Under the pieces are notes generated by a model, which searched no databases, was not told the DNA's origin, and saw only the letters and a program-made list of their open reading frames with translations. The position numbers and the translations under genes were made by a program. Positions 1 to 64,000 of a DNA stretch of 64,000 bases are shown here, piece by piece (the first letter of the stretch is position 1; every line of letters starts with the position of its first letter). Source of the stretch: Planctomycetes bacterium syqfu (GTDB lineage: Bacteria > Planctomycetota > Phycisphaerae > Phycisphaerales > Phycisphaeraceae); assembly GCA_020974905.1 (NCBI GenBank), contig CP087563.1, positions 5,332,001 through 5,396,000 of the forward strand, given 5' to 3'.

Positions 1-985
<985 letters not shown>

Positions 986-999
986 TCCGACCACGGATC

Positions 1000-1044
1000 G
1001 ATTCAAATCATACATACACCAAGCTTACTTTGGTCTTTTGAATC
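1000..1044 (+). other. hairpin in 23S-5S spacer
   Basis: GATTCAAA at 1000-1007 pairs with TTTGAATC at 1037-1044, and a shorter ACCAA/TTGGT stem is nested inside. It lies just downstream of the 23S 3' end. It is probably part of the precursor-rRNA processing structure; that role is inferred. Confidence 0.5.
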
Positions 1045-1064
1045 TTCGATATTCCCAACATCCA

Positions 1065-1108
1065 CTAAAACAATCGTGGATCCGCTTAACGGCGATCCAC
1101 TGTTTTAG
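1065..1108 (+). other. processing-type stem just upstream of 5S rRNA
   Basis: CTAAAACA(ATC)GTGGATC at 1065-1082 pairs with GATCCACTGTTTTAG at 1094-1108, with a three-base bulge and an 11-base loop. The right arm ends at the 5' end of 5S rRNA, which is where an RNase III-type cut would release the precursor. The pairing is seen directly; the processing role is inferred. Confidence 0.55.
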
Positions 1109-1214
1109 CCGGTGACTTTAGTGACAGTGTTCACCTGATCCCATCTCGAACTCAGCAGTTAAGCCTGTCACGCCGATGATACTGCCACTGCGGGAAAGTA
1201 GGTCATTGCCGGCT
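1107..1214 (+). rRNA. rrf: 5S ribosomal RNA
   Basis: The terminal helix is visible: AGCCGG at 1107-1112 pairs with CCGGCT at 1209-1214. Inside are the conserved elements CCCATCTCGAACTCAGCAGTTAAG (loops B/C region) and the helix IV/V 'GATGATACTGCC...GGGAAAGTAGGTC' signature. The length of about 108 bases is slightly short of the usual 115-120. It follows 23S by about 120 bases and is followed directly by a terminator, as expected for the end of an rrn operon. Confidence 0.93.
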
Positions 1215-1219
1215 TTTAT

Positions 1220-1256
1220 GAGCCCTTTAAGGTAAACCTTAGAGGGCTCTTTTTTG
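1220..1256 (+). terminator. Rho-independent terminator of the rRNA operon
   Basis: A 14-bp stem, GAGCCCTTTAAGGT with ACCTTAGAGGGCTC (one G-T pair), has a two-base loop and is followed by six T residues. It lies 5 bases after the 5S gene. The repeat arms and T-run are seen directly. Confidence 0.93.
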
Positions 1257-1332
1257 CGCTGCACAGCATCCACTTGTCCCCAGACCTCACCCATGCCTTG
1301 ACACCTTCCAGGTACATGCCGATCATCAACAC

Positions 1333-1656
1333 ATGACACCCTCAGCAAGTAACACCAATATCAATAATCGTCTGCGTGTCGCGTTGATGTTTTTCACCCT
1401 GTTACCCTTGCCGTTGCTATCCGCTTTCGTCTTCGCATCCTATGCCGAGATATTTAACGGCGATAAAGAACCCATGATTCAAATGATTTTGGGTTTCCTG
1501 CTCGGCATTCCAATCGCGATTTGCCTCTTCATTGAACTTGCATCCAGTGTTTACACAGGACATCACAAAGCTGCCAACATCGTTTGGCTCACTGTGGTCA
1601 TATTGGAAATCTGCATCATTCCCGCCATTTGGTGTCTCTCCTATCTGATACAATAA
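1333..1656 (+). CDS. small three-helix membrane protein, unknown function
   Basis: A 107-residue protein, largely hydrophobic, with three or four predicted membrane segments (about residues 14-38, 48-68 and 80-106). I do not recognise a family. No strong Shine-Dalgarno sequence precedes the ATG, so a later start is possible. Its TAA stop shares a base with the ATG of the next gene (TAATG at 1654-1658), which indicates translational coupling. That makes this a real gene rather than a chance frame. It is the first gene after the rRNA terminator. Confidence 0.6.
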   Translation: MTPSASNTNINNRLRVALMFFTLLPLPLLSAFVFASYAEIFNGDKEPMIQMILGFLLGIPIAICLFIELASSVYTGHHKAANIVWLTVVILEICIIPAIWCLSYLIQ

Positions 1657-2027
1657 TGCACGATATCCTTGGGGAATTTGGATTTACCTGGGATTTTTTG
1701 AATTGGATTGACGATTTATTTTCACATCACCGGGACCGCGACATGTCTGAGTCGACCGTATTAAATCTCATCACCTTTGCGCTGTTCATCAATTGGGTTT
1801 ACCAGCTCCACGTGATCTTCAAATTGCGGGAAGCCTATTTCAAGCAGCCGACCGATCGTGTGCTTTGGTTCCTGTTGGTGTTACTGCTGCCATTTCTTGG
1901 TGCAGTGATCTTTGCGATCTGGAACGTCAGCCGCGCCAAAGAAGTCCGCCAGAACATGGAACATCAAAAACTTCAGCAGCGCATCGCTGAACGTTTAGCC
2001 AACCCGCCATCCAATGAGACAACCTGA
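1656..2027 (+). CDS. small membrane protein with PLDc_N-like pair of helices
   Basis: A 123-residue protein. Residues about 30-95 hold two membrane helices separated by a basic loop, with 'LWFLLVLLLPFLGAVIFAIW' in the second. This resembles the small PLDc_N (phospholipase D nuclease N-terminal, two-helix) domain found alone in many bacterial membrane proteins. A charged C-terminal tail of about 35 residues follows. The start overlaps the preceding stop by one base, so the two products are probably made together. The longer frame starting at 1584 would overlap the upstream gene by 73 bases and is less likely. The PLDc_N assignment is tentative; no enzymatic residues are present. Confidence 0.6.
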   Translation: MHDILGEFGFTWDFLNWIDDLFSHHRDRDMSESTVLNLITFALFINWVYQLHVIFKLREAYFKQPTDRVLWFLLVLLLPFLGAVIFAIWNVSRAKEVRQNMEHQKLQQRIAERLANPPSNETT

Positions 2028-2185
2028 TCACCTTCATTGAGATATTTTTGAACTTTCTTTCCCGGCGACCTTCTTGGCTGTCGCATACATACATCGCCCG
2101 GTCATCACCGTCGGGCTCATTCGTACAACGCAACTGGCAATTCGCCCACGTCTGCACAGTCAGTCTCATGCGTTAAAATAACCCC

Positions 2186-3175
2186 ATGCATTACACCACC
2201 CTTGGCAGAACCAATCTCAACGTCTCCATCGCTGGACTCGGCGGTGGTGGGCATTCCCGATTGGGGTTACGCCTTGGCCGGAGTCTCGATGATGCGTTAA
2301 CCGTCGCGAAGGCTGCATTCGACCAGGGCGTCAACGTGTTTGACACCGCGCAGAGCTATGGTACGGAACCGGTCATCGCCAAACTTCTGGACACCGTGCC
2401 GCGCGATCAAATTGTCATCTCCACCAAGGCAGGTATCGGTTGGACAGGTCCGATCAATTGCACCGCAGACGAATATGCCAGGACGATTGATGATCGGTTA
2501 ACGCAACTCAACACCGATTACATCGACATCATGTACATCCATGGTTTGCATCCGGATCTCGTGGATGATGCAATGCAGACGATTGTCCCCGTGATGCAAA
2601 AAGCGCGTGATGCAGGCAAGGTCCGATTCATTGGCGTGACGGAAATGTTTGAGCATGATTTCAAACACCAGATGCTCCAACGTGTTTTGCCGCATGATTG
2701 TTTTGATGTGGTCATGCTCGGCTTTAACATTCTCAACCAGACGGCAAGGCAGACTGTCTTGCCGATGATCCAAAAACAGAACGTGGGCACGATGTGCATG
2801 TTTGCCATCCGACAGGCATTGAGTGATCAAGCGCGTTTCAAGCAAACCATCAAGCAACTCATTGATGAAGGCCGGATCGATCCTGCCATGATCAACGCCA
2901 ATAATCCGTTGGACTTCCTGATACAGACACCGATGAGTGGGAATGGCTCTGAGGGCGAAGGCACTTCCGGGGCCGGGGGGCATGCGGACATCGTTGATGC
3001 GTGTTACCGATTCTGTCGCGACGAACCGGGCATGGACATCGTCCTCACCGGCACGAGTAACACCGCGCATCTTGCTGCCAATCTCCAGTCCATCAACGCG
3101 CCAGCCTTACCCAGGGAACACCGACAACGCTTGATCGACATCTTTCAAAAAGTCGATCATCTCTCTGGCGATTGA
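2186..3175 (+). CDS. aldo/keto reductase family oxidoreductase
   Basis: 329 residues with a TIM-barrel aldo/keto reductase layout. The catalytic tetrad is visible: Asp53 and Tyr58 in 'VFDTAQSYG', Lys81 in 'ISTKAG' and His119 in 'YIHGL'. The conserved N-terminal 'LGRTNLNVSIAGLGGGG' marks the branch that includes D-threo-aldose 1-dehydrogenase-like and other single-domain AKRs. These enzymes reduce or oxidise carbonyls or alcohols with NADP(H) in the cytoplasm. A Gly/Ser-rich stretch at about residues 250-270 looks like a flexible insertion before the C-terminal cofactor-binding 'TGTSNTAHL' segment. It stands alone between intergenic gaps. Substrate unknown. Confidence 0.88.
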   Translation: MHYTTLGRTNLNVSIAGLGGGGHSRLGLRLGRSLDDALTVAKAAFDQGVNVFDTAQSYGTEPVIAKLLDTVPRDQIVISTKAGIGWTGPINCTADEYARTIDDRLTQLNTDYIDIMYIHGLHPDLVDDAMQTIVPVMQKARDAGKVRFIGVTEMFEHDFKHQMLQRVLPHDCFDVVMLGFNILNQTARQTVLPMIQKQNVGTMCMFAIRQALSDQARFKQTIKQLIDEGRIDPAMINANNPLDFLIQTPMSGNGSEGEGTSGAGGHADIVDACYRFCRDEPGMDIVLTGTSNTAHLAANLQSINAPALPREHRQRLIDIFQKVDHLSGD

Positions 3176-3544
3176 CCGCATTTCCCGGCTTTGTGCATTC
3201 GTCTGAATCACTTGTTACGTGATCTCAGAGTGAGGTGTATTTCTTTTGATATATCCACCACAGTTAGTTTTGTAGGGCTTGTATCGATTGTGTCGAGTGA
3301 ATGTCAAAATGATGTAAATCGACCAGCATGGATAGTCTTTTTAGGTATTATCCCAGCAGGTCTCCTATCTACACTACACATGGAGAAAGACGCATTCCAT
3401 GTTTAATTAACGCCATCAGGACGGATTCTGTTTGTGATGGATGTTGATTCAGACTTGGATTGTTGGCAGCAAAGCGTTCTTTGCTGTGACATCTCGCGTG
3501 CTCAGATACATGCGGGATACGGAGGAGAAAAGGGAGTCCTGAAG
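3176..3544. other. gene-free leader region before the LEPR gene
   Basis: About 370 bases, more AT-rich than its surroundings. Short reading frames here lack family resemblance and good ribosome sites. It presumably carries the promoter and 5' leader of the giant surface-protein gene, but I cannot assign -35/-10 boxes with confidence. An in-frame upstream ATG at 3434 would add 37 non-conserved residues to that protein. Confidence 0.4.
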
Positions 3545-6500
3545 ATGCAACGACCATTTCACGGGGGCGTTCTGCGCTCACTTTCAAGCAGTCTGATCAA
3601 CAAGACGCGTTCATTGTTTGGTCATCCCAAACGCAATCGTCATGCGCGCAGGCGTTACCGTAAACTCTATGGCGATCATCAGGTCCAACCCCTCGAACCG
3701 CGCGTGTTGCTCTCAGCCACGATCGAAGGTTCCGCCTGGTACGACGATGTCTACGACAACCTGCGGGGACTCGGTGACACCGAAGCTTCTGCCATTGTGG
3801 TGAACCTGCTTGATAGCGATGGGACACAACTGGATTCCACGGCCACCGTCAATGGTGATTACAGCTTCACCGCGTTAGCCGATGGCGATTACATCATCGA
3901 GTTTGAACTGCCAACCAACTACAGCTTCGTTCTCGAAGGCGTTGGCGTGGATGAATCCGTCGACAGCGATGTTGATGTGCTGACCGGTCGCTCGCAAGTG
4001 ATCACGTTGTCCGATAGCGACATAGTCGACATTGATGCAGGCTTTGTGCTCACCAGTGAACTCCCCGAAACCTACTCCGGCACGGTGGATCTCTCGAACC
4101 TGTTAAACGGCACATGGGACGGCGCGGTGTTCAACGGCATTACTGCGGGTGATAAATCCGGAAGCGCTGTTTCCTCAGCGGGGGATGTCAACGGCGATGG
4201 CTATGAAGACTTTCTCATCGGCGCATCTGATGCTGCTCCCAACGGCGATTACTCCGGCCAGACCTATCTTGTCTACGGTCAGGCTGCTGACTTCACCGGT
4301 GAGATTGAATTGTCTGATATTGCAGGCGGAAGTTTGGCCGGTGCGGTTTTCAATGGGCCAGCTGTCAATGCTTATACTGGCATTACGATTGACTCTGCCG
4401 GTGATGTGAATGGGGATGGTTATGATGATCTTCTCATTGGGGCAAATGGCGTTGATGGTTACACAGGGGCAACCTATCTGATCTATGGTCAGTCCTCGGG
4501 TTTGACTGGTGAGATTGATCTGTCTGACGTGGGCTCAAGCATTGCCGGTGCGGTGTTCAATGGTATTGATGACGATGACCTATCTGGTTTTTCAGTTTCC
4601 TCTGCTGGCGATGTGAATGGCGATGGCTATGCGGATTTGCTCATCGGGGCCTATGAGGCACAGCCCAACGGTTTTGGATCCGGCGAAACCTATCTGGTCT
4701 ATGGTCAATCTTCGGGTTTGTCAGGTGAGATTGATTTATCCGACATTGCTGGCGGTTCATTGGCCGGTGCGGTGTTCAATGGCATTGATGAAAGTTACCG
4801 ATCGGGTTACGAAGTTTCTTCTGCCGGTGATGTGAATGGTGATGGTTTTGATGACCTGTTGATTTTGGCACCCGAGATAAGCGACCCGAATCCGTCGGAG
4901 AGTGAAACGTACCTGGTTTATGGGCATGCCTCGGACTTGGACGGTGTGATTGAATTATCTGAGATTGCTGCTGGCACACTGGCTGGCGCTGTTTTCATTG
5001 GATTGGATAATGATACCTTTAATGGCACATCCATGTCATCTGCTGGCGATGTCAATGGCGATGGCTATGTCGACCTGTTGATTGGCTTCAATCAAGCTGA
5101 TGCACAATCGGGTGAGACCTATCTGGTCTACGGTCAGGCCTCGGGTTTAACAGGGGTGCTTGATCTGAGTGATATTGCTGGCGGTACGTTGGCCGGGGCC
5201 GTGTTCAAGGCGATTGATTCCTCTGATTTCTCCGGCTATTCGGTCTCGGCTGCCGGTGATGTCAATGGTGATGGTTTTGATGACATTCTCATTGGGGCCC
5301 CCTACGCTGATCCCCACGGTGACCTGTCGGGCGAATCCTATCTGATTTATGGTCAGGCTTCAGGCTTGTCGGGTGAACTGGCGTTGTCCGACATTGCCAG
5401 CGGCTTATTGGCTGGTGTGGTATTCAACGGGATTAATGGAAATGATCGATCCGGTACGGCGGTTTCGTCAGCCGGGGATGTGAATGCCGACGGTTTTGCC
5501 GACCTGCTGATTGGTGCTTACCAGGCTGATCCCAACGGTGGTTCGTCCGGCGAAACGTATCTGGTCTATGGCGGGATGTTCAAGCCCACCGATGTCTACG
5601 TGGATGACGATTGGTCGGCTGTGTCTACGGGTGATGATCCCGATGGCAGCGGAGCGGCAACGAACTTCGGTTACGACGCCTTTGCCTCCATTCAGGAAGC
5701 GCTGGATGCTGTGGCAGGAGACGGCACTATCTACATCGCAGGCGGAACCTATGCTGAGGATCTTGTCATCGGCAGTGGTGTCACCATCAAGGGCACTTTC
5801 GACCTCGATGGCACACTCACACTCACAGACGGTGCATCCCTGGCCCCCGGTAACAGCCCCGGCATCATGAACACCGGCAGTATCACCATGGGTAGCGGCA
5901 CCACGCTCGACATTGAAATTGACGGCAACACCGTCGGCACCGAATACGACCAACTCAATGTCACCGGCACCGTCGATATCACCGACAGCACACTCAACGT
6001 CATTCTCGGCTACACGCCCACCGACGGCGACAGCTACATCATCATCAATAACGACGGTGTTGACGCCATCACCGGCACGTTCGATGGCTTGGCACAAGGT
6101 GATCAAATCGTCGTCTCCGGCTTGTTGTTCGCCATCTCCTACGTCGGTGGTGATGGCAATGATGTCGAACTGACTTATGTCCACGTGAATCCCGATGATG
6201 TTTACGTCGATGACGACTGGGCAGGCTTGTCACTCGGTGTTGATCCCGATGGTGTCGGCCCCGCAACGGCGATCGGTGTTGATGCCTTTGCAATCATTCA
6301 GGATGGTATTGACGCGGTGAACACCGACGGCACGGTCCATGTCTATGCAGGCACTTACGATGGTGGCATCGACATCGATAAAGGCCTGACATTGCAGGGC
6401 GAAACAGGCGATGCGGCCGATGTCGTGATTGATGCCAGTTCGTCCAGCTACGGCATCAATTCAATTGTCGTCGCGGCAGATTTGCAATTCGCCAACTTCT

Positions 6501-9500
6501 CCGTCCTTGATTCGCCTGGTATCGGCATCTCAGTCGATCAAACCGGTGGCAATGTGACTTTTGACAACGTGGTCATCCGCCGAAGCAGCAACAACGGCAT
6601 TCAAGTCAATGGTTCTGCAATGGTCGAACTGACCGATACCATCAGTTCGGATAACTTGGGTTATGGTTTGCTGGTTTTGGATGTTGATCAGTTCACAGAT
6701 ACCAATGGCCGATTCAACTTCAATAATGATGGCGGTATTTTCGCCAACGATATTGCCGGCGATGTCGAACTCACCCGTACAATTCTCAACAACAATGACA
6801 ATGATGATGATGGTACAGGCAATGGTCTGACGGTGACTGCTTCAGGCAGCTATGCCATCGACGGGAACCTGACGCTTAACGGTGTCCGATTCGGTGATAC
6901 GGATGCTTCCAACAATGCCTATCATCAGGAATATGGTCTGTATATCGAAGATGGCATATCAGGCAATGTACTGATCCAAAGCCATGATGACGGGAATGAT
7001 GTGGTCGACTCGGTCGCGGTTGGTCATGATCAAACCGGTATCCACCTGCGCTATGTTGAAGGTGATATCGACATCATCGGCGGATATTACCTTTACAACG
7101 AAGGTTCGGGTGTCTTCGTCCGAAACGGCAATGGCTTTGTCACCCTTGATGGTGTCGAAGCCAAGGGCAACGCGGAAGGTGCCTACATCCGTAACACCGA
7201 TGGCCTGATCATTAACAGCCATTTTCAGGACAATGGTTATGGCATCCGACTGCGTGCCAACAGTGAAATCTCCATCCTCGATAACCAGATCATCGAAAAC
7301 GAAATCGGTATTCGGGTTCTGAACAGTCGGGCTTTGATTCAAGGCAATGACCTGTCGGATAACACATTGGTCGGTTTGGAAATTGATGGTGATGCAACCG
7401 TCGATGCGGGAGACATTGAAGATGACAACGTCACCGGCCTTGGCACCGGTTCAATGCCCTTCGGTTCTTCTGCCGGTCAGAACACGTTCTTTGGCTATGA
7501 CGGTCTGAGTAATCTGGCAATCAATAATCTCAATGAAGATGCAGACGATGACATCGATGTGCTGGCTGAGATGAATACGTTTGACTATGTTGCCTTCGAC
7601 TTCATCGAGTCCGTGGTCAATCATGATCAAGACGATTCGGACCTGACGGAGGTCTACTTTGGATTCACCATCCCTGCAGTTGTCGTGACCGATGTCTATG
7701 TCGATGATGATTGGGACGCGGTTGCATGGGGTGATGATCCCGATGGTATCGGTCCTGCTACAGCAATGGGTGTTGATGCGTTCTACACCATCCAGGACGG
7801 CGTCGATGCTGTGGCTGACGGTGGCACGATTCACGTCTATGACGGCACGTATCTCGAATCGGTCTACATCATCGAAAAAGACATGACCATCACCGGTGTC
7901 TCCATGGACCCAACCGGCGTTATCGTCGATGCGGAGGATGTGGAAGAAGTCTTTAACATCTTCGGCGTCGATAATCTGACCATTGAATATCTCACTGCTC
8001 AGAATGGTGATGACGACATCATTGATATCACCGACTCGGGCATGATCACACTTGACCATCTGCTGGTGCAATATGCCGATGAAGACGGTATCGATGCCCA
8101 TTACACCGATCAGGTGATCGTCTCCAATACCACCATTCAGTACATGGGTGACGACGGTATCAGCTTCTACGAAGTCGGTACGGCTACGCTCCAAGAGCTG
8201 ACCATTGAATACGGTTATGGCAGTGGCATCGCTTTTGAAGAAGGGGGGCTGCTGGATATCGACGGTCTGTGGATCAACGAATTTGGTGACTACGGCATCC
8301 AGACCGAGTATGTCGAGGATATCGACATCTACGATGCCACAGTTCAATATACCGACGATTCAAGTATGGAGCTCTGGTACGGTTACTCGGTCATTCTCGA
8401 CATGGTCAATGTCTCTAACACGGGTGGATGGGGCCTTGATATTTACGATTGGTACTCGACGGATTTGACCGATGTCTCTGCATCACATGCGGCGAATGAT
8501 GGCATGTGGATCGACTTTGTTGATGTCGTCAATCTCACGCGCGTTACTGCGCAGTACAACGATTACGATGGCATTTACATCACGGACGCATTGGATATCA
8601 CCTTGCTGGATGTGAATGCTTCATATAACGTTGGCAGCGGTTTGAATGTCGAGATTGCTGAATCACTTTCCGATACCAATGGTGTCTATACCGAAAATGA
8701 AGACTCGGGGATTTCCATCCTTTATGTGATGGGTGAATCCATTTTCACCCGGACGACTGCCACCAATAACAATGCAGATTTTGGTGACTATGGCGTGGGA
8801 CTGGAAATCTACGGTTTCCCGTTTGGAGCCTTGATTGATGACATAGGGGATATTGCCGAAAGCTTCGAAGGCTTCCTCTTTGGTCTGCCATCAGACTTTC
8901 TGGATTTACTGCCGGATGACTTTCTTGATTATGACTTTGGTAGTTTCCCCTTCTCGGCAGGTGGCTCGGTGACGATTCGGGGGGGCACATTCTCTGATAT
9001 GGATGGCAATCTGTTCGCTGGTGATACTTACAGCCAGACTGCGGGGATCGTTATCGAAGGTATTGCTGGTGATGTCACCATCGAAGCGCATGATGACGGT
9101 AATGACATTCAAACCACCAGCATTACCGGCAATGATGAGCTTGGCGTAATTTTGCTTGATGTTGCAGGCAATATCACCATTGAAGATGCTGATATCTCGG
9201 ATAACTACGGCGAAGGCCTGTACATTGACAAGGTCTATGACATCGCTGTGACAAACACCAGCGTTGATTACAACAACGGTTTTGGTTTGCGAATCACTTC
9301 AGCCAATGATGTGACATTCACAGATGTCACCGCGCAGTTCAATCACTTTGGCATGCTGCTGGGTGTGATCGATTCATTTAGTGATACCGATGGTTTGTAT
9401 GCGGATAACGATTATGCTGGCATATCGCTGTTTGATATCGCCAATACGTTGACCCTTACCGGGACCATTGTTCGCGATAACGGTGCGATTGGGATTTGGT

Positions 9501-11347
9501 TCTCTGATCAGGAATCGGCAACCTTTAACCAGTTGACTGTCACGGGCAATGACATTGGCATTTTAATGGAAGACTACGTCCGTGAATTTGAACTGACCAA
9601 CAGCTTTATCACAGGTAACCGCATTGGTTTGCAGATTGATGAACTGATATACAATTTTGGTTACACCGTTTTTGATAATGATTTGTCGGACAACACCGAC
9701 TTTGCCATCGTCAACAATGATACGGATCTGTTGGGTGTGACCGCACCCATCAATGCCGCAGGTAACTGGTTCGGCAGCACCGACCCCCTAGCGGTTCTGG
9801 CAGAGATCGATGGTCTGGCAGATTATTCCTACTTCTTGGCGTCCGATGCCGATACCAGCGCAGACACTGGCTTCCAAGGGGATTTTGTAACGCTCTACGT
9901 CACGTATCTTGCCAGCCAGATTCAAACCATCAGCCGGATTCAGGAAGCGATCGACAACGTTGATGACGATGGCACGGTCATTGTCCAATCGGGCCCCTAT
10001 GACGGCGATGTGACGGTGGATGCACACAAAACCCTCCAGGGTGCCATCTCGTTTAATGGTACCTTGACGTTGACGGATAACGCTGTTTTTGAGCCGGGCA
10101 ACAGTCCCGGTGTCATCAGCATCGCCGATGATTTCATTGGCCAGGCTGGAACCACACTCGTCGTTGAAATCAATGGCGATACGATCTACACCGACTACGA
10201 CATCCTTTTTGTCGATGGCAACGTCACACTCGGTGGCATGACACTGGATGTCATACTTGGTTATGTTCCCGATGCCGGCGACACCATCACGCTCATCGAC
10301 AACGTCGGTCCCAGTGCTGTCAACGGGACGTTCGACGGTTTGACCGAAGGCACAACCTTCACCATTGATGGCTACGATGCAACGATTACCTATATCGGTG
10401 GTGATGGCAATGACGTTGAACTGACCTTCATCGAACAGAACGTCGCACCGACGGCTGGTGAGGTCAATGATGTGGCCGTCGAAGACGGCGGTCCCGTGGT
10501 CATCGCTTACAACGCAGACGATGCCAATGCCGATGATGATGTTACTACGCTGACTTACAACTTCATCACCACGCCGTCCGAAGGCTCGGTCAGTGACAAC
10601 GGCGACGGCACGTTTACCTTCGACCCGGGCAGTGATTTCCAGGATCTGGGTGTCGGTCAGACGCGCAAGGTCAGCTTCACCTATCAGGCCACCGATTCAC
10701 ATGGTGCTGACAGTACCATCCAAACCATCAACATCACCGTTTCAGGCACAAACGACGGTGTCTCCGCTGGACCCAACCTGGTGTCCACGGACTATGACAC
10801 GCCGATTGATATTGACGTGTTGTACGATGATGTGGATATCGATGGTGACCCACTGCATATCATGGGCTTTGGGGATACGCCCTGGGATAGCACCGTTGTC
10901 GCCATCACCAATCTTGGAGCAACGGTCAGCATCAATCCCGACGGCACTGTGCACTATGATCCGACGGGTGTCTTCGATTCGCTGACGCCCGGTGATACGG
11001 TCCGTGATTACATCCGGTATTTTGCTGAAGATCCCTATGGCCTCTACGATCGTCACATTATATTCATTGATGTCACCCGCCCGTTGGTGACCGTCAGTAC
11101 AGCCTCCTTCTCGTTCTCAAACCTCAGCAGCACACCACCCGTAAGTCTGAGCTACCTTGGAGGTCATGGTGGCAGTACAACGTCCGGCATGTCATCCATC
11201 AATCAGGCAGCTTTGGCCTTTGCATCGCAGCAAGCCACGCTGCATATCGCACCACTACCCGCAACCGGAAGTCACTGGCTCGATAGTCTCAACGGTGATG
11301 ATGACAAGGATACGGCTATCAATCTGTTAGATGTTGAGACAGAATGA
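3545..11347 (+). CDS. giant secreted LEPR-motif protein with FG-GAP propeller and beta-helix blocks
   Basis: A 2600-residue, strongly acidic protein. The basic N-terminus leads to 'QPLEPRVLLSAT' (about residues 47-58), the LEPR-xLL motif of planctomycete surface and secreted proteins. Then come an SdrD-B-like carboxypeptidase-regulatory fold (about 60-145) and seven FG-GAP repeats, each with a DVNGDGxxD-type calcium motif (about 180-677). Four right-handed beta-helix blocks follow; three open with 'DVYVDDDW' (near 683, 885 and 1382) and a fourth starts near 2118. Two contain 'PGNSPG'. The C-terminus has two cadherin/VCBS-like folds (about 2299-2500). The ATG at 3545 was chosen because GGGAG lies 9 bases upstream and LEPR then sits about 50 residues in. 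Probable role: cell-surface adhesion or matrix protein, possibly glycan binding. The function is inferred. Confidence 0.9.
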   Translation: MQRPFHGGVLRSLSSSLINKTRSLFGHPKRNRHARRRYRKLYGDHQVQPLEPRVLLSATIEGSAWYDDVYDNLRGLGDTEASAIVVNLLDSDGTQLDSTATVNGDYSFTALADGDYIIEFELPTNYSFVLEGVGVDESVDSDVDVLTGRSQVITLSDSDIVDIDAGFVLTSELPETYSGTVDLSNLLNGTWDGAVFNGITAGDKSGSAVSSAGDVNGDGYEDFLIGASDAAPNGDYSGQTYLVYGQAADFTGEIELSDIAGGSLAGAVFNGPAVNAYTGITIDSAGDVNGDGYDDLLIGANGVDGYTGATYLIYGQSSGLTGEIDLSDVGSSIAGAVFNGIDDDDLSGFSVSSAGDVNGDGYADLLIGAYEAQPNGFGSGETYLVYGQSSGLSGEIDLSDIAGGSLAGAVFNGIDESYRSGYEVSSAGDVNGDGFDDLLILAPEISDPNPSESETYLVYGHASDLDGVIELSEIAAGTLAGAVFIGLDNDTFNGTSMSSAGDVNGDGYVDLLIGFNQADAQSGETYLVYGQASGLTGVLDLSDIAGGTLAGAVFKAIDSSDFSGYSVSAAGDVNGDGFDDILIGAPYADPHGDLSGESYLIYGQASGLSGELALSDIASGLLAGVVFNGINGNDRSGTAVSSAGDVNADGFADLLIGAYQADPNGGSSGETYLVYGGMFKPTDVYVDDDWSAVSTGDDPDGSGAATNFGYDAFASIQEALDAVAGDGTIYIAGGTYAEDLVIGSGVTIKGTFDLDGTLTLTDGASLAPGNSPGIMNTGSITMGSGTTLDIEIDGNTVGTEYDQLNVTGTVDITDSTLNVILGYTPTDGDSYIIINNDGVDAITGTFDGLAQGDQIVVSGLLFAISYVGGDGNDVELTYVHVNPDDVYVDDDWAGLSLGVDPDGVGPATAIGVDAFAIIQDGIDAVNTDGTVHVYAGTYDGGIDIDKGLTLQGETGDAADVVIDASSSSYGINSIVVAADLQFANFSVLDSPGIGISVDQTGGNVTFDNVVIRRSSNNGIQVNGSAMVELTDTISSDNLGYGLLVLDVDQFTDTNGRFNFNNDGGIFANDIAGDVELTRTILNNNDNDDDGTGNGLTVTASGSYAIDGNLTLNGVRFGDTDASNNAYHQEYGLYIEDGISGNVLIQSHDDGNDVVDSVAVGHDQTGIHLRYVEGDIDIIGGYYLYNEGSGVFVRNGNGFVTLDGVEAKGNAEGAYIRNTDGLIINSHFQDNGYGIRLRANSEISILDNQIIENEIGIRVLNSRALIQGNDLSDNTLVGLEIDGDATVDAGDIEDDNVTGLGTGSMPFGSSAGQNTFFGYDGLSNLAINNLNEDADDDIDVLAEMNTFDYVAFDFIESVVNHDQDDSDLTEVYFGFTIPAVVVTDVYVDDDWDAVAWGDDPDGIGPATAMGVDAFYTIQDGVDAVADGGTIHVYDGTYLESVYIIEKDMTITGVSMDPTGVIVDAEDVEEVFNIFGVDNLTIEYLTAQNGDDDIIDITDSGMITLDHLLVQYADEDGIDAHYTDQVIVSNTTIQYMGDDGISFYEVGTATLQELTIEYGYGSGIAFEEGGLLDIDGLWINEFGDYGIQTEYVEDIDIYDATVQYTDDSSMELWYGYSVILDMVNVSNTGGWGLDIYDWYSTDLTDVSASHAANDGMWIDFVDVVNLTRVTAQYNDYDGIYITDALDITLLDVNASYNVGSGLNVEIAESLSDTNGVYTENEDSGISILYVMGESIFTRTTATNNNADFGDYGVGLEIYGFPFGALIDDIGDIAESFEGFLFGLPSDFLDLLPDDFLDYDFGSFPFSAGGSVTIRGGTFSDMDGNLFAGDTYSQTAGIVIEGIAGDVTIEAHDDGNDIQTTSITGNDELGVILLDVAGNITIEDADISDNYGEGLYIDKVYDIAVTNTSVDYNNGFGLRITSANDVTFTDVTAQFNHFGMLLGVIDSFSDTDGLYADNDYAGISLFDIANTLTLTGTIVRDNGAIGIWFSDQESATFNQLTVTGNDIGILMEDYVREFELTNSFITGNRIGLQIDELIYNFGYTVFDNDLSDNTDFAIVNNDTDLLGVTAPINAAGNWFGSTDPLAVLAEIDGLADYSYFLASDADTSADTGFQGDFVTLYVTYLASQIQTISRIQEAIDNVDDDGTVIVQSGPYDGDVTVDAHKTLQGAISFNGTLTLTDNAVFEPGNSPGVISIADDFIGQAGTTLVVEINGDTIYTDYDILFVDGNVTLGGMTLDVILGYVPDAGDTITLIDNVGPSAVNGTFDGLTEGTTFTIDGYDATITYIGGDGNDVELTFIEQNVAPTAGEVNDVAVEDGGPVVIAYNADDANADDDVTTLTYNFITTPSEGSVSDNGDGTFTFDPGSDFQDLGVGQTRKVSFTYQATDSHGADSTIQTINITVSGTNDGVSAGPNLVSTDYDTPIDIDVLYDDVDIDGDPLHIMGFGDTPWDSTVVAITNLGATVSINPDGTVHYDPTGVFDSLTPGDTVRDYIRYFAEDPYGLYDRHIIFIDVTRPLVTVSTASFSFSNLSSTPPVSLSYLGGHGGSTTSGMSSINQAALAFASQQATLHIAPLPATGSHWLDSLNGDDDKDTAINLLDVETE
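4080..5580 (+). repeat. seven tandem FG-GAP coding repeats, period about 208-219 bp
   Basis: The 'GATGTxAATGGxGATGG' calcium-motif codons recur near 4184, 4403, 4610, 4828, 5048, 5258 and 5477. The seven units code for the blades of an integrin-alpha-like propeller. The sixth base-level spacing is nearly constant, but the DNA has diverged, so the duplications are not recent. Confidence 0.85.
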
Positions 11348-11414
11348 TTTTCATCACCGTCAGGTCATTCCTGTGAGGTCGATCCGGTAACGAAAAATCT
11401 GAATACAACCCATG

Positions 11415-11446
11415 AACCCGAGGTGCCCCAGGCCTCGGGTTTTTTG
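11415..11446 (+). terminator. Rho-independent terminator after the LEPR gene
   Basis: AACCCGAGG pairs with CCTCGGGTT around a 9-base loop and is followed by a run of six T residues (11440-11445). It lies about 70 bases after the stop codon. Confidence 0.9.
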
Positions 11447-11526
11447 TTGGCAATCTCACATCATTGTGTTTTGCGTCACGTTCAATCGCATTGATGACAA
11501 TCAAAATGCTCTACAATGCACATCTC

Positions 11527-13308
11527 ATGCAGCAGACACTTTCGATTCAAGCGTATTGGATCCATTTCCTGGGACTTGGCCTGCTGGGATTGCTCTCAGG
11601 GATGGTTTTGATTTATCTGGCTCGTCGGGGCAAACGCACAGGCGATCATCCTTTCTGCGCCCAATGCCATTACGATCTGGCAGGCATCATTGATTCGGCG
11701 GACACCTGCCCGGAGTGTGGTAACACACTCGCTGTAAAGCGAGCTATCACCCGTGGGCATCGAAAAACGCGCGTCGGGTTGATGGTCATCGGATTAAGTC
11801 TGTTTCTGGCAGGTTCATCTTGGATGGCGATCACCAGCTATCACGCCTATCACAAAGTCAACTGGTATCACTACAAACCAACATCATGGCTCGTCACCGA
11901 CGCGATGTCAGAATACAAGGGCAAGTCACAACCCAATCTTGATGAGTTACTGATACGTTTGAATGCCAACCAACTCACTGACGAACAATGCAAAGCCATC
12001 GTCCCTGAGATACTCAAACTTCATGCATCGACTGTGATATGGAATGATGTGCAGTTCAAAAGATTGCTCGGCGATCTATTGGCAAGTCGTGCGTTTACCC
12101 AGATACAAATCGAGCAACTTTTCAGGCAGAACTATTCAGCAACTCTTTTGATGCGGCCTGTGATACGTCGCGAACGTGGGTTCCGATATGACTCGCAGGA
12201 AATGTTCCCCGAGTTGGGTTGGGGGGCGAGCATTCAGTTTGTTACCACTCAGATGGGGCGAAGTTTGCTGCTCAATGGACATGTCTATTCCAAGTCAGAA
12301 TACGAACCATCTGCTGGGTATAAGGCGTCGGACATCCACTCAAGTGTCGGTTCGACACAAAATTTACGCAAGCCATTTCTCAAGGAGATTGCCAACGGTC
12401 CAGCTCGTTTCGAAAAGACCGTTCAGCGTACCGTACAACTGGTCAAGCCCATCAAGTCCGAGCCGTTTGTGATCCAATGCACGGTTGGTCAGGATGTGAA
12501 AATCGTTGGCAAAGACGAGTGGGTTGATACTTTTGAAGTTAAGGAAGATCAGATCAAACCAATGAATGATGCCTGGGTTGCATCGCGCGTCATTGCCAAG
12601 CAACGTGATACGCAAGTCTGGGTTCGATTCGACTCGCCGCCCGTTGCCCTGGCGATGGGTGTCTGGCTGATCGACGGGGAAAAACACGAAAAAATGGGCA
12701 ATCTGTTGGTTGACGGTTTGGCTGCGGACCAATGGTATCGAATCAAACGCTACGCCACGATGAAGCTTTCAGATCAAGTGCGCATTGAACTGCGTCCGGA
12801 TCAAACAGCTTCGGATACGCAAATGATGCTGGGGGCTTATTGGGGCCAGACACTGTTTCGCGAGTCCGTACCTGTCAATGGGCCGTATGTTCCATCGTTT
12901 GATATGGACACTTCCATTGCGTCTCAGCTTGAGAAAACGGTCACGATTAACAGGCTCATGCGAGATAGCGACAACACTCTCTCGTTTTTCATCTCCGCTC
13001 GAAAACCACCAAAGCGCGTTGCTTATTACCCTGTTGGTCCGATCCAATTGCAATCTGAGATGGACATGAATGCTCACCCGGCAGATAGTTTAAGCGTCCA
13101 GTTCATTGTTGAATTTGATCCTGGTATGAAAACCATTTATGTCCGGTTGGAGCCCAATCCACAATGGGAACGCTTTGGCAAGCTGGATGTTTTGCCGACG
13201 GGATTAACCATGTTGTTTGAGAATATCCCCGTGCCCCAGACAGAAGAACTCATGGACAAGACCTGGCATGGGAAGGTGATCATCCCTGAAAACGCAACTC
13301 AAGATTGA
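11527..13308 (+). CDS. membrane-anchored zinc-ribbon protein, Phycisphaerae type
   Basis: About 593 residues from the ATG at 11527, which places a membrane helix at the N-terminus. In-frame ATGs at 11494 and 11506 and an upstream start at 11464 are alternatives, and none has a clear ribosome site. A membrane helix (about residues 11-32) is followed by 'CAQCHYDLAG...CPECG', a Cx2C-x14-Cx2C zinc ribbon (about 45-67), and then a second helix near 80-105. The remaining 480 residues are predicted to lie outside and have no family I recognise. This ribbon-plus-helix arrangement is common in Phycisphaerae genomes. It ends 16 bases from the convergent Fur-family gene. Confidence 0.7.
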   Translation: MQQTLSIQAYWIHFLGLGLLGLLSGMVLIYLARRGKRTGDHPFCAQCHYDLAGIIDSADTCPECGNTLAVKRAITRGHRKTRVGLMVIGLSLFLAGSSWMAITSYHAYHKVNWYHYKPTSWLVTDAMSEYKGKSQPNLDELLIRLNANQLTDEQCKAIVPEILKLHASTVIWNDVQFKRLLGDLLASRAFTQIQIEQLFRQNYSATLLMRPVIRRERGFRYDSQEMFPELGWGASIQFVTTQMGRSLLLNGHVYSKSEYEPSAGYKASDIHSSVGSTQNLRKPFLKEIANGPARFEKTVQRTVQLVKPIKSEPFVIQCTVGQDVKIVGKDEWVDTFEVKEDQIKPMNDAWVASRVIAKQRDTQVWVRFDSPPVALAMGVWLIDGEKHEKMGNLLVDGLAADQWYRIKRYATMKLSDQVRIELRPDQTASDTQMMLGAYWGQTLFRESVPVNGPYVPSFDMDTSIASQLEKTVTINRLMRDSDNTLSFFISARKPPKRVAYYPVGPIQLQSEMDMNAHPADSLSVQFIVEFDPGMKTIYVRLEPNPQWERFGKLDVLPTGLTMLFENIPVPQTEELMDKTWHGKVIIPENATQD

Positions 13309-13324
13309 TCACCGTAAAACGCGT

Positions 13325-13711
13325 TTAACGTTCAGATGCCTTGCACGACGCACACTTGCCATGAATCAGAATTTCATGGTCATCCATTTCAAAACCATCG
13401 GGCAGCATGTTGCTCATGTGCCCGCTGCACCCGTGCATGTCGTAAACCGTATTGCAACTGTGACAGAGAAAATGATGGTGATGCCCACGACCTGTCGGTT
13501 CATAGCGCACATCGTTGGCAGCAATGGGAACCGCCTGAATCTCACCGGACTCCTGCAGCAGATTGATCGTGCGATAAACCGTGGCTATCCCAAGACGCGG
13601 TACCTGCTCCTGGGCGATCGTCTGAATCTCATTGGGGCGTAGCGGTCCGGGCGCATGAAGAATCGCTTCGGTGATCGCCTTGCGTTGCTTGGTCTGATGG
13701 GTACTCATCAT
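13325..13711 (-). CDS. Fur-family metal-dependent transcriptional regulator
   Basis: 128 residues. An N-terminal winged helix (about 8-70, including 'GIATVYRTINLLQESGEI') is followed by the dimerisation/metal domain. Visible metal ligands are the 'HHHHFLC' stretch, Cx2C in 'CHSC' and a second Cx2C in 'CASC' near the C-terminus, which form the structural zinc site of Fur/PerR/Zur proteins. The metal or signal sensed cannot be told from sequence. An AAGAGGA ribosome site precedes tandem ATG codons. It lies downstream of, and on the same strand as, the ferritin-like gene, separated by 122 bases that probably include its own promoter. Confidence 0.9.
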   Translation of the reverse strand: MMSTHQTKQRKAITEAILHAPGPLRPNEIQTIAQEQVPRLGIATVYRTINLLQESGEIQAVPIAANDVRYEPTGRGHHHHFLCHSCNTVYDMHGCSGHMSNMLPDGFEMDDHEILIHGKCASCKASER

Positions 13712-13833
13712 CTGTCCTCTTGCCGTTTCAGTTACTCATTGACGAGACACTTTATTCTAACAGCATTTGGCAAAAGGGCAGTATGCAACGGCATGAATCC
13801 GATGCGTGTCTGCAACCTGATCTCAGTGAGATG

Positions 13834-15255
13834 TCACATGGGTCTGGACGATCTTCTCCGGCAGCTTTGTGCATTGGATAACGGGCAGCATTCATGCACG
13901 CGTTGTCTTAGCTGTTGGTAAAGCTGCCACGATGGATCGCTGTATTTGTTCGGATCCTGACGCAGTGTTGCGACCCGTTGATCGGCCTGAATTTGTTTGT
14001 CCTCTCGGATTTGATGGGCACGTTGCTCATAGCCTTCATGGTCCAGACCCGCACGCTTGGCCAAACTTCCGAGCCATTGATGGGCATACTGCACGTGCAT
14101 GGTTTCGTCGATGATGTCATAAAGCATCATCTCGGCAGAGGCCAGATCGCCACCTTCTTTAAAATCCGAATAGGCTTCACGCTTGACCTTGAAATGCCCC
14201 GTTTCAGCCACCATGCCAATGAAGAAAAGCGCTTCGTACAAAGCTTTGGGTGGCATGACAGCCAATCGTTGCCCATCATCGGTTTGGTCGCGATCCCCAA
14301 GCAAGTCGCGTGAATGCTTAAACCCGACTTCCTGGATTGTGATGCCCAGTTCCTTCATGCGCGCGTAACCTGAATCACCATGGCGAGACTCGTCCCAGAG
14401 ATGCCGACTTTCGTCATATGCAAAAGCCCAGGGCATGTCCGGCGAATCGTAAATCCATAGCAGTCGGTTCATGGCCAAGCCTAATTCACGCATATAACCG
14501 ATGGGCCAGAACAATTGCCTTGCCTGAATCTCATCTGCAAAGTCCACAGCAATCCAATCCAGAATGTCATGCGCTCCCGTTGTCAGCCATGATGGATCAA
14601 CCTTCGCAGGCATGGGGCGAAAACTTGAATGCACACCGACAGGGGCAGCCGTTTGGGGTTCGGTCATTGGGATGGGCGCATGCAGGTGATCGAGCGATGC
14701 CAATTGCGCTGTGATGCAATCAAGGTAGTTTTGATTCGTATGATGGGCAATTCGTTGGCGATAGGAAGTCCGCCAGCGGCGCTGCATATCCTTGGTTGCC
14801 ACAATCTGGCGGATAATCTGATGGGACGGGCCATCGTGAATGGATGATACTTTTTCAATGAAATCCAGATAGGCATTAACAAGGGCAGTGTTGAGCACCT
14901 GGTAAATCCCGTCAACCGCATCTTCAAAACAGGGGGCGTTCAAGACTGTGTTGGCAAGTTCTTCAAGCTTCTGACTGACAGGTTGATCCGCATGAGCACC
15001 GGGGAATTGATCGATTCGCTGGTGCAGCGATTGGACGACGCAAGCTTGATCCCAAACGTGAGCACAAACGGCAACCTTGTCATCCCATGCATCAAATTGA
15101 TTGCCCCATCCGCAAAGCATCCGGTGAATGGATTGCTCCAGATAAGCCAGATCAACAAGACGTCGGACACTGTGCGGCACTTTGCTGGTATGCGGATCAA
15201 CCTGAACTTGGACCGATGTGTTTTGTGATGAGATGACAGTTGGGGCGGGGGACAT
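13834..15255 (-). CDS. ferritin-like (di-iron) domain protein in oxygenase position of cassette 1
   Basis: 473 residues. The C-terminal half carries several ExxH motifs in helical context: 'DESRH' (twice, nearly in tandem), 'AETGH' and 'DETMH'. These are the pattern of carboxylate-bridged di-iron proteins of the ferritin-like superfamily. I do not recognise the exact family. The N-terminal 200 residues are helical and unassigned. It is downstream of a UroD-fold gene (38-base gap) in a two-gene operon divergent from an AraC regulator, the place taken by a phytanoyl-CoA-dioxygenase-family gene in the other cassettes. An oxygen-activating role is therefore a reasonable inference; storage or hydrolase roles remain possible. 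Confidence 0.65.
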   Translation of the reverse strand: MSPAPTVISSQNTSVQVQVDPHTSKVPHSVRRLVDLAYLEQSIHRMLCGWGNQFDAWDDKVAVCAHVWDQACVVQSLHQRIDQFPGAHADQPVSQKLEELANTVLNAPCFEDAVDGIYQVLNTALVNAYLDFIEKVSSIHDGPSHQIIRQIVATKDMQRRWRTSYRQRIAHHTNQNYLDCITAQLASLDHLHAPIPMTEPQTAAPVGVHSSFRPMPAKVDPSWLTTGAHDILDWIAVDFADEIQARQLFWPIGYMRELGLAMNRLLWIYDSPDMPWAFAYDESRHLWDESRHGDSGYARMKELGITIQEVGFKHSRDLLGDRDQTDDGQRLAVMPPKALYEALFFIGMVAETGHFKVKREAYSDFKEGGDLASAEMMLYDIIDETMHVQYAHQWLGSLAKRAGLDHEGYEQRAHQIREDKQIQADQRVATLRQDPNKYSDPSWQLYQQLRQRVHECCPLSNAQSCRRRSSRPM

Positions 15256-15293
15256 TGTCGTTTCTCCATGAGGGGGTGTTATGTAAAGTCGAA

Positions 15294-16421
15294 TCAGGTG
15301 GTATGACTCACCTGGTTTGCCAGTTGCTCGCTGAGTTGCTTGCGGACTTTGAGGTAGTGTTCCAGATGGTCGATGGGAATGTCGTGGGTGATCTGGCCAC
15401 CGATATTGACAACGAAGTGGGACGCTTGAGCACCGATCGATAAACAGCGGTTGACTTCGTCGGTGATCCGTTCCAATGGACCTGCAGCGATGATGTGGCT
15501 GTTCATGTTGCCAATGAGAATTTTCTCCGGATAGTTCTCGACCAGGTAAGACAGATTAACCATGTATTCAAAGTTCAAGCCATCGGCACCCGCTGCAAAG
15601 ATGTCATCGACAAAAGCATTGATGTTGCCATCCGAGGTGAAAATGATCGGGATACCTGCCTGTTTGAGGGGTTCAAAGATTCGCGGGTAGTGTTTGAAAA
15701 TATGCTGACGATACCAATCAGGGGCAAAAATCGGGCCACCGGTCATCGCCAGATCATCGTGGAGAATAAAGCCCTCCACATCGGGGACCTGCGACCATGC
15801 TGTGGTGATGCGGGTGGATATCTCGACAAAACGTTCCATGAGTTGGTCGAACCGATCTTCTTCCAGACCTGCTTCACAGAGCAATTCAAAACCAAAGATG
15901 GCAAGCGGCCAATGAAAAGCAGTGGTGTAGTGATGGGGTATCGGCAGGCAGGTCTTGCCACAGCTCTGGCGCATGCGTTGGTAGTCTGCGGTAAATTGCT
16001 CACGGTATTGTTCGACTGTTTTTGGGAAGTAGGTTGATGGCTCAAATGCCAATGCCGCATCGACATTCTTGGGCTTGGGGACATGGGTGAAGTGCCGTCC
16101 ATCCTCCTGGTGAGCCGCGCCGAAAATCCCCCATTGCACGACGTCAAGACCTTGCGCATTTTGTTTGACGGTCTGCCCGTCCGCCCAATCGAAAATATCC
16201 CGTGTACTGTCAGGCAAGCCCCCGCCCCATAGCAGATCAACATCAAAGATTTCAGCCAGTCTTAAAAAGGCTTCATTGACGCGGTGGCGTTCCTTGACCG
16301 GATTGATTTGCGTTAAATACGTGATCGCTTCACAGGAAATCCCGCTGAGATGTTCCATAACAGGCAGGCGACCGTGACGCGTCTGTCCACGTAACAAGCT
16401 CAATCCCTTTTCCAAACTCAT
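15294..16421 (-). CDS. UroD-fold methyltransferase-like protein, cassette 1
   Basis: About 375 residues of the uroporphyrinogen-decarboxylase superfamily (the group that includes MtaA/CmuA methyltransferases). The barrel signatures include 'LHDDLAMTGGPIFAPDWY' and 'IIFTSDGNINAFVDDIFAAG', where the zinc-type HxCG loop of MtaA is replaced by TSDG. No matching cysteine is seen near the C-terminus ('VNIGGQITHDIP'). The ATG at 16421 follows GGAG with a 6-base gap; an ATG four codons upstream (16433) is the alternative. It is the first gene of a two-gene operon with the ferritin-like protein. It is not expected to act in haem synthesis. Substrate unknown. Confidence 0.85.
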   Translation of the reverse strand: MSLEKGLSLLRGQTRHGRLPVMEHLSGISCEAITYLTQINPVKERHRVNEAFLRLAEIFDVDLLWGGGLPDSTRDIFDWADGQTVKQNAQGLDVVQWGIFGAAHQEDGRHFTHVPKPKNVDAALAFEPSTYFPKTVEQYREQFTADYQRMRQSCGKTCLPIPHHYTTAFHWPLAIFGFELLCEAGLEEDRFDQLMERFVEISTRITTAWSQVPDVEGFILHDDLAMTGGPIFAPDWYRQHIFKHYPRIFEPLKQAGIPIIFTSDGNINAFVDDIFAAGADGLNFEYMVNLSYLVENYPEKILIGNMNSHIIAAGPLERITDEVNRCLSIGAQASHFVVNIGGQITHDIPIDHLEHYLKVRKQLSEQLANQVSHTT

Positions 16422-16433
16422 TGCATGCTCCAT

Positions 16434-16576
16434 ACTCGGTGGAAGGTGTCAATCAAAGCGGGATGAATCATCTTAGGGGCGACAGTATCCAAAGGATATG
16501 CACGGCAGCGACATGTTTATGTCAATTTATGATTTTAAGAATTGATTTATAGCATGACTCAGGCAACAATCTGACA
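16434..16576. promoter_or_regulatory. divergent control region of cassette 1
   Basis: The gap between the oppositely transcribed UroD-fold and AraC genes holds two perfect dyads: TATCC-AAA-GGATA at 16486-16498 and GACAT-GTTT-ATGTC at 16510-16523. Either could be an operator for the adjacent AraC protein. That use is inferred from position. Confidence 0.45.
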
Positions 16577-17401
16577 ATGAACCAGATCAGTCTATATCCA
16601 TTTAAGCTGTTCTTTGATGTGTTAAAAAGTGAAGTCAGAAAAATCGATCAGGAATGGGATGCCAGGGATGTCTGCAGCAGTTTCTGGCGATTGTATGTCA
16701 ATAACCGTGAAGGGGCAGTGATTCACCTGTCGAATGGGCAGCATTATCCATTGCAAGCCAAACGGGTTTACCTGGTTCCTGCGTGGGTTGGATTTACCTG
16801 TGAAAATGTCAGACCCCTTGAACATTTTTATATACATTTTGATTTGGCCGGTTTGCCCGGCGCCCTGGTCCGTCAGCTTTTCCCCCTGCCAATTGTTTTG
16901 TCTCCGACTCGATTACTGTCTGGGGTGTTGCGACAAGCCAAGGCTGCGGTTCTTGACCGTCAACTTGATCCGATGATCCAAGCGATGCAAATACTCACTT
17001 TGCTGCATCACGCGATGGGAGCAGCTTGGGCGCAACTGGATCAACAACAACAGGCACACTGTATGTTCGCACTTGAAGGTACGCATGTGTTTGCTGATAT
17101 TTTGAAGTTTATTGATGAGCATTTATCGGATGATTTGAATAACACACGTCTTGCCAAGCGATGTCACTTAAGTCGCGATCACTTTGTTCGCCGTTTTACC
17201 CAACAGATTGGCCAGACACCCGCACAGTATGTTCGTGAGAAGCGTGTGACGCGCGGGGCTCAGCTGTTGCATCTGGAATCAATGAGTATCGAATCGATCG
17301 CCCATGCGTGTGGGTTTGCTGACCGGTTCCATTTTTCTCGTGTTTTTGTGCAAATGATGGGAGCGCCACCTGCTGCCTACCGTCAAGGTAAACGGGTTTG
17401 A
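16577..17401 (+). CDS. AraC-family transcriptional regulator, cassette 1
   Basis: 274 residues. An N-terminal ligand-binding domain with a beta-rich pattern (about 1-160) is followed by a C-terminal double helix-turn-helix (about 175-272, 'RLAKRCHLSRDHFVRRFTQQ' and 'ESIAHACGFADRFHFSRVF'). It is transcribed away from the UroD/ferritin-like operon and probably activates it in response to a small substrate. Its 3' end overlaps the next regulator, on the opposite strand, by 19 bases. Confidence 0.92.
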   Translation: MNQISLYPFKLFFDVLKSEVRKIDQEWDARDVCSSFWRLYVNNREGAVIHLSNGQHYPLQAKRVYLVPAWVGFTCENVRPLEHFYIHFDLAGLPGALVRQLFPLPIVLSPTRLLSGVLRQAKAAVLDRQLDPMIQAMQILTLLHHAMGAAWAQLDQQQQAHCMFALEGTHVFADILKFIDEHLSDDLNNTRLAKRCHLSRDHFVRRFTQQIGQTPAQYVREKRVTRGAQLLHLESMSIESIAHACGFADRFHFSRVFVQMMGAPPAAYRQGKRV

Positions 17402-18258
17402 CGATAGTCTTCCTGCGTGTAACGTTTGCGGTAGATTCTGGGTGTGCAACCTTTGATACGTGCAAAAATGCGATTGAAATTTGAGAGAGTGCCAAAGCCG
17501 TTACGGTAGCAGATATCGGTGATGGGTTCGTCACTTTCAATGAGTTGCCGGCAAACATGGCCGATGCGCAACTGGTGCATGTAGTTGACGAAACTCTGCC
17601 CCGTCATCTGTCGGAAGTACCGTGCAAAGGCTGTTGGGTTCATAGAGACCACCTCAGAGGCATCTGGCAAACCAATGGGCTGATCGTAATTCTGATGAAT
17701 GAACGCATAGAGTTTTTCCATGCGGTTGCGATCCTGTGGCCGAGTGACCTGGGCAAACGTCGGGGAAGCCAGCTCACGGACTTTGCGACAGCCAGCCAGT
17801 CGATCAAGCACATTGAGAAAAGCCGTCAACCGTTGCATCGGTGGCAGGTATTCCATGGCCTGCATTTGCTTGCCGGTTTCAATGGCAGTCGGACCTGAGA
17901 AAACAAGGCCACATCCGCAACGTTTAAGAAGTCTTGATACCCGGCGCATCTCCGGCAGAGATTCAAAAGCCTGACCTGTGAATTGCGGGAGAAACTGAAT
18001 CACCACCGACTCCACCGACCTCTTCATTGGCAGGCTATGCCAGGTGTGTGGCAGGTTAGAGCCCAGAAGCACCAGATCGTTTTCCGCAAACGGTTCAACA
18101 TGATCACCCACATACCGATTGCCTTTGCCGGTTGCAATCCATGTCAGTTCAAGTTCGCGATGGATATGCCAGACAAACGGGAAGGTTTTCTGCTGAAACT
18201 TGCGGTAAACAAAGCCATGATTGTCATCCGTCTGCAGGGCTTCAACTTTCGGTAACAT
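17383..18258 (-). CDS. AraC-family transcriptional regulator, cassette 2
   Basis: About 291 residues. The N-terminal cupin-like domain includes 'FPFVWHIHRELELTWIATGK' and 'LVLLGSNLPHTWHS', typical of sugar-sensing AraC proteins. The C-terminal double HTH spans about 190-290. The ATG at 18258 has GGGAG 7-8 bases upstream; a start at 18285 would add nine residues with no ribosome site. It is divergent from the PhyH-UroD-UroD operon and is its likely regulator. Confidence 0.92.
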   Translation of the reverse strand: MLPKVEALQTDDNHGFVYRKFQQKTFPFVWHIHRELELTWIATGKGNRYVGDHVEPFAENDLVLLGSNLPHTWHSLPMKRSVESVVIQFLPQFTGQAFESLPEMRRVSRLLKRCGCGLVFSGPTAIETGKQMQAMEYLPPMQRLTAFLNVLDRLAGCRKVRELASPTFAQVTRPQDRNRMEKLYAFIHQNYDQPIGLPDASEVVSMNPTAFARYFRQMTGQSFVNYMHQLRIGHVCRQLIESDEPITDICYRNGFGTLSNFNRIFARIKGCTPRIYRKRYTQEDYRQTRLP

Positions 18259-18421
18259 CGTGTAACTCCCAAGCGTGATAAACAATCATTGCATTATTTT
18301 TGAAAATATCAACAAATGCGCATCAATTGTATCAATATCAGCGCCGATTCCAGTAGCAGTTTGCATCTCAGACAGATATTGTTTTGCTCAACACCTCATT
18401 TAACCTCACAGGAGTCCCGCC

Positions 18422-19261
18422 ATGACCACGAACTTGACACAACAGGCATCACTATTGGATCAATCCTATGACTTGACCGATGAGCATATCAAGCAGTTTC
18501 GCGATGATGGTTTTATCAAACTCAAGTCGTTTTATGACGCTCAGACGTTGGATCACTATGCGCCAATTCTCACCGACCTGACGTTGTCGCATAACCCCAA
18601 CAAGGATGTGTCACTGGATCAGCGTAACACGTATGGCAAAGCTTTTATTCAGGTAGGCAATCTATGGGAGATGGATAAAGAGGCCAGGGCGTTTGCCTTT
18701 TCCAGGCGTGCTGCCCAGGTGGCTGCGAAACTGCTGGGTGTCCGTGGCGTTCGCATGTGGCATGACCAGGCGTTGTACAAGGAGCCTTCCGGCGGATTCA
18801 CACCCTGGCATGCCGACGAACAGTATTGGCCGTTTGACTCCGCCAAGTGTTTGACGGTTTGGATCCCACTGCAGGAGACACCCATTGAGATGGGGCCATT
18901 GAGTTTTGCTGCCAGTTCGCATTTGAAGCGCATTGGTCGTGAACTGGCGATCAGTGATGAATCTGAAAAGCGCATTGGTGAAGCCGTCAAGCAGGAGGGG
19001 CTCCGCGAAGTTTATGAACCTTACGATCTTGGGGAAGTGTCCTTCCATTATGGCTGGACGTTGCACCGAGCTGGCCCGAACACCACGGACATGCCACGCA
19101 AAGTTTTTACCGTTATTTACATGGACATGGATATGAAGCTGGCACCCAAGACACCGACACACCGTAATGATTGGGCGTCCTGGACACCTTCCACGCATGT
19201 GGGGCAGGTCCTTGATGACCCGAAGAATCCGATCCTTTATCAAGATGGACAATACGAATGA
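18422..19261 (+). CDS. phytanoyl-CoA dioxygenase (PhyH) family protein, cassette 2
   Basis: 279 residues of the Fe(II)/2-oxoglutarate PhyH family. The facial triad is visible: His130 and Asp132 in 'PWHADEQYW' and distal His215 in 'TLHRAGPN'. Arg226 in 'MPRKVF' probably binds the 2-oxoglutarate carboxylate. Such enzymes hydroxylate an unactivated C-H bond, and hydroxylation of an N- or O-methyl group releases formaldehyde. AGGAG precedes the ATG by 8 bases. Its stop overlaps the start of the next gene (ATGA), so the two are translationally coupled. The substrate cannot be read from the sequence. Confidence 0.92.
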
Positions 19262-20295
19262 TGACACCACGCACGGTTGTGAAAATGGCACTTGAAGGCG
19301 AAAAACCGCCATACGTCCCTTGGTCTTTTTCCTTTACCAAGGAGCCAGCAGACATACTCAAGGAACACTACGGTGTCGATGAGCTTGATGATGTGTTGGG
19401 CAATCATGTACTGCCGCTGGGCAGTTCGATTGGTTTCTTTGAAGACATGGGCAACAACCGCGTGCGTGATGTGTTTGGCGTTGTCTGGGATCGAACCCAT
19501 GACAAAGACATCGGGATGGTCGAAGGGCAGGTATTGTCTGAGCCCACGCTCAAGGGGTTTGATTTACCTGACCCGCAGGACGATCGCTTTTTTGAGGATA
19601 TTGAAAGTCGGATTGAAAAGTCACCGGATCGATTTCGCCTGTATTCCATTGGGTTTTCACTCTTTGAACGCGCGTGGACTTTGCGTGGCATGGAGGACCT
19701 GATGTATGACATGATCGAGAATCCCAACTTTGTTCATGATCTGCTTGATGCCATTTGTGATTACAACATCGTGCAGGTCAACCGTGCGTTGACGTATGAC
19801 ATTGACGGAATTTACTTCGGCGATGACTGGGGGCAGCAGCACGGTTTGATCATGGGGCCGGACATGTGGCATGAGTTTATTTACCCGCGCATCAAGCGCA
19901 TGTATGCCACCACGCGATCCGCAGACAAGTATCAGTTCATTCATTCCTGTGGCGATGTCGACGATCTGTTTGATGACCTGATGGACATCGGCTTGAATTG
20001 TTTTAATCCATTCCAACCCGAGGTCATGGACATCTATGCTTTGCATCAGCAGTATGCTGGACGATTGAGTTTCTGGGGAGGCTTGTCGATGCAGAATATC
20101 CTTCCCTTCGGGACCGTGGATGATGTCCGTGCTGAGAGTGCACGTTTACTTGAGATGGGACGTAAAGGCAGCTACATTTTTTCGCCATCACACGCCGTCG
20201 AAGGCGACACACCCTTGGAGAACATGCTCGCATTCATTGACATGGCGCAGCAACAGGAAGGTTACAAACAACTGACAGGAGTATCGGCACGATGA
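19258..20295 (+). CDS. UroD-fold methyltransferase-like protein with HxCG loop, cassette 2 (first)
   Basis: 345 residues. The MtaA/MtbA-type zinc loop is present as '[10 protein letters not shown]' (His-x-Cys), but the usual distal cysteine position reads '[15 protein letters not shown]', with histidine in its place. The upstream barrel motif '[20 protein letters not shown]' is well conserved. The likely role is methyl transfer between a substrate and a corrinoid protein, by analogy with MtaA/CmuA. ATGA overlaps at both ends link it to the dioxygenase before it and a second UroD-fold gene after it. Confidence 0.88.
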
Positions 20296-21296
20296 ACGGA
20301 TACGATCGCTACCATGCCATGCTCCACGGTGAAGCTGTGGATTACCTGCCACGCATCCCGATTCTGATGCAGTATGCAGCGGAGTATATCGGTTCAAACT
20401 ACGCAGCCTTTGCATCGGACTATCGCGTGTTGGTTCAGTCCAATGTGACGTGTGCGAGGGACTTTGGCATTGACCAGTTCAACACCATGTCCGATCCATA
20501 CCGTGAGACGCAGGGGTTTGGTGGCGTGATCACGTATCTGGAAAATTCACCGCCACGCTGCACACATCCGCTGGCTGATGATCCGGATATCTCACGTTTG
20601 GACAAACCCGATCCGTTGTCTTCGACGCGCATGTTTGATCGCGTGCAAGCGATTAGACATTATCGTCAAGGACACGGAGAAACGCACTCGGTCATGGGTT
20701 GGGTGGAAGGTCCTGCTGCGGAAGCTGCAGATTTGCGTGATGTCTCCAACTTCATGATGGATTTACTGGACGATGAAGACTATGTCTGTGCGTTGATGGA
20801 TCGATGTGTTGCTGTCGCCATTGACTTTGCCCAGGCGCAGGTTGATGAAGGTGCAGACACCATTGGTATCGGTGATGCCGTGGCCAGCCAGGTTTCACCG
20901 GACATTTATCATCGTCTGATTCAACCCCGTGAGAAAGTACTGGTTGAAGCGATTCAAAACATGGGGGCGGTTGCGCGATTGCATATCTGTGGCAATATCA
21001 CGCATCTGCTCCCGGGCCTTGCTGATTTGCATGTGGATATTCTTGATGTCGATCACATGGTCGATATGGCCAAGGTTCGTCAAGCCGTGGGTAGAAAGGT
21101 CTGTCTTGCTGGCAATCTCGATCCGGTCAACGATGTGATGCGCAGCAACCCCGATCAGATCCATCAGCAGTTTACTGAGATTTACCATCAGGTCGGCAAT
21201 CCCTTCATGGTCAATGCCGGCTGCGAAATACCATCAGGTACACCGGTTGAAAATCTCAAAGCAATCTGCAAGCCCATTGCCTATGTTGGATCATGA
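20292..21296 (+). CDS. UroD-fold methyltransferase-like protein with complete HxC...C set, cassette 2 (second)
   Basis: 334 residues. It carries '[14 protein letters not shown]' (His-x-Cys) and a distal cysteine in '[14 protein letters not shown]'. These together match the zinc ligand set known for MtaA/MtbA methylcobamide:thiol methyltransferases, so this is the best candidate in the array for a classical corrinoid-linked methyltransferase. The thiol acceptor is unknown. It overlaps the previous stop by 4 bases and ends overlapping the convergent AraC gene by 6 bases. It is the only cassette with two tandem UroD-fold genes. Confidence 0.9.
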
Positions 21297-22124
21297 ACGC
21301 CGGATGGCAGAGGGCGTCTGCCCGGTGACATGCTTGAATTGCCGACTGAAGAAATAGACATCGTTGTACCCAAGCACATCCGCAATGCGTGTGATCGACC
21401 AATCCGTTTCCAGTAACAGGTCTTTGGCGCGACCAATGCGCGCTTCCATGAGATGGCGTTGTGGTGAGACCCCCATGACCTGCTTGAACACGCGCGAAAA
21501 ATGGGCGGGCGAGTAGCCAGCAAGATCAGCCAACGCTTCAATGCTCGACACATCCTGTGGGGATGCTGTCATGTCTGCTGCCATTTGGGTGATCACACTG
21601 CGATGCATGTGATCCGTCGGTGACAGATTGGTGCTGGGTGTGTTTGCCTGATAATGCACTTCCATGAGTAATGCCTGCATCATCGTCCGGGCTGTGTTTG
21701 CAGCTTGAAGCGCCGTGTCGCCAGTGGTTGATTCGCTTGCCTGGCGCAGTCGGGCGATGGTGCGCATGGTGCTGGTGACAGCGGGTATGTCAGGCATGTA
21801 CACGATCTCCGGCGGCAGGTCGCCGTCTCGTGGACGTTTTAAAGTTCGCTTATCCATCAAATCAAAATGTTGCGCGCTGACGCCAAGTCGGTTGGTGATA
21901 TCCTGCTGTGCATCATAAATCCCGCCGGGGCGCATCCAGACACAAATGCCCGGATGTAACTGGATCTGGCGGTCACGTAGATGCATGATGCCCTGGCCGG
22001 CCCAGATAAACCAGAGATCGTAATCGTCGAGATTCTCGGAAAAAGCACGTGGCAAGTCCCAGCCGACTTCGCATCGGACATGGTTGGAGCGATCCAGCGT
22101 CAGACTCAGTTGATCCCAGTCCAT
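21291..22124 (-). CDS. AraC-family transcriptional regulator, cassette 3
   Basis: 277 residues. The N-terminal cupin-like domain (about 30-90, 'GQGIMHLRDRQIQLHPGICVWMRPG') is followed by a C-terminal double HTH (about 175-275, ending 'YNDVYFFSRQFKHVTGQTPS'). It is divergent from the PhyH gene at 22235. It overlaps the 3' end of the preceding cassette. Confidence 0.92.
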   Translation of the reverse strand: MDWDQLSLTLDRSNHVRCEVGWDLPRAFSENLDDYDLWFIWAGQGIMHLRDRQIQLHPGICVWMRPGGIYDAQQDITNRLGVSAQHFDLMDKRTLKRPRDGDLPPEIVYMPDIPAVTSTMRTIARLRQASESTTGDTALQAANTARTMMQALLMEVHYQANTPSTNLSPTDHMHRSVITQMAADMTASPQDVSSIEALADLAGYSPAHFSRVFKQVMGVSPQRHLMEARIGRAKDLLLETDWSITRIADVLGYNDVYFFSRQFKHVTGQTPSAIRRS

Positions 22125-22234
22125 GCTGATATGATATCAAATCAGTGCAAAATACCGAAAATTAAATGCATGGATTGTTGATCTTTTCAGGCAATAATGT
22201 TTACAACCTCAAGAATCAATGCAAAGGGAAAAAC
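22125..22234. promoter_or_regulatory. divergent control region of cassette 3
   Basis: A perfect 13-bp dyad, TGATAT-G-ATATCA, lies at 22127-22139, three bases from the AraC start. Such a position would suit autorepression. The rest is AT-rich promoter-like sequence; I cannot place the boxes with certainty. Confidence 0.4.
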
Positions 22235-23077
22235 ATGCCTGCCATTCAAATGGATCACAATCAAGCACAGGACTACGATGCATCGCTTTACCGTGCTGAT
22301 TCTGTCGCAACCCCTGCCTGCCAATGGGAAGAACTGTCCGTTGAGTTGTTTGAACGGACGGGCTATCTTGCCCTGGCCAATGCGTTATCCTCCCAGCAGG
22401 TTCACGATGCTCGGGAGGGATTATCAGCCCTGATTCGTGGGCAAGTGCCTGATTATGATCAGGTTCAGTTTGAAGGATTGACGTCTACGGAGATTGATGT
22501 TTTAACGCCGGATCAGCGTGAGTTACATGTCCGTCGGTTGATTGCTTTCTGCAAATTTGAAAAACGGTTGGATGCGATCATGCGCGATCCCAAGCTCCTT
22601 GCCATGGTCACGAAGTTGCTTGGTGATCGTGAGCCGATTTGTTTTCAGGAGATGGCATTGCTCAAGCCACCCAAGGGTCGCGAGAAGCCCTGGCATCAGG
22701 ACAATGCGTATTTTAATCTGGATAGCAGTGAGCCGGTGGTGGGGGTGTGGATCGCGCTGGATGATGCAACCCTGGAAAACGGTTGTATGCATGTACAGCC
22801 CGGTTCGCATCACCACGGTCCACATATTCACTTTAAGCGTCGGGATTGGCAGATATGTGATACCGACATCCTGGGCAATGCGATTACGGCTGTTCCCCTG
22901 GATGCTGGGGGGCTGATGTTTTTCAACGGGCTACTCTACCACGGCACACCGCATAATCCGACCAGGCAACGTCGACGCGCTTTACAGTTTCATTACTGTC
23001 CCAAGGATGCCAAATGGACCAACGAAGAAGCACGCCTTGCCTTGTTTGGTTCTGAAGGCAAAGACGTGAGCTGTTAG
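22235..23077 (+). CDS. phytanoyl-CoA dioxygenase (PhyH) family protein, cassette 3
   Basis: 280 residues. The iron ligands are His154 and Asp156 ('PWHQDNAYF') and distal His236 ('LLYHGTPHN'); an arginine in 'RQRRRAL' is the likely 2-oxoglutarate anchor. The conserved 'ENGCMHVQPGSHHHG' turn is typical of the family. The ATG at 22235 is preceded by AAAGGGA; the frame is open back to 22166, but the extra 23 residues are not family-like. It is followed after 72 bases by a UroD-fold gene. Confidence 0.92.
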   Translation: MPAIQMDHNQAQDYDASLYRADSVATPACQWEELSVELFERTGYLALANALSSQQVHDAREGLSALIRGQVPDYDQVQFEGLTSTEIDVLTPDQRELHVRRLIAFCKFEKRLDAIMRDPKLLAMVTKLLGDREPICFQEMALLKPPKGREKPWHQDNAYFNLDSSEPVVGVWIALDDATLENGCMHVQPGSHHHGPHIHFKRRDWQICDTDILGNAITAVPLDAGGLMFFNGLLYHGTPHNPTRQRRRALQFHYCPKDAKWTNEEARLALFGSEGKDVSC

Positions 23078-23148
23078 TTCAATGTCAATCCACCTCAATC
23101 AATCAAAGACTCGATCAACCCGCCCTATTCTGGAAGTGATATTCGTTT

Positions 23149-24270
23149 ATGCGTTGGACACGAGAAGAATACCTGGCTCTGATGACGGAGGGGACATTTG
23201 AACGTCCCATGTTCACCGAGTTGTTCGGTCCATTGGTCGGACTTGAAGAGCAATGGCGCCAACAAGGTGCTTCGGAAGATGAGATCGCGCTGGCAGCATT
23301 TGAGTGGGACTATGTGCCCACCGTCCGTTGTGGTGCCAACTGTGGACCGCGTTGCACACCTTCAACCATTTTGCAAGAAACACCAACCCATCGCATCGAG
23401 CGTGACTATCTTGGGCGGACATTGATGCTTGACAAGCGCACTGCCACCATTGCCTTGCCGCAGAATTTCCCGGTCAAAACGATGGACGACTGGCTCAAGC
23501 TCAAGCCCCTTTTTGAGTACGGCGAGGATCGAATCAATTGGGAGCAACTTGAAGAGGCCCGGAAACTGCAAAAGGACGGAACGTTGATTCTTGCAGGCAT
23601 TCCCGGTGCCTATGACATCGTGCGTGAATTGATGGGCGAAGAGTTGGCATGCATGGCTTACTACGATCAGCCGGAGTTGATGCGCGACATCATCGACACC
23701 TTGCATGCCACATCCAGGCGTGTTCTGGAACAAGTCAGCGAGCACATCACCATCGACCAGTTAAGTGTCCACGAAGATTTTGCGGGTCGCAGCGGACCTT
23801 TGGTTGGACCGTCACAATTACGCGAATACTTCAAGCCCTATTTTTCCGACATCTGGCAGATGCTTTCATCCCGTGGAACTCGTATTTTTTCCATGGATAC
23901 GGATGGCAATATCAATCCCATCATCGACACCCTTCTGGATTGTGGCCTGACGGAGATCATTCCCATGGAACCTGCTGCAGGAATGGATGTCGTGGAGTTG
24001 TACAAAAAGTATGGTTCGCGTCTGGCGTTTCGCGGTGGGATTGACAAACATGCCTTGCGCCAGGACAAGGCTGCCATTCGCAAGGAACTCGAATATAAAC
24101 TCCAACCCTTGATGCGTGATTCGGGCTATCACGTTCTGGCTTTGGATCATCGCATTCCCGATGGCGTGACGATTGAGAATTACCGCTACTATGTTGATCT
24201 TGGTCGTGAGATGCTGGGGTTGCCCCCACGCTCGGGTAAGGTCGAACCGTTTCACCGAATGGCTTTCTGA
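23149..24270 (+). CDS. UroD-fold protein lacking the zinc cysteine, cassette 3
   Basis: 373 residues. The strand-loop that carries His-x-Cys in corrinoid methyltransferases reads 'FSMDTDGNINPI', and the distal position reads 'LALDHRIPDGVTIEN', with no cysteine in either. A 'CGANCGPRC' cluster near residue 65 is unusual and could bind a metal, but this is speculation. The barrel core 'DFAGRSGPLVGPSQLREYF' is well conserved. The same xxDG variant occurs in other cassettes here and may define a subfamily with different chemistry. Its 3' end overlaps the convergent AraC gene by 19 bases. Confidence 0.87.
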   Translation: MRWTREEYLALMTEGTFERPMFTELFGPLVGLEEQWRQQGASEDEIALAAFEWDYVPTVRCGANCGPRCTPSTILQETPTHRIERDYLGRTLMLDKRTATIALPQNFPVKTMDDWLKLKPLFEYGEDRINWEQLEEARKLQKDGTLILAGIPGAYDIVRELMGEELACMAYYDQPELMRDIIDTLHATSRRVLEQVSEHITIDQLSVHEDFAGRSGPLVGPSQLREYFKPYFSDIWQMLSSRGTRIFSMDTDGNINPIIDTLLDCGLTEIIPMEPAAGMDVVELYKKYGSRLAFRGGIDKHALRQDKAAIRKELEYKLQPLMRDSGYHVLALDHRIPDGVTIENYRYYVDLGREMLGLPPRSGKVEPFHRMAF

Positions 24271-25091
24271 TTTGACTGTTTCCAATGTCTTTCGCGTAAT
24301 TGTCTGGGGGAGATGTTGTGAATTTGCTTGACCCATCGTGAGAAGTGAAACGGTGTTGCAAAGCCGACACGCTGGGCAATCTGCGTGATGGGTAAGCCGG
24401 TGTGCAGGAGCAGTTCGACGCCACGGTGCGTACGGTATTGCCAAAGGTATCGGCTGGGGGTGATGTGCAGGTGTTCCTTGAAGAGTCGGATCAGGTGGTT
24501 GTTACTGACATTGGCTGCTTCAGCAATATCTTCAAGCAAAATTGGCTGACTGTGGAATTGCGCGATGTAGACTCTTGCCAACTCGATGGCAGAGGGGTGG
24601 GGGTGATGCGCTTGGGTTTGATGGATCGCATCAAGCCACGCGTAAAACAAACTCTGGCCAAGGTGCACGCATAACGGTGATGTCGACTGATGCGAATTGG
24701 CGCGTGCCTGCAATCCCCATTCAATCAACGACTCCATCAACGGTGTCATCGGCACCGCGAACGGCAAATCACACATGGCCTTTTCAAAGTCCGGGATGCT
24801 GGGCTCAAAATGCATCGTGCACCAGTTGTGTCGCGTCTGGTGACGACGGGCAAACCGAAAATGCTCATCGTGTCCCGGTCGCAGCAAACACATCCAACCC
24901 GCTTTGAGTTCATGTCGCTTTTGATCCACCTGAATCGTCGCGCGCCCCGACTCAATGCCCACCAACTGCAAGCCGTCCTGAACACGTGGCCCCAGTGTCG
25001 AACCGGGCTCATAAACCACACGCCCGAACATGGCCTCCGTCGGAGTTTGCGGGATGGTGATACTAGATATGTTTTTGGGTTTTATATCCAT
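24252..25091 (-). CDS. AraC-family transcriptional regulator, cassette 4
   Basis: About 279 residues. The N-terminal sensor domain ('IQVDQKRHELKAGWMCLLRP') is followed by a C-terminal double HTH (about 175-275, including 'EAANVSNNHLIRLFKEHLHI'). The ATG at 25091 leaves about 90 bases of control region before the divergent PhyH gene; a start at 25148 would extend nearly into it. No start has a strong ribosome site. Confidence 0.9.
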   Translation of the reverse strand: MDIKPKNISSITIPQTPTEAMFGRVVYEPGSTLGPRVQDGLQLVGIESGRATIQVDQKRHELKAGWMCLLRPGHDEHFRFARRHQTRHNWCTMHFEPSIPDFEKAMCDLPFAVPMTPLMESLIEWGLQARANSHQSTSPLCVHLGQSLFYAWLDAIHQTQAHHPHPSAIELARVYIAQFHSQPILLEDIAEAANVSNNHLIRLFKEHLHITPSRYLWQYRTHRGVELLLHTGLPITQIAQRVGFATPFHFSRWVKQIHNISPRQLRERHWKQSNQKAIR

Positions 25092-25124
25092 GGTATTGAT
25101 GATTCTGTGATGTATTCTAGTTGC

Positions 25125-25139
25125 ACACGATAAACGTGT
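25125..25139. promoter_or_regulatory. candidate operator dyad between cassette 4 genes
   Basis: A perfect dyad, ACACG-ATAAA-CGTGT, lies in the gap between the divergent AraC and PhyH genes. Its role as the AraC site is inferred from position. Confidence 0.4.
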
Positions 25140-25183
25140 ACACCTCATGTTCCAGTTGATTGTTCAAAGAGAAGGATGCCCTC

Positions 25184-26092
25184 ATGACCGCCACACAGAC
25201 TTTTTCAGCCCTGACGTCGCAGCAGGTTCGCGATTACCACGAAAACGGATTCATGGTTTTGGAACATGCGTTGACTGCGGATGAGATCGTGCAATTGCAA
25301 TCCGAAGCCGTTGCGATCTGCCGCGGTGATCGAGGAACCTTGCAAGGCGCGCTGGGGGACCATACGCATGAAGATGACGATCAGGTGATGCAGCAATATC
25401 TGTGCATTCATTTCCCGCACAAGATTTCGCCCGTCGCGCTCAATGCCATCAAGCATCCGAACATCGTCGGCCCGTTGTCACAGGTGATCAGCCCGGACGT
25501 CAAGTGCATGCAGTCGATGCTCTTCATCAAGGCTTCGGGTAAACCGGGGCAGGCCTGGCATCAGGATGAGTATTACATTCCCACGCGCGATCGCTCACTG
25601 ACCGGTGCGTGGATTGCCATGGACGATGCGACCGTGGAGAACGGCTGCTTATGGGTCATCCCCGGATCACACAGGCATGGCATACTCTGGCCGCAACACG
25701 ATCATGATGACCGCCGCTTTGACTGTGCCGGTGAAGCCGGTGGGTATCCGTACACCGATGACGATGCGATTGCCGTTGAAGTTAAGGCAGGCAGTGTCGT
25801 GGTGTTTAACGGTTATTTGCTACATCGGTCATTACCCAACCGCGCTAAGGCAGGATACCGCCGTGCGCTGGTGAACCATTACATGTCCGCCCAATCACTC
25901 CTGCCCTGGCATCCGCCCAAAGAAGGTCAAAGCGTCAGCACGCATGACTTCCGCGACATCGTGATGGTGGCAGGGACAGACCCATACGCTTACAAAGGCA
26001 TTGACGATATCACGCACCCGCATGTCCGGCCGGATGGCAAAGGCGGATGCCGCGATTTTTCCCAGGATAAACAGGGGATCAAGGACAACTGA
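25184..26092 (+). CDS. phytanoyl-CoA dioxygenase (PhyH) family protein, cassette 4
   Basis: 302 residues. The triad is His126 and Asp128 ('AWHQDEYYIP') and His214 ('YLLHRSLPN'); Arg226 or Arg227 in 'GYRRALV' would bind the cosubstrate. Also conserved is 'VENGCLWVIPGSHRHG'. The ATG at 25184 has AAGGA 8 bases upstream and is preferred over a TTG at 25160. It is followed by an intergenic repeat and a UroD-fold gene 147 bases on, a wider gap than in the other cassettes. Confidence 0.93.
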   Translation: MTATQTFSALTSQQVRDYHENGFMVLEHALTADEIVQLQSEAVAICRGDRGTLQGALGDHTHEDDDQVMQQYLCIHFPHKISPVALNAIKHPNIVGPLSQVISPDVKCMQSMLFIKASGKPGQAWHQDEYYIPTRDRSLTGAWIAMDDATVENGCLWVIPGSHRHGILWPQHDHDDRRFDCAGEAGGYPYTDDDAIAVEVKAGSVVVFNGYLLHRSLPNRAKAGYRRALVNHYMSAQSLLPWHPPKEGQSVSTHDFRDIVMVAGTDPYAYKGIDDITHPHVRPDGKGGCRDFSQDKQGIKDN

Positions 26093-26128
26093 TTCGATTG
26101 CATTGGGTTGACGGTGACTGTTGAAAAA

Positions 26129-26180
26129 GAAAACCAGTCAAGATGACATGGCAATATAGCCCGGTCATCCTGGCCGGGAT
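26129..26180 (+). repeat. REP-like double-hairpin element, copy 1
   Basis: Two adjacent hairpins: CCAGTCA-AGA-TGACATGG (imperfect) and CCCGGTCA-TCC-TGGCCGGG (one mismatch), separated by 'CAATATAG'-like sequence. It is clearly related to the element at 53577-53629. It lies between the PhyH and UroD genes of cassette 4, where it could attenuate or stabilise the transcript. Confidence 0.7.
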
Positions 26181-26239
26181 TTGAGCCTGCAATCAATCAT
26201 GAGTCAATGATTCCCGCTTTGAAACTGACAGGAACCAAC

Positions 26240-27337
26240 ATGTCCACCACAGCCACACTCACTTCCCAGCAGCGCGTCAACCGCGCGATGAATCATCAGG
26301 ATCACGACCGCGTCCCTCGTTTTGATACCTATTGGCCCGAGACCATTGAGCGTTGGCAGGACGAAGGTTTATCAAAAAATTACGGACATGACGCTGCCTT
26401 GCAACTCTTGGCAAGTGACCTGTCACATTTAGCGCACACACGTCCCTTACCATTTACCGGTCGACACGATATCCTCGCTGAGGATGAAAAAACACAAACT
26501 TACATCGACGAATGGGGAGCCACGGTCCGCTATTGGAAAGGCAAATCCGGTACGCCTGAGCATCTGGATTTTGAATGTCAGTCGCGTGAAATATGGTTTG
26601 AAAAATACAAACCTGCCTGCCAGACGACGATGCAACAGATGGATGTCCAACAGGTTAAAGCCAAGTATCAATTGAGCAAGGAACAAAATAAATGGACTTT
26701 TATCAGTGGTCTTGAAAGTTTTGAGATGTTACGCAAGCTCTTGGGAGATGTCGGTTCCTTGATGGCATTAGTTGAAGATCCCGAATGGATTGTTGATATC
26801 AGTAACACTTACACCGACACCATGATTCGTGGTTTGGAACAGTACATGTCACTTGGGCTTGAACCCGATGGTCTTTGGATCTATGGGGATATGGCCTACA
26901 ACCATGCGACCATGTGCAGTCCTGCGATGTATAAGGAGTTGATCTGGCCCGATCACAAACGTATTGCCGACTGGGCGCATCAACACGACATGAAATTCAT
27001 CTTCCATACCGATGGTGATGTTAACGGCGTGTTGGACCTCTATCAGGAAGCCGGTTTTGATTGCCTACAACCCCTCGAAGCCAAAGCCAATATGGACATC
27101 CGAAAAATCGGCCCGACGCATGGCAAGGCAATGACATGGATGGGCAACATCGATGCCATGGTTTTGTGCACCAATGACAAGCAGCAGGTCGAAGCTGAAG
27201 TCCGCAGCAAGCTCGAAGCAGGCATGGCCAACCACGGTTACATCTATCACTCCGATCACTCCGTGCCCCCCGGCGTGAGTCTGGAGACGTACCAGTTCGT
27301 CATCGAATTGCTTGACCGGTTTGGCAATTATCAATGA
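26240..27337 (+). CDS. UroD-fold protein with HTDG loop, cassette 4
   Basis: 365 residues. The loop reads 'KFIFHTDGDVNGV', keeping the histidine but with aspartate instead of cysteine. The distal segment is 'IYHSDHSVPPGVSLET', again without cysteine. The core 'WIYGDMAYNHATMCSPAMYKE' is typical. The ATG at 26240 follows ACAGGA by 6 bases; an in-frame ATG at 26207 lacks a site. Its 3' end overlaps the next UroD-fold gene, on the opposite strand, by 38 bases, the longest convergent overlap in the array. Confidence 0.87.
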   Translation: MSTTATLTSQQRVNRAMNHQDHDRVPRFDTYWPETIERWQDEGLSKNYGHDAALQLLASDLSHLAHTRPLPFTGRHDILAEDEKTQTYIDEWGATVRYWKGKSGTPEHLDFECQSREIWFEKYKPACQTTMQQMDVQQVKAKYQLSKEQNKWTFISGLESFEMLRKLLGDVGSLMALVEDPEWIVDISNTYTDTMIRGLEQYMSLGLEPDGLWIYGDMAYNHATMCSPAMYKELIWPDHKRIADWAHQHDMKFIFHTDGDVNGVLDLYQEAGFDCLQPLEAKANMDIRKIGPTHGKAMTWMGNIDAMVLCTNDKQQVEAEVRSKLEAGMANHGYIYHSDHSVPPGVSLETYQFVIELLDRFGNYQ

Positions 27338-28421
27338 TCTGTTGCAGGTAGTCTTGCGCTACTTCAAGGTTGTCCGTGGTCCATGTCCCATTGACCATGC
27401 CTTGATGTCGCCCGGTCTTTTGCATGATGGATAGCAGGTTGGCGGGACTGCCCATGACCTGCGCCAACTTGCCCGATGCCATGATGGTCTGGAACACGTC
27501 CGGCCATTCGCCCGGTTCAGGTTGCCCATCTCCAGGAATCCATTGCACACCATTAAGCGTTGGGATTTGCAATAGTGATTCGAGGTGGGGTAATTGTCCC
27601 TTGCCATCCAGATGGTAGAACGACCGGCTGAGTTTCTCACTGCATCGCACCAGGCTCGGCTTGACGAATTGGTCAAACATCTCCGGACTGATCATGTAGC
27701 AAAAATCGCACTGCATCATGTAACTGGGGACATCGCTGTAAATCCCCGCCCATGCACAGTAACCGGGATTGGTCGGGGCCAGGGCATGAGCAAACAGGTC
27801 ATAGCATTGGTTCCATGCAGCTTCGATTTCCCCAATCACACGCAGCACATGTTCCGGTTCATCGTACAAATCGAGCAGCAACATCTCCGACGGGCGAAAC
27901 GATGAGAGCACATCCATCACGCCACCAATGTCGGGCATACTCACCAGCACGCGATCGCCCCAACGCTGCTGAACCAACTCTCCGATCCGTAGCAGGCGTT
28001 TAAGCCACACGTTCTGCGTGTCCAACTGGAGATGCAGTTCCGAGATCGGCAGGGGATTTTCAACCTTGAACCAAATATCATCATAGGACTCCGGATGCAG
28101 TTGGGCGCCGGTCAGGGCTGCCAACACACCCGCGCCCGAGCAGCACATGTTCACCCATGGGAAAGCATCCCCCAGGAATGACTTCTGATTGAACTCCCAT
28201 GCCAACTGATCGACAATGCGTTCTTCGCTGATGGACAGGTCGGAGAATAACCCACGACCAAAGGGTTTTGGTGCAGGCATCGGTGTCTCAGCTTTCTCGC
28301 GAATCACCATGTGAACCAGGGGGCGATCCAACTCGCCGGCCCACCAGGCATGGCTGTTTTCTCGAATCGTCTGCCAGTGTTCACTGGTCCAGTCATCAAA
28401 TCGGCAAGGGGTGGTGTTCAT
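27300..28421 (-). CDS. divergent UroD-fold protein, cassette 5
   Basis: 373 residues, recognisable as UroD-fold by the overall pattern and by 'YCAWAGIYSDVPSYMMQCDFCYMISPEMFDQFV' (only partly quoted motifs are diagnostic: the SPEMF turn and the following 'FYHLDGKGQLPHLESL'). The zinc loop reads HLDG, without cysteine. It is more distant from the others and has extra tryptophan-rich N-terminal sequence. It overlaps the upstream dioxygenase stop (ATGA), so it is translationally coupled to it. Confidence 0.75.
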   Translation of the reverse strand: MNTTPCRFDDWTSEHWQTIRENSHAWWAGELDRPLVHMVIREKAETPMPAPKPFGRGLFSDLSISEERIVDQLAWEFNQKSFLGDAFPWVNMCCSGAGVLAALTGAQLHPESYDDIWFKVENPLPISELHLQLDTQNVWLKRLLRIGELVQQRWGDRVLVSMPDIGGVMDVLSSFRPSEMLLLDLYDEPEHVLRVIGEIEAAWNQCYDLFAHALAPTNPGYCAWAGIYSDVPSYMMQCDFCYMISPEMFDQFVKPSLVRCSEKLSRSFYHLDGKGQLPHLESLLQIPTLNGVQWIPGDGQPEPGEWPDVFQTIMASGKLAQVMGSPANLLSIMQKTGRHQGMVNGTWTTDNLEVAQDYLQQIIDNCQTGQAIR

Positions 28422-29344
28422 ACAATCTCTCTTTGTGGCGAAGGGTAATCGGGGATTCGGTTGGGGGTTCGATCAATCGTCCCATGAGGCCAGACGATCT
28501 TGCGTTGACGTTCGGTCAGTTGCGATAGCAAGTCCGCAGAAGGTCGGTAAGGATGTCGGAAAAAGCCCCACGACGGACCATAGCGATAGACCACCACGCG
28601 ACGCAGTTCATCATTGATCCGGCGTGCAGAGCCATGACACGTCGCATCGCAAAACACCAGCACATCACCGGCTTTCATGTGGACTTCAATCGCACCTTCC
28701 ACGCCGTCCACCGACGTGTTCTTGCCTTGAGCGATAGCATGGGTGGCTTGCTGTGGATGTGGGAGATTGGACTTGTGTGATCCGGGGATGAGCATTGTCC
28801 CACCATCACCGGGGCCGATATCAGTTAAGGCCATCAACACATTGACCTGGGCACAATGAAACGCGCCGTTTTCAAAACGGTATTGAATGCGCGTTGAACC
28901 TTCTGCTTTGCCGCTGTGCATGCCGATGGCCTGGCCGGGACCGCGCAGCGATGCAAAGTTCTCATCAATGAACATCGGGCCATGATGATTATCAAAGTTA
29001 TGTTCTGAACCGATCAACTCAAGCACCCTGGCGTACCAGCTTGGGTGATCGATGAGTTGTTGAAATGCCGGACCGGCTTCGTAAATTTGTTGCAGGTTCA
29101 CCCCGTCATCGCCGCCGAACGTGTGGGCCTGCACTGCTCCGACCCATTGGCCATGTTCCAGTGGGGGTTGCATGTCGATGAATTGATCAAGCTTGGCATT
29201 CAGTGCACAAAGCAACTCCGGTTCAATGGCGCTTTCAAGCACCAGATACCCGCGCAGGTCAAACAGATATCGCTGCATGTCGGTGAGTTTTTCAGGCTCC
29301 GTGGACTGTTGGGCTGTGCAAGGTGTGGCGGTCGTTGTGGTCAT
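28418..29344 (-). CDS. PhyH-family protein with H-x-G in place of H-x-D, cassette 5
   Basis: 308 residues. Family hallmarks are present: 'GPGDGGTMLIPGSHKSNL', the distal His237 in 'CDATCHGSARR', and a following arginine. However, the first metal pair reads His143-Ser-Gly145 ('GMHSGKAEGS'), so the acidic ligand appears to be glycine. In known non-haem iron halogenases (SyrB2, WelO5) the same Asp-to-Ala/Gly change makes room for a halide. Related 'HGG' PhyH-like proteins may be a separate branch with unknown activity. The assignment as a halogenase is not supported beyond this residue. It is the first gene of the cassette 5 operon and is divergent from the AraC gene. Confidence 0.85.
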   Translation of the reverse strand: MTTTTATPCTAQQSTEPEKLTDMQRYLFDLRGYLVLESAIEPELLCALNAKLDQFIDMQPPLEHGQWVGAVQAHTFGGDDGVNLQQIYEAGPAFQQLIDHPSWYARVLELIGSEHNFDNHHGPMFIDENFASLRGPGQAIGMHSGKAEGSTRIQYRFENGAFHCAQVNVLMALTDIGPGDGGTMLIPGSHKSNLPHPQQATHAIAQGKNTSVDGVEGAIEVHMKAGDVLVFCDATCHGSARRINDELRRVVVYRYGPSWGFFRHPYRPSADLLSQLTERQRKIVWPHGTIDRTPNRIPDYPSPQREIV

Positions 29345-29450
29345 GGTGCGCTCCTTTTACGGGTGTGATTCATGAGGTGATATCAGCATAGGCATGAAAA
29401 ACCGGCAAAACGTCTTGAATCCATCCTATTTATTCCGGTATCCTAACCTT

Positions 29451-30302
29451 ATGCCACATTCGACCCAGGTCACCCATGTTCCACCGCTTGGCTTTCGCGT
29501 CTGGCGAGGTCAGATCAATTCGATGCCCCATGCGCATCAGCACAATGACCTGGAGATCAATCTGGTGTTAGGTGGCGAAGTGGTTTATCTGCATGGCGGA
29601 CGAATGGTGTCACTTTCGGTCGGTCATATGACATTGTTCTGGGCGGCCATCCCGCACCTGATTGTCCGGCAGTCACCTGATGCGCGGATGGCTTGGATGA
29701 CCTTGCCACTGGATTGGCTTTGGCAGTGTGATTGTTCTTCGGGGTTGATGACGATGCTCCTCTCAGGCCAGATGGTCAGTGACATTCAGCCCGAAGATCA
29801 AGACGATTTGTCATTCAAACGCTGGCATGAATATCTGAGCCTCAACGATCCGCAGTGGCATCACATCGCTGCGCTGGAAGTCGAAGCCAGACTACGTCGG
29901 TTCTTTTTGGCAAACCAATCCATCGGCAAAAAATCACGTCGCAAAAGTAGACGACTCAAAGACAAGTCGCTGCTTGATCCGGTGCAGCAGATGGCAGACT
30001 TTCTTTCCTCGCATTACCGCCAACCCATCAGCGTGGAAGATATCGCAGAGCATGTCAGTCTCCATCCCAACTATGCCATGCGTCTGTTTCGCAAGCATCT
30101 GAACATGACCATGATCCAGTATCTCACCCAACAACGCATCGCCGAAGCCAGACGACTGTTGATCACCACGGACATGCCGATTCTGGATGTGGTGTATGAA
30201 TGTGGCTTTGGCAGCACCAGTCAGTTTTATCACGCCTTTGAAAGCTACGTCGGCCAATCCCCGCGCGCGTTTCGCAGACACATGGACGGTGTTGGGCAGT
30301 AG
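29451..30302 (+). CDS. AraC-family transcriptional regulator, cassette 5
   Basis: About 283 residues from the ATG at 29451. An ATG at 29394 would add 19 residues and leave only 49 bases to the divergent gene; neither start has a clear ribosome site. The N-terminal cupin domain ('MPHAHQHNDLEINLVLGGEV') is followed by a basic linker (KKSRRKSRRLKDK) and a C-terminal double HTH (about 185-280). The basic linker is unusual for the family. It ends one base from the next, convergent, AraC gene. Confidence 0.9.
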   Translation: MPHSTQVTHVPPLGFRVWRGQINSMPHAHQHNDLEINLVLGGEVVYLHGGRMVSLSVGHMTLFWAAIPHLIVRQSPDARMAWMTLPLDWLWQCDCSSGLMTMLLSGQMVSDIQPEDQDDLSFKRWHEYLSLNDPQWHHIAALEVEARLRRFFLANQSIGKKSRRKSRRLKDKSLLDPVQQMADFLSSHYRQPISVEDIAEHVSLHPNYAMRLFRKHLNMTMIQYLTQQRIAEARRLLITTDMPILDVVYECGFGSTSQFYHAFESYVGQSPRAFRRHMDGVGQ

Positions 30303-30303
30303 C

Positions 30304-31182
30304 CTACTGCCAGGGGAGCGGTTGTGTTTGGCGGTATTGTCCCGGCGTCATCCCCACGATTTTTTTAAACACCGTTGCGAAGTATTGGCTGGATGAAAAG
30401 CCCAGGTCAAAGCTGATTTGCGTGATGGTTTGCTCGGTGTTTCGCAGTAATTGTTGCGCTTGACGGACACGCAGATGCGTTCGGTAATCCGCTGGTGTGA
30501 GTCCGACTTCTGCCAGAAAGCGTTCGTGAAATCGACTGACCCCAAGGTCGACCTGGCTGGCGATATCTTCGATACTCTGATCTTCATCCAGATGCTCTGA
30601 CATCCATTGCATGGCTTTGGCCACGGCCTTGGAACGTTGACGATGCTGCGGATGTTCGATGGCCTGCGCGTGATCTCTGAGCAGTTGAATGAGTAATTGA
30701 TGTAAGACCGCTCGACGTCCAGCCGGTTGGAAATCCGAGTGATCCTGAAGTTCAACATGCATTTGCTTAAAGTGACTTTGGAGTAAAACCGAGCTGGCAA
30801 AGGTCCGCTGTGTCATCTGCTTAAACTCAGTAAATAACATGCGTGTCTGCCTGGCGGTAAGAGCGGGTAGAGACTTCGATTTGGCAGGAACCGGCAATAT
30901 CAGCCAATACAGCGTGCACGGGTGCATCACTTCATCAATCCCGCCATGTGGTTCATCCGGGCGGGTGATGTAAATGTCCCCGCGATTCAATTGATAGATT
31001 TCATGGCCGACCCACCATTGCACGCTCCCGCTATCAATCAGACATATTTCGTACGCGTTTTTGTGTACATGGCGTCGGAGACCCAAATCAGCAGCGCGAG
31101 GTGTGGACGCCCAACCGAACATTCGTAATTCACGTAAACCCAATTCTTTTCCTTCGTAGGCATGTCGTTGGAGTTTTCGCAT
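30304..31182 (-). CDS. AraC-family transcriptional regulator, cassette 6
   Basis: 292 residues. The N-terminal cupin-like domain ('HVHKNAYEICLIDSGSVQWW', then 'GDIYITRPDEPHGGID') resembles sugar-binding AraC sensors. The C-terminal double HTH spans about 190-285. It is divergent from the PhyH gene at 31325. Confidence 0.92.
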   Translation of the reverse strand: MRKLQRHAYEGKELGLRELRMFGWASTPRAADLGLRRHVHKNAYEICLIDSGSVQWWVGHEIYQLNRGDIYITRPDEPHGGIDEVMHPCTLYWLILPVPAKSKSLPALTARQTRMLFTEFKQMTQRTFASSVLLQSHFKQMHVELQDHSDFQPAGRRAVLHQLLIQLLRDHAQAIEHPQHRQRSKAVAKAMQWMSEHLDEDQSIEDIASQVDLGVSRFHERFLAEVGLTPADYRTHLRVRQAQQLLRNTEQTITQISFDLGFSSSQYFATVFKKIVGMTPGQYRQTQPLPWQ

Positions 31183-31324
31183 GGTGGGACCGTTATGGCA
31201 GGTATTGGATAAACGACTGGATGATTAAAGAGCATGTTCAATATTCTACGATCCAGTCAACTGAACGCCAAGTGTGACTGTCATGGCTAAAGTAATCTCA
31301 CCTTATGAAAATTGGAGATATAAC

Positions 31325-32122
31325 ATGACCTTTCCCGCTCCCGTTCTAACGACACAGCAAGTTGCCCAGTATCACATTGATGGCTTTATGTCACTGGATG
31401 CGTTAACCAGCCCGGATGAAGTTCGTCGAATACGTGAGATTTATGACGATCTCTTTGCCCGGCAAGTTGGTCGGGAAAATGGTGACCAGTTTGATCTTGG
31501 AGGCAGTGACGAAGAGGGAGTGAAGGCCAAATTGCCGCAAATACTCAATCCATCACGCTATGCCCCCGAGCTTAAGCAGATGCAGCTTTATGCCAATGCG
31601 CAGTCCGTGGTCGAGCAGTTGCTTGGTCCGCAGGCCAAGGTCACAGGTGATCATGCCATCAACAAACCGGCCTTGGATGGGGCGCCAACGCCCTGGCATC
31701 AGGACGAGGCATACTGGGACCCCAATCAACTTTATGAGTCCATGAGTATCTGGATTCCATTACAGGATGTCACCGTGGAGTCAGGCTGCATGCAGTTTAT
31801 CCCAGGTTCCAACAAGCTGAATATCGTCGAGCATCAAAGCATTGGCGGTGATGTTCGCGTGCATGGATTGGAAGTATGCGATCCAATGGTGGATACCTCC
31901 AATGCCGTGGCTTGCCCGATCCCTGCAGGTGGGGCGACGCTCCATAACAACCGCACCCTCCACTATGCCGGCCCCAATCGTAGTGACCAGCCGAGACGCG
32001 CCTTGATTCTTATGGCCGGTCTGCCCAGTAAACCCTATCCCGCACCACGCCGTTTCCCTTGGAACGAAGCCAAACGCACTGCCCGAGAGCAGCGCGCTTT
32101 GGCCTCGTCCCAGAAGACTTGA
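31325..32122 (+). CDS. phytanoyl-CoA dioxygenase (PhyH) family protein, cassette 6
   Basis: 265 residues. The triad is His125 and Asp127 ('PWHQDEAYW') and His213 ('TLHYAGPN'); Arg224 in 'QPRRAL' is the likely cosubstrate anchor. The 'TLHYAGPN...QPRRA' motif closely resembles cassette 2, so these two may be nearest relatives. The ATG at 31325 follows GGAG by 8 bases; a start at 31274 would add 17 residues. It is followed 15 bases later by its UroD partner. Confidence 0.93.
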   Translation: MTFPAPVLTTQQVAQYHIDGFMSLDALTSPDEVRRIREIYDDLFARQVGRENGDQFDLGGSDEEGVKAKLPQILNPSRYAPELKQMQLYANAQSVVEQLLGPQAKVTGDHAINKPALDGAPTPWHQDEAYWDPNQLYESMSIWIPLQDVTVESGCMQFIPGSNKLNIVEHQSIGGDVRVHGLEVCDPMVDTSNAVACPIPAGGATLHNNRTLHYAGPNRSDQPRRALILMAGLPSKPYPAPRRFPWNEAKRTAREQRALASSQKT

Positions 32123-32137
32123 TCAGAAAGAACAGAC

Positions 32138-33295
32138 ATGTCCACAAGCACCAACTACCGTTTGCGTAATGACGAAAAAGCCCTGGTTTGGCAGGCTTAT
32201 ATGGATCGTAAGCCCACGCGCGTCCCGGTCAGACTTTACACCAACCCGCGTGTTGTCCTGCTTAACGAACAATGGAACCCCGAGGGATACACCTTCGAGC
32301 AAGCCGCAGAAGATCCGAAGCTGCATATTGAAATATCTCTGCGTCATAGTTTGTACCGAAGAACGGTGCTCAATCATTACACGGATGAGCCAACGGGCTT
32401 GCCTGATGTCTGGGACGTTGAGTTGATGGTGTACAACGTCTATGAAGCTGCGATGTTCGGTGCACCGATTGACTACCTGCCACAACAGGTGCCTGATACC
32501 AAAGTCTGTCTAACCGACGAAAATAGATTGGAGATTTTTGAACAGGACATATCCAATCCATTGGAGAATCCATTGATCAAGCATTGGCTGGACTTTAATC
32601 GCCAGATGATGGATATCGCCAGAGACATGACTTTTGAAGGTCGGCCTGTACACGTGATGCCATGGTCTATCTGCGGGACGGATGGGCCGGTGACGGTTGC
32701 GATGAACCTGCGTGGTCCGGAATTTATGGAAGACATGATCATGGAGCCGGACTATGCAGATCGACTCATGCGCTGGATAATGCAGGCTGCGATCAACCGC
32801 CGTGCTGCCTTTGAGTCTTACTGGGGCGAACGTATTGGGCATGGCAATGGGATGGCTGATGACTCGGTGGCCATGCTCAGCACGCAGATGTACGAGCAGC
32901 AGGTCCTGCCGATTCACCGCATGTTTTACGAAGCCGTCTCCACTGATCGTGTCCGTAGCATGCATCTTTGCGGTGATGCCACACGGCATTTCCCGATGAT
33001 CCACTGTCGGCTTGGCGTGACGAGTTTTGATACTGGTTTTCCAGTGAATTTTGGAGAAATGCGCAATCAACTCGGAGACGATGTGGAAATTCTAGGCGGT
33101 GTTGAAGTGGCCAAACTCATGAACGGTAGTGCTGATGAAGTCTATCAACGTACGCAAGAAATTCTGCAAACCGGTGTGATGCGTGGTGGTCGGTTTGTTA
33201 TGCGTGAAGGTAACAACCTTCCCCCCAATTGTCCGTTGGAGAATCTGGAAGCGATGTATCAGGCGACTCTCGAATTTGGCAGGTATGAGCCGTGA
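32138..33295 (+). CDS. UroD-fold methyltransferase-like protein with HxCG loop, cassette 6
   Basis: 385 residues. The zinc-type loop is 'SMHLCGDATRHF' (His-x-Cys), and a distal cysteine is in 'GNNLPPNCPLENLEAM', so a full metal-binding set is plausible although the last cysteine is shifted. An N-terminal extension of about 30 residues precedes the barrel. The core 'DDSVAMLSTQMYEQQVLP' is conserved. The HLCGDATRH pattern is close to that of the UroD-thioredoxin fusion in the hub. Confidence 0.9.
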   Translation: MSTSTNYRLRNDEKALVWQAYMDRKPTRVPVRLYTNPRVVLLNEQWNPEGYTFEQAAEDPKLHIEISLRHSLYRRTVLNHYTDEPTGLPDVWDVELMVYNVYEAAMFGAPIDYLPQQVPDTKVCLTDENRLEIFEQDISNPLENPLIKHWLDFNRQMMDIARDMTFEGRPVHVMPWSICGTDGPVTVAMNLRGPEFMEDMIMEPDYADRLMRWIMQAAINRRAAFESYWGERIGHGNGMADDSVAMLSTQMYEQQVLPIHRMFYEAVSTDRVRSMHLCGDATRHFPMIHCRLGVTSFDTGFPVNFGEMRNQLGDDVEILGGVEVAKLMNGSADEVYQRTQEILQTGVMRGGRFVMREGNNLPPNCPLENLEAMYQATLEFGRYEP

Positions 33296-33323
33296 GTTGC
33301 TCCCTGTGTGGGCATGAGTCGTT

Positions 33324-34139
33324 TCACGCTTGTCGAGATTTTCGAAACCGTGCGGGACTGATACCCACAGCCTGCGTAAACTGGCGCGTGAAATAGTAGA
33401 CGTCCTGGTACCCCAGTTCGTCAGCAATCTGCTTGATGGGGAGATCCGTGTGGCCAAGACGTTTTCGTGCCTCGGTGACCAACAGATCCAGCCGGTATTG
33501 ATGCAAGGTCGTGCCGGTGGCTTGTCGGAAACGTCGTCGTAACGTGGTCAGCGAAAGGTGTAGCGATGATGCCAGCTTGCCATAGTCAGGGTCTTGATCC
33601 AGTTTGGCAAGCTGTGTGAAAACGGTATGAAGCCACGTGGGTAAATTGGGTGCGGTGGTCGTTCGACTTTCCGCCAGTTGTATCAGGATCGATTCAAGCA
33701 GGTTGATCGCATGAACCTGTCCCCAGCGACCGGGTCGGTTCATCTGTCTGAGCATCTGATCAAACTTCTCTGCAATCACATTCGCTGTCTCATCATCAAG
33801 CTGCATCGGTTCACCGAGCAGCAAGCCTTCTGCATCCCATCGACGCGTCAAGGGGCCGGTAAAGGCAATGTACCGATGCTCCCAGGATTTGCCTGGTGGG
33901 TATTCATGAAAACGGATATGCGGTCCGGGATGACAAGGCCAACACCAATTGCCCTGCATCAAAAATCGCTTCTCATCGTAAAACAACTCCACCGCCCCGC
34001 GTGTCATCAACTGAATGGTGTGATACGAAAAGGCCTTGTCCACTGATGCAATGCATCGCGTCCGGTGGTCAGCATGTAGCAGAGTCAACTCTTGAAGCAT
34101 GGTGGACATATTATGCAAAATCCTGTTTGCTTCGTCCAT
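33324..34139 (-). CDS. AraC-family transcriptional regulator, cassette 7
   Basis: 271 residues; starts at 34109 or 34100 are also possible. The sensor domain is 'QGNWCWPCHPGPHIRFHEYP', followed by a C-terminal double HTH (about 165-268, ending 'VYYFTRQFTQAVGISPARF'). It is divergent from the PhyH gene at 34210 with a short gap holding an inverted TATCTG/CAGATA pair at 34142-34164, a possible operator. Confidence 0.9.
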   Translation of the reverse strand: MDEANRILHNMSTMLQELTLLHADHRTRCIASVDKAFSYHTIQLMTRGAVELFYDEKRFLMQGNWCWPCHPGPHIRFHEYPPGKSWEHRYIAFTGPLTRRWDAEGLLLGEPMQLDDETANVIAEKFDQMLRQMNRPGRWGQVHAINLLESILIQLAESRTTTAPNLPTWLHTVFTQLAKLDQDPDYGKLASSLHLSLTTLRRRFRQATGTTLHQYRLDLLVTEARKRLGHTDLPIKQIADELGYQDVYYFTRQFTQAVGISPARFRKSRQA

Positions 34140-34209
34140 TGTTATCTGAGCCCGGTCAGCAGATAGTTATGGCATACCTCATGAAAACACGTATATCAAG
34201 GAGAAGCGT

Positions 34210-35001
34210 ATGAGTTCCGCCCTGCAGACATCATTGATTAACGAACTGAACATCACGAATAGTGAAGTCGCATTTTATAAAAATGAAGGCTATCTCTGCT
34301 TGCCGGGATTGATTGCCAGTAACGCTGTGGCAGGATTACGTGAGGAAGTGCTTGACGTGCTTGATGCCAATGGCGTCACACGTCAGATGCTCGCATCCGC
34401 CAGTACACAAGCAGATAAACTCCGGCAGTGCAGTCAATATTTTGCCAACTCGCGATTGGATGATCTGATCAATGGGCCTGCGGTCAGGGCGATTGCCAGT
34501 CGACTGCTTGAAGGTGAAGCGCGTGTGTATTTGCCGTTTACCGCGGTGAAGTCGGCCGGTGGCGGTGGGATGTTTCATTTTCATCAGGACAACAATTACA
34601 CCCAACATGAACCGGCAGTGGGTTCGATTAATATCTGGGTCGCGCTGGTGGACATGATGCCGGAGAATGGTTGTTTGCAGGTGGTCCCGCGATCGCATCA
34701 GCAGGGGCAGCTTCAGTCTCGCAACAGTGATGATGGTGATGCGCATCAGCAGTTGGATGTCGATCCACTAACGTGTTTACCGATCCGAATGCGTGCTGGC
34801 GATGCAATTGCTTTTACACGCTGGACGGTGCACGGTTCAGAGCAGAACGTGACGGATCAACCGCGCGTTGCCTATGCCTTGCAGTATCACCGGGATGATG
34901 TGAAATGGTTTGATCGCAGTGTCGATCAATGGAAGTTACTGGTCGACTCGCCGCGTTTTGCAACGCCGCCTGTCGAGAAACTCGGTCCCGCCGAGAAATG
35001 A
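34210..35001 (+). CDS. phytanoyl-CoA dioxygenase (PhyH) family protein, cassette 7
   Basis: 263 residues, the shortest of the set. The triad is His125 and Asp127 ('HFHQDNNYTQ') and His208 ('WTVHGSEQN'); Arg219 in 'QPRVAY' is the likely cosubstrate anchor. The family turn reads 'ENGCLQVVPRSHQQG', with Arg replacing the usual Gly before Ser-His. AAGGAG precedes the ATG by 6 bases. The UroD partner follows after 9 bases. Confidence 0.93.
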   Translation: MSSALQTSLINELNITNSEVAFYKNEGYLCLPGLIASNAVAGLREEVLDVLDANGVTRQMLASASTQADKLRQCSQYFANSRLDDLINGPAVRAIASRLLEGEARVYLPFTAVKSAGGGGMFHFHQDNNYTQHEPAVGSINIWVALVDMMPENGCLQVVPRSHQQGQLQSRNSDDGDAHQQLDVDPLTCLPIRMRAGDAIAFTRWTVHGSEQNVTDQPRVAYALQYHRDDVKWFDRSVDQWKLLVDSPRFATPPVEKLGPAEK

Positions 35002-35010
35002 GATGAGTTG

Positions 35011-36072
35011 ATGGATGATCAGTTATGTCGCTGCCTGGATGACCTGGCAAGTCGGATTGATGAAGAGCATGAAGCTGCGATTCATGCTTCATGGGATGCA
35101 TTTTTGGATGGGCAGGTTGATGAGGAAATATTCTTTCCGCTTCAGCGTGTGGCATCGGCATCCAAAGTGGATTGGCCGGAGATACCCGTGAACCAGACAC
35201 TGCATGACCCGCAGTTGATGGCCATGAGTCAGTTCAAAGGCGTGTCGGATGTGCTAGCAAGCGGTGCGAATTACCTGCTGAATGTCCGCTGTAATTACGG
35301 CGTGTCCATCATGACAAGCCAGTTGGGGTGTCAGGTGGTTGAGATGCCCGAAGGACAAAACAACACACCGACCACGATGGCATTGGACGGTGAAGATGCC
35401 ATTCGACGTGTCATTGATCAAGGCGTGCCGGAGTTGCATGCAGGGCAGGGGGCAGCGGTATGGGAGACAGCCGAGTTGTTCCTTGAGATCATGGATCGCT
35501 GGCCAGTGTTGGGACGATGGGTGTCGCTGTATCATCCAGATGCACAAGGCCCGATGGACAACGCGGAGTTGGCCTGGGGCAGTGAGATTTTCCTGGCATT
35601 TTATGATTCGCCCCAGTTGGTTCATGACTTTCTGGAACTGATGACGGAGCATTACCTGGTCTTTATGAGCAAGTGGTTCAAACTTGTTAAACCGGGAAAG
35701 ACCAATGTGCATTGGGGGCTTAAACACCCTGGCACGATTGTCCTGCGGGATGATTCACTGATGAACCTGTCGCCGGAGATTTATGCGGAGTTTATCCGCG
35801 ATCGTGAAGCGCGATGCTTGCGCGAACTGGGCGGGGGGATGATTCATTTCTGTGGTCGGGGTGATCACTTTATCCAACTCATGAGCCAGATGAAAGACGA
35901 TGGATTAAGAGCAATTAACATGTCGCAACCACATCTCAATGAGATGGAGACAATCTACCAACACACGGTGGATCAGGATATCAAGATCATCGGCTTTGAT
36001 CCGACATGGGCGAAAAAGGCTGCGGACAGTGGTCGAAAATTGCACGGACACGTGGCATGTCACAATCGTTGA
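35011..36072 (+). CDS. divergent UroD-fold methyltransferase-like protein, cassette 7
   Basis: 353 residues from the ATG at 35011 (a TTG just before it is less likely). It carries 'GMIHFCGRGDHFIQ', the His-x-Cys loop, and near the C-terminus 'GHVACHNR', which could provide a further cysteine. The N-terminal half is more divergent than in the other copies ('NVRCNYGVSIMTSQLGC'). The core 'DDSLMNLSPEIYAEFI' is recognisable. Convergent with the G3E GTPase gene, 9 bases away. Confidence 0.82.
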   Translation: MDDQLCRCLDDLASRIDEEHEAAIHASWDAFLDGQVDEEIFFPLQRVASASKVDWPEIPVNQTLHDPQLMAMSQFKGVSDVLASGANYLLNVRCNYGVSIMTSQLGCQVVEMPEGQNNTPTTMALDGEDAIRRVIDQGVPELHAGQGAAVWETAELFLEIMDRWPVLGRWVSLYHPDAQGPMDNAELAWGSEIFLAFYDSPQLVHDFLELMTEHYLVFMSKWFKLVKPGKTNVHWGLKHPGTIVLRDDSLMNLSPEIYAEFIRDREARCLRELGGGMIHFCGRGDHFIQLMSQMKDDGLRAINMSQPHLNEMETIYQHTVDQDIKIIGFDPTWAKKAADSGRKLHGHVACHNR

Positions 36073-36081
36073 TTCGTCGGA

Positions 36082-36978
36082 TTAGCAGGCCAAACTGCAG
36101 AGTTGATGCTCCAGTGTCTGGGCTGCTTGACCATCCCCGATGATGACGATGGCAGACGTGTCACCAACCATGTGCTCCATGGGATAGACATTGATCTGCC
36201 CTGAAGCGACATCCACATACGTCGGACCTTCAGCACAAGCCACCCAGCCCTTGGCACGGTAGAGTTTTTCACTTGCCATGTGCAACGTGTTTTGTAACCG
36301 AATACGCGTCGGTTTGTCGGAAATGCGAATGGTCATTTTCATGTAATGCGGATCACGACACTTGGCATATTCACCAGCAACAGGGATCGCACTTTCGCCA
36401 GCAAATAAGTCGATGGGCATGTCACAATTCACCGTATGATGCACATTGGCATTGGGATTGATCGCGATAATCGCATCGTCTGCCTGCTGAACTAAATCGT
36501 TGTCTGCAAGGTCCGTCTTGTTCAGCAAAATGACATCGGCACTGGCAATTTGATCGTGGATGTTGGGCAGCGTCTTAAGCAGCTTCAACAAACTCACCGG
36601 GTCCGTCACGGTGATCACCTGGTTGAGCGTGAAGACGGCATCGAGCTTGGTTTCCACAAGCATGCGCCGGATCACCATTGGGTTTGCCATGCCACTGGCT
36701 TCAATGACCACGCCGTCATAGGGTTCAAGAACGTAGCGGTCGTGAAGCTTCTGGAGTTGTTCAATGAAAGTTGCGGTCAGACACTTGCAAAAAATGGACC
36801 CGCCTGGGATCGGCACGACTTCGGCGTCAGGTGATAGCAGTTGCCCATCAATGTCCAGCGTACCGAATTCATTGACGACGTAGATCAGTTTTTTGTCGCT
36901 GTTTTTTGCAATGATTTGCTTAAGCAGCGTGGTCTTGCCAGTCCCCAGAAATCCGGTCACCAGTGTCAGCGGGATCAT
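36082..36978 (-). CDS. G3E-family (CobW/COG0523-like) GTPase, corrinoid hub
   Basis: 298 residues. Walker A is 'GFLGTGKTT' (9-17). The G3E glutamate motif is 'VIEASGMANP' and the guanine-specificity motif 'LLNKTDL'. The metal-handling CxCC site appears as 'FCKCLT' (Cys-x-Cys), lacking the third cysteine. The CobW C-terminal domain follows. Family members insert or deliver metals or service corrinoid enzymes using GTP. Here it could load zinc into the methyltransferases or assist the corrinoid protein; this is inference. The ATG overlaps the stop of the UroD-thioredoxin gene (ATGA) and has AGGAAG 7 bases upstream; the frame extends back to 37065 without a site. Confidence 0.9.
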   Translation of the reverse strand: MIPLTLVTGFLGTGKTTLLKQIIAKNSDKKLIYVVNEFGTLDIDGQLLSPDAEVVPIPGGSIFCKCLTATFIEQLQKLHDRYVLEPYDGVVIEASGMANPMVIRRMLVETKLDAVFTLNQVITVTDPVSLLKLLKTLPNIHDQIASADVILLNKTDLADNDLVQQADDAIIAINPNANVHHTVNCDMPIDLFAGESAIPVAGEYAKCRDPHYMKMTIRISDKPTRIRLQNTLHMASEKLYRAKGWVACAEGPTYVDVASGQINVYPMEHMVGDTSAIVIIGDGQAAQTLEHQLCSLAC

Positions 36979-38372
36979 GATGCGACTTCCTGTTTGCTTT
37001 GCGATGCCTTGAGAATTTCTTTCACGATCACCGCAGTGTCTGGGATGATGGAAGCGAACTTGCATTGCCCGTCGATGCAGATCGAAGGCAGGTTGGGGAC
37101 GCCGAGTTTAACCATCATGCCAACCCCTTGTCGGGTGGTGATCTTGTGTTCACGGATGATCACCTTGCAGTCCCCTTCCAATCGCGCACGGGCATTCAAA
37201 GCTGCTTTGAACATGTACTGACACGGTGCGCAACCTTCCGAGTCCAACGTGACCACGTCAACAATCACATCACTTTCACTGGCATAGTCCGGCAACACCA
37301 CATCATCAAACGTGTCGGCCTGGCTGACATTGGCAGCGGTGCGTGCAATATCACGCTGGTATTTGTCGTGAACCATCTGGGCAACGGCAACCAGGTTCTC
37401 CGGGTTTACGTCATAAGGCAAATCACAACCCGGGGCGAGGATAAACCCCTTCTCTCCAGCAGCGTCCATACACGCAATGGCGTTGCGCTTGGCATCATTC
37501 TCATCGCCCATCATCAACACCGTCGTCAGCTTGAGATTCCCGCCGAAACTTTTGTAGGCAGGCAAGGCAAGATCGCGGATTTTATCCAGTGGAATCTGCT
37601 CGTCGATCGCGACATTATCACAATGTGTCGCAGTCATCACTTCCAGATTTCTCGTCGCATCGCCGCAGACAAACATTGAGCCCTTGGAACCCTTGCTGCG
37701 AATATGATCAAAGACTTTGTTCGCCGCAGGTGTCACAAACTCCGTAAAGTGTTCAGGAGAAATCTGGCTGGTCATCGGGTCAACGACAGCAATCACGTCT
37801 GCACCATGTTCGATATACGCATCAGCAACCTGGCAGGCAACATCCGCGCAAAAATCCATCACAGCCAATACACTTTCGGGTGTGTCATACATATTCATGA
37901 ACACGTCATTTCCCATTAAATGCAGTGTCAATGTGAACGGACCGGTGAGTAAACCGTATAACGCAATTTCGTCACCCATCTGTTTTTTGACTTGATCCAA
38001 CGCTTCAAGCGCGATGGGGAAGCGGCCTTTTTCAACGGAAAATTCAGGTAAATCAGCAAGCGATTTGCCATCACCTTCCATCAGACTCATGGGATGCGAT
38101 ACCACCGATGGTGGTGTCTTCTCTGCCCATTTGAGTTCACAGCCAAGCACCTCGGCTTCCATCTGCAGGTCAAAGACAATCGGCAAACCGTCAGGTTGAT
38201 ACCGTTCTTTGGCTTTGCTCAATCCAGCAACAATCAGGTTCGCTGACTTCAAATATTCCTCAGCCGTCCTGCCCACAAGACTTGCACCGTGAACACCGAC
38301 ATAAGGTAACCAGGCGGGGCGTGGGGTTTGCTCGCCAGCAAGGGCGCGCAGCAATAGTTCTTTACCTGTCAT
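36975..38372 (-). CDS. UroD-fold methyltransferase fused to a thioredoxin-like domain, corrinoid hub
   Basis: 465 residues. Residues about 1-345 form the MtaA-like barrel, with 'FVCGDATRN' at the zinc loop (cysteine kept, the usual histidine replaced by Phe) and the distal cysteine in 'APGCDLPYDVNPEN'. After a linker, residues about 365-460 have a thioredoxin-like pattern: redox pair Cys381-x-x-Cys384 ('EGCAPCQYM') and 'GVPNLPSICIDGQ' near the cis-proline position. The barrel may move methyl groups onto or from the adjacent corrinoid protein and the redox domain may keep cysteines or a thiol acceptor reduced; both roles are inferred. It lies 45 bases after the corrinoid protein gene and is coupled to the GTPase. 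Confidence 0.9.
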   Translation of the reverse strand: MTGKELLLRALAGEQTPRPAWLPYVGVHGASLVGRTAEEYLKSANLIVAGLSKAKERYQPDGLPIVFDLQMEAEVLGCELKWAEKTPPSVVSHPMSLMEGDGKSLADLPEFSVEKGRFPIALEALDQVKKQMGDEIALYGLLTGPFTLTLHLMGNDVFMNMYDTPESVLAVMDFCADVACQVADAYIEHGADVIAVVDPMTSQISPEHFTEFVTPAANKVFDHIRSKGSKGSMFVCGDATRNLEVMTATHCDNVAIDEQIPLDKIRDLALPAYKSFGGNLKLTTVLMMGDENDAKRNAIACMDAAGEKGFILAPGCDLPYDVNPENLVAVAQMVHDKYQRDIARTAANVSQADTFDDVVLPDYASESDVIVDVVTLDSEGCAPCQYMFKAALNARARLEGDCKVIIREHKITTRQGVGMMVKLGVPNLPSICIDGQCKFASIIPDTAVIVKEILKASQSKQEVAS

Positions 38373-38417
38373 GGCAGGATCCTTCGTGTTTAACAGGTTC
38401 GTTTGTGATCTTGAAAC

Positions 38418-39047
38418 TTAGCAGGCCAGCAGCTTGCGTGCTGCATCCACCGCACTGGCGGCGTCGGCAGCAAAGCCGTCCGCACCAATCTGATCCGCGT
38501 AGGATTGCGTCACCGGCGCACCACCAATGAGCACCTTCACGCCTTCGAGCTGTTCCTGGCGAATCGCATCCATCGTCGCTTTCATCGAGGGCATCGTCGT
38601 GGTCAGCAAGGCGGAAAGTCCCACAAGCGTGGCATTGTGTTCCTTGATGGCACTGACAAAAGCTTCAGGTGAAACGTTGACGCCAAGGTCGACGACGTTG
38701 AAACTCGCGCCTTTCCACATCATGCTCACCAGGTTCTTACCAATGTCGTGCAGGTCACCTTGCACTGTCCCGATGACCGCGGTCGCCAGCGGCTTGTAGC
38801 CACTCTTGACCAGAGCCGGTTCGAGAATCGCCATGGACTCTTTCATCGCACGCGCTGCAATGAGCATTTCCGGGACGAAGACTTCGTTGCGCTTAAAGCG
38901 TTCGCCAATCTCGTCCATTCCGGTCACCATGGCGTCAAGAATTTCCTGCGGGACGGTTCCGTTTTCCAGGAATTCGGTGGTGAGTCGGGTGGCATTGCTA
39001 CGGTTGCCGGACTTGATGGCTTCGGTCAGTTCGTTGAGTTGGGGCAT
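38418..39047 (-). CDS. corrinoid (B12-binding) methyl-carrier protein, MtaC/MtbC type
   Basis: 209 residues. An N-terminal helical cap (about 1-85, B12-binding-2 type) is followed by a Rossmann-like B12 domain. The base-off lower-ligand motif is complete: Asp98-x-His100-x-x-Gly103 ('GDLHDIGKNLV'), with downstream 'LSALLTT' and 'IGGAPVT' contacts. Such proteins carry a methyl group on cobalt between two methyltransferases. AGGAG lies 7 bases before the ATG at 39047; the open frame further upstream (to 39230) is not conserved. It is the first gene of the hub operon and the only corrinoid protein in the window, which suggests that several UroD partners share it. Confidence 0.95.
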   Translation of the reverse strand: MPQLNELTEAIKSGNRSNATRLTTEFLENGTVPQEILDAMVTGMDEIGERFKRNEVFVPEMLIAARAMKESMAILEPALVKSGYKPLATAVIGTVQGDLHDIGKNLVSMMWKGASFNVVDLGVNVSPEAFVSAIKEHNATLVGLSALLTTTMPSMKATMDAIRQEQLEGVKVLIGGAPVTQSYADQIGADGFAADAASAVDAARKLLAC

Positions 39048-39141
39048 GCTTCTTCTCCTGAGAATCGATTCAGGCAACGCGCCAAAATCGGTTCGTATGT
39101 ATCTCTGCATGATTACCATAGCGCTGATGGCATGAAATGTC

Positions 39142-39196
39142 TTGGTAAACTTTGCGCGACTATTGGTAATTTTGTGCGATTGGTTTTGCAGACGGG
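39142..39196 (-). promoter_or_regulatory. direct repeats upstream of the corrinoid operon
   Basis: TTGGTAAACTTTGCGCGA (39142-39159) and TTGGTAATTTTGTGCGA (39163-39179) are near-identical direct repeats 21 bases apart; a weaker third copy starts near 39180. Direct repeats with about two helical turns' spacing are typical AraC-family binding sites, and the PocR-domain AraC gene lies immediately upstream. The repeat is seen; the regulator is inferred. Confidence 0.5.
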
Positions 39197-39253
39197 GGGC
39201 CAGACGGCACATGAGAAGAATCTTTTGCACTTTTGTGCCATGGATTGGTACGA

Positions 39254-40441
39254 TTATGCCATTTTGTCAGAATGTGCCTGTCTATACTGGCTGGGGGACT
39301 GACCGATGAGTTTGCTGAAGGTCTTGGCAAAGTACCCCTGGTCGCTGAAACCAGCATGCTCGGCGATCTGGCCGATTGGCAAAGTTGTGCGGGCCAATAA
39401 CTCACAGGCCCGGTCCACCCGCATGCGCACCAGGGTCTGATTAAACCCATGACCGACATGCTGTTTAAAGAGTCTGGAGAAGTGAGAGGGGGATAAGGAC
39501 ATCTGGGCAGCAACTTCATCTCGGCCGATGGGTTCGTGCAAATGCTCCTGCATGAAGGTGATGGCTCCTGCCATGACCATGGGTGCGGTATTGGAACTGT
39601 GATGCAACATCGCGTCCATCGTCTTTTCCAGCATCTCATGAAGCCATGGCGCCAACTGCTCCAGGCTTCGGAATCCTGCTAATGCGGTCATGCTCTGGAA
39701 GTTGTGTCCCAACATCGCTTCGGGGTCGGCCCCGGCTTCCACTGCTGTTCGGCAAACCGTTGCCACCAACTCCATCAGGAAGCTCTTGATCAGGTCAAAC
39801 CGTTCGCCTGCATGATGCATGATCACGGTGAGAATTCGATTGAGAATCAGACGTGCTTCACTGCGATCCCCTTGACGAAGCGCAGATAAAAGTCGCGGTT
39901 CCTCACGCCAATACAGCTGTCGGACGCTGGCAATACCATCGAGTTTAAGCATATGCAGTGCTTCAGCGCGTTGTCGTTCCTGCTCGGTATTGGAGCGATG
40001 TTGGTGGAGCACGGCTGCGTTGGTCAGGTTCTCGCGTTCGACCATCAATCGCAGTTGCCTGCAAGCCAAACGTAAATCCAAAGGGGGTTGATCCGTACCT
40101 GCTGGGAACAAATCGTCCTCCTCGATCCCCGCAACAAGTCCGCCAATCACCTTGGCATTGTGCATGATCGGGACCGCCCAATACAGGCGATTGTCCGGGC
40201 AATAGCTGACGGTTGGTTCGCCATACCGCAGGCCTTCCTGGACGTTAAATGCCAGTAAATCGCGGTGTTCAACGTTATCCCGGCCGGGCCACCAGCGTTG
40301 GGACATCAGTCGCAAGCCATCGGGCTGGACCACGCACAAACCCACCGGCCATTGCAGTTGGTACGTTCGACTCAGACGCAAAAACGTCTGGCGATCCATG
40401 CCCGGAGATGGTATTTGTGTTGGGATGGGTTGCTTGGCCAT
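39254..40441 (-). CDS. PocR-domain AraC-family regulator of the corrinoid hub
   Basis: About 395 residues. The N-terminal region (about 15-190, 'GLCVVQPDGLRLMSQRWWP', '...VPIMHNAKVIGGLVAGIEED') matches the PocR sensor domain pattern. In enterobacteria, PocR controls cobalamin and propanediol genes. A helical middle is followed by a C-terminal double HTH (about 285-390). The ATG at 40441 leaves about 100 bases to the divergent reactivator gene; longer frames would run into that gene. It is followed on the same strand by the corrinoid protein, so it may control both sides of the hub. Confidence 0.88.
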   Translation of the reverse strand: MAKQPIPTQIPSPGMDRQTFLRLSRTYQLQWPVGLCVVQPDGLRLMSQRWWPGRDNVEHRDLLAFNVQEGLRYGEPTVSYCPDNRLYWAVPIMHNAKVIGGLVAGIEEDDLFPAGTDQPPLDLRLACRQLRLMVERENLTNAAVLHQHRSNTEQERQRAEALHMLKLDGIASVRQLYWREEPRLLSALRQGDRSEARLILNRILTVIMHHAGERFDLIKSFLMELVATVCRTAVEAGADPEAMLGHNFQSMTALAGFRSLEQLAPWLHEMLEKTMDAMLHHSSNTAPMVMAGAITFMQEHLHEPIGRDEVAAQMSLSPSHFSRLFKQHVGHGFNQTLVRMRVDRACELLARTTLPIGQIAEHAGFSDQGYFAKTFSKLIGQSPSQYRQAHSDKMA

Positions 40442-40497
40442 TGATTCTTCATTGCCTCTGTGCCTATGATGACGAACTTTTTGATCAGTGACAACAG

Positions 40498-40520
40498 GCA
40501 GTGCTTTAATGGGACACTGC
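40498..40520. promoter_or_regulatory. candidate operator dyad before the corrinoid reactivator
   Basis: GCAGTG and CACTGC are separated by 11 bases in the gap between the PocR-AraC gene and the reactivator gene. Regulatory use is inferred from position. If the reactivator starts at 40509 the dyad would lie partly inside it. Confidence 0.35.
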
Positions 40521-40538
40521 TGCGAATCCGAAAGTCTG

Positions 40539-42899
40539 ATGATGAATATTGCTGTGATCACATGTGCGGTACTTGAACTGGAAATCGAAGCGTTGGCTGC
40601 TGAGGTTGATGGTTTGGTGCATGTTGAAAAATTAGAGCAGGGTTTACACAACGAGCCATCCAAACTCCGCGATGAATTGCAGCTTGCGATCACGCGCGTG
40701 GAGTCGGAACATGTGGTGGATGCAATTGTGCTCGGCTATGGTTTATGCAGTCGCGGGATTGAAGGTGTCCGTGCAAGCCGATGCAAACTTGTGGTTGCAA
40801 GGGCGCATGACTGCATCACATTGCTGCTCGGTTCCAAGGAACGCTACGCGCAGTATGTCGCGGATCATCCCGGGACGTACTGGTATTCACCGGGTTGGAA
40901 CAAACATCACACACCACCCGGTCCGCAGCGGTATCAGAAATTACACGAACAATACACGGAAAAATATGGTCAGGACAATGCTGAATATCTCATGGAGACG
41001 GAGCAGCATTGGTTTACGACCTATGATCGGGCAACGTATGTTCACTTGACAGTGGGCGCCAGTGATGCGGATAAACAGTACACACGTGATTGTGCGGATT
41101 GGCTTAAATGGAACTATGACGAACAACAGGGTGACCCACAACTGATTCACGATTTGCTGTCAGGGCAATGGGATGACCAGCGATTTCTGGTGCTCGAACC
41201 CGGTCAATCCATCAAGATGTCCGTCGATGAGAGGGTGGTTCGCGCGGCTGATCATACGTTCGCTTTGCATGTTCACATGCCTGATGCGGATCACGTTTTA
41301 CCCCTGAAAAACAAGTCAGATTTTCAAAAATCGCTTTCGCAGTTACTCCGTCAACATGGCTTGCCACTTAACACGCGCTGTGGCGAACGCAGCATTTGTG
41401 ATGGCTGTCTGATTGAATTGCGTGACGGTCAACTTGAACCCATTCAGCATGACGGGCAGGCCGTCTCTGCCAATGGTCAACCGGTGACGCTCAAAGCCTG
41501 TGATTACCGGGTTGGGCAGACCAATCAACTGTCGGCGGTGATCCATGTGCCCAAACGATCCACCACCGCGTATAAACCGGCGGTCCTCGATACCTGCCGG
41601 ATCAACGTGCCGTTTGCACATCAGCCGTTGGTGACTTACACGGACACTCGGCAACTGGCGCTGTGTGTCGATATCGGCACGACGACGGTTGCCATGCTGC
41701 TTGTTGATTTGCGTGATGGCAGGATTCTGGATCGCGCTTCAGCCTTCAATAAACAAATGCATCATGGGGATGATGTGCTCACGCGTATCAATCTCTGTAC
41801 GGTCGATAAAACCATGATCCAAGCTTTGCAGCATGAATTGGTCGAGCACACCTTTGAACCCCTGATTGATGAATTATTGAAAAAGACTGGTTTTTCCAGA
41901 GAAAATCTTGCTGGCATGACCGCAGCGGGTAACGCGACCATGTTGCATTTGCTTGCTGGTGTCGATCCGTCTCCCATGGGGATCATGCCGTTCAAACCCA
42001 CTTTCCTGGAACACCGTCAATGTGATTGGCAGGAAGTCGGCTTGGCGTGGGATCAGGCATGGGGCGATGCGCCTGTGTTGCATTTACTGCCTGGTGCAGC
42101 TGCATATGTCGGTGCGGATTTGGTTGCAGGTTTTCTTGCCAGCGGTCAATGCTATGACGCGGGGCCGAGTTTGTTGGTCGACGTGGGGACCAATGGTGAG
42201 ATCATTTTCAAGCAGGGTGATATGCTGCTGGGTTGCGCCACCGCTGCCGGTCCTGCTTTTGAAGGAGCAGGTCTCAAAGCCGGTATCCGGGCAGGTGATG
42301 GCGCGGTCAGTCATATTCAAATCAACACCGACCCGCTCGGTTTTGACTTGCAGGTGATTGGTGACGTCAAGCCCATTGGCATGTGTGGTTCAGCCTACAT
42401 CGATCTCCTGGCACGTGGGCGAAAGTCAGGCGTCATCGATGACCGCGGACATTTTGATATCAAACGTTTCCCCGACCTGGCAAGTCGGATCAAGCATGAG
42501 CAAGGTCGTTCGCCAACGCTGCATCTGGGACATGGGCTTTATGTCAGCGAAGCCGAAATTGCCCGTCTTTTACAGGCTAAAGCAGCGATTGCAGCGGGGA
42601 TCCTAACCTTGTTGGATAAGGCGGGTGTTCGTGCAGGCGACATCAAGCGACTGTATCTGGCAGGTGGGTTTGGCATGCATGTTGACCTGCAAAGTGCGAT
42701 CGATTCTGGCTTACTGCCCGGTTTTACGTTGGAGCAAATCCAGCTGGTGGGTAACACATCACTGGCTGGTGCCTACATGGGCATGATGGATCGAGACTTG
42801 ATGCAGGTCATGTCCGAGCAGGCAACTCACATTGATGTGTTGGAACTCAACACCGAACCTGCGTTTGAAGATCACTACATTGACCAACTGATGCTTTGA
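40539..42899 (+). CDS. corrinoid reactivation protein: DUF1638 + [2Fe-2S] ferredoxin + RACo-type ASKHA domain
   Basis: About 786 residues. Residues 1-225 resemble DUF1638, a domain often found next to corrinoid methyltransferases ('MNIAVITCAVLELEIEAL', 'AIVLGYGLCSRGIEG'). Residues about 260-330 form a plant-type ferredoxin fold with Cx5Cx2C ('CGERSICDGC') and a fourth cysteine in 'LKACDYRVG'. From about 370 there is a RACo/RamA C-terminal ATPase ('CVDIGTTTVAMLLVDL', 'AGNATMLHLLAGVDPSPMG', 'VGTNGEIIF', 'AGGFGMHV'). RACo-type proteins use ATP to return oxidised Co(II) corrinoid to active Co(I). The start is uncertain between ATG codons at 40509, 40539 and 40542. The N-terminal DUF1638 fusion is unusual. 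Confidence 0.9.
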   Translation: MMNIAVITCAVLELEIEALAAEVDGLVHVEKLEQGLHNEPSKLRDELQLAITRVESEHVVDAIVLGYGLCSRGIEGVRASRCKLVVARAHDCITLLLGSKERYAQYVADHPGTYWYSPGWNKHHTPPGPQRYQKLHEQYTEKYGQDNAEYLMETEQHWFTTYDRATYVHLTVGASDADKQYTRDCADWLKWNYDEQQGDPQLIHDLLSGQWDDQRFLVLEPGQSIKMSVDERVVRAADHTFALHVHMPDADHVLPLKNKSDFQKSLSQLLRQHGLPLNTRCGERSICDGCLIELRDGQLEPIQHDGQAVSANGQPVTLKACDYRVGQTNQLSAVIHVPKRSTTAYKPAVLDTCRINVPFAHQPLVTYTDTRQLALCVDIGTTTVAMLLVDLRDGRILDRASAFNKQMHHGDDVLTRINLCTVDKTMIQALQHELVEHTFEPLIDELLKKTGFSRENLAGMTAAGNATMLHLLAGVDPSPMGIMPFKPTFLEHRQCDWQEVGLAWDQAWGDAPVLHLLPGAAAYVGADLVAGFLASGQCYDAGPSLLVDVGTNGEIIFKQGDMLLGCATAAGPAFEGAGLKAGIRAGDGAVSHIQINTDPLGFDLQVIGDVKPIGMCGSAYIDLLARGRKSGVIDDRGHFDIKRFPDLASRIKHEQGRSPTLHLGHGLYVSEAEIARLLQAKAAIAAGILTLLDKAGVRAGDIKRLYLAGGFGMHVDLQSAIDSGLLPGFTLEQIQLVGNTSLAGAYMGMMDRDLMQVMSEQATHIDVLELNTEPAFEDHYIDQLML

Positions 42900-42921
42900 T
42901 CCCAAGCACGATTGATTGCGT

Positions 42922-43791
42922 TCAGTCATTGCGATTGGCTTGGCGATAATCTCTGGGACTCACGCCGATGATGCGCTTAAACAGTCTGGAAAAATAGTAG
43001 GCATCATCATAGCCAACCGCTTGACCAACCAATCGGATGGGCGACGTGGTTTGTGTCAGCAGTGTGGCGGCACGAGTCATGCGTTGTTGAATCATGTAAT
43101 GCATCGGGCTGCTTCCGAAATGTTTTCGAAAGAGTCGGGAAAAATGGGTGACCGACAAGTGGTGTTCCTTTGCCAACATGTCGAGCGTAATGTTTTCAGT
43201 GAGATGTTGATGGATGTATTTTCGCAGTGCTGTGACATTGAGTTGATCACTGGGTTCGGTGGTTCGATGGTTTGCTTGCTTCCCAAGCAGGTGAATGACA
43301 CGTCCGAGCAAACCAGCTAACATCTGCCCGGTAAGAATGTCCTGGTTTTGGGGTGTGTCGCGATGACTGTGTTTAAACCCCATGGTCGCAGCCTGCAAAT
43401 CTTCAAATTGGTTGAGAAGATATTCATCATGACCCAGAAATGCCTGGAGTTGGCCATATTGGGTGATGGCGTCCATGTACTGTGATGCCAATTTGCCCCC
43501 AAAGTGAACCCAGTGAATATCCCACGGGTGGGTGGGACTGCTCCCATAGGCATGTTGTTTATCAGGTAAAAAATGAAGTAAATGTCCCGCAGAGGCTTCC
43601 ACGCGTTGCGCTCGCGTCTTGGCAAATCCCTGCCCGCCGACCACCCAGATAATCAGGTAGTCCGTTGCCTTTTTGCGTGATGCCAGATGGTCCGGCTGAT
43701 TGGAGAAGTGGCCCACCGAGTGAACCTGCAACCACTGGGCGATGGTGTCCGTCGGATTTTGGGGTTTGCCAAGCATGGCAAGATTGTCCAT
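42922..43791 (-). CDS. AraC-family transcriptional regulator, cassette 8
   Basis: 289 residues. The N-terminal sensor domain includes 'SAGHLLHFLPDKQHAYGSS' and 'WDIHWVHFGG', a pattern of sugar-responsive AraC proteins. The C-terminal double HTH spans about 185-285 ('MLAKEHHLSVTHFSRLFRKH', 'YDDAYYFSRLFKRIIGVSP'). It is divergent from the PhyH gene at 43885 and convergent with the reactivator gene, 22 bases away. Confidence 0.92.
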   Translation of the reverse strand: MDNLAMLGKPQNPTDTIAQWLQVHSVGHFSNQPDHLASRKKATDYLIIWVVGGQGFAKTRAQRVEASAGHLLHFLPDKQHAYGSSPTHPWDIHWVHFGGKLASQYMDAITQYGQLQAFLGHDEYLLNQFEDLQAATMGFKHSHRDTPQNQDILTGQMLAGLLGRVIHLLGKQANHRTTEPSDQLNVTALRKYIHQHLTENITLDMLAKEHHLSVTHFSRLFRKHFGSSPMHYMIQQRMTRAATLLTQTTSPIRLVGQAVGYDDAYYFSRLFKRIIGVSPRDYRQANRND

Positions 43792-43884
43792 TAATTTGAT
43801 CAGCCTGTCTATTGGTTTTTGACATCAATCAACTACAGTTGGACAACCTCATGACAAGAATGATTTTACTCAGGAGTCCCCGCC

Positions 43885-44751
43885 ATGACAGATCAACTGA
43901 TTTCAAACTTCAAACTCACAGAAGAACAATGCGCTCAATGGGAGTCCGATGGCTATCTGATTGTCCGAAGACTGTTTGATACTCATCAGGTTGAGCAACT
44001 CAAACAAACCATGCAGGACATTGCCGACAAGGGTGATGCTGTGCCGGGTTGGCAGCCATTGATTGATGTCAAGCAGTATGACACGGAAGTGGTCGATGCG
44101 GACCATCTGGGGGATGTCCTCAAGCGTTATCCCCGATTCCTGCATCCGCATCGTTATCTGGATTTGCCTCGCGAGATGATGCTTGACCCGCGCGTGCATG
44201 ATGTGCTGTTACAGATCACCGGTGTTCAACCGGTTGCCTGTCAGAGTATGTATTACTTCAAGCCCTGTGGCGCCAAGGGGCAGGCCTTGCACCAGGATAA
44301 TCTTTATCTGCAGGTCGAGCCCAACACCTGTTATGCAGCTTGGACAGCGATCGATCCGGTGACCCCTGAAAATGGTGGCCTGTATGTCGTGCCCGGTTCG
44401 CATACGCTGGATACGCAGTGCCCGACGCTTGCTGACCAGACGCAGAGCTTTACCACCGCGCTGGTCGATGTCCCCAAAGGCATGAAAGCCATCCCGACGG
44501 TGATGGAGCCCGGCGATGTGCTGTTTTTCAATGGTCAGATTATCCATGGCTCAGGTATGAATCGATCCAAGACCCTTTGGCGTCGCTCGTTTATCTGTCA
44601 CTACATGCCCAAAACCAGCCAATGCGTCAGCAAGTATTATTTCCCTATCGTCGGCTTTGATGGCAGTGAACTGACTTACGAAGCAAGTCAGGCAGGCGGG
44701 CCCTGCGGTGAAGAATTCAAAGACAAGATCCCAAGTTCCTACAGCAATTAG
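43885..44751 (+). CDS. phytanoyl-CoA dioxygenase (PhyH) family protein, cassette 8
   Basis: 288 residues. The triad is His136 and Asp138 ('ALHQDNLYLQ') and His221 ('IIHGSGMN'); Arg233 or Arg234 ('LWRRSF') would bind 2-oxoglutarate. 'PENGGLYVVPGSHTLD' is the family turn. The longer loop between ligands than in cassettes 2 and 6 suggests a different substrate. Leader sequence CAGGAGTCCCCGCC-ATG almost repeats that of cassette 2. UroD partner follows after 8 bases. Confidence 0.93.
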   Translation: MTDQLISNFKLTEEQCAQWESDGYLIVRRLFDTHQVEQLKQTMQDIADKGDAVPGWQPLIDVKQYDTEVVDADHLGDVLKRYPRFLHPHRYLDLPREMMLDPRVHDVLLQITGVQPVACQSMYYFKPCGAKGQALHQDNLYLQVEPNTCYAAWTAIDPVTPENGGLYVVPGSHTLDTQCPTLADQTQSFTTALVDVPKGMKAIPTVMEPGDVLFFNGQIIHGSGMNRSKTLWRRSFICHYMPKTSQCVSKYYFPIVGFDGSELTYEASQAGGPCGEEFKDKIPSSYSN

Positions 44752-44759
44752 AGGTTTAC

Positions 44760-45899
44760 ATGACCACGTCCACCACACTCACAGATCGACAGCGATTCAT
44801 GGATCACATGCACTATCGCACGCCGGATCGTTATCCACTTTACGACTTTAATTTCTGGGATGAGACGATTCCCGCCTGGTATGAACAGGGGCTTGATCGC
44901 AAATGGACGCGACGGAATATTCACCAGCTCTTTGGATTGGATGCCAGTCTTGGGGGTGGGGATAACACGGCGGTACAGAATATCAGGACGAATATCGGTC
45001 TTCTGCCGGAGTTTGAATATCAGGTGCTTGAAGACCTTGGTGATGAGCAGATTGTTCGGCAGTCCGATGGAGCGCTTGTCCGTCAGCATAAACATCACGT
45101 CTCCATCCCGCCGCATGTTGGTCATACCTTGGTGGATCGTGACAGTTGGAAAGAGCATTACCTGCCCAAACTCCAGGCGGATGATCCTGCGCGGTTTTGT
45201 GATGATTGGGATGCGCACGTTGCTCAACATACCAGGCCGGACCGCGATTATGTGTTGCAGGTCTATGCAGGCAGTATGTTCGGCCGACTGCGCGACTGGA
45301 TGGGGATGGAGAACATTGCTTTGGTTCCCTATGACGATCCTGCCTGGTTTGAGGAGATGGTGACCACCATGGGTGATATTGCCATCGCCACATTGACCAA
45401 GGTTTTCGAATCAGGTCTGAGGCCTGAGTGGTGTCACATGTGGGAAGACATGTGCTACAACTCAGGCCCGCTGCTTGGGCCGGATCACTTCAAGCAGTAT
45501 CTCGTCCCGCAGTACCGCCGGATTACCGAGTTGTGCAATCGGTATGGCTGTGACATTGTCAGCGTTGATTGTGATGGGAAGATTGATGCACTGTTACCTC
45601 ATTGGCTGGATGCGGGTGTCAACTGCATGTTCCCGGTTGAGATTGGCAACTGGGCGGACCCCATTGCACTCCGCCAGGAGTTTGGAAAAGAGCTGCTGAT
45701 GATGGGCGGCTTTGATAAACACATTCTCGCCCAATCGCCCCAGGCCATTGATGATGAAATCGCACGCCTCACCCCCTTGGTCGAAGAAGGTGGTTTTATC
45801 CCGTTTTGTGATCACCGTGTCCCACCGGATGTGCCGTTGGTTCATTATGAATTTTACTGCCAGCGTGCTGGTCAAGTCTGGGGTAAGCGGCTAAAGTAA
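44760..45899 (+). CDS. UroD-fold protein with DCDG loop, cassette 8
   Basis: 379 residues. The zinc-loop position reads 'SVDCDGKIDALL' and the distal position 'FCDHRVPPDVPL'. A cysteine is present in both, but offset from the His-x-Cys pattern, so metal binding is uncertain. It is similar in layout to the cassette 3 and 4 proteins ('DHRxPxxV' motif). The core 'EDMCYNSGPLLGPDHFKQYL' is well conserved. AGAGG precedes the ATG by 5-6 bases. Second gene of a three-gene operon. Confidence 0.88.
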   Translation: MTTSTTLTDRQRFMDHMHYRTPDRYPLYDFNFWDETIPAWYEQGLDRKWTRRNIHQLFGLDASLGGGDNTAVQNIRTNIGLLPEFEYQVLEDLGDEQIVRQSDGALVRQHKHHVSIPPHVGHTLVDRDSWKEHYLPKLQADDPARFCDDWDAHVAQHTRPDRDYVLQVYAGSMFGRLRDWMGMENIALVPYDDPAWFEEMVTTMGDIAIATLTKVFESGLRPEWCHMWEDMCYNSGPLLGPDHFKQYLVPQYRRITELCNRYGCDIVSVDCDGKIDALLPHWLDAGVNCMFPVEIGNWADPIALRQEFGKELLMMGGFDKHILAQSPQAIDDEIARLTPLVEEGGFIPFCDHRVPPDVPLVHYEFYCQRAGQVWGKRLK

Positions 45900-45944
45900 A
45901 CACGAACAAACCTCATGAATTCCAGACTATTTTGAAAGATCACG

Positions 45945-46907
45945 ATGAACGAATCTCCCGCTTTCGTTGCTGACAAATATCGATGGCATGAACACTGGGC
46001 GACGCTGCCCGACACACCGCAGGCAAAGGAAAACGGTCGGACACATGGCGTGTGTGTGCGCAACGATGGTGCTGTCGTTGTCTTCGCGCAGACCGTCGAT
46101 GGTCTGCTGACATATGACCCGGACGGCAAGCTCATCTCAGCTGTTGGCGGTGAACGTTGGTTAGGCGCACATGGTCTAACCAAAATTGTCGAAAACGGCA
46201 CGGAGTATCTCTGGCTATGCGATCAGGACTCAGCCGAAGTCGCCAAGGTCACCATGGATGGGCAAACCGTCCAGAAACTCCCCAAGCCTGAGCATGCCCT
46301 GTATCACGGCGATGATGCCAAACGCTATGTCCCCACGTGGGCGGCGCAGCATCCAGTGACCGGCGAGATCTGGTTGGCCGATGGCTATGGCGCATCACTG
46401 GTGCATCGCTTTTCAGCGACCGGTGAACAACTCCAATCCTACGACGGCACCGAAGGCGCAGGGCGTTTTGCCTGTCCGCATGGTTTGAACTTCCGAACCA
46501 CAACCGATGGCAAAGTTGAACTGTTCATCACCGACCGCGGCAACAAGCGCATCGTCATTTACGATGACAACGGCAATCTCCTGCGTCAGTCCGATGTGAC
46601 ACACAGTCCTTGCTGCTTTGACTTCCTGCACAACTGGGTTTTGGTCCCTGAACTTTCCACGGGGGCCAAAGTACTTGACGCGGATTCGCTGGCATGCCTG
46701 GGGGAAATCGGTGTCGCATCATGGGCAGGCAAAGCGCCGGACTACGCGCATAATCCCCCCGAAGGTTGGCCCAATCTTGCGGGAACTCAGCACGTCAAGG
46801 CTGGTGCGTTTAACAGTCCGCACGGTGGCTGCTTCGGACCCAACGGTGATATCTACATCGTCGAATGGATCATCGGCGGACGCATTACCAAACTGCAATG
46901 TCAATAA
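45945..46907 (+). CDS. NHL/SMP-30-like six-bladed beta-propeller protein, cassette 8
   Basis: 320 residues without a signal peptide. Repeated blade motifs of the NHL/SMP-30 type are visible: 'GRTHGVCVRNDGAVVVFAQ', 'GEIWLADGYGASLVHRFSAT', 'ITDRGNKRIVIYDDNGNLL' and 'HGGCFGPNGDIYIVEW'. SMP-30-type proteins are often lactonases that need a divalent metal, and others only bind ligands. It is the third gene after PhyH and UroD (45-base gap), and no other cassette has one. It could hydrolyse a lactone made by the upstream oxygenase, but this is a guess from context. Confidence 0.82.
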   Translation: MNESPAFVADKYRWHEHWATLPDTPQAKENGRTHGVCVRNDGAVVVFAQTVDGLLTYDPDGKLISAVGGERWLGAHGLTKIVENGTEYLWLCDQDSAEVAKVTMDGQTVQKLPKPEHALYHGDDAKRYVPTWAAQHPVTGEIWLADGYGASLVHRFSATGEQLQSYDGTEGAGRFACPHGLNFRTTTDGKVELFITDRGNKRIVIYDDNGNLLRQSDVTHSPCCFDFLHNWVLVPELSTGAKVLDADSLACLGEIGVASWAGKAPDYAHNPPEGWPNLAGTQHVKAGAFNSPHGGCFGPNGDIYIVEWIIGGRITKLQCQ

Positions 46908-46952
46908 ACCAAAGCCGTGTCGCTCCTGTGGCGCGGGTTGTATTGGATGGTC

Positions 46953-48005
46953 TTACGACGATTGCAACACGCCATATTCGTGAATGGTTTCGTACATCGC
47001 CACAATGTTCTCCGTCGGACTCACCGGCTGGATGTTGTGACATGGACTGCAAATCCAGCGTGTGCTTGCGTAGATGTCGATCGACTCCTTGACCTCGTCG
47101 ATCACTTCCTGCACTGTCCCGAACGGCAGGGTGTGTTGGTTATCAATCGAGCCATGGAAGATGATGTGTTTACCAAAGTCTCGCACCAGGCTTTCGCGTT
47201 CCATGCCCGGGCATTTCCATTGGATCGGGTTAAGCAGTTCAATCCCCACCTTGTCAATCAAGTCCGGCAGGAAGACTCTGGCTGCACCATCCGTGTGATA
47301 CATGATGTGAATGCCATAGCTCCGCGCCAGGTCCGCCATCTTGATCTGGTTGGGCAAAAGGAATCGGCGGTAGGTCTCAAGCCCCATCAGCGGGCCGGTC
47401 TGCGAACCCAGATCTTCAGCGATGTATGTTACATCCACCAGGCCCTTACCCGCTTCAAACAGTCGGCGATTGTACTCATAGTGAAACTCAAAAAGATGTG
47501 TGAGGATCGCATCAGCAATCTCCGGCTCAAGCAGTAAATCTTCAAAGCCTTTTTCCAACCCGCGTAAATGGGCATAAATCAGAAAAGGTTCAAAACACCC
47601 GAGTGTCATGGGATATTCCGGCGAATGCTTTTCAAGGTCGCTGCGGACTTTGGAAAAATCAAAGTCATCAACACTCGGCCATGGGTAGGCATCAATCTCG
47701 GCGGTGCTGGTCATGGCTGCCAGTGGATTCGTCACTGCTTCTCGGTAGGAACCTGTCCCGTAGTCGACATCCCGATACTGCACGCCCCAGATGTCCGTGT
47801 CCTCGGGGAGATGCTTTTTGTGCACGGCGTTGGCTGACTTGCGTTTGTCGATGTTGAGCTTCCGCCAGACCTCGTTCTCATCCTTGCATTGCAGGTCGGT
47901 GATCAATCGCTCGGTGACTTCTGCAGTGGATTGATAGTCGGTGGGGATGCGGTCAGGGGTCTGGTTATTGAGCAGTGCCAGCCAGCGTTCACGGGGTGTC
48001 ATCAT
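46953..48005 (-). CDS. UroD-fold protein with HTDG loop and distal cysteine, cassette 9
   Basis: 350 residues. The loop is 'HIMYHTDGAARVF' (His kept, Asp for Cys), while the distal site is 'ICSPCHNIQPVSPTEN', with cysteine as in classical members. It is thus intermediate between the two classes seen in the array. The core 'EDLGSQTGPLMGLETYRRF' is conserved. It lies 6 bases after the PhyH stop on the same strand. Confidence 0.88.
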   Translation of the reverse strand: MMTPRERWLALLNNQTPDRIPTDYQSTAEVTERLITDLQCKDENEVWRKLNIDKRKSANAVHKKHLPEDTDIWGVQYRDVDYGTGSYREAVTNPLAAMTSTAEIDAYPWPSVDDFDFSKVRSDLEKHSPEYPMTLGCFEPFLIYAHLRGLEKGFEDLLLEPEIADAILTHLFEFHYEYNRRLFEAGKGLVDVTYIAEDLGSQTGPLMGLETYRRFLLPNQIKMADLARSYGIHIMYHTDGAARVFLPDLIDKVGIELLNPIQWKCPGMERESLVRDFGKHIIFHGSIDNQHTLPFGTVQEVIDEVKESIDIYASTRWICSPCHNIQPVSPTENIVAMYETIHEYGVLQSS

Positions 48006-48011
48006 GTTGGT

Positions 48012-48917
48012 TTACCTTTGGGATGTGGTGGCAAGTTTCTCAACCTGCCACGCATTGGGTTTGGGGTTGGTATGTGTATGACCCATGGGATTCATGCCAA
48101 CCCAACGTTCGTCGATGGGGTCGGCTGCAGGTTGGAAACGTGTATCACAACTGATCCGCCATTGGTTGGTGGTGTTGGTGGTTGACGCGTGCATCGCATG
48201 CATGCCAAAGAGAATCACATCGCCGGGTTCGAATGTGGTGGTCTGCCATTGACCGCCGTATTCACGGGCGATTCCCAGCAGGTCATGTGTGAAATGGCCA
48301 CTGGTCCCGTCGCGGTCGACATCACTTTTGCCATAGGTGTTGCGGAGTTTTTCGAATGACGCCATGTTGTGTGATCCGACCAGCATTGCCAGTGTGCCTT
48401 GTTCGGGTGTAAGTCTGCCAAAGGGCGTCCAGATGGTATGCAGGCGTTCTGAGCCGCGTCCCATGTAGACATAGTCGTAGTGCGCAGCGGTTCCAGCGTT
48501 CTTACCGACCGCGCGAAGCCACTTGTAGTCAAACGTTCTTGGGGTTTGTCCAAAGTAGGTGTTGAAAAAATCAAACACGCGCTGACCTTCGAGCACGGCT
48601 TTGACATCAGGGTGATGCGTGATGTCGGTCTTGCCCATCATGTTCGGCGCTTTGCTGCCATCAGCAATCTTGCCGTCTAACAGTGGTGCGTTGGTATCGA
48701 GGCATTGGGTTTGATCGCGCATGTGTTCGAGGATGGTTTGCCGAGCCTTGAGTACGACCTTCGGATCATGGAGTTGTCGGACCAGCAGGTAGCCGTCTTC
48801 TGCCATGCGATCATGCAAAGCGTTTGCATCACCCAGCAGGTCATTGCAGTCGCGCAGGTCGGTGCCCAGTTCGTTTGATCCAAGTTCCACTTCGTTGAGT
48901 CCAAATGTGACGGTCAT
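48012..48917 (-). CDS. phytanoyl-CoA dioxygenase (PhyH) family protein, cassette 9
   Basis: 301 residues. The triad is His146 and Asp148 ('AAHYDYVYMG') and His243 ('MHAMHAST'); Arg254 in 'QWRISCD' is the likely cosubstrate anchor. The HYD variant and 'PEQGTLAMLVGSHN' turn place it away from the HQD members. AAGGA precedes the ATG by about 8 bases. First gene of the cassette 9 operon, divergent from the AraC gene. Confidence 0.91.
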   Translation of the reverse strand: MTVTFGLNEVELGSNELGTDLRDCNDLLGDANALHDRMAEDGYLLVRQLHDPKVVLKARQTILEHMRDQTQCLDTNAPLLDGKIADGSKAPNMMGKTDITHHPDVKAVLEGQRVFDFFNTYFGQTPRTFDYKWLRAVGKNAGTAAHYDYVYMGRGSERLHTIWTPFGRLTPEQGTLAMLVGSHNMASFEKLRNTYGKSDVDRDGTSGHFTHDLLGIAREYGGQWQTTTFEPGDVILFGMHAMHASTTNTTNQWRISCDTRFQPAADPIDERWVGMNPMGHTHTNPKPNAWQVEKLATTSQR

Positions 48918-49035
48918 GGCGGGTTCCTTTTTCCTGAAAGTTCATGAGGTTGACATGATTGTTGCCAGAAGAACTTGCTTTGACCATGCATTGGCTGGAC
49001 AATAACTTGTATCTTTTGGAAATCAGACACCACTT

Positions 49036-49893
49036 ATGAAGCAAATTAAACCGCAATCCTGGTTTCGCGTCCGTCATGCCGTTTCATCGGAGATTGGCAG
49101 CATCTCGCAAGCCGGTTACCTGCCGGACAGTCGGGGGATTGGTGATTCAACTATGCGCGTTTTGGGCGAGTATGCCGTGGTGTTCCTGCTGGCAGGAAGC
49201 GGGCATTATGCCGACGCCAATGGCATCGCATCGGTGATCACACCCGGTGATATGATCCTGGTGTTTCCCGACCTGCCGCATCGCTATGGGCCGGGGCCTG
49301 ATGAGCATTGGACGGAGATGTACCTGGTGTTCAACGGGCCGGTGTTTGCACTTTGGGATGAGAAAGGTTTGCTTGATCGAGCCAATCCCGTGATGCATTT
49401 GGAGCCTTTGGATTATTGGGCCAAACGGTTTGAGTCGATTCTCGGTGCGCCACATGAAGCTGGGCACGCGCCACCTTTGCTTGAAGTCTGTCGATTGCAG
49501 GAAGTCCTGGCAGAGATTGTGACCGGTTCATCCCATGCGTACTCTCAGCATGATGCGACAGACAGTCAGTGGCTCAGTCATGCCTGCATGTTATTGGAAA
49601 CCGATCTTGCCAACCGCAGACATCCCTGGCAGGTGGCTGATCATTTGGACATGGACTACGAACGCTTCCGCAAACGCTTCACACAGTTGATGGGTATCCC
49701 GCCTGCACGCTTTCGCAACAATCGCATCATCGACCGTGCCTGTGAGATGATGCAGAGTTCGTCACTGTCCGACAAACAGATTGCCTTGAGTCTTGGATTC
49801 TGTGATGAGTTCTATTTTTCCAAGCGGTTTAAGCAGTTGGTTGGTGTCACACCATCGGTCTTCCGCAGGCGATTGCCCCGTGCTCAGACATAA
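49036..49893 (+). CDS. AraC-family transcriptional regulator, cassette 9
   Basis: 285 residues. The N-terminal cupin-like domain ('GSGHYADANGIASVITPGDM', then 'VFPDLPHRYGPG') is followed by a C-terminal double HTH (about 190-283). It is divergent from the cassette 9 operon. It also lies 86 bases upstream of the sugar ABC transporter on the same strand, so co-transcription with the transporter is possible, which would tie cassette 9 to a sugar-like ligand. Confidence 0.9.
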   Translation: MKQIKPQSWFRVRHAVSSEIGSISQAGYLPDSRGIGDSTMRVLGEYAVVFLLAGSGHYADANGIASVITPGDMILVFPDLPHRYGPGPDEHWTEMYLVFNGPVFALWDEKGLLDRANPVMHLEPLDYWAKRFESILGAPHEAGHAPPLLEVCRLQEVLAEIVTGSSHAYSQHDATDSQWLSHACMLLETDLANRRHPWQVADHLDMDYERFRKRFTQLMGIPPARFRNNRIIDRACEMMQSSSLSDKQIALSLGFCDEFYFSKRFKQLVGVTPSVFRRRLPRAQT

Positions 49894-49979
49894 CTGCGAC
49901 GAAAACAGATACATCTGAAAACCAAACTCTGGTACCATGACAAACATCTTTGGCACTACCACTCTCGGAGATTAAACGC

Positions 49980-51008
49980 ATGTCCACGCTGGTTAAACCG
50001 TTTTGCATGTCGGGGTTGTTCCTGTTGCTTATATCATTGAGTCTGTTGCCCGGGTGTGGCAAGTCCGACTCTGATCCGCAGGATGCATCAAGCAAGAAAA
50101 AACAAATCGCGGTCATCGCCAAAAGCACCGTCAATGCTTACTGGAAAGCCGTCGAGCAAGGCGCAAAAAAGGCTGCAGACGAAGCGGATATCCAGATCAT
50201 CTGGACCGGCCCTGATGCTGAAACCAATCACACACAGCAGGCTTCCATGGTCGACAACATGGTCAATCGCGGGGTCGATGGCATTGTCCTGGCGCCCACT
50301 AATTTCGAAGCGCTCGTCCGCCCCGTGGAGTCAGCAGCCATGCGCGAAGTGCCCATCGTCATCATCGATTCACCGGTGAATACCGATAAGCCCGTAAGTG
50401 TCGTCGCAACCGACAATGCGTCAGCAGGCGGTGAAGCAGCAAGAGCACTGATCGAAGCGATGGGTGACAAACGTACTCATGGTGGCAATATCATCATGCT
50501 CCGATTTCTGGAAGGTTCCGCATCAACCGAGCAACGCGAAAAAGGTTTTAGTGACGTCATCAACGAATCAGACGGCTTGACATTGGTTGAGTCGACCTAC
50601 ATCAAAGGTTCGGGTTCAACCACCGATGCTGCAGACACCGCAGACGCTTTACTGCGTCGTCACATCAAGGACAACGAACTGAAAGTCGATGGCATTTTCG
50701 CTTCCAATCAACCCACTGCCATCGGCATGCTCCGCAAGCTCGATCAGTTCCGTCAACAGGGCATCACCATTAATGCGCCCTTCGTCGGATTCGATGCCCA
50801 TGACGTGCTTCTCAAAGGTATTCGGGATGGCAAAATTGCAGCACTCGTCGTGCAGGACCCATTGAACATGGGCTACCTCGGCGTCAAAACCATGATCGAT
50901 CAACTCAATGGCAAGAAGGTCGAACCCTTCGTCAACACCGGTGCTACCCGCGTCACCGCTGAGAATGTTGACAAACCTGAAATCAAAAAAATCACCTTGG
51001 AAGATTGA
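49980..51008 (+). CDS. sugar ABC transporter substrate-binding lipoprotein (RbsB-like)
   Basis: 342 residues. A lipoprotein signal ends in 'LLPGC', with Cys26 as the lipidated residue. Then comes a periplasmic-binding-protein type I fold of the ribose/CUT2 group ('IAVIAKSTVNAYWKAVEQGA', 'VDGIVLAPTN', 'VPIVIIDSPV', 'GIFASNQPTAIGML'). It delivers a monosaccharide or similar polyol to the permease. The ATG at 49980 has CGGAG 9 bases upstream; the frame opens at 49950 but lacks a site. First gene of a three-gene transporter operon. Ligand unknown. Confidence 0.9.
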   Translation: MSTLVKPFCMSGLFLLLISLSLLPGCGKSDSDPQDASSKKKQIAVIAKSTVNAYWKAVEQGAKKAADEADIQIIWTGPDAETNHTQQASMVDNMVNRGVDGIVLAPTNFEALVRPVESAAMREVPIVIIDSPVNTDKPVSVVATDNASAGGEAARALIEAMGDKRTHGGNIIMLRFLEGSASTEQREKGFSDVINESDGLTLVESTYIKGSGSTTDAADTADALLRRHIKDNELKVDGIFASNQPTAIGMLRKLDQFRQQGITINAPFVGFDAHDVLLKGIRDGKIAALVVQDPLNMGYLGVKTMIDQLNGKKVEPFVNTGATRVTAENVDKPEIKKITLED

Positions 51009-51017
51009 CCCCCTCGG

Positions 51018-52544
51018 ATGATTCAGCCAACGTATTCCAACCTGCTGTCCATGCGCGATGTCAGTAAACGCTTCGGCCCGACCGTGGCGCTCGATGGTGT
51101 CGATTTGACCTTAAAACAAGGCGAAATCCTCGCACTCATCGGTGAGAATGGGGCAGGCAAGAGCACGCTCATGAAAGTGCTCTCCGGCGCGCATCCGCCT
51201 GACCGTGGGCAGATGCAACTTGCTGGCCAACCCTACATGCCCCGCAATCCCATGGACGCTCGGCAGGCACGCGTGGCCATGATTTACCAGGAACTTTCCA
51301 TCGCGCCGGACTTGACGGTGATGGAGAATATCATGCTCGGCGTCGAACCGATGCGCACACCCGCATGTCTTGGAATCATTGATTGGCCGAAGATGCGCAG
51401 CGTTGCCAAACAGGCGCTTGAACAAATCGGTCACCCTGAGATTGCGCCCGATGCCTGTGCAGGGGACTTGCCCATCGCCCAGCAGCAACTCGTGGAGATC
51501 GCACGCAGTATTGCTTTAGGCTGCAAGGTTTTGGTACTCGACGAACCGACGTCCAGTTTGGCCAAACAGGACATCGACAAACTTTTTGCCATGCTCGATC
51601 AACTCCGCAAGCAGGGGTTGGGCATGATCTACATCTCGCATTTTCTCGAAGAAGTCCGCCAAATTTCAGATCGGTTTACCGTGCTGCGTGATGGTGCTTC
51701 GGTCGGAGAGGGCATCACAGCACAGTCGGATAATGCGCAGATCATCCGCATGATGGTGGGGCGGGATGTCAGGGACCTTTACCCGCGATCAACACACATT
51801 GCTGGTGAGGCACTGTTGGAACTTAAAGCTGTCGCAGGTAACACCAAACCCAAACGCGCATCGTTGACGCTACACCGTGGTGAGGTGTTGGGCATTGCAG
51901 GCTTGGTCGGAGCCGGGCGAACCGAGATGCTCCGCGCGATCTTTGGTTTGGATGCGATCCAGTCCGGGCAGGTTCGACTTGCGACATACTCAGGACATGC
52001 AACACCTGCTAAACGTTGGGCGCAAAGCGCGGGCATGGTCAGTGAAGACCGCAAAACCGAGGGACTTGCCCTTGGTCTGAGTATTGCAGACAACACCACA
52101 CTCTCGGATTTAAAAGGTCTTGGTCCCATGGGCTTGGTCCTGCCATCCCGACAACAGCAGGCGACGTTGCCATGGATCCAAAAACTCAAACTCAAATGTG
52201 AATCACCAGCTCAAGCAGTCGAAGCGCTCTCCGGCGGCAATCAACAGAAAGTCGCCATCGCCCGTTTGCTTCATCACGATGTGGATTTGCTCCTGCTCGA
52301 TGAACCGACACGTGGCGTGGACATTGGTTCCAAAGCACAAATCTATCAACTCATTGATGAGTTGGCGTTGGGGGATGGATCACGCAAACCGCGAGCGATT
52401 TTGCTGGTGAGTAGTTACCTGCCGGAGTTACTTGGCGTGTGTGATCGCATTGCAGTCATGAGTCGGGGCGTGCTCGGTGAAGCGCGGGATGTCAGTCAGT
52501 GGACGGAACATGAATTGATGATGGAGGCAACAGGCCAGGCATGA
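51018..52544 (+). CDS. sugar ABC transporter ATP-binding protein (RbsA-like, duplicated)
   Basis: 508 residues with two ATPase halves, as in RbsA/MglA/XylG. The first half has Walker A 'GENGAGKST' (42-50) and Walker B 'VLVLDEPTSSL'. The second half has a degenerate Walker A ('GLVGAGRTE') and an intact signature 'LSGGNQQK' with 'LLLLDEPTRGVD'. This asymmetry is normal for the family. It powers uptake through the permease encoded next; the two genes overlap by 4 bases (ATGA). Confidence 0.94.
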   Translation: MIQPTYSNLLSMRDVSKRFGPTVALDGVDLTLKQGEILALIGENGAGKSTLMKVLSGAHPPDRGQMQLAGQPYMPRNPMDARQARVAMIYQELSIAPDLTVMENIMLGVEPMRTPACLGIIDWPKMRSVAKQALEQIGHPEIAPDACAGDLPIAQQQLVEIARSIALGCKVLVLDEPTSSLAKQDIDKLFAMLDQLRKQGLGMIYISHFLEEVRQISDRFTVLRDGASVGEGITAQSDNAQIIRMMVGRDVRDLYPRSTHIAGEALLELKAVAGNTKPKRASLTLHRGEVLGIAGLVGAGRTEMLRAIFGLDAIQSGQVRLATYSGHATPAKRWAQSAGMVSEDRKTEGLALGLSIADNTTLSDLKGLGPMGLVLPSRQQQATLPWIQKLKLKCESPAQAVEALSGGNQQKVAIARLLHHDVDLLLLDEPTRGVDIGSKAQIYQLIDELALGDGSRKPRAILLVSSYLPELLGVCDRIAVMSRGVLGEARDVSQWTEHELMMEATGQA

Positions 52545-53560
52545 ACGCATTAACCCACTCATCCAAATTCGCCACGATGCTTAACGTCTTTGGGCGGGTT
52601 GCTGCATTGGCGGTGATCTTCATCGGCTTTGGTTTCATCGTGCCGGACTTTGCGTTTTTTACTGCGGGTAATGTCGAAAACATTCTCATGCAAAGCGCGG
52701 TCTATGCGATGTGCGCTTTAGGCGCGACGATGGTCATCATCACCGCGGGGATTGATTTATCCGCAGGTTCCATGATTGCGTTAGCCATGGTGATCACCGC
52801 CATGATTTTAAATGTCGATGGTTCGCAGGGACCGATGGTTGAGACATATCCAACGCTTTGGCCGATCGTCGCCATTGCCGGCGGCATGTTGGCCGGAACG
52901 TGTGTCGGATTGACCAATGGTTTGTTAATCACCAGCTTGAGACTCGTGCCGTTCATCGTGACGTTGGGGACGCTTCAAGCGATTCGCGGGTTGGCCAAGG
53001 GCGTTGCAGATAATCAGGAGATCAGCCCGCCGACGAATTGGCTGTATCACCAGTTGATGTTCCCGGTGCAAGGTCGGACGTTTAATTGGCAAATCGTGCC
53101 TTGGGGTGTCTGGGCGACATTGGTTGCGGCGCTTTTTGCAGCAGCCTTGATGCGATACACACGGCTGGGACGCTGGATTTATGCTGTGGGTTCCAACGCG
53201 GACACCGCGCGGCTGTGTGGCGTGCCGGTGTTGCGCACCAAGATTATGGTCTACGCCATGGCCGGCGCCTTTGCCGGTTTGGCTGGGGTGCTCGAATTCA
53301 GCAAGCTGAATCTCGGCCAACCCACCGGCGCGGTGATGTACGAACTCTATGTCATCGCAGCCTGCGTCATCGGCGGGACTTCATTGATGGGTGGTGTTGG
53401 CAGCATCTTCGGCTCGGTCATCGGTGCCTTGATCATTGGCACACTCAACGCTGGCGCCCAACAAGCTGGTTGGCCCAAGTGGGTTCAGGAAATCGTCATC
53501 GGTGCGATCATCATCCTGGCCATCGCGCTGGATCAACTGCGTCATCGGCGTAAGGCGTGA
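52541..53560 (+). CDS. sugar ABC transporter permease (RbsC-like)
   Basis: 339 residues with eight to ten predicted membrane helices. Family motifs are 'TAGIDLSAGSMIALA' near residue 70 and 'GTSLMGGVGSIFGSVIGALI' near residue 280. It forms the translocation channel with the duplicated ATPase. The start overlaps the ATPase stop. A REP-like double hairpin follows the stop by about 20 bases and may end the transcript. Confidence 0.94.
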   Translation: MNALTHSSKFATMLNVFGRVAALAVIFIGFGFIVPDFAFFTAGNVENILMQSAVYAMCALGATMVIITAGIDLSAGSMIALAMVITAMILNVDGSQGPMVETYPTLWPIVAIAGGMLAGTCVGLTNGLLITSLRLVPFIVTLGTLQAIRGLAKGVADNQEISPPTNWLYHQLMFPVQGRTFNWQIVPWGVWATLVAALFAAALMRYTRLGRWIYAVGSNADTARLCGVPVLRTKIMVYAMAGAFAGLAGVLEFSKLNLGQPTGAVMYELYVIAACVIGGTSLMGGVGSIFGSVIGALIIGTLNAGAQQAGWPKWVQEIVIGAIIILAIALDQLRHRRKA

Positions 53561-53576
53561 GTGACATACCATGTGG

Positions 53577-53629
53577 AAAACCGAGTCAAGATGACTCGGC
53601 GATATAGCCCGGTCATCTTGACCGGGTTG
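53577..53629 (+). repeat. REP-like double-hairpin element, copy 2, between convergent operons
   Basis: Two perfect 8-bp hairpins stand in tandem: CCGAGTCA-AGA-TGACTCGG and CCCGGTCA-TCT-TGACCGGG, separated by 8 bases. The second hairpin is close to the reverse complement of the first, so the whole element is itself a palindrome. It is related to the copy at 26129-26180. Lying between convergent genes, it may serve as a bidirectional transcript end, although no T-run is seen. Confidence 0.75.
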
Positions 53630-53631
53630 GA

Positions 53632-54894
53632 TTAACTTGCCACCCTCGCACCGTTTTCAAGCAAGCGACGATCCAGCAACCCACCGGTATCAACCAGCAA
53701 TTTCTGAAGCTTCTCCAAAGGCACCTTGTTGTCGGTGATTTTATCTTTGATCAGCAGGGCAGCCGCATCGCCACAGGCTTCGCCACTCACCGCACAGGTT
53801 GGGATCGCACGCGTCACATCCACCACGCTGTGATCCGCACTGATGCATCGCCCAGCGACAAACAGGTTGTCAATCGTGTCCGCCTGAAGCGCACGCAGTG
53901 GAATGGGATACACCGGCCCGCGTCGCCGCCAGTCTCCGGTGAGACCCACGCAGTCATCAAGCCACGTATGCATGTGATGTTCGCCGAGCATGAACTGGTT
54001 TTGCAGACAACGCGTCACACGAAAGCCTGGGATGGATGCAACACCAAAGGGGTAAATGCTGTCCTGTGGATTATCCTTGCGCTTCTTTTCCAGTTTCTCA
54101 TTGAGTAGTCGACGTGTTTCAAGGACATGGCCGGTGACGCCCTTGTGATCCACGCCACTGAAAAAGGGTCCGACAGCGCCGTTACCTTGATAGTGTTCCT
54201 TGTCATAGGGATTAGAGTGCACTGCCAGACGCAACTCACCGTTGTGGATTTCGTAGTACCACGCAGCAGGCACATTGTTGGCACTGGTGTACGTCGGGCA
54301 ATGGGCAAAGGCGCAGACATCCGCATCACCGCTGGCATCAATGAACTGCTTGGCAGCAATCCCCAGGCGACCGCTCTTGTTCTCAACGATCAGGTGCGTG
54401 AGGGTATTGCCCTGCGTGATCGTTTGGCAGACCACGGTGTCATACATCAGCGTGATGCCTTCCTTGACGATGACCTGTTCCATCGCCAGTTGGAAAGCGT
54501 AGGGGTTAAACGAACTCATGAAGCGTTTGCGGGATCGCTCCTGATCCAGCGATTCATCATCACGACCATTCAGCCAGCTATCGGGGACGGGAGTAAACCG
54601 TGCCTTGGGCAGGGGGGCTTTGATTTCGGAGACCGACAGGTGGAGCAGTTCCTCGCAGATACCGCCCATGACCTGCTTGCCGTTGCCGTCACAGATCGGC
54701 AGGTACATGATGACGTTACCGAGTGTTGCAAGTCCGCCGAGTCCAAACTGTTTTTCAATCAGGACGACGTTGACGCCTTGCCGCGCCGCCGCCATGGCCG
54801 CTGCGACACCTGCGATGCCACCGCCGATGACAGCCACGTCATAGCTGGCTTCGATTGGAATCTGGCGTGATGGTTCGGTGATGAATGTAGACAT
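53632..54894 (-). CDS. FAD-dependent oxidoreductase (FAD_oxidored family)
   Basis: 420 residues. The N-terminal dinucleotide-binding motif is 'DVAVIGGGIAGVAAAMAAAR' followed by 'VLIEKQFGLGGLAT', which marks the FAD-dependent oxidoreductase family (PF12831-like) frequent in planctomycetes. A C-terminal FAD contact is seen at 'NLFVAGRCISADH'. Such proteins oxidise or reduce small organic substrates in the cytoplasm; the substrate here is unknown. AAGGA precedes the ATG. It lies 5 bases after the IclR regulator gene, so the two form an operon. Confidence 0.88.
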   Translation of the reverse strand: MSTFITEPSRQIPIEASYDVAVIGGGIAGVAAAMAAARQGVNVVLIEKQFGLGGLATLGNVIMYLPICDGNGKQVMGGICEELLHLSVSEIKAPLPKARFTPVPDSWLNGRDDESLDQERSRKRFMSSFNPYAFQLAMEQVIVKEGITLMYDTVVCQTITQGNTLTHLIVENKSGRLGIAAKQFIDASGDADVCAFAHCPTYTSANNVPAAWYYEIHNGELRLAVHSNPYDKEHYQGNGAVGPFFSGVDHKGVTGHVLETRRLLNEKLEKKRKDNPQDSIYPFGVASIPGFRVTRCLQNQFMLGEHHMHTWLDDCVGLTGDWRRRGPVYPIPLRALQADTIDNLFVAGRCISADHSVVDVTRAIPTCAVSGEACGDAAALLIKDKITDNKVPLEKLQKLLVDTGGLLDRRLLENGARVAS

Positions 54895-54899
54895 GTTGT

Positions 54900-55661
54900 T
54901 TACTTTCCTTCCAGGCGTTGGGTGATCCGTTTGCCCGACGCCAGGGCAGTATGTTTGAGTATTCTGATTTTATCACGCAGTCCCTTGCGCTCGCTTTGGT
55001 TCCATTGGATGGTCAGTGCGGCCATCAATGCGTTGTCTTTTCCAAGGATGGGCAGACCGAGTTTAAGGTTGAGTGGTTTCTTTTCCGGCACGAGAATGCA
55101 GCCCTCCTTGCGTGTCTTGGCAAGGATGGTTTCAAAGGTTTCCCAGTCATCCCAGAGGACGTGCCCATACATGTGAAAGGGATAAATCTGCTGATATTGG
55201 TCAGAGATTTCACTGCTCCAATATGCCAGATGAACCACAGAACCCGCAGAGAGATAGGGGGGCAGGATATAGTTGTTGGGTCTTTGAATCTGGGTCGGAT
55301 TGTTCTCGTGAATCGCACTACGAACCGTGACATGATTGCCGATGTACTCAGAATAAAACAGTGATGAATCAGGCAGCTGTTTTTGAAGTCGGAGCATTTC
55401 TTCATGGACGATGTTGTAATACCGGTCCTTGTTTTCGTTGGACATCAGGTTCAGTAATTTGTCGCCGAGCACGTAACGTGCAGGACTCTCCAGGCGCTTG
55501 ACGAAGCCACCATCGACCAAAGTCTGGACAAGGTGATAGGTCGCTGCCGAGGAGCAGTCGATGGCATGAGCCAGATCCTTGAGATTGATCCCTTCCCGCC
55601 GCGCGGAGATGGTTTCAATGAGGATCATGCCCCGCTTAAGTGATTGAACCGGCTTGAACAT
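54900..55661 (-). CDS. IclR-family transcriptional regulator
   Basis: 253 residues. An N-terminal winged helix (about 5-65, 'EGINLKDLAHAIDCSSAATYHLVQTL') is followed by the IclR effector domain ('LSAGSVVHLAYWS', 'GCILVPEKKPLNLKLGLPIL'). It probably controls itself and the FAD oxidoreductase downstream in response to a metabolite. A perfect dyad at the start codon is a likely site. Confidence 0.9.
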   Translation of the reverse strand: MFKPVQSLKRGMILIETISARREGINLKDLAHAIDCSSAATYHLVQTLVDGGFVKRLESPARYVLGDKLLNLMSNENKDRYYNIVHEEMLRLQKQLPDSSLFYSEYIGNHVTVRSAIHENNPTQIQRPNNYILPPYLSAGSVVHLAYWSSEISDQYQQIYPFHMYGHVLWDDWETFETILAKTRKEGCILVPEKKPLNLKLGLPILGKDNALMAALTIQWNQSERKGLRDKIRILKHTALASGKRITQRLEGK

Positions 55662-55664
55662 TGA

Positions 55665-55679
55665 TTAACCATAGGTTAA
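55665..55679. promoter_or_regulatory. candidate IclR operator
   Basis: TTAACC-ATA-GGTTAA, a perfect 15-bp dyad, lies 4 bases before the IclR start codon. Autoregulation by steric block is the simplest reading; this is inferred. Confidence 0.45.
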
Positions 55680-55735
55680 AATAAATTAATCTATAAATAA
55701 TCATATCCAACGACGGTTTTGAAGTCAATTAGAAT

Positions 55736-55800
55736 TGAGGGATTAGGGATTAGGGATTAGGGATTAGGGATTAGGGATGAGGGATGAGGGATGAGGGATT
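55736..55800. repeat. heptanucleotide tandem repeat GGGATTA/GGGATGA
   Basis: About nine 7-bp units run in a row: mostly GGGATTA, then three GGGATGA variants, then a final GGGATTA-like half. It is in the gap between the IclR and ptxE genes. Such arrays can vary in copy number by slippage. Confidence 0.9.
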
Positions 55801-55892
55801 AAAACCGCTTGCGGTTTAGCGCATCGGGCGAGATTCGAAAGTTGACGGTGTTCGTTTAGTTCATGGAGTGCTAAACCGCAAGCGGTTTTAAT
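55798..55892. repeat. 23-bp inverted repeat flanking 49 bases (AAACCGC-TTGCGGTTT element)
   Basis: The arms at 55798-55820 and 55870-55892 are perfect reverse complements. Each arm itself contains the palindrome AAACCGCTTGCGGTTT or its complement. A further partial copy, GCTAAACCGCAAGCCGTTT, lies at 57882-57900 between ptxD and ptxC. The pattern suggests a mobile or dispersed palindromic element, possibly a miniature element; no coding sequence is inside. Confidence 0.8.
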
Positions 55893-55925
55893 GCGCACTT
55901 TTGAGATATGGTTGATGGCTGGCGA

Positions 55926-56813
55926 CTAACAGGTTTGCAGCTTGGGATCGGGTTGCGTCAGTTCATTGAGAATGCGCCGGGTCGGTGATTGCTCGGGGAG
56001 ATTGGTGGGGGCAACGAGGTACAACTGCTTGTTCAGTGATGTATTCTGCAATGTCAAAGCGCAAAGTCGCTGGGTTGCCAATTCGTCGGTGACCGCACTT
56101 TGGGCGACCATGGAGATGCCCAGTCCTGCCATGACCGCGCGTTTGACCGCTTCGGTTGATCCGAGGTTTTGCGAAACCTTTAAACGCTGTGCATCTTCAT
56201 CCAGCAGTTGACGCAGTCGCGTGCCGGTGCCGGTGCCGCGCTCTCCGCCGAGCATGGGGGCGATAGCCAATTCATCAAGACTGATACTTTGACGTGCGGA
56301 CCACGGGTGATCCGGCGGGACGATGATGATCAATTGTTCGTTGAGCCACGGGTGTGCTTCAAAGCCGGGTCGGTTGTCCCACCATTCCATTGCAGCGATG
56401 TCGATTTCCCCGGACTCAAGTTTTTCGACCATGTCGGGATTCGTGCCGATGACCAGATCGATGCGGATATTCTCCTGTTTGTCGACTGCCAGTTGCTTGA
56501 GTTTTTCCGGGAGAATGTAAATGCCGATATTGCTCGCTGCACCGATGACGACCTGTTTACCCGCTAAGCGTTGCTTGACCTGTGATGCAACCTGGATCAG
56601 ACTCCGCGCATAAGGCAGGAACATCTGTCCCTGGCGTGTCGGCTGACAGCGCTGATTATTGCGGACGATCAATGGGCAGTCCAACTCGGATTCGAGTTTG
56701 CGAATCCACTGCGAGAGTGTCGGTTGAGCCTGTGACAGTCGACGTGAGGCACCGCGAAAGCTGCCGGTTTCGATGACCGCGATGAAGGCTTGAACATGGT
56801 TGAGATTGAGCAT
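55926..56813 (-). CDS. ptxE: LysR-family regulator, phosphite operon (PtxE-like)
   Basis: 295 residues. An N-terminal winged HTH (about 1-60, 'GSFRGASRRLSQAQPTLSQW') is followed by a LysR substrate domain ('VVIGAASNIGIYILPEKLKQ', 'ERGTGTGTRLRQLL'). It is the last gene of the minus-strand operon, 5 bases after ptxD, the position ptxE holds in the known ptxABCDE operon of Pseudomonas stutzeri. The name rests mainly on this context. The likely role is control of the operon. Confidence 0.85.
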   Translation of the reverse strand: MLNLNHVQAFIAVIETGSFRGASRRLSQAQPTLSQWIRKLESELDCPLIVRNNQRCQPTRQGQMFLPYARSLIQVASQVKQRLAGKQVVIGAASNIGIYILPEKLKQLAVDKQENIRIDLVIGTNPDMVEKLESGEIDIAAMEWWDNRPGFEAHPWLNEQLIIIVPPDHPWSARQSISLDELAIAPMLGGERGTGTGTRLRQLLDEDAQRLKVSQNLGSTEAVKRAVMAGLGISMVAQSAVTDELATQRLCALTLQNTSLNKQLYLVAPTNLPEQSPTRRILNELTQPDPKLQTC

Positions 56814-56818
56814 GTGAT

Positions 56819-57859
56819 TTACCCGTGCAGGTGCTGGTCAGCGGTTTGATTCAGTTCATTGATCCGACCACGCGGTGACCGGCCTTGCAGGAAATCGACA
56901 ATGTTGATCGCCGCTTCCATTTCAATTTGCTGGCGGACGCTATCCACTGCTGATCCTAAATGTGGTGTGAGGACCGTGCGGTCAGGGGACTGAAGCAATT
57001 GCGTTTCAATGTGACCGGGGCGATCATCGCGAGCCCAATCTTCCATTTCAAAAACATCTGCTGCATAGCCACCAAGTAAGCCCATCTCCAATGCATCGGC
57101 AACTGCAGCTTCGTCGACGACACTGCCACGCGATGGGTTGATGAGCATGGCATCGGAGCGAATGAGTTTGAGTGTTTGTGAATTGATGATGTGTTGGGTT
57201 TGATCACTGAGTGGCAGACAACTGATGATCCAATCGGATTGGCCGAGCAGGTCTTCAAAGGAGGTCTGTCGGATGTTGTATTGTGCGGAGTCGGTATCGC
57301 TGAGTTGGTTTTGATCCCAGCAAAGCAGGCGACAATCAAAACCAGTCAGACGTTTGGCAATGGCTTTACCGATAGCGCCGAAACCTAGGAGTCCGACGGT
57401 GGTGTTGGCGATACCTTTGCCGAAGAAGCGCGGACGCCAACCCACAAAACCGCCACTGCGAACGAGTTTGTCACCCATGTTGATGCAGCGTCCCAGCGAG
57501 ATCATCAAGCCCACGGTTAACTCAGCAGTGGGGACGGTGAGCAGGTCGTTGACGATACTGACGTAGATGCCGTTTTCGGTGCATGATTGGACATCAATGT
57601 TGTCATAGCCTTTGAGCGCGCCTGCAACGAGCTTGAGATAAGGCGCGTGATTCAGCCAGTCTTCATCGACGCGATCATGCATGAAGACCATGACGGCGGT
57701 TGCCTTGTGCAGGGCTGCCTGGAGTTCTTGACCTGACAACGGGTCGGGCCAGGCAGGCATGATGACTTGTGCATGTTCTCGCAGGTAGTCATACACAGGC
57801 GGGTGAACATGGCTGGTGAGAACGACGGTGGGTTTGGATTGCATTTGGGGTTGGATCAT
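56819..57859 (-). CDS. ptxD: phosphite dehydrogenase
   Basis: 346 residues of the D-2-hydroxyacid dehydrogenase fold, very close in motif to PtxD, which oxidises phosphite to phosphate with NAD+. Shared features include 'FMHDRVDEDWL', 'ALKGYDN' with Lys83 (PtxD Lys76), 'DLLTVPTAELTVGL' and 'VRSGGFVGW'. Diagnostic 'GGYAADVFEMEDWA' is also kept. The catalytic set is present: Arg244, Glu273 and His300, matching PtxD Arg237, Glu266 and His292. The nucleotide motif GFGAIG lies at 159-164, with Asp182 where PtxD has Glu175, so NAD+ is the expected cofactor. A generic phosphoglycerate dehydrogenase is much less likely given these PtxD-only stretches. Confidence 0.92.
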   Translation of the reverse strand: MIQPQMQSKPTVVLTSHVHPPVYDYLREHAQVIMPAWPDPLSGQELQAALHKATAVMVFMHDRVDEDWLNHAPYLKLVAGALKGYDNIDVQSCTENGIYVSIVNDLLTVPTAELTVGLMISLGRCINMGDKLVRSGGFVGWRPRFFGKGIANTTVGLLGFGAIGKAIAKRLTGFDCRLLCWDQNQLSDTDSAQYNIRQTSFEDLLGQSDWIISCLPLSDQTQHIINSQTLKLIRSDAMLINPSRGSVVDEAAVADALEMGLLGGYAADVFEMEDWARDDRPGHIETQLLQSPDRTVLTPHLGSAVDSVRQQIEMEAAINIVDFLQGRSPRGRINELNQTADQHLHG

Positions 57860-57881
57860 GGTGTTGGTGTTTTGTGGGAGC

Positions 57882-57900
57882 GCTAAACCGCAAGCCGTTT
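57882..57900. repeat. third copy of the AAACCGC-type palindromic element
   Basis: GCTAAACCGCAAGCCGTTT differs from the arm at 55870-55892 by one inserted or changed base and is truncated. It lies between ptxC and ptxD. Confidence 0.65.
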
Positions 57901-57951
57901 GAGAGGGTTTCGATGAACCGGAAGCAAACGATGGAAAACTTCCGGGGGAGG

Positions 57952-58782
57952 TTATTTGAATTTTTTGCGCAGGACGCCTGAGAGTAAGTCCACGCCGGTG
58001 ACCATGACGAGGATGATCAGCAGGATGGCTGAGACTTCCTGGTATTGCATGATGCGAAGTGAACCGATGAGTTCAAAGCCGATACCGCCTGCGCCGACCA
58101 TGCCCATGACGGTGGATTGTCGGAAGTTGTATTCCCAACGGTAAATTGTGACGTCCGCCATTTGAGGTAAGACTTGCGGGATCACGCCATGGAGTATGAC
58201 TTGCAGGCGTGAGGCACCGGTGGAGGTGACAGCTTCGACGGGGGCTTCGTCGACATGTTCGATGGACTCCGCAAAGAATTTACCAACCATGCCGATGGAG
58301 TGCAGGCCTAATGCGAGGACGCCGGGCAGCACACCAAAGCCGACTGCTGCGACGAAGATGATGCCCATGATCAATTCGGGAATCGATCGCAGAAAGTTGA
58401 GCACGCCGCGCATCGCAAAGTAAACCGTCGGGTGTGGGGATGTATTGCGTGCAGCCAGTAAGCCGATGGGAACCGAGCCGATCACCGCGATGGCTGTCCC
58501 CGCGACACTCATCGCAAGACTGTCAAAGAGCGGGCGAATCCAATCTTTCCAGTTGGAGAAGTCCGGTGGCATGGCTTCAGCAACAAGACTGACAATGTCA
58601 CCTGCACCGTCAGCAAGTCGACGGGCGTTGAGCACATCTGCAAACCACCAGGCACCGAGAATGATTAAAATCAGAATCAGCAGTTGGCTGGTCCCCAGAT
58701 ACCAACTGCGACGCTCCCTGGCGATGAGTTGATGCATGTCCGGCTTGGGGGGTGTCGGTGATTGGGTGTTGATCGTTGTCAC
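57952..58782 (-). CDS. ptxC: phosphite/phosphonate ABC transporter permease
   Basis: 276 residues with five or six membrane helices. Conserved PhnE-type stretches are 'SVAGTAIAVIGSVPIGLLAA', 'NFLRSIPELIMGIIFVAAVG' and the ATPase-contact loop 'EAVTSTGASRLQVILHGVIP'. It forms the channel for phosphite uptake with PtxA and PtxB. The assignment to phosphite rather than phosphonate rests on the adjacent ptxD. It is separated from ptxB by 252 bases that hold an inverted REP pair. Confidence 0.9.
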   Translation of the reverse strand: MTTINTQSPTPPKPDMHQLIARERRSWYLGTSQLLILILIILGAWWFADVLNARRLADGAGDIVSLVAEAMPPDFSNWKDWIRPLFDSLAMSVAGTAIAVIGSVPIGLLAARNTSPHPTVYFAMRGVLNFLRSIPELIMGIIFVAAVGFGVLPGVLALGLHSIGMVGKFFAESIEHVDEAPVEAVTSTGASRLQVILHGVIPQVLPQMADVTIYRWEYNFRQSTVMGMVGAGGIGFELIGSLRIMQYQEVSAILLIILVMVTGVDLLSGVLRKKFK

Positions 58783-58930
58783 GAATCGATCCTTTGGATT
58801 GCGTGGGGTTTTTGATTGCTTCCCACATGGACCCGGGGACGTTTAGCTAGTCCCCGGGTATCAAGTGGAGAGCTACTGAATGACAGGTGATTAGTACGGT
58901 TGTTTTTGTTCGTTGAACCTGTACTCATTT

Positions 58931-58960
58931 CGTCATTCCCGCGCAGGCGGGAATCCAGTG
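58931..58960. repeat. REP-type palindrome, left copy
   Basis: CGTCATTCCCGC-GCAG-GCGGGAATCCAGTG forms a stem and resembles a REP family widespread in bacteria. It is paired with an inverted copy at 58986-59015. Confidence 0.75.
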
Positions 58961-58985
58961 GCATTCTGTTGACGCTTGCATGTAT

Positions 58986-59015
58986 CACTGGACTCCCGCC
59001 TACGCGGGAGTGACG
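58986..59015. repeat. REP-type palindrome, right inverted copy
   Basis: CACTGGACTCCCGCC-TAC-GCGGGAGTGACG is the inverted counterpart of 58931-58960. The pair forms a BIME-like arrangement inside the ptx operon between ptxB and ptxC, where it may lower downstream expression or stabilise the upstream message. Confidence 0.75.
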
Positions 59016-59034
59016 GATGTTTATACAGGTTGCT

Positions 59035-59925
59035 TTAAAACTTGCTGGGGTCCAGGCCCAACAGGTCGATCAGATCGCGGACGGGTTGATAGTCTTCGTT
59101 GGCGATGGGCGCAAAGCCATCTGCCTTGAAAGGCTTGAGAACGTCTGCGTAGTCGTTCTTGTTCAGTTCGTAGAAAGCCTTTTTGATCTGTTCCTTGAGA
59201 CCTGCGTCAAGGTAAGACTGCATGGTCCAGGGATACTGGGGGAAGGGCTTGGAGAGGGTGAGGATTTTGACCTTGTCTTCCTTGATGACACCCTTCTTGA
59301 TCAGTGCCTGAAGGATGGGATAGCTCAAGCCACCGGCCTGGGCATTGCCGGACTGCACATTGACGGCGACGGCATCATGGGCGCCAAGGAAAACTTCCTT
59401 GTAATCCTTGTTGTCGATTTTCAAACCATGTGCAGCGATGATGGACTTGGGGATCAGGTGGCTGGAAGTCGAAGCCGGATCACCGAAAGCAACGGTCTTG
59501 CCTTTGATGTCTTCGATCTTGTTGATGCCTGATTCGGTGTTGGCAATGAGCACACTCTTGTAGGTCTTAGAACCTTTCTTGACCAAAGCTGCAAAGGGTT
59601 CGATCTCCGCTTTGCTCTTGGCAAGAACGAATGAGAGCGGGCCGAAGTATGCCAGTTCGATACGACCACGACGCATGGCTTCGATCATGGAAGAGTAGTC
59701 AGTGGTGACGATGAGTTGGACTTTCTTGTTCAGACGCTGTTCAAGATAGTCCTGCAAGGCGCGGTTGTTTTTGATGATGGTGTTGGCATTTTCATCGGGA
59801 AGCAGGGCGACACGCAACGTGTCAGGATTGGTTTTGCTGTCTGCGTGGGCGATGCTGGTCATGGTCAGGACGCAGCACAGTACTGCCAACATAACGTTGG
59901 ACACTTTGAGCCAGTTGAATTTCAT
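59035..59925 (-). CDS. ptxB: phosphite/phosphonate ABC transporter substrate-binding protein
   Basis: 296 residues from the ATG at 59925, which has AAGGAG 7 bases upstream. A Sec signal peptide of about 28 residues ends near 'SIAHA-DS'. The PhnD-type fold follows, with 'LRVALLPDENANTIIKN', 'RRGRIELAYFGPLSFVLA' and 'GDPASTSSHLIPKS'; the SxxS/STSS loop binds the oxyanion in known PhnD/PtxB proteins. The frame opens further up at 59988, but those residues follow no family pattern. Ligand choice (phosphite against other phosphorus compounds) is inferred from ptxD. Confidence 0.9.
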   Translation of the reverse strand: MKFNWLKVSNVMLAVLCCVLTMTSIAHADSKTNPDTLRVALLPDENANTIIKNNRALQDYLEQRLNKKVQLIVTTDYSSMIEAMRRGRIELAYFGPLSFVLAKSKAEIEPFAALVKKGSKTYKSVLIANTESGINKIEDIKGKTVAFGDPASTSSHLIPKSIIAAHGLKIDNKDYKEVFLGAHDAVAVNVQSGNAQAGGLSYPILQALIKKGVIKEDKVKILTLSKPFPQYPWTMQSYLDAGLKEQIKKAFYELNKNDYADVLKPFKADGFAPIANEDYQPVRDLIDLLGLDPSKF

Positions 59926-60742
59926 CTTCGATCTCCTTGGGGGTTGTGGTTGGGGGTTTGGGAATTGAGGGATGATCATCCGAGGCATTAACGGTTTGTT
60001 GATTGGTTTTGTAGATCCGCTCCAGGTGTTCGTCGGACAGCGCGTTGGGTGGGCCGTCGAAAATCACTTGGCCATCTGCCAACGCAATGACACGCTGGGC
60101 ATAGGCGCGGGCGAGTTCCACTTGATGCAAACTCACGATGGCGGTGATGTGATCCTGATCACAGACTTTTTGAATCAGTGATAAAACCCGGTTGGCGGTC
60201 CCCGGGTCGAGACTGGCGACGGGTTCATCTGCCAACAGATACCTGGGACGTTGCGCCAAGGCACGGGCGATCCCCACGCGTTGACGTTGCCCGCCGGAGA
60301 GTTGATCGCAGCGGGAGCGTGCCTTTTCCAGAAGTCCGACGCGTTCCAGGCAGTGCATTGCCCATTGCAGGTCGGCTTTGGAGTTGGGCATCAGTGACTT
60401 GTACGCTGGCTGACCTGCGAGCTTACCGACGAGGACATTCTTGACTGCACTCTGACGGAGTATCAGTTGGTGCATCTGAAAGACCATGGCCGTATGTCGA
60501 CGGTGTTCCCGCAGGCGCGGTGCATGCTTGTTTAACCCGGATAGGCATTGATCGTCATCACCGACCACCAATCCCTGCGTCGGACTTTGCAGCAGGTTCA
60601 GACATCGCAACAACGTGGACTTGCCCGCGCCGGACTGCCCGAGCAGCACGGTGAACTGCCCCTGTCGGAACTGAAGGTTGACGTTGTCCAAAGCACGGAC
60701 ATCGGGCGGGAAGGTGACACTGACGTTCTGCAGGTGCAGCAT
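59822..60742 (-). CDS. ptxA: phosphite/phosphonate ABC transporter ATP-binding protein
   Basis: 306 residues. Walker A is 'GQSGAGKST' (about 35-43), the signature 'LSGGQRQRVGIARAL' and Walker B 'RYLLADEPVASLD'. It is PhnC-like. After the conserved domain (about residue 245) there is a proline- and threonine-rich tail. The last 35 residues lie in frame with, and overlap, the first 104 bases of ptxB in another frame. That tail is not typical of the family and may follow loss of an earlier stop codon. AAGG precedes the ATG. First gene of the operon. Confidence 0.9.
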   Translation of the reverse strand: MLHLQNVSVTFPPDVRALDNVNLQFRQGQFTVLLGQSGAGKSTLLRCLNLLQSPTQGLVVGDDDQCLSGLNKHAPRLREHRRHTAMVFQMHQLILRQSAVKNVLVGKLAGQPAYKSLMPNSKADLQWAMHCLERVGLLEKARSRCDQLSGGQRQRVGIARALAQRPRYLLADEPVASLDPGTANRVLSLIQKVCDQDHITAIVSLHQVELARAYAQRVIALADGQVIFDGPPNALSDEHLERIYKTNQQTVNASDDHPSIPKPPTTTPKEIEDEIQLAQSVQRYVGSTVLRPDHDQHRPRRQQNQS

Positions 60743-61681
60743 GGCTTGGCCTTGTCGTGTGTGATTGAAAATGTAATCAAAACCAAATATTGATTACGTC
60801 AGGCAATGTTTTATCGCGCGCAGATTAGCACTTGATCGCCAGAGCGTGAGGATTCGATGAGTTTGCTGATGGATGTCTGAAATGTTTTGAGAGTGATTTG
60901 AAGGAGATGTTTTCAGCTAAGTCCAATGGCTGATAAAGACATGCCGACGTGACACAGTAGGATGACACGCAGATTGCTCATCATTTGCTCATCAAGTCTT
61001 CATGGTCGATCAGTCGTGAGACATGCAGATGGGGGCTGTGTTTGGGGATTTGGATTTGGGTTTATTTCCCTTACACACATCTTCAACCGGTTAGGTTTTA
61101 GCTGGAGCATCGGTTCATGGGTGGGGTTACTGCACGCAGCTTGGCGCGTGTGTCGTGCATGGCGACAGAGCAGTCCATTTTCACCGTGATGCAACACAAC
61201 ATCCTTGAACCGATGCCTTGATTCGTTGTGAATCAAGCAAAGGCAACAGCGAGCCGGCTCACGAAGACATTGCAAGTAACATACATTTGAGGTGCAACGA
61301 AACATTAGCGGATGGCTGGTGATTGAATCGGCTGACCCTGGTGGAGCGGCGTGCCAAGTCCTCACGTCGATTGCCAAAAATGGTGTGACAATCGAACTCC
61401 ACCAGGCCAACCCGGACGACGTAAGTACTGACCGGAGACTGGACCCTTCCCAGACGCTCCTTGTCTTCCCCGGCACATCCTTGTGAACTTGGGGACGGTG
61501 TGTCTGCCCAAGTATGGCATGCCCGTCGTCAAAGCATGCGCTTATGTCTGGTTTTCTATCCTGATGCCTGTCAATGGTTTGGTCAGTGACGCAAGACATT
61601 GATGAACATCATTCAATAGCTTAACTGTATTATCGACACTATCCGATAAGAAGACATACCTGTTTCGTCCACAAAGCTTAA
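60743..61681. other. 939-base region without a convincing gene
   Basis: Frames here have no recognisable family, and the longest (minus strand, 61000-61599) lacks any start signal. The segment next to ptxA holds a candidate LysR-type dyad. CATCGGTTCA at 61108-61117 and TGAACCGATG at 61206-61215 form a 10-bp inverted pair. Several stretches read like degraded coding sequence, but I cannot name a source gene. Confidence 0.45.
60773..60797. promoter_or_regulatory. candidate LysR-type operator upstream of ptxA
   Basis: GTAATCA and TGATTAC are perfect inverted 7-mers separated by 11 bases, about 30 bases before the ptxA start. This matches the T-N11-A dyad form of LysR-family sites, and the operon ends in a LysR-family gene. 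Binding is inferred. Confidence 0.5.
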
Positions 61682-62731
61682 TCAGTCGTCTACCAGGGAG
61701 CGCAGGTACAGGTTGGATTTCATCTCCTGGGGCAGGTCGCCGTGCTTGCGGAACTGCCCCGGGGACATGCTTGACCAGCGTTTAAAGGCACTGCTGAATG
61801 AGGCGTCCGACGAATAGCCCAGCTCGATGGCAATGCGTTTGATCCCCATTTTCTGACCACGCAGTAATGTGCATGCCCAGTGCATCCTGATCTCATGCAG
61901 ATAGGCCATGGGGGTCTGGTTCAGACACTGTTGAAAGCGTGCAGCAAAGGCTGAGCGGGACATACCCACTTCACTTGCCAACGAGGAGACGGTCCAGTTG
62001 TCACCCGGTTGGCGATGCAGACATTTAAGAGCGTGGAAGATTTCCGGGTCCGTGAGAATACTGCTCTGATCACCGGGTTGATGCGTGTTTTCCTGGGCGT
62101 TATAGCAGCGCATCGCATGCAGCAGCAGGGCACGTGACAAATAGTCGGTGATCCCGCGCCAACCTGGTTGTTTGTGGATCAGTTCCGCATGAATATTGTG
62201 AATCAACTCGGATGTCGCACCGGGTAAGCGATTCCGCCGCCCTTTGATATGCAGGTAACGTGGCAAGACACTCAAGAGTCGTGAGCTTTCCGCTTGCTTG
62301 AATACATAAAAAGCACATGAGATACGTGTGAGTTTGCCCCCGCCCCCAAGGTTCAAACCCAGATGATTGTCCACCAGATCCGGGCTCAGTACATCCAGGA
62401 GTTCCTGTTTTGGCGTTTGGGGATGGTCGCTGAGCGTGCTGATACAGTCATTGCGAAAAACGAATATATCACCCGACTGAAGGTGCAGGTGTTCTTTGAG
62501 ATGTTCATCTTTGAAATAGCAATTGCCTCGAACCATCGCAAAAACAATCAGCGAAACGGCTTTGCCAACATTGCTCGCAGGGGCTCTGATCCCCCACGGT
62601 GCGGTGTAATCGCAGAAACTCACAGGGCGGACATTGCAGCGGTGACTTTTGAGCAACTGATCCACAATGTCCACCAACCCCGAAAGTTCAGTTGGCACCG
62701 TTTCCTGCGAATCAAGGTGGTCTTCGCACAT
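61682..62731 (-). CDS. AraC-family transcriptional regulator (cupin_6 type)
   Basis: About 349 residues. The N-terminal AraC-type cupin domain has 'LIVFAMVRGNCYFKDEHLKE', 'LQSGDIFVFRNDCISTLSDH' and a glycine run before 'GGGKLTRISCAFYVF'. The C-terminal double HTH spans about 245-345 and includes 'ASEVGMSRSAFAARFQQCLN'. This subtype differs from the array regulators. The ATG at 62731 follows GAGAGGGAGGCT; a frame opening at 62794 adds 21 residues. It points away from fucU and may control it. Confidence 0.88.
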   Translation of the reverse strand: MCEDHLDSQETVPTELSGLVDIVDQLLKSHRCNVRPVSFCDYTAPWGIRAPASNVGKAVSLIVFAMVRGNCYFKDEHLKEHLHLQSGDIFVFRNDCISTLSDHPQTPKQELLDVLSPDLVDNHLGLNLGGGGKLTRISCAFYVFKQAESSRLLSVLPRYLHIKGRRNRLPGATSELIHNIHAELIHKQPGWRGITDYLSRALLLHAMRCYNAQENTHQPGDQSSILTDPEIFHALKCLHRQPGDNWTVSSLASEVGMSRSAFAARFQQCLNQTPMAYLHEIRMHWACTLLRGQKMGIKRIAIELGYSSDASFSSAFKRWSSMSPGQFRKHGDLPQEMKSNLYLRSLVDD

Positions 62732-63022
62732 AGCCTCCCTCTCACCTGTTCTCCACCCGAAGAAATGATCAGGGGGTCGAAACGTCAACCCCATTTATTT
62801 CCATAAAGGGTATGTCTAAGTATATATCTCTATAGCCAATCGCCAAGCTAAAAAATAATTTAGTTCGTTGAATTGAATGTATGCTCGAATCGGAAAACGT
62901 GCCTTACCTTGTGGGAATTGGATACAGATTGCCAAGGCCATGTCGGTGTTGATGTCCGGGGGGTACAATGCTTCAAGTCCGATTCATTTCATTGAGAGTC
63001 ATAACACGAGATTGGAACAACG
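62732..63022. other. intergenic region between the AraC gene and fucU
   Basis: About 290 bases, AT-rich in its first half. It should contain divergent promoters for the regulator and for fucU, but I cannot place boxes reliably. No gene seen. Confidence 0.35.
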
Positions 63023-63457
63023 ATGCTCAAAGGTATTTCCCCGTTACTGAGTCCTGAACTGCTTGCTGAACTTTGCCGCATGGGCCATGGCGATGAGTTG
63101 ATTTTAGCGGATGCTCATTTTCCAGGTAATACATTCAATGACAAGGTTTTGCGTGCAGATGGACTGGGTGTCCCCCAACTGCTTGATGCGATCCTCCCAC
63201 TGTTTGAACTCGATAGTTACGTCGATCATCCATTGGTGATGATGGCTGCCGTCAAGGGTGACGAACTCGATCCGGCTGTCGAAGCAAGCTACCGTGTCCC
63301 CATCGACAAGCATGCCCCCGGCACCGCTGCCATTGCACGCATCGATCGCTTCGACTTCTACGATCGCGCCAAAGACGCCTACATGGTGGTCATGACCGGC
63401 GAAACCGCCAAGTATGGCAACATCATCCTCAAAAAAGGTGTCACACCTGTCCCCTGA
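63023..63457 (+). CDS. fucU: L-fucose mutarotase
   Basis: 144 residues, full family length. The RbsD/FucU family pattern is clear: '[20 protein letters not shown]', then '[16 protein letters not shown]' with the catalytic-region His22, '[18 protein letters not shown]' and C-terminal '[15 protein letters not shown]'. FucU interconverts the alpha and beta anomers of L-fucose so that fucose isomerase can use it; some relatives act on other sugars. It lies between an AraC regulator and a secreted carbohydrate-binding-like protein, in keeping with fucose or fucoidan use. Confidence 0.92.
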
Positions 63458-63519
63458 TCCGACTTGACTGAGTACGAAATAGTCGTATTATTCCAGTACT
63501 CTAATACACTGGAGGTGTC

Positions 63520-64000
63520 ATGTTTCGATCCTCGCACTGCAATCGGGCCTGGTTTGGGGTTCTGCTCGGTCTGATCGTCTCAGCCTTACTCCATGCCTCA
63601 CCGTATCAAGCCGGAGACATGGTTTACCAACTGGACATGCAAAGCGCAGTGGTGCAAAGTCGGCCGTTGATTGACGGTGCACAATGGGTCAAAGACGGAC
63701 CCGACGGACAAGTCTGCTACCAGATCACGGTTGGCAAAGCACTTGGCCCAAACATGAACGCCAGCGCCTTTCCCATCGATCTCGCGCCGTACCGTGGTCT
63801 GTACATGCAACTGTCCTGCAAAGTCAAAGCACAGGATGTCACCCAGCCTCGCCAATCCTGGAACGGCATCAAATGCATGCTCAACTACAAAACACCGACC
63901 ACCGGCGAACATTGGCACAATCAAGGCAATGTCTTCGGCAGCTTCGATTGGAAAACCATCAACACCAACTTCATGGTCCCCAACGATGCTGCTGCCGGCC
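63520..64000 (+). CDS. secreted protein, N-terminal part (runs off window)
   Basis: The first 160 codons are present. GGAGG lies 4 bases before the ATG. A signal peptide of about 27 residues ends near 'LLHASPYQ'. The following region has a beta-sandwich, carbohydrate-binding-module-like feel ('YRGLYMQLSCKVKAQDV', 'IKCMLNYKTP', 'GSFDWKTINTNFMVP'), as seen at the front of planctomycete glycoside hydrolases. The catalytic part, if any, is outside the window, so the enzyme class is unknown. Confidence 0.75.
   Translation, partial: MFRSSHCNRAWFGVLLGLIVSALLHASPYQAGDMVYQLDMQSAVVQSRPLIDGAQWVKDGPDGQVCYQITVGKALGPNMNASAFPIDLAPYRGLYMQLSCKVKAQDVTQPRQSWNGIKCMLNYKTPTTGEHWHNQGNVFGSFDWKTINTNFMVPNDAAAG

Follow-up and report, generated by a model that had tools for sequence, protein, structure and literature searches.

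Corrinoid-dependent UroD-fold methyltransferase systems include the Odm/Vdm/Mtv O-demethylases and CdmBCA (PMC13222342), which, in the available portion of that source, combine a UroD-fold substrate-specific methyltransferase (MTI) with a corrinoid protein and an activating enzyme. Type 1 mlp clusters, as far as the accessible text of PMC10418091 describes them, contain several UroD-fold proteins alongside a single corrinoid protein and a single Ram/RACE activase, lack an H4folate methylase, are transcribed in one direction with no divergent genes, and are proposed to act on methyl-S/Se compounds. In roseobacters, which are aerobic marine bacteria, the available parts of two reports (PMC12478193, PMC5764234) describe an MtgBCD system in which a stand-alone corrinoid protein is served by RamA-like and DUF1638 proteins.

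The island described here lies within a 64,000-nt window of a planctomycete genome (the whole stretch of DNA analysed, whose numbering is used throughout) and shares each of these arrangements in part. It differs from Odm/Vdm/Mtv and CdmBCA, as that source presents them, in that nine or more MTIs appear to depend on a single corrinoid protein, each MTI having a dedicated AraC regulator and, in most cases, a PhyH dioxygenase; moreover, it has no recognisable H4folate MTII, and no sequence relative of its U4 clade was found in the PDB at E up to 0.01. Whereas Mlps carry His-Cys-Cys (some Mlp1 excepted), U2b alone among 15 cassette-type UroDs has the complete set; transcription is split, with RACo on the strand opposite to Cor, and PhyH and AraC genes are added. 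Unlike the roseobacter system, the island has UroD-fold donor enzymes and carries DUF1638 and RACo in one protein, and PhyH cassettes go unmentioned in the accessible parts of those reports. No description of an array joining PhyH and UroD-fold cassettes with a corrinoid module was found in the open-licence literature, as judged largely from titles and the openings of abstracts.

The initial annotation described nine cassettes, each an AraC gene facing a short operon, and these are present at 13834-49893 with the AraC genes divergent from their operons (Table 1); all ten AraC regulators in the span carry HTH_18 above cut-off. An oxygenase-like gene had been assigned to every cassette, which holds for the eight that carry PhyH (Pfam E 2e-15 to 8e-41), the place being taken in cassette 1 by a weakly DUF455-like protein, D1. 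The assignment of one or two UroD-fold genes to each operon gives ten cassette UroDs in total, with U5 and U7 being remote relatives that match no Pfam family. Gene-order flips proposed for cassettes 1, 5 and 9 reduce to one, since UroD comes first in cassette 1 only; in the other two the entire cassette is inverted and PhyH keeps the leading position. Catalytic genes are spaced by -4 to 114 bp. Besides the cassettes, the span includes an NHL-repeat gene and the corrinoid module (36082-42899).

Table 1. Genes of the island, in window coordinates
Feature	Coordinates	Strand	Evidence or remark
D1, cassette 1	13834..15255	-	473-aa, weakly DUF455-like, occupies PhyH place
U1, UroD-fold, cassette 1	15294..16433	-	PF01208 E 8e-18
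A1, AraC regulator	16577..17401	+	HTH_18 E 3e-21
A2, AraC regulator	17383..18285	-	HTH_18 E 8e-22
P2, PhyH dioxygenase, cassette 2	18422..19261	+	PF05721 E 1e-22
U2a, UroD-fold	19258..20295	+	PF01208 E 2e-22; 4-bp overlap with P2
U2b, UroD-fold, MtaA/CmuA type	20292..21296	+	PF01208 E 8e-57; aligned to 4ay7
A3, AraC regulator	21291..22124	-	
P3, PhyH, cassette 3	22166..23077	+	E 3e-32
U3, UroD-fold	23149..24270	+	E 9e-12
A4, AraC regulator	24252..25148	-	
P4, PhyH, cassette 4	25160..26092	+	E 8e-41
U4, UroD-fold	26207..27337	+	model pLDDT 93.6
U5, remote UroD relative, cassette 5	27300..28421	-	no Pfam match; hhalign
P5, PhyH, HxG replacing HxD	28418..29344	-	E 2e-20
A5, AraC regulator	29394..30302	+	
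A6, AraC regulator	30304..31182	-	
P6, PhyH, cassette 6	31274..32122	+	E 1e-32
U6, UroD-fold	32138..33295	+	E 7e-21
A7, AraC regulator	33324..34139	-	
P7, PhyH, cassette 7	34210..35001	+	E 1e-28
U7, remote UroD relative	35008..36072	+	no Pfam match; hhalign to U5 family
CobW-type GTPase	36082..37065	-	PF02492 E 9e-38
MtA, MtaA/CmuA-like UroD domain and C-terminal CxxC stretch	36975..38372	-	PF01208 E 9e-61; CxxC by eye
Cor, corrinoid (B12-binding) protein, predicted methyl carrier	38418..39230	-	PF02607 and PF02310
AC, tenth AraC-type regulator	39254..40693	-	HTH_18 E 1e-23
DUF1638 fused to RACo (reductive activator of corrinoid proteins)	40488..42899	+	PF07796, PF17651, PF14574
A8, AraC regulator	42922..43791	-	
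P8, PhyH, cassette 8	43885..44751	+	E 1e-37
U8, UroD-fold	44760..45899	+	E 4e-11
NHL-repeat protein, downstream of U8	45945..46907	+	retained in G001, G003; leader element at 45910
U9, UroD-fold, cassette 9	46953..48005	-	E 1e-19
P9, PhyH	48012..48917	-	E 2e-15
A9, AraC regulator	49036..49893	+	

Within these 36 kb of a 7.38 Mb genome lie eight of the 14 genomic PhyH genes and nine of the 14 Pfam-detected UroD matches (U5 and U7 escape Pfam detection), a concentration greater than chance as judged from the raw counts. Four further complete AraC/PhyH-UroD triplets (L001-L004) occur elsewhere in the genome, and 12 of its 14 PhyH genes adjoin a UroD. The L002 and L003 cassettes sit near sulfatase, GH20 and SASA-type genes, and U_L5 sits in a ROK/SIS/xylose-isomerase-like cluster; such neighbours hint weakly at methylated sugars as substrates. 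No common theme emerged among ten neighbours of PhyH genes that lack a UroD. An ABC sugar transporter at 49950-53560 was considered as part of the system and set aside: its binding protein adjoins the island in G001 and was not found after the island in the stretch of G003 that was read.

The centre of the island holds a module left unnamed in the initial annotation, consisting of CobW, the MtaA/CmuA-like protein MtA, the corrinoid protein Cor, the tenth AraC and the fused DUF1638-RACo. Cor contains B12-binding_2 (E 7e-19) and B12-binding (E 4e-28) domains and, by eye, a DLHDIG motif, with MtbC/MtgC-type NCBIfam matches that all fall under cut-off. It is one of three B12-binding_2 proteins in the genome, together with a 1204-aa frame of MetH size and a weakly matching 250-aa frame. 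The RACo assignment is supported by PF14574 (E 4e-70) and PDB 3zyy (E 4e-72). MtA scores 171 bits against TIGR01463, under the cut-off of 235.4, and has Phe at the His ligand position. No stand-alone pterin-binding methyltransferase (PF00809, H4folate MTII) was found in the genome, where only the MetH-size frame and a 306-aa frame matched, the latter (286 bits) probably a dihydropteroate synthase; MtA is the likeliest onward methyltransferase.

The UroD-fold proteins of the cassettes are diverse. By hhalign, U5 aligns to U4 at E 6e-4 (probability 30) and U7 to U5 at E 7e-6 (probability 85), and the ligand alignment of these two remote UroD relatives is unsure. Asp occupies the HxC position, that of the zinc Cys of S-methyltransferases, in 11 of the 15 cassette-type UroDs, and the first ligand position is not His in U1, U3 and U8. 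In U4, His267, Asp269 and Asp350/His351 are candidates for a zinc site. U2b reaches 158.8 bits against TIGR01463 (cut-off 235.4). According to the accessible text of PMC10418091, a carboxylate or other residue replacing one or both zinc Cys marks UroD-fold O-methyltransferases as against the S/Se type; because Asp replaces this Cys in most members, as in O-demethylases, the residue pattern points to O-methyl compounds as the most likely substrates. Comparison of the U4 model fold does not discriminate, with Z 27.9 to a true UroD and Z 26.1 to MtaA.

Analysis of relatives places such UroDs beside corrinoid genes. Across Phycisphaerae, Opitutae and other groups, UroD relatives form tandem arrays of up to 11 UroDs, most of them PhyH-free, next to genes for a corrinoid protein, DUF1638 and RACo, one such corrinoid protein accompanying many UroDs. 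Among the best 80 of 348 U4-clade loci, a corrinoid-module gene lies in the fetched stretch at 39 and three or more UroDs at 38. Some arrays include MtaB, MTHFR, pterin-binding or homocysteine methyltransferases, and a congeneric contig (L024) carries MtaB beside a Cor of 83% identity. RACo is present in 19 of 51 family genomes, each with three or more UroDs, while at most one UroD was found in 30 of the 32 genomes that lack RACo (two or more in 19/19 versus 2/32; Fisher p 4e-12, relatedness ignored). Because UroD arrays adjoin corrinoid protein and RACo, and RACo tracks UroD number, the most likely role of the cassette UroDs is substrate-specific methyl transfer to one common corrinoid protein rather than haem synthesis. 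The earlier proposal of a multi-substrate demethylation island is thereby backed by evidence that the initial annotation did not cite, namely the central module and relatives with same-type UroDs in tandem beside one.

Island gene order is the same in two congeneric genomes. Outside the genus, where a lack of repeated neighbourhoods would have told against the cassette proposal, cassette 2 recurs at L165 and L194, cassette 4 at L185 and cassette 8 at L195; the cassette 4 neighbourhood is also found at L084, in a Phycisphaeraceae MAG that may or may not belong to the genus. The idea that a single ancestral cassette was duplicated nine times is rejected, as 11 deep cassettes of the genome lack congruence (Mantel r -0.04, p 0.56 for PhyH-UroD; 0.18, p 0.13 for PhyH-AraC; -0.08, p 0.70 for UroD-AraC), at distances near saturation (20-30% identity) where a weak old signal could escape the test. 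Over 27 cassettes, a set that leaves out congeneric orthologues, L082, L093 and L095, the PhyH-UroD r is 0.59 (p 1e-4), a value resting on recent orthologues with permutations that ignore relatedness. The P2-U2a, P4-U4 and P8-U8 pairs recur beyond the genus, and partners are swapped at L003, L114, L202 and L216. Taken together, given PhyH and UroD types keep to one another in several genera, but deep paralogues show no such pairing, and partners are occasionally exchanged; the P4- and P8-type PhyH trees have support too weak to count UroD gains and losses.

The PhyH proteins retain the features of the PhyH-family Fe/2OG dioxygenases. Alignment of the 12 cassette PhyH, leaving out the two solitary PhyH of the genome, reveals H134, H222 and R234 in all and D136 in all except P5, so that the HxD...H facial triad and the 2OG Arg occur together in 11. 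Phytanoyl-CoA dioxygenase (2a1x), EvdO2 (4xab) and EctD (3emr) are among the best PDB profile matches. D1 has a sole Pfam match, to DUF455, at 27.6 bits (below the cut-off of 34.3), no PDB sequence match at E up to 1, and a single-sequence structure model that is unusable (pLDDT 37); its orthologues, among the loci compared, are confined to G001 and G003.

We consider it probable that the island performs corrinoid-dependent demethylation, with the cassette UroDs acting as MTIs that feed one Cor reactivated by DUF1638-RACo. Each MTI would move a methyl group from its substrate to Cor, the putative single stand-alone carrier common to all cassettes; DUF1638-RACo would re-reduce the corrinoid to Co(I), and MtA, with its CxxC tail, would pass the methyl onward. 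To judge from the genes, each cassette is probably under the control of a dedicated AraC and probably demethylates a different compound, all apparently feeding one common vitamin-B12 protein. PhyH, or the unrelated protein of cassette 1, probably oxidises the same substrate class as its partner UroD.

Several observations count against this model: the missing first His of U1, U3 and U8, the remoteness of U5 and U7, and two UroD-rich genomes without a RACo match, G058 (70% complete, 20 UroDs) and G065 (98%, nine UroDs). The methyl acceptor is doubtful because a stand-alone pterin-binding methyltransferase is lacking, and the carrier would need to work in trans for most cassettes outside the island: 19 of these were compared, and the stretch fetched around 18 of them holds no corrinoid-module gene. 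These bare neighbourhoods, together with G065, would fit UroD-fold members that are non-corrinoid decarboxylases or hydrolases with the module as an unrelated neighbour, but the co-occurrence of RACo and UroD, the tandem arrays with Cor and RACo, and MtaA/CmuA-type profile matches, though under cut-off, make this improbable. Haem synthesis, named at the outset as a possible refutation, is rejected as extremely improbable: the four UroDs tested score far below the HemE NCBIfam cut-off of 302.95 (MtA 80, U2b 88.9, U4 24.3, U6 20.7 bits), and a UroD match is absent altogether from 27 of 51 family genomes, even though the genome offers no HemE-strength UroD match despite COX1 and a HemB-like frame (L004, by eye).

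Within corrinoid-dependent demethylation, the division of labour between PhyH and UroD can be read in two ways. PhyH may hydroxylate or unmask a compound that UroD then demethylates, or the reverse, with both required; the close operon spacing and the partner pairs conserved beyond the genus fit this tentative possibility, but each partner stands alone in many genomes, P4- and P8-type PhyH lacking an adjacent UroD in other genera (RACo-less genomes included) and U4/U8-type UroDs lying beside a corrinoid protein without PhyH. That neither needs the other, while pairs recur outside the genus, would instead suit two demethylases of different chemistry that share a substrate, PhyH oxidising the methyl to formaldehyde with O2 and the UroD/corrinoid branch transferring it at low O2; two COX1 matches are present in the genome. 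This second division of labour appears rather unlikely, as one operon holds both genes and they would be made together, PhyH enzymes mostly hydroxylate, and relatives at about 50% identity may differ in substrate. Were it true, the same methyl group could be removed both in the presence and in the absence of oxygen, all anoxic branches drawing on a single corrinoid protein and a single RACo, while one AraC would sense one methylated compound and one operon would make both demethylases.

The pairing of an iron oxygenase with a corrinoid-type cassette in eight of nine cases brings together O2-consuming and O2-sensitive chemistry, an unusual combination, and it raises the question of why an O2-dependent dioxygenase would be made alongside enzymes relying on Co(I) chemistry. 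Many of the planctomycete and verrucomicrobial genomes examined are rich in UroD and PhyH genes, most of which have, to our knowledge, no known function. The locus links the UroD expansion to a single corrinoid/RACo module. Its layout suggests a plug-in logic: one carrier would be shared by many donor methyltransferases, each of which has a regulator and an oxygenase of its own. If true, this would offer a candidate function for many genes annotated as 'uroporphyrinogen decarboxylase family'.

The island comprises nine cassettes, each pairing an operon with a divergently oriented AraC gene, as ORF calling and Pfam confirm in the window for the array proposed in the initial annotation, and catalytic genes within cassettes are spaced by −4 to 114 bp. 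The oxygenase claimed for every cassette is present as a PhyH protein (P) in cassettes 2–9; cassette 1 has no PhyH. Most of the UroD-fold (U) genes claimed throughout are detected by Pfam, with U5 and U7 lacking a match, and of the gene order flips claimed in cassettes 1, 5 and 9 only the first places UroD ahead, the other two being whole-cassette inversions. Between cassettes 7 and 8 lies a corrinoid module, absent from that earlier description, in which Pfam identifies CobW, an MtaA/CmuA-like UroD protein (MtA), a corrinoid protein (Cor), a tenth AraC (AC) and a fusion of DUF1638 with the reductive activator of corrinoid proteins (RACo).

Features of the island, its surroundings and related loci; unless a locus is named, positions are those of the window (5332001–5396000 of the single 7.38 Mb contig of the source genome)
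Feature	Position	Arrangement or content
Island	13834–49893	
Cassette 1		U1-D1 (D1 weakly DUF455-like); divergent AraC
Cassette 2		P2-U2a-U2b; divergent AraC
Cassette 3		P3-U3; divergent AraC
Cassette 4		P4-U4; divergent AraC
Cassette 5		P5-U5; divergent AraC
P5	28418–29344	
Cassette 6		P6-U6; divergent AraC
Cassette 7		P7-U7; divergent AraC
Corrinoid module	36082–42899	
Cassette 8		P8-U8, then NHL-repeat gene; divergent AraC
Cassette 9		P9-U9; divergent AraC
Leader element, in window	25142, 29371, 34176, 43846, 45910, 48943	
Leader element, outside window	L002–L004, L006, L007	
2637-aa protein	3434–11347	FG-GAP, beta-helix, SdrD_B and cadherin-like domains; near 23S-5S rRNA end
Transporter genes	57952–60742	Phosphonate-type ABC transporter and adjoining 2-hydroxyacid dehydrogenase, downstream of island
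U_L5 (UroD of L005)	L005 4935–6251	

The U4 model adopts a UroD-type barrel (pLDDT 93.6) about equally near HemE (Z 27.9) and MtaA (Z 26.1) structures. In U2b, a His, a Cys and a further Cys align with those of M. mazei MtaA, which we take to be its zinc ligands. Across the 15 cassette-type UroDs, among which U5 and U7 align unsurely, the first ligand position is His in 12 and the second is Asp in 11. According to PMC10418091, His-Cys-Cys is the mark of S-methyltransferases, and O-methyltransferases carry carboxylates or non-coordinating residues in place of Cys. Under this rule, the aligned Asp at the second position points to O-methyl compounds as the putative substrates of the cassette UroDs. 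The HxD...H motif and Arg are conserved in 11 of 12 PhyH proteins. In P5 the iron-ligand Asp is replaced by Gly (HxG), likewise in three congeneric orthologues, a pattern of Fe/2OG halogenases or of inactive enzyme.

Pfam finds 14 PhyH matches in the source genome, 8 inside the island, and 14 UroD matches, 9 inside it (U5 and U7 escape detection). A same-strand UroD adjoins 12 of the 14 PhyH genes, namely the 8 of the island and 4 in loci L001–L004, which are complete AraC|PhyH-UroD triplets; the PhyH genes of L006 and L007 have no adjoining UroD. All three genes of cassette 4 have copies in L002 (identity 74% for PhyH, 60% for UroD, 64% for AraC), and L003 carries a UroD of the same clade (47–51%) with a PhyH and an AraC unrelated to theirs. 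For the remaining PhyH paralogues, identity to the best match is 23–31%, although the L003 PhyH has some matches of lower rank at 32–33% over partial length. The genome encodes one stand-alone corrinoid protein of the Cor type and two MTHFR matches; neither an MtaB match nor a stand-alone pterin-binding methyltransferase was found in it. It holds no HemE-strength UroD match despite two COX1 matches, and UroD matches above 300 bits occur in only 4 of 51 family genomes. U_L5, 31% identical to U9, belongs to a sugar-type gene cluster whose other members include a ROK kinase as well as SIS, phosphotriesterase-like and xylose-isomerase-like genes.

RACo occurs in 19 of the 51 family genomes, all with at least three UroDs. 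Of the 32 RACo-less genomes, 27 are devoid of UroD, three contain a single one, and the last two, G058 and G065, contain 20 and 9 respectively, giving an association of RACo with at least two UroDs at Fisher p = 4e-12 (51 genomes, relatedness and incompleteness ignored). PhyH is present in 43 of 51, many of them lacking RACo or UroD, and as a family is therefore not tied to the corrinoid system. The full gene order, central module included, is conserved in the congeners G003 (53–94% identity) and G001 (69–96%). The island has named relatives in Phycisphaeraceae/Phycisphaerales, Planctomycetota: L033 (isolate NAT22) and L034 (UBA7800). A contig of the congener G002 (L024) carries U5, P5, A5, A6, Cor, AC and RACo, with an MtaB gene adjoining Cor and no cassette 6 or 7 PhyH or UroD found between A6 and Cor. 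In other genera (G005, G010, G018), U4-type UroDs (54–56%) adjoin DUF1638, RACo and a corrinoid protein with 62–65% identity, joined in G010 and G018 by U8-type UroDs (52–54%); these neighbourhoods contain no PhyH.

A scan with a U4-clade alignment gave 348 confirmed loci, of which the best 80 were compared. Among these 80, in which some organisms are represented several times, the fetched stretch contains Cor, DUF1638 or RACo in 39, at least three UroDs in 38 (maximum 11) and PhyH in 6; for the 34 of these loci spanning at least 20 kb, the counts are 22 with a corrinoid module gene, 23 and 3, respectively. Two of the 80, L033 and L034, each come from a congener and correspond to the island itself, with stretches ending before Cor. 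Among the array UroDs are relatives of U3, U8, U9, U_L1 and U_L3 at about 45–60% identity, along with more distant relatives of U2a, U2b, U5 and U6 (about 25–42%). MtaB in seven array loci (two apparently one contig), together with MTHFR accompanied by DUF5981, pterin-binding methyltransferase and homocysteine S-methyltransferase in some arrays, forms a recognisable corrinoid methyl-transfer set. An operon-like run in G059 (L070/L217), AC-Cor-MtaB-U8-U2a-MtA-U5-U6-CobW-U4 with types by best match, lacks PhyH and may be the island's equivalent in a PhyH-free form.

Cassettes 2 (L165, L194), 4 (L185) and 8 (L195) have matches in other genera; a further cassette 4 match, counted apart, lies in a Phycisphaeraceae MAG (L084). 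In a sample of 60 UroD loci from 12 listed family genomes of other genera, places already fetched being omitted, 11 have an adjacent PhyH, and earlier-fetched loci add cassettes L159 and L160, the latter a second small AraC-PhyH-UroD array in another genus (G005) with other UroD types. The congruence of partners proposed as a check holds over 27 cassettes for PhyH-UroD distances (Mantel r 0.59) and over the 25 with AraC for PhyH-AraC (r 0.71) and UroD-AraC (r 0.48), all at p 1e-4, but is absent among 11 deep cassettes of the source genome. Cassettes thus travel as units over short times but were apparently put together on more than one occasion. Partner swaps occur at L114, L202 and L216 and, within the source genome, at L003. 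In several other genera, P4- and P8-type PhyH genes stand without adjacent UroD, some next to A4- or A8-like AraC genes, and of the 27 cassettes 19 lie outside the island, L084 alone among them having a corrinoid-module gene within the stretch retrieved.

Near the start codon of 12 of the 14 PhyH genes of the source genome lies a leader element, ACCTCA(T/A), mostly 18–48 nt upstream of an annotated start or of the next one in frame; of 65 other upstream stretches, 6 contain it (Fisher p = 3e-8, post hoc because the motif was spotted by eye). The window contains six ACCTCATG, each ahead of a cassette gene (five PhyH, one NHL), yet this total does not clearly exceed chance (3.1 expected; six or more in 7 of 100 shuffles), and a longer form occurs 18 times versus 14.7 expected. 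Followed by AGGA, the element occupies 22 distinct places genome-wide, against one for the reversed control; seven are PhyH genes, and others look by eye like pirin, superoxide dismutase, globin and lipoprotein genes. It may serve globally as a promoter, leader or small-RNA site.

For these parts and their associations, the most likely mechanism is one in which each UroD would transfer a methyl group from its own substrate to Co(I)-Cor, DUF1638-RACo would, by analogy, reactivate Cor, and MtA would hand the methyl group onward. In aerobic roseobacters, RamA-like proteins are thought to reactivate the corrinoid protein, and DUF1638 less certainly, according to PMC5764234 and PMC12478193. Judged from its genes, the island would work like O-demethylase/Cdm systems; it is similar to type 1 mlp clusters, but departs from them in gene direction and in His-Cys-Cys. 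Given this likeness, and as the literature searched (partial coverage) yielded no description of AraC-PhyH-UroD cassettes, the island is best regarded as a variant within a known kind of system.
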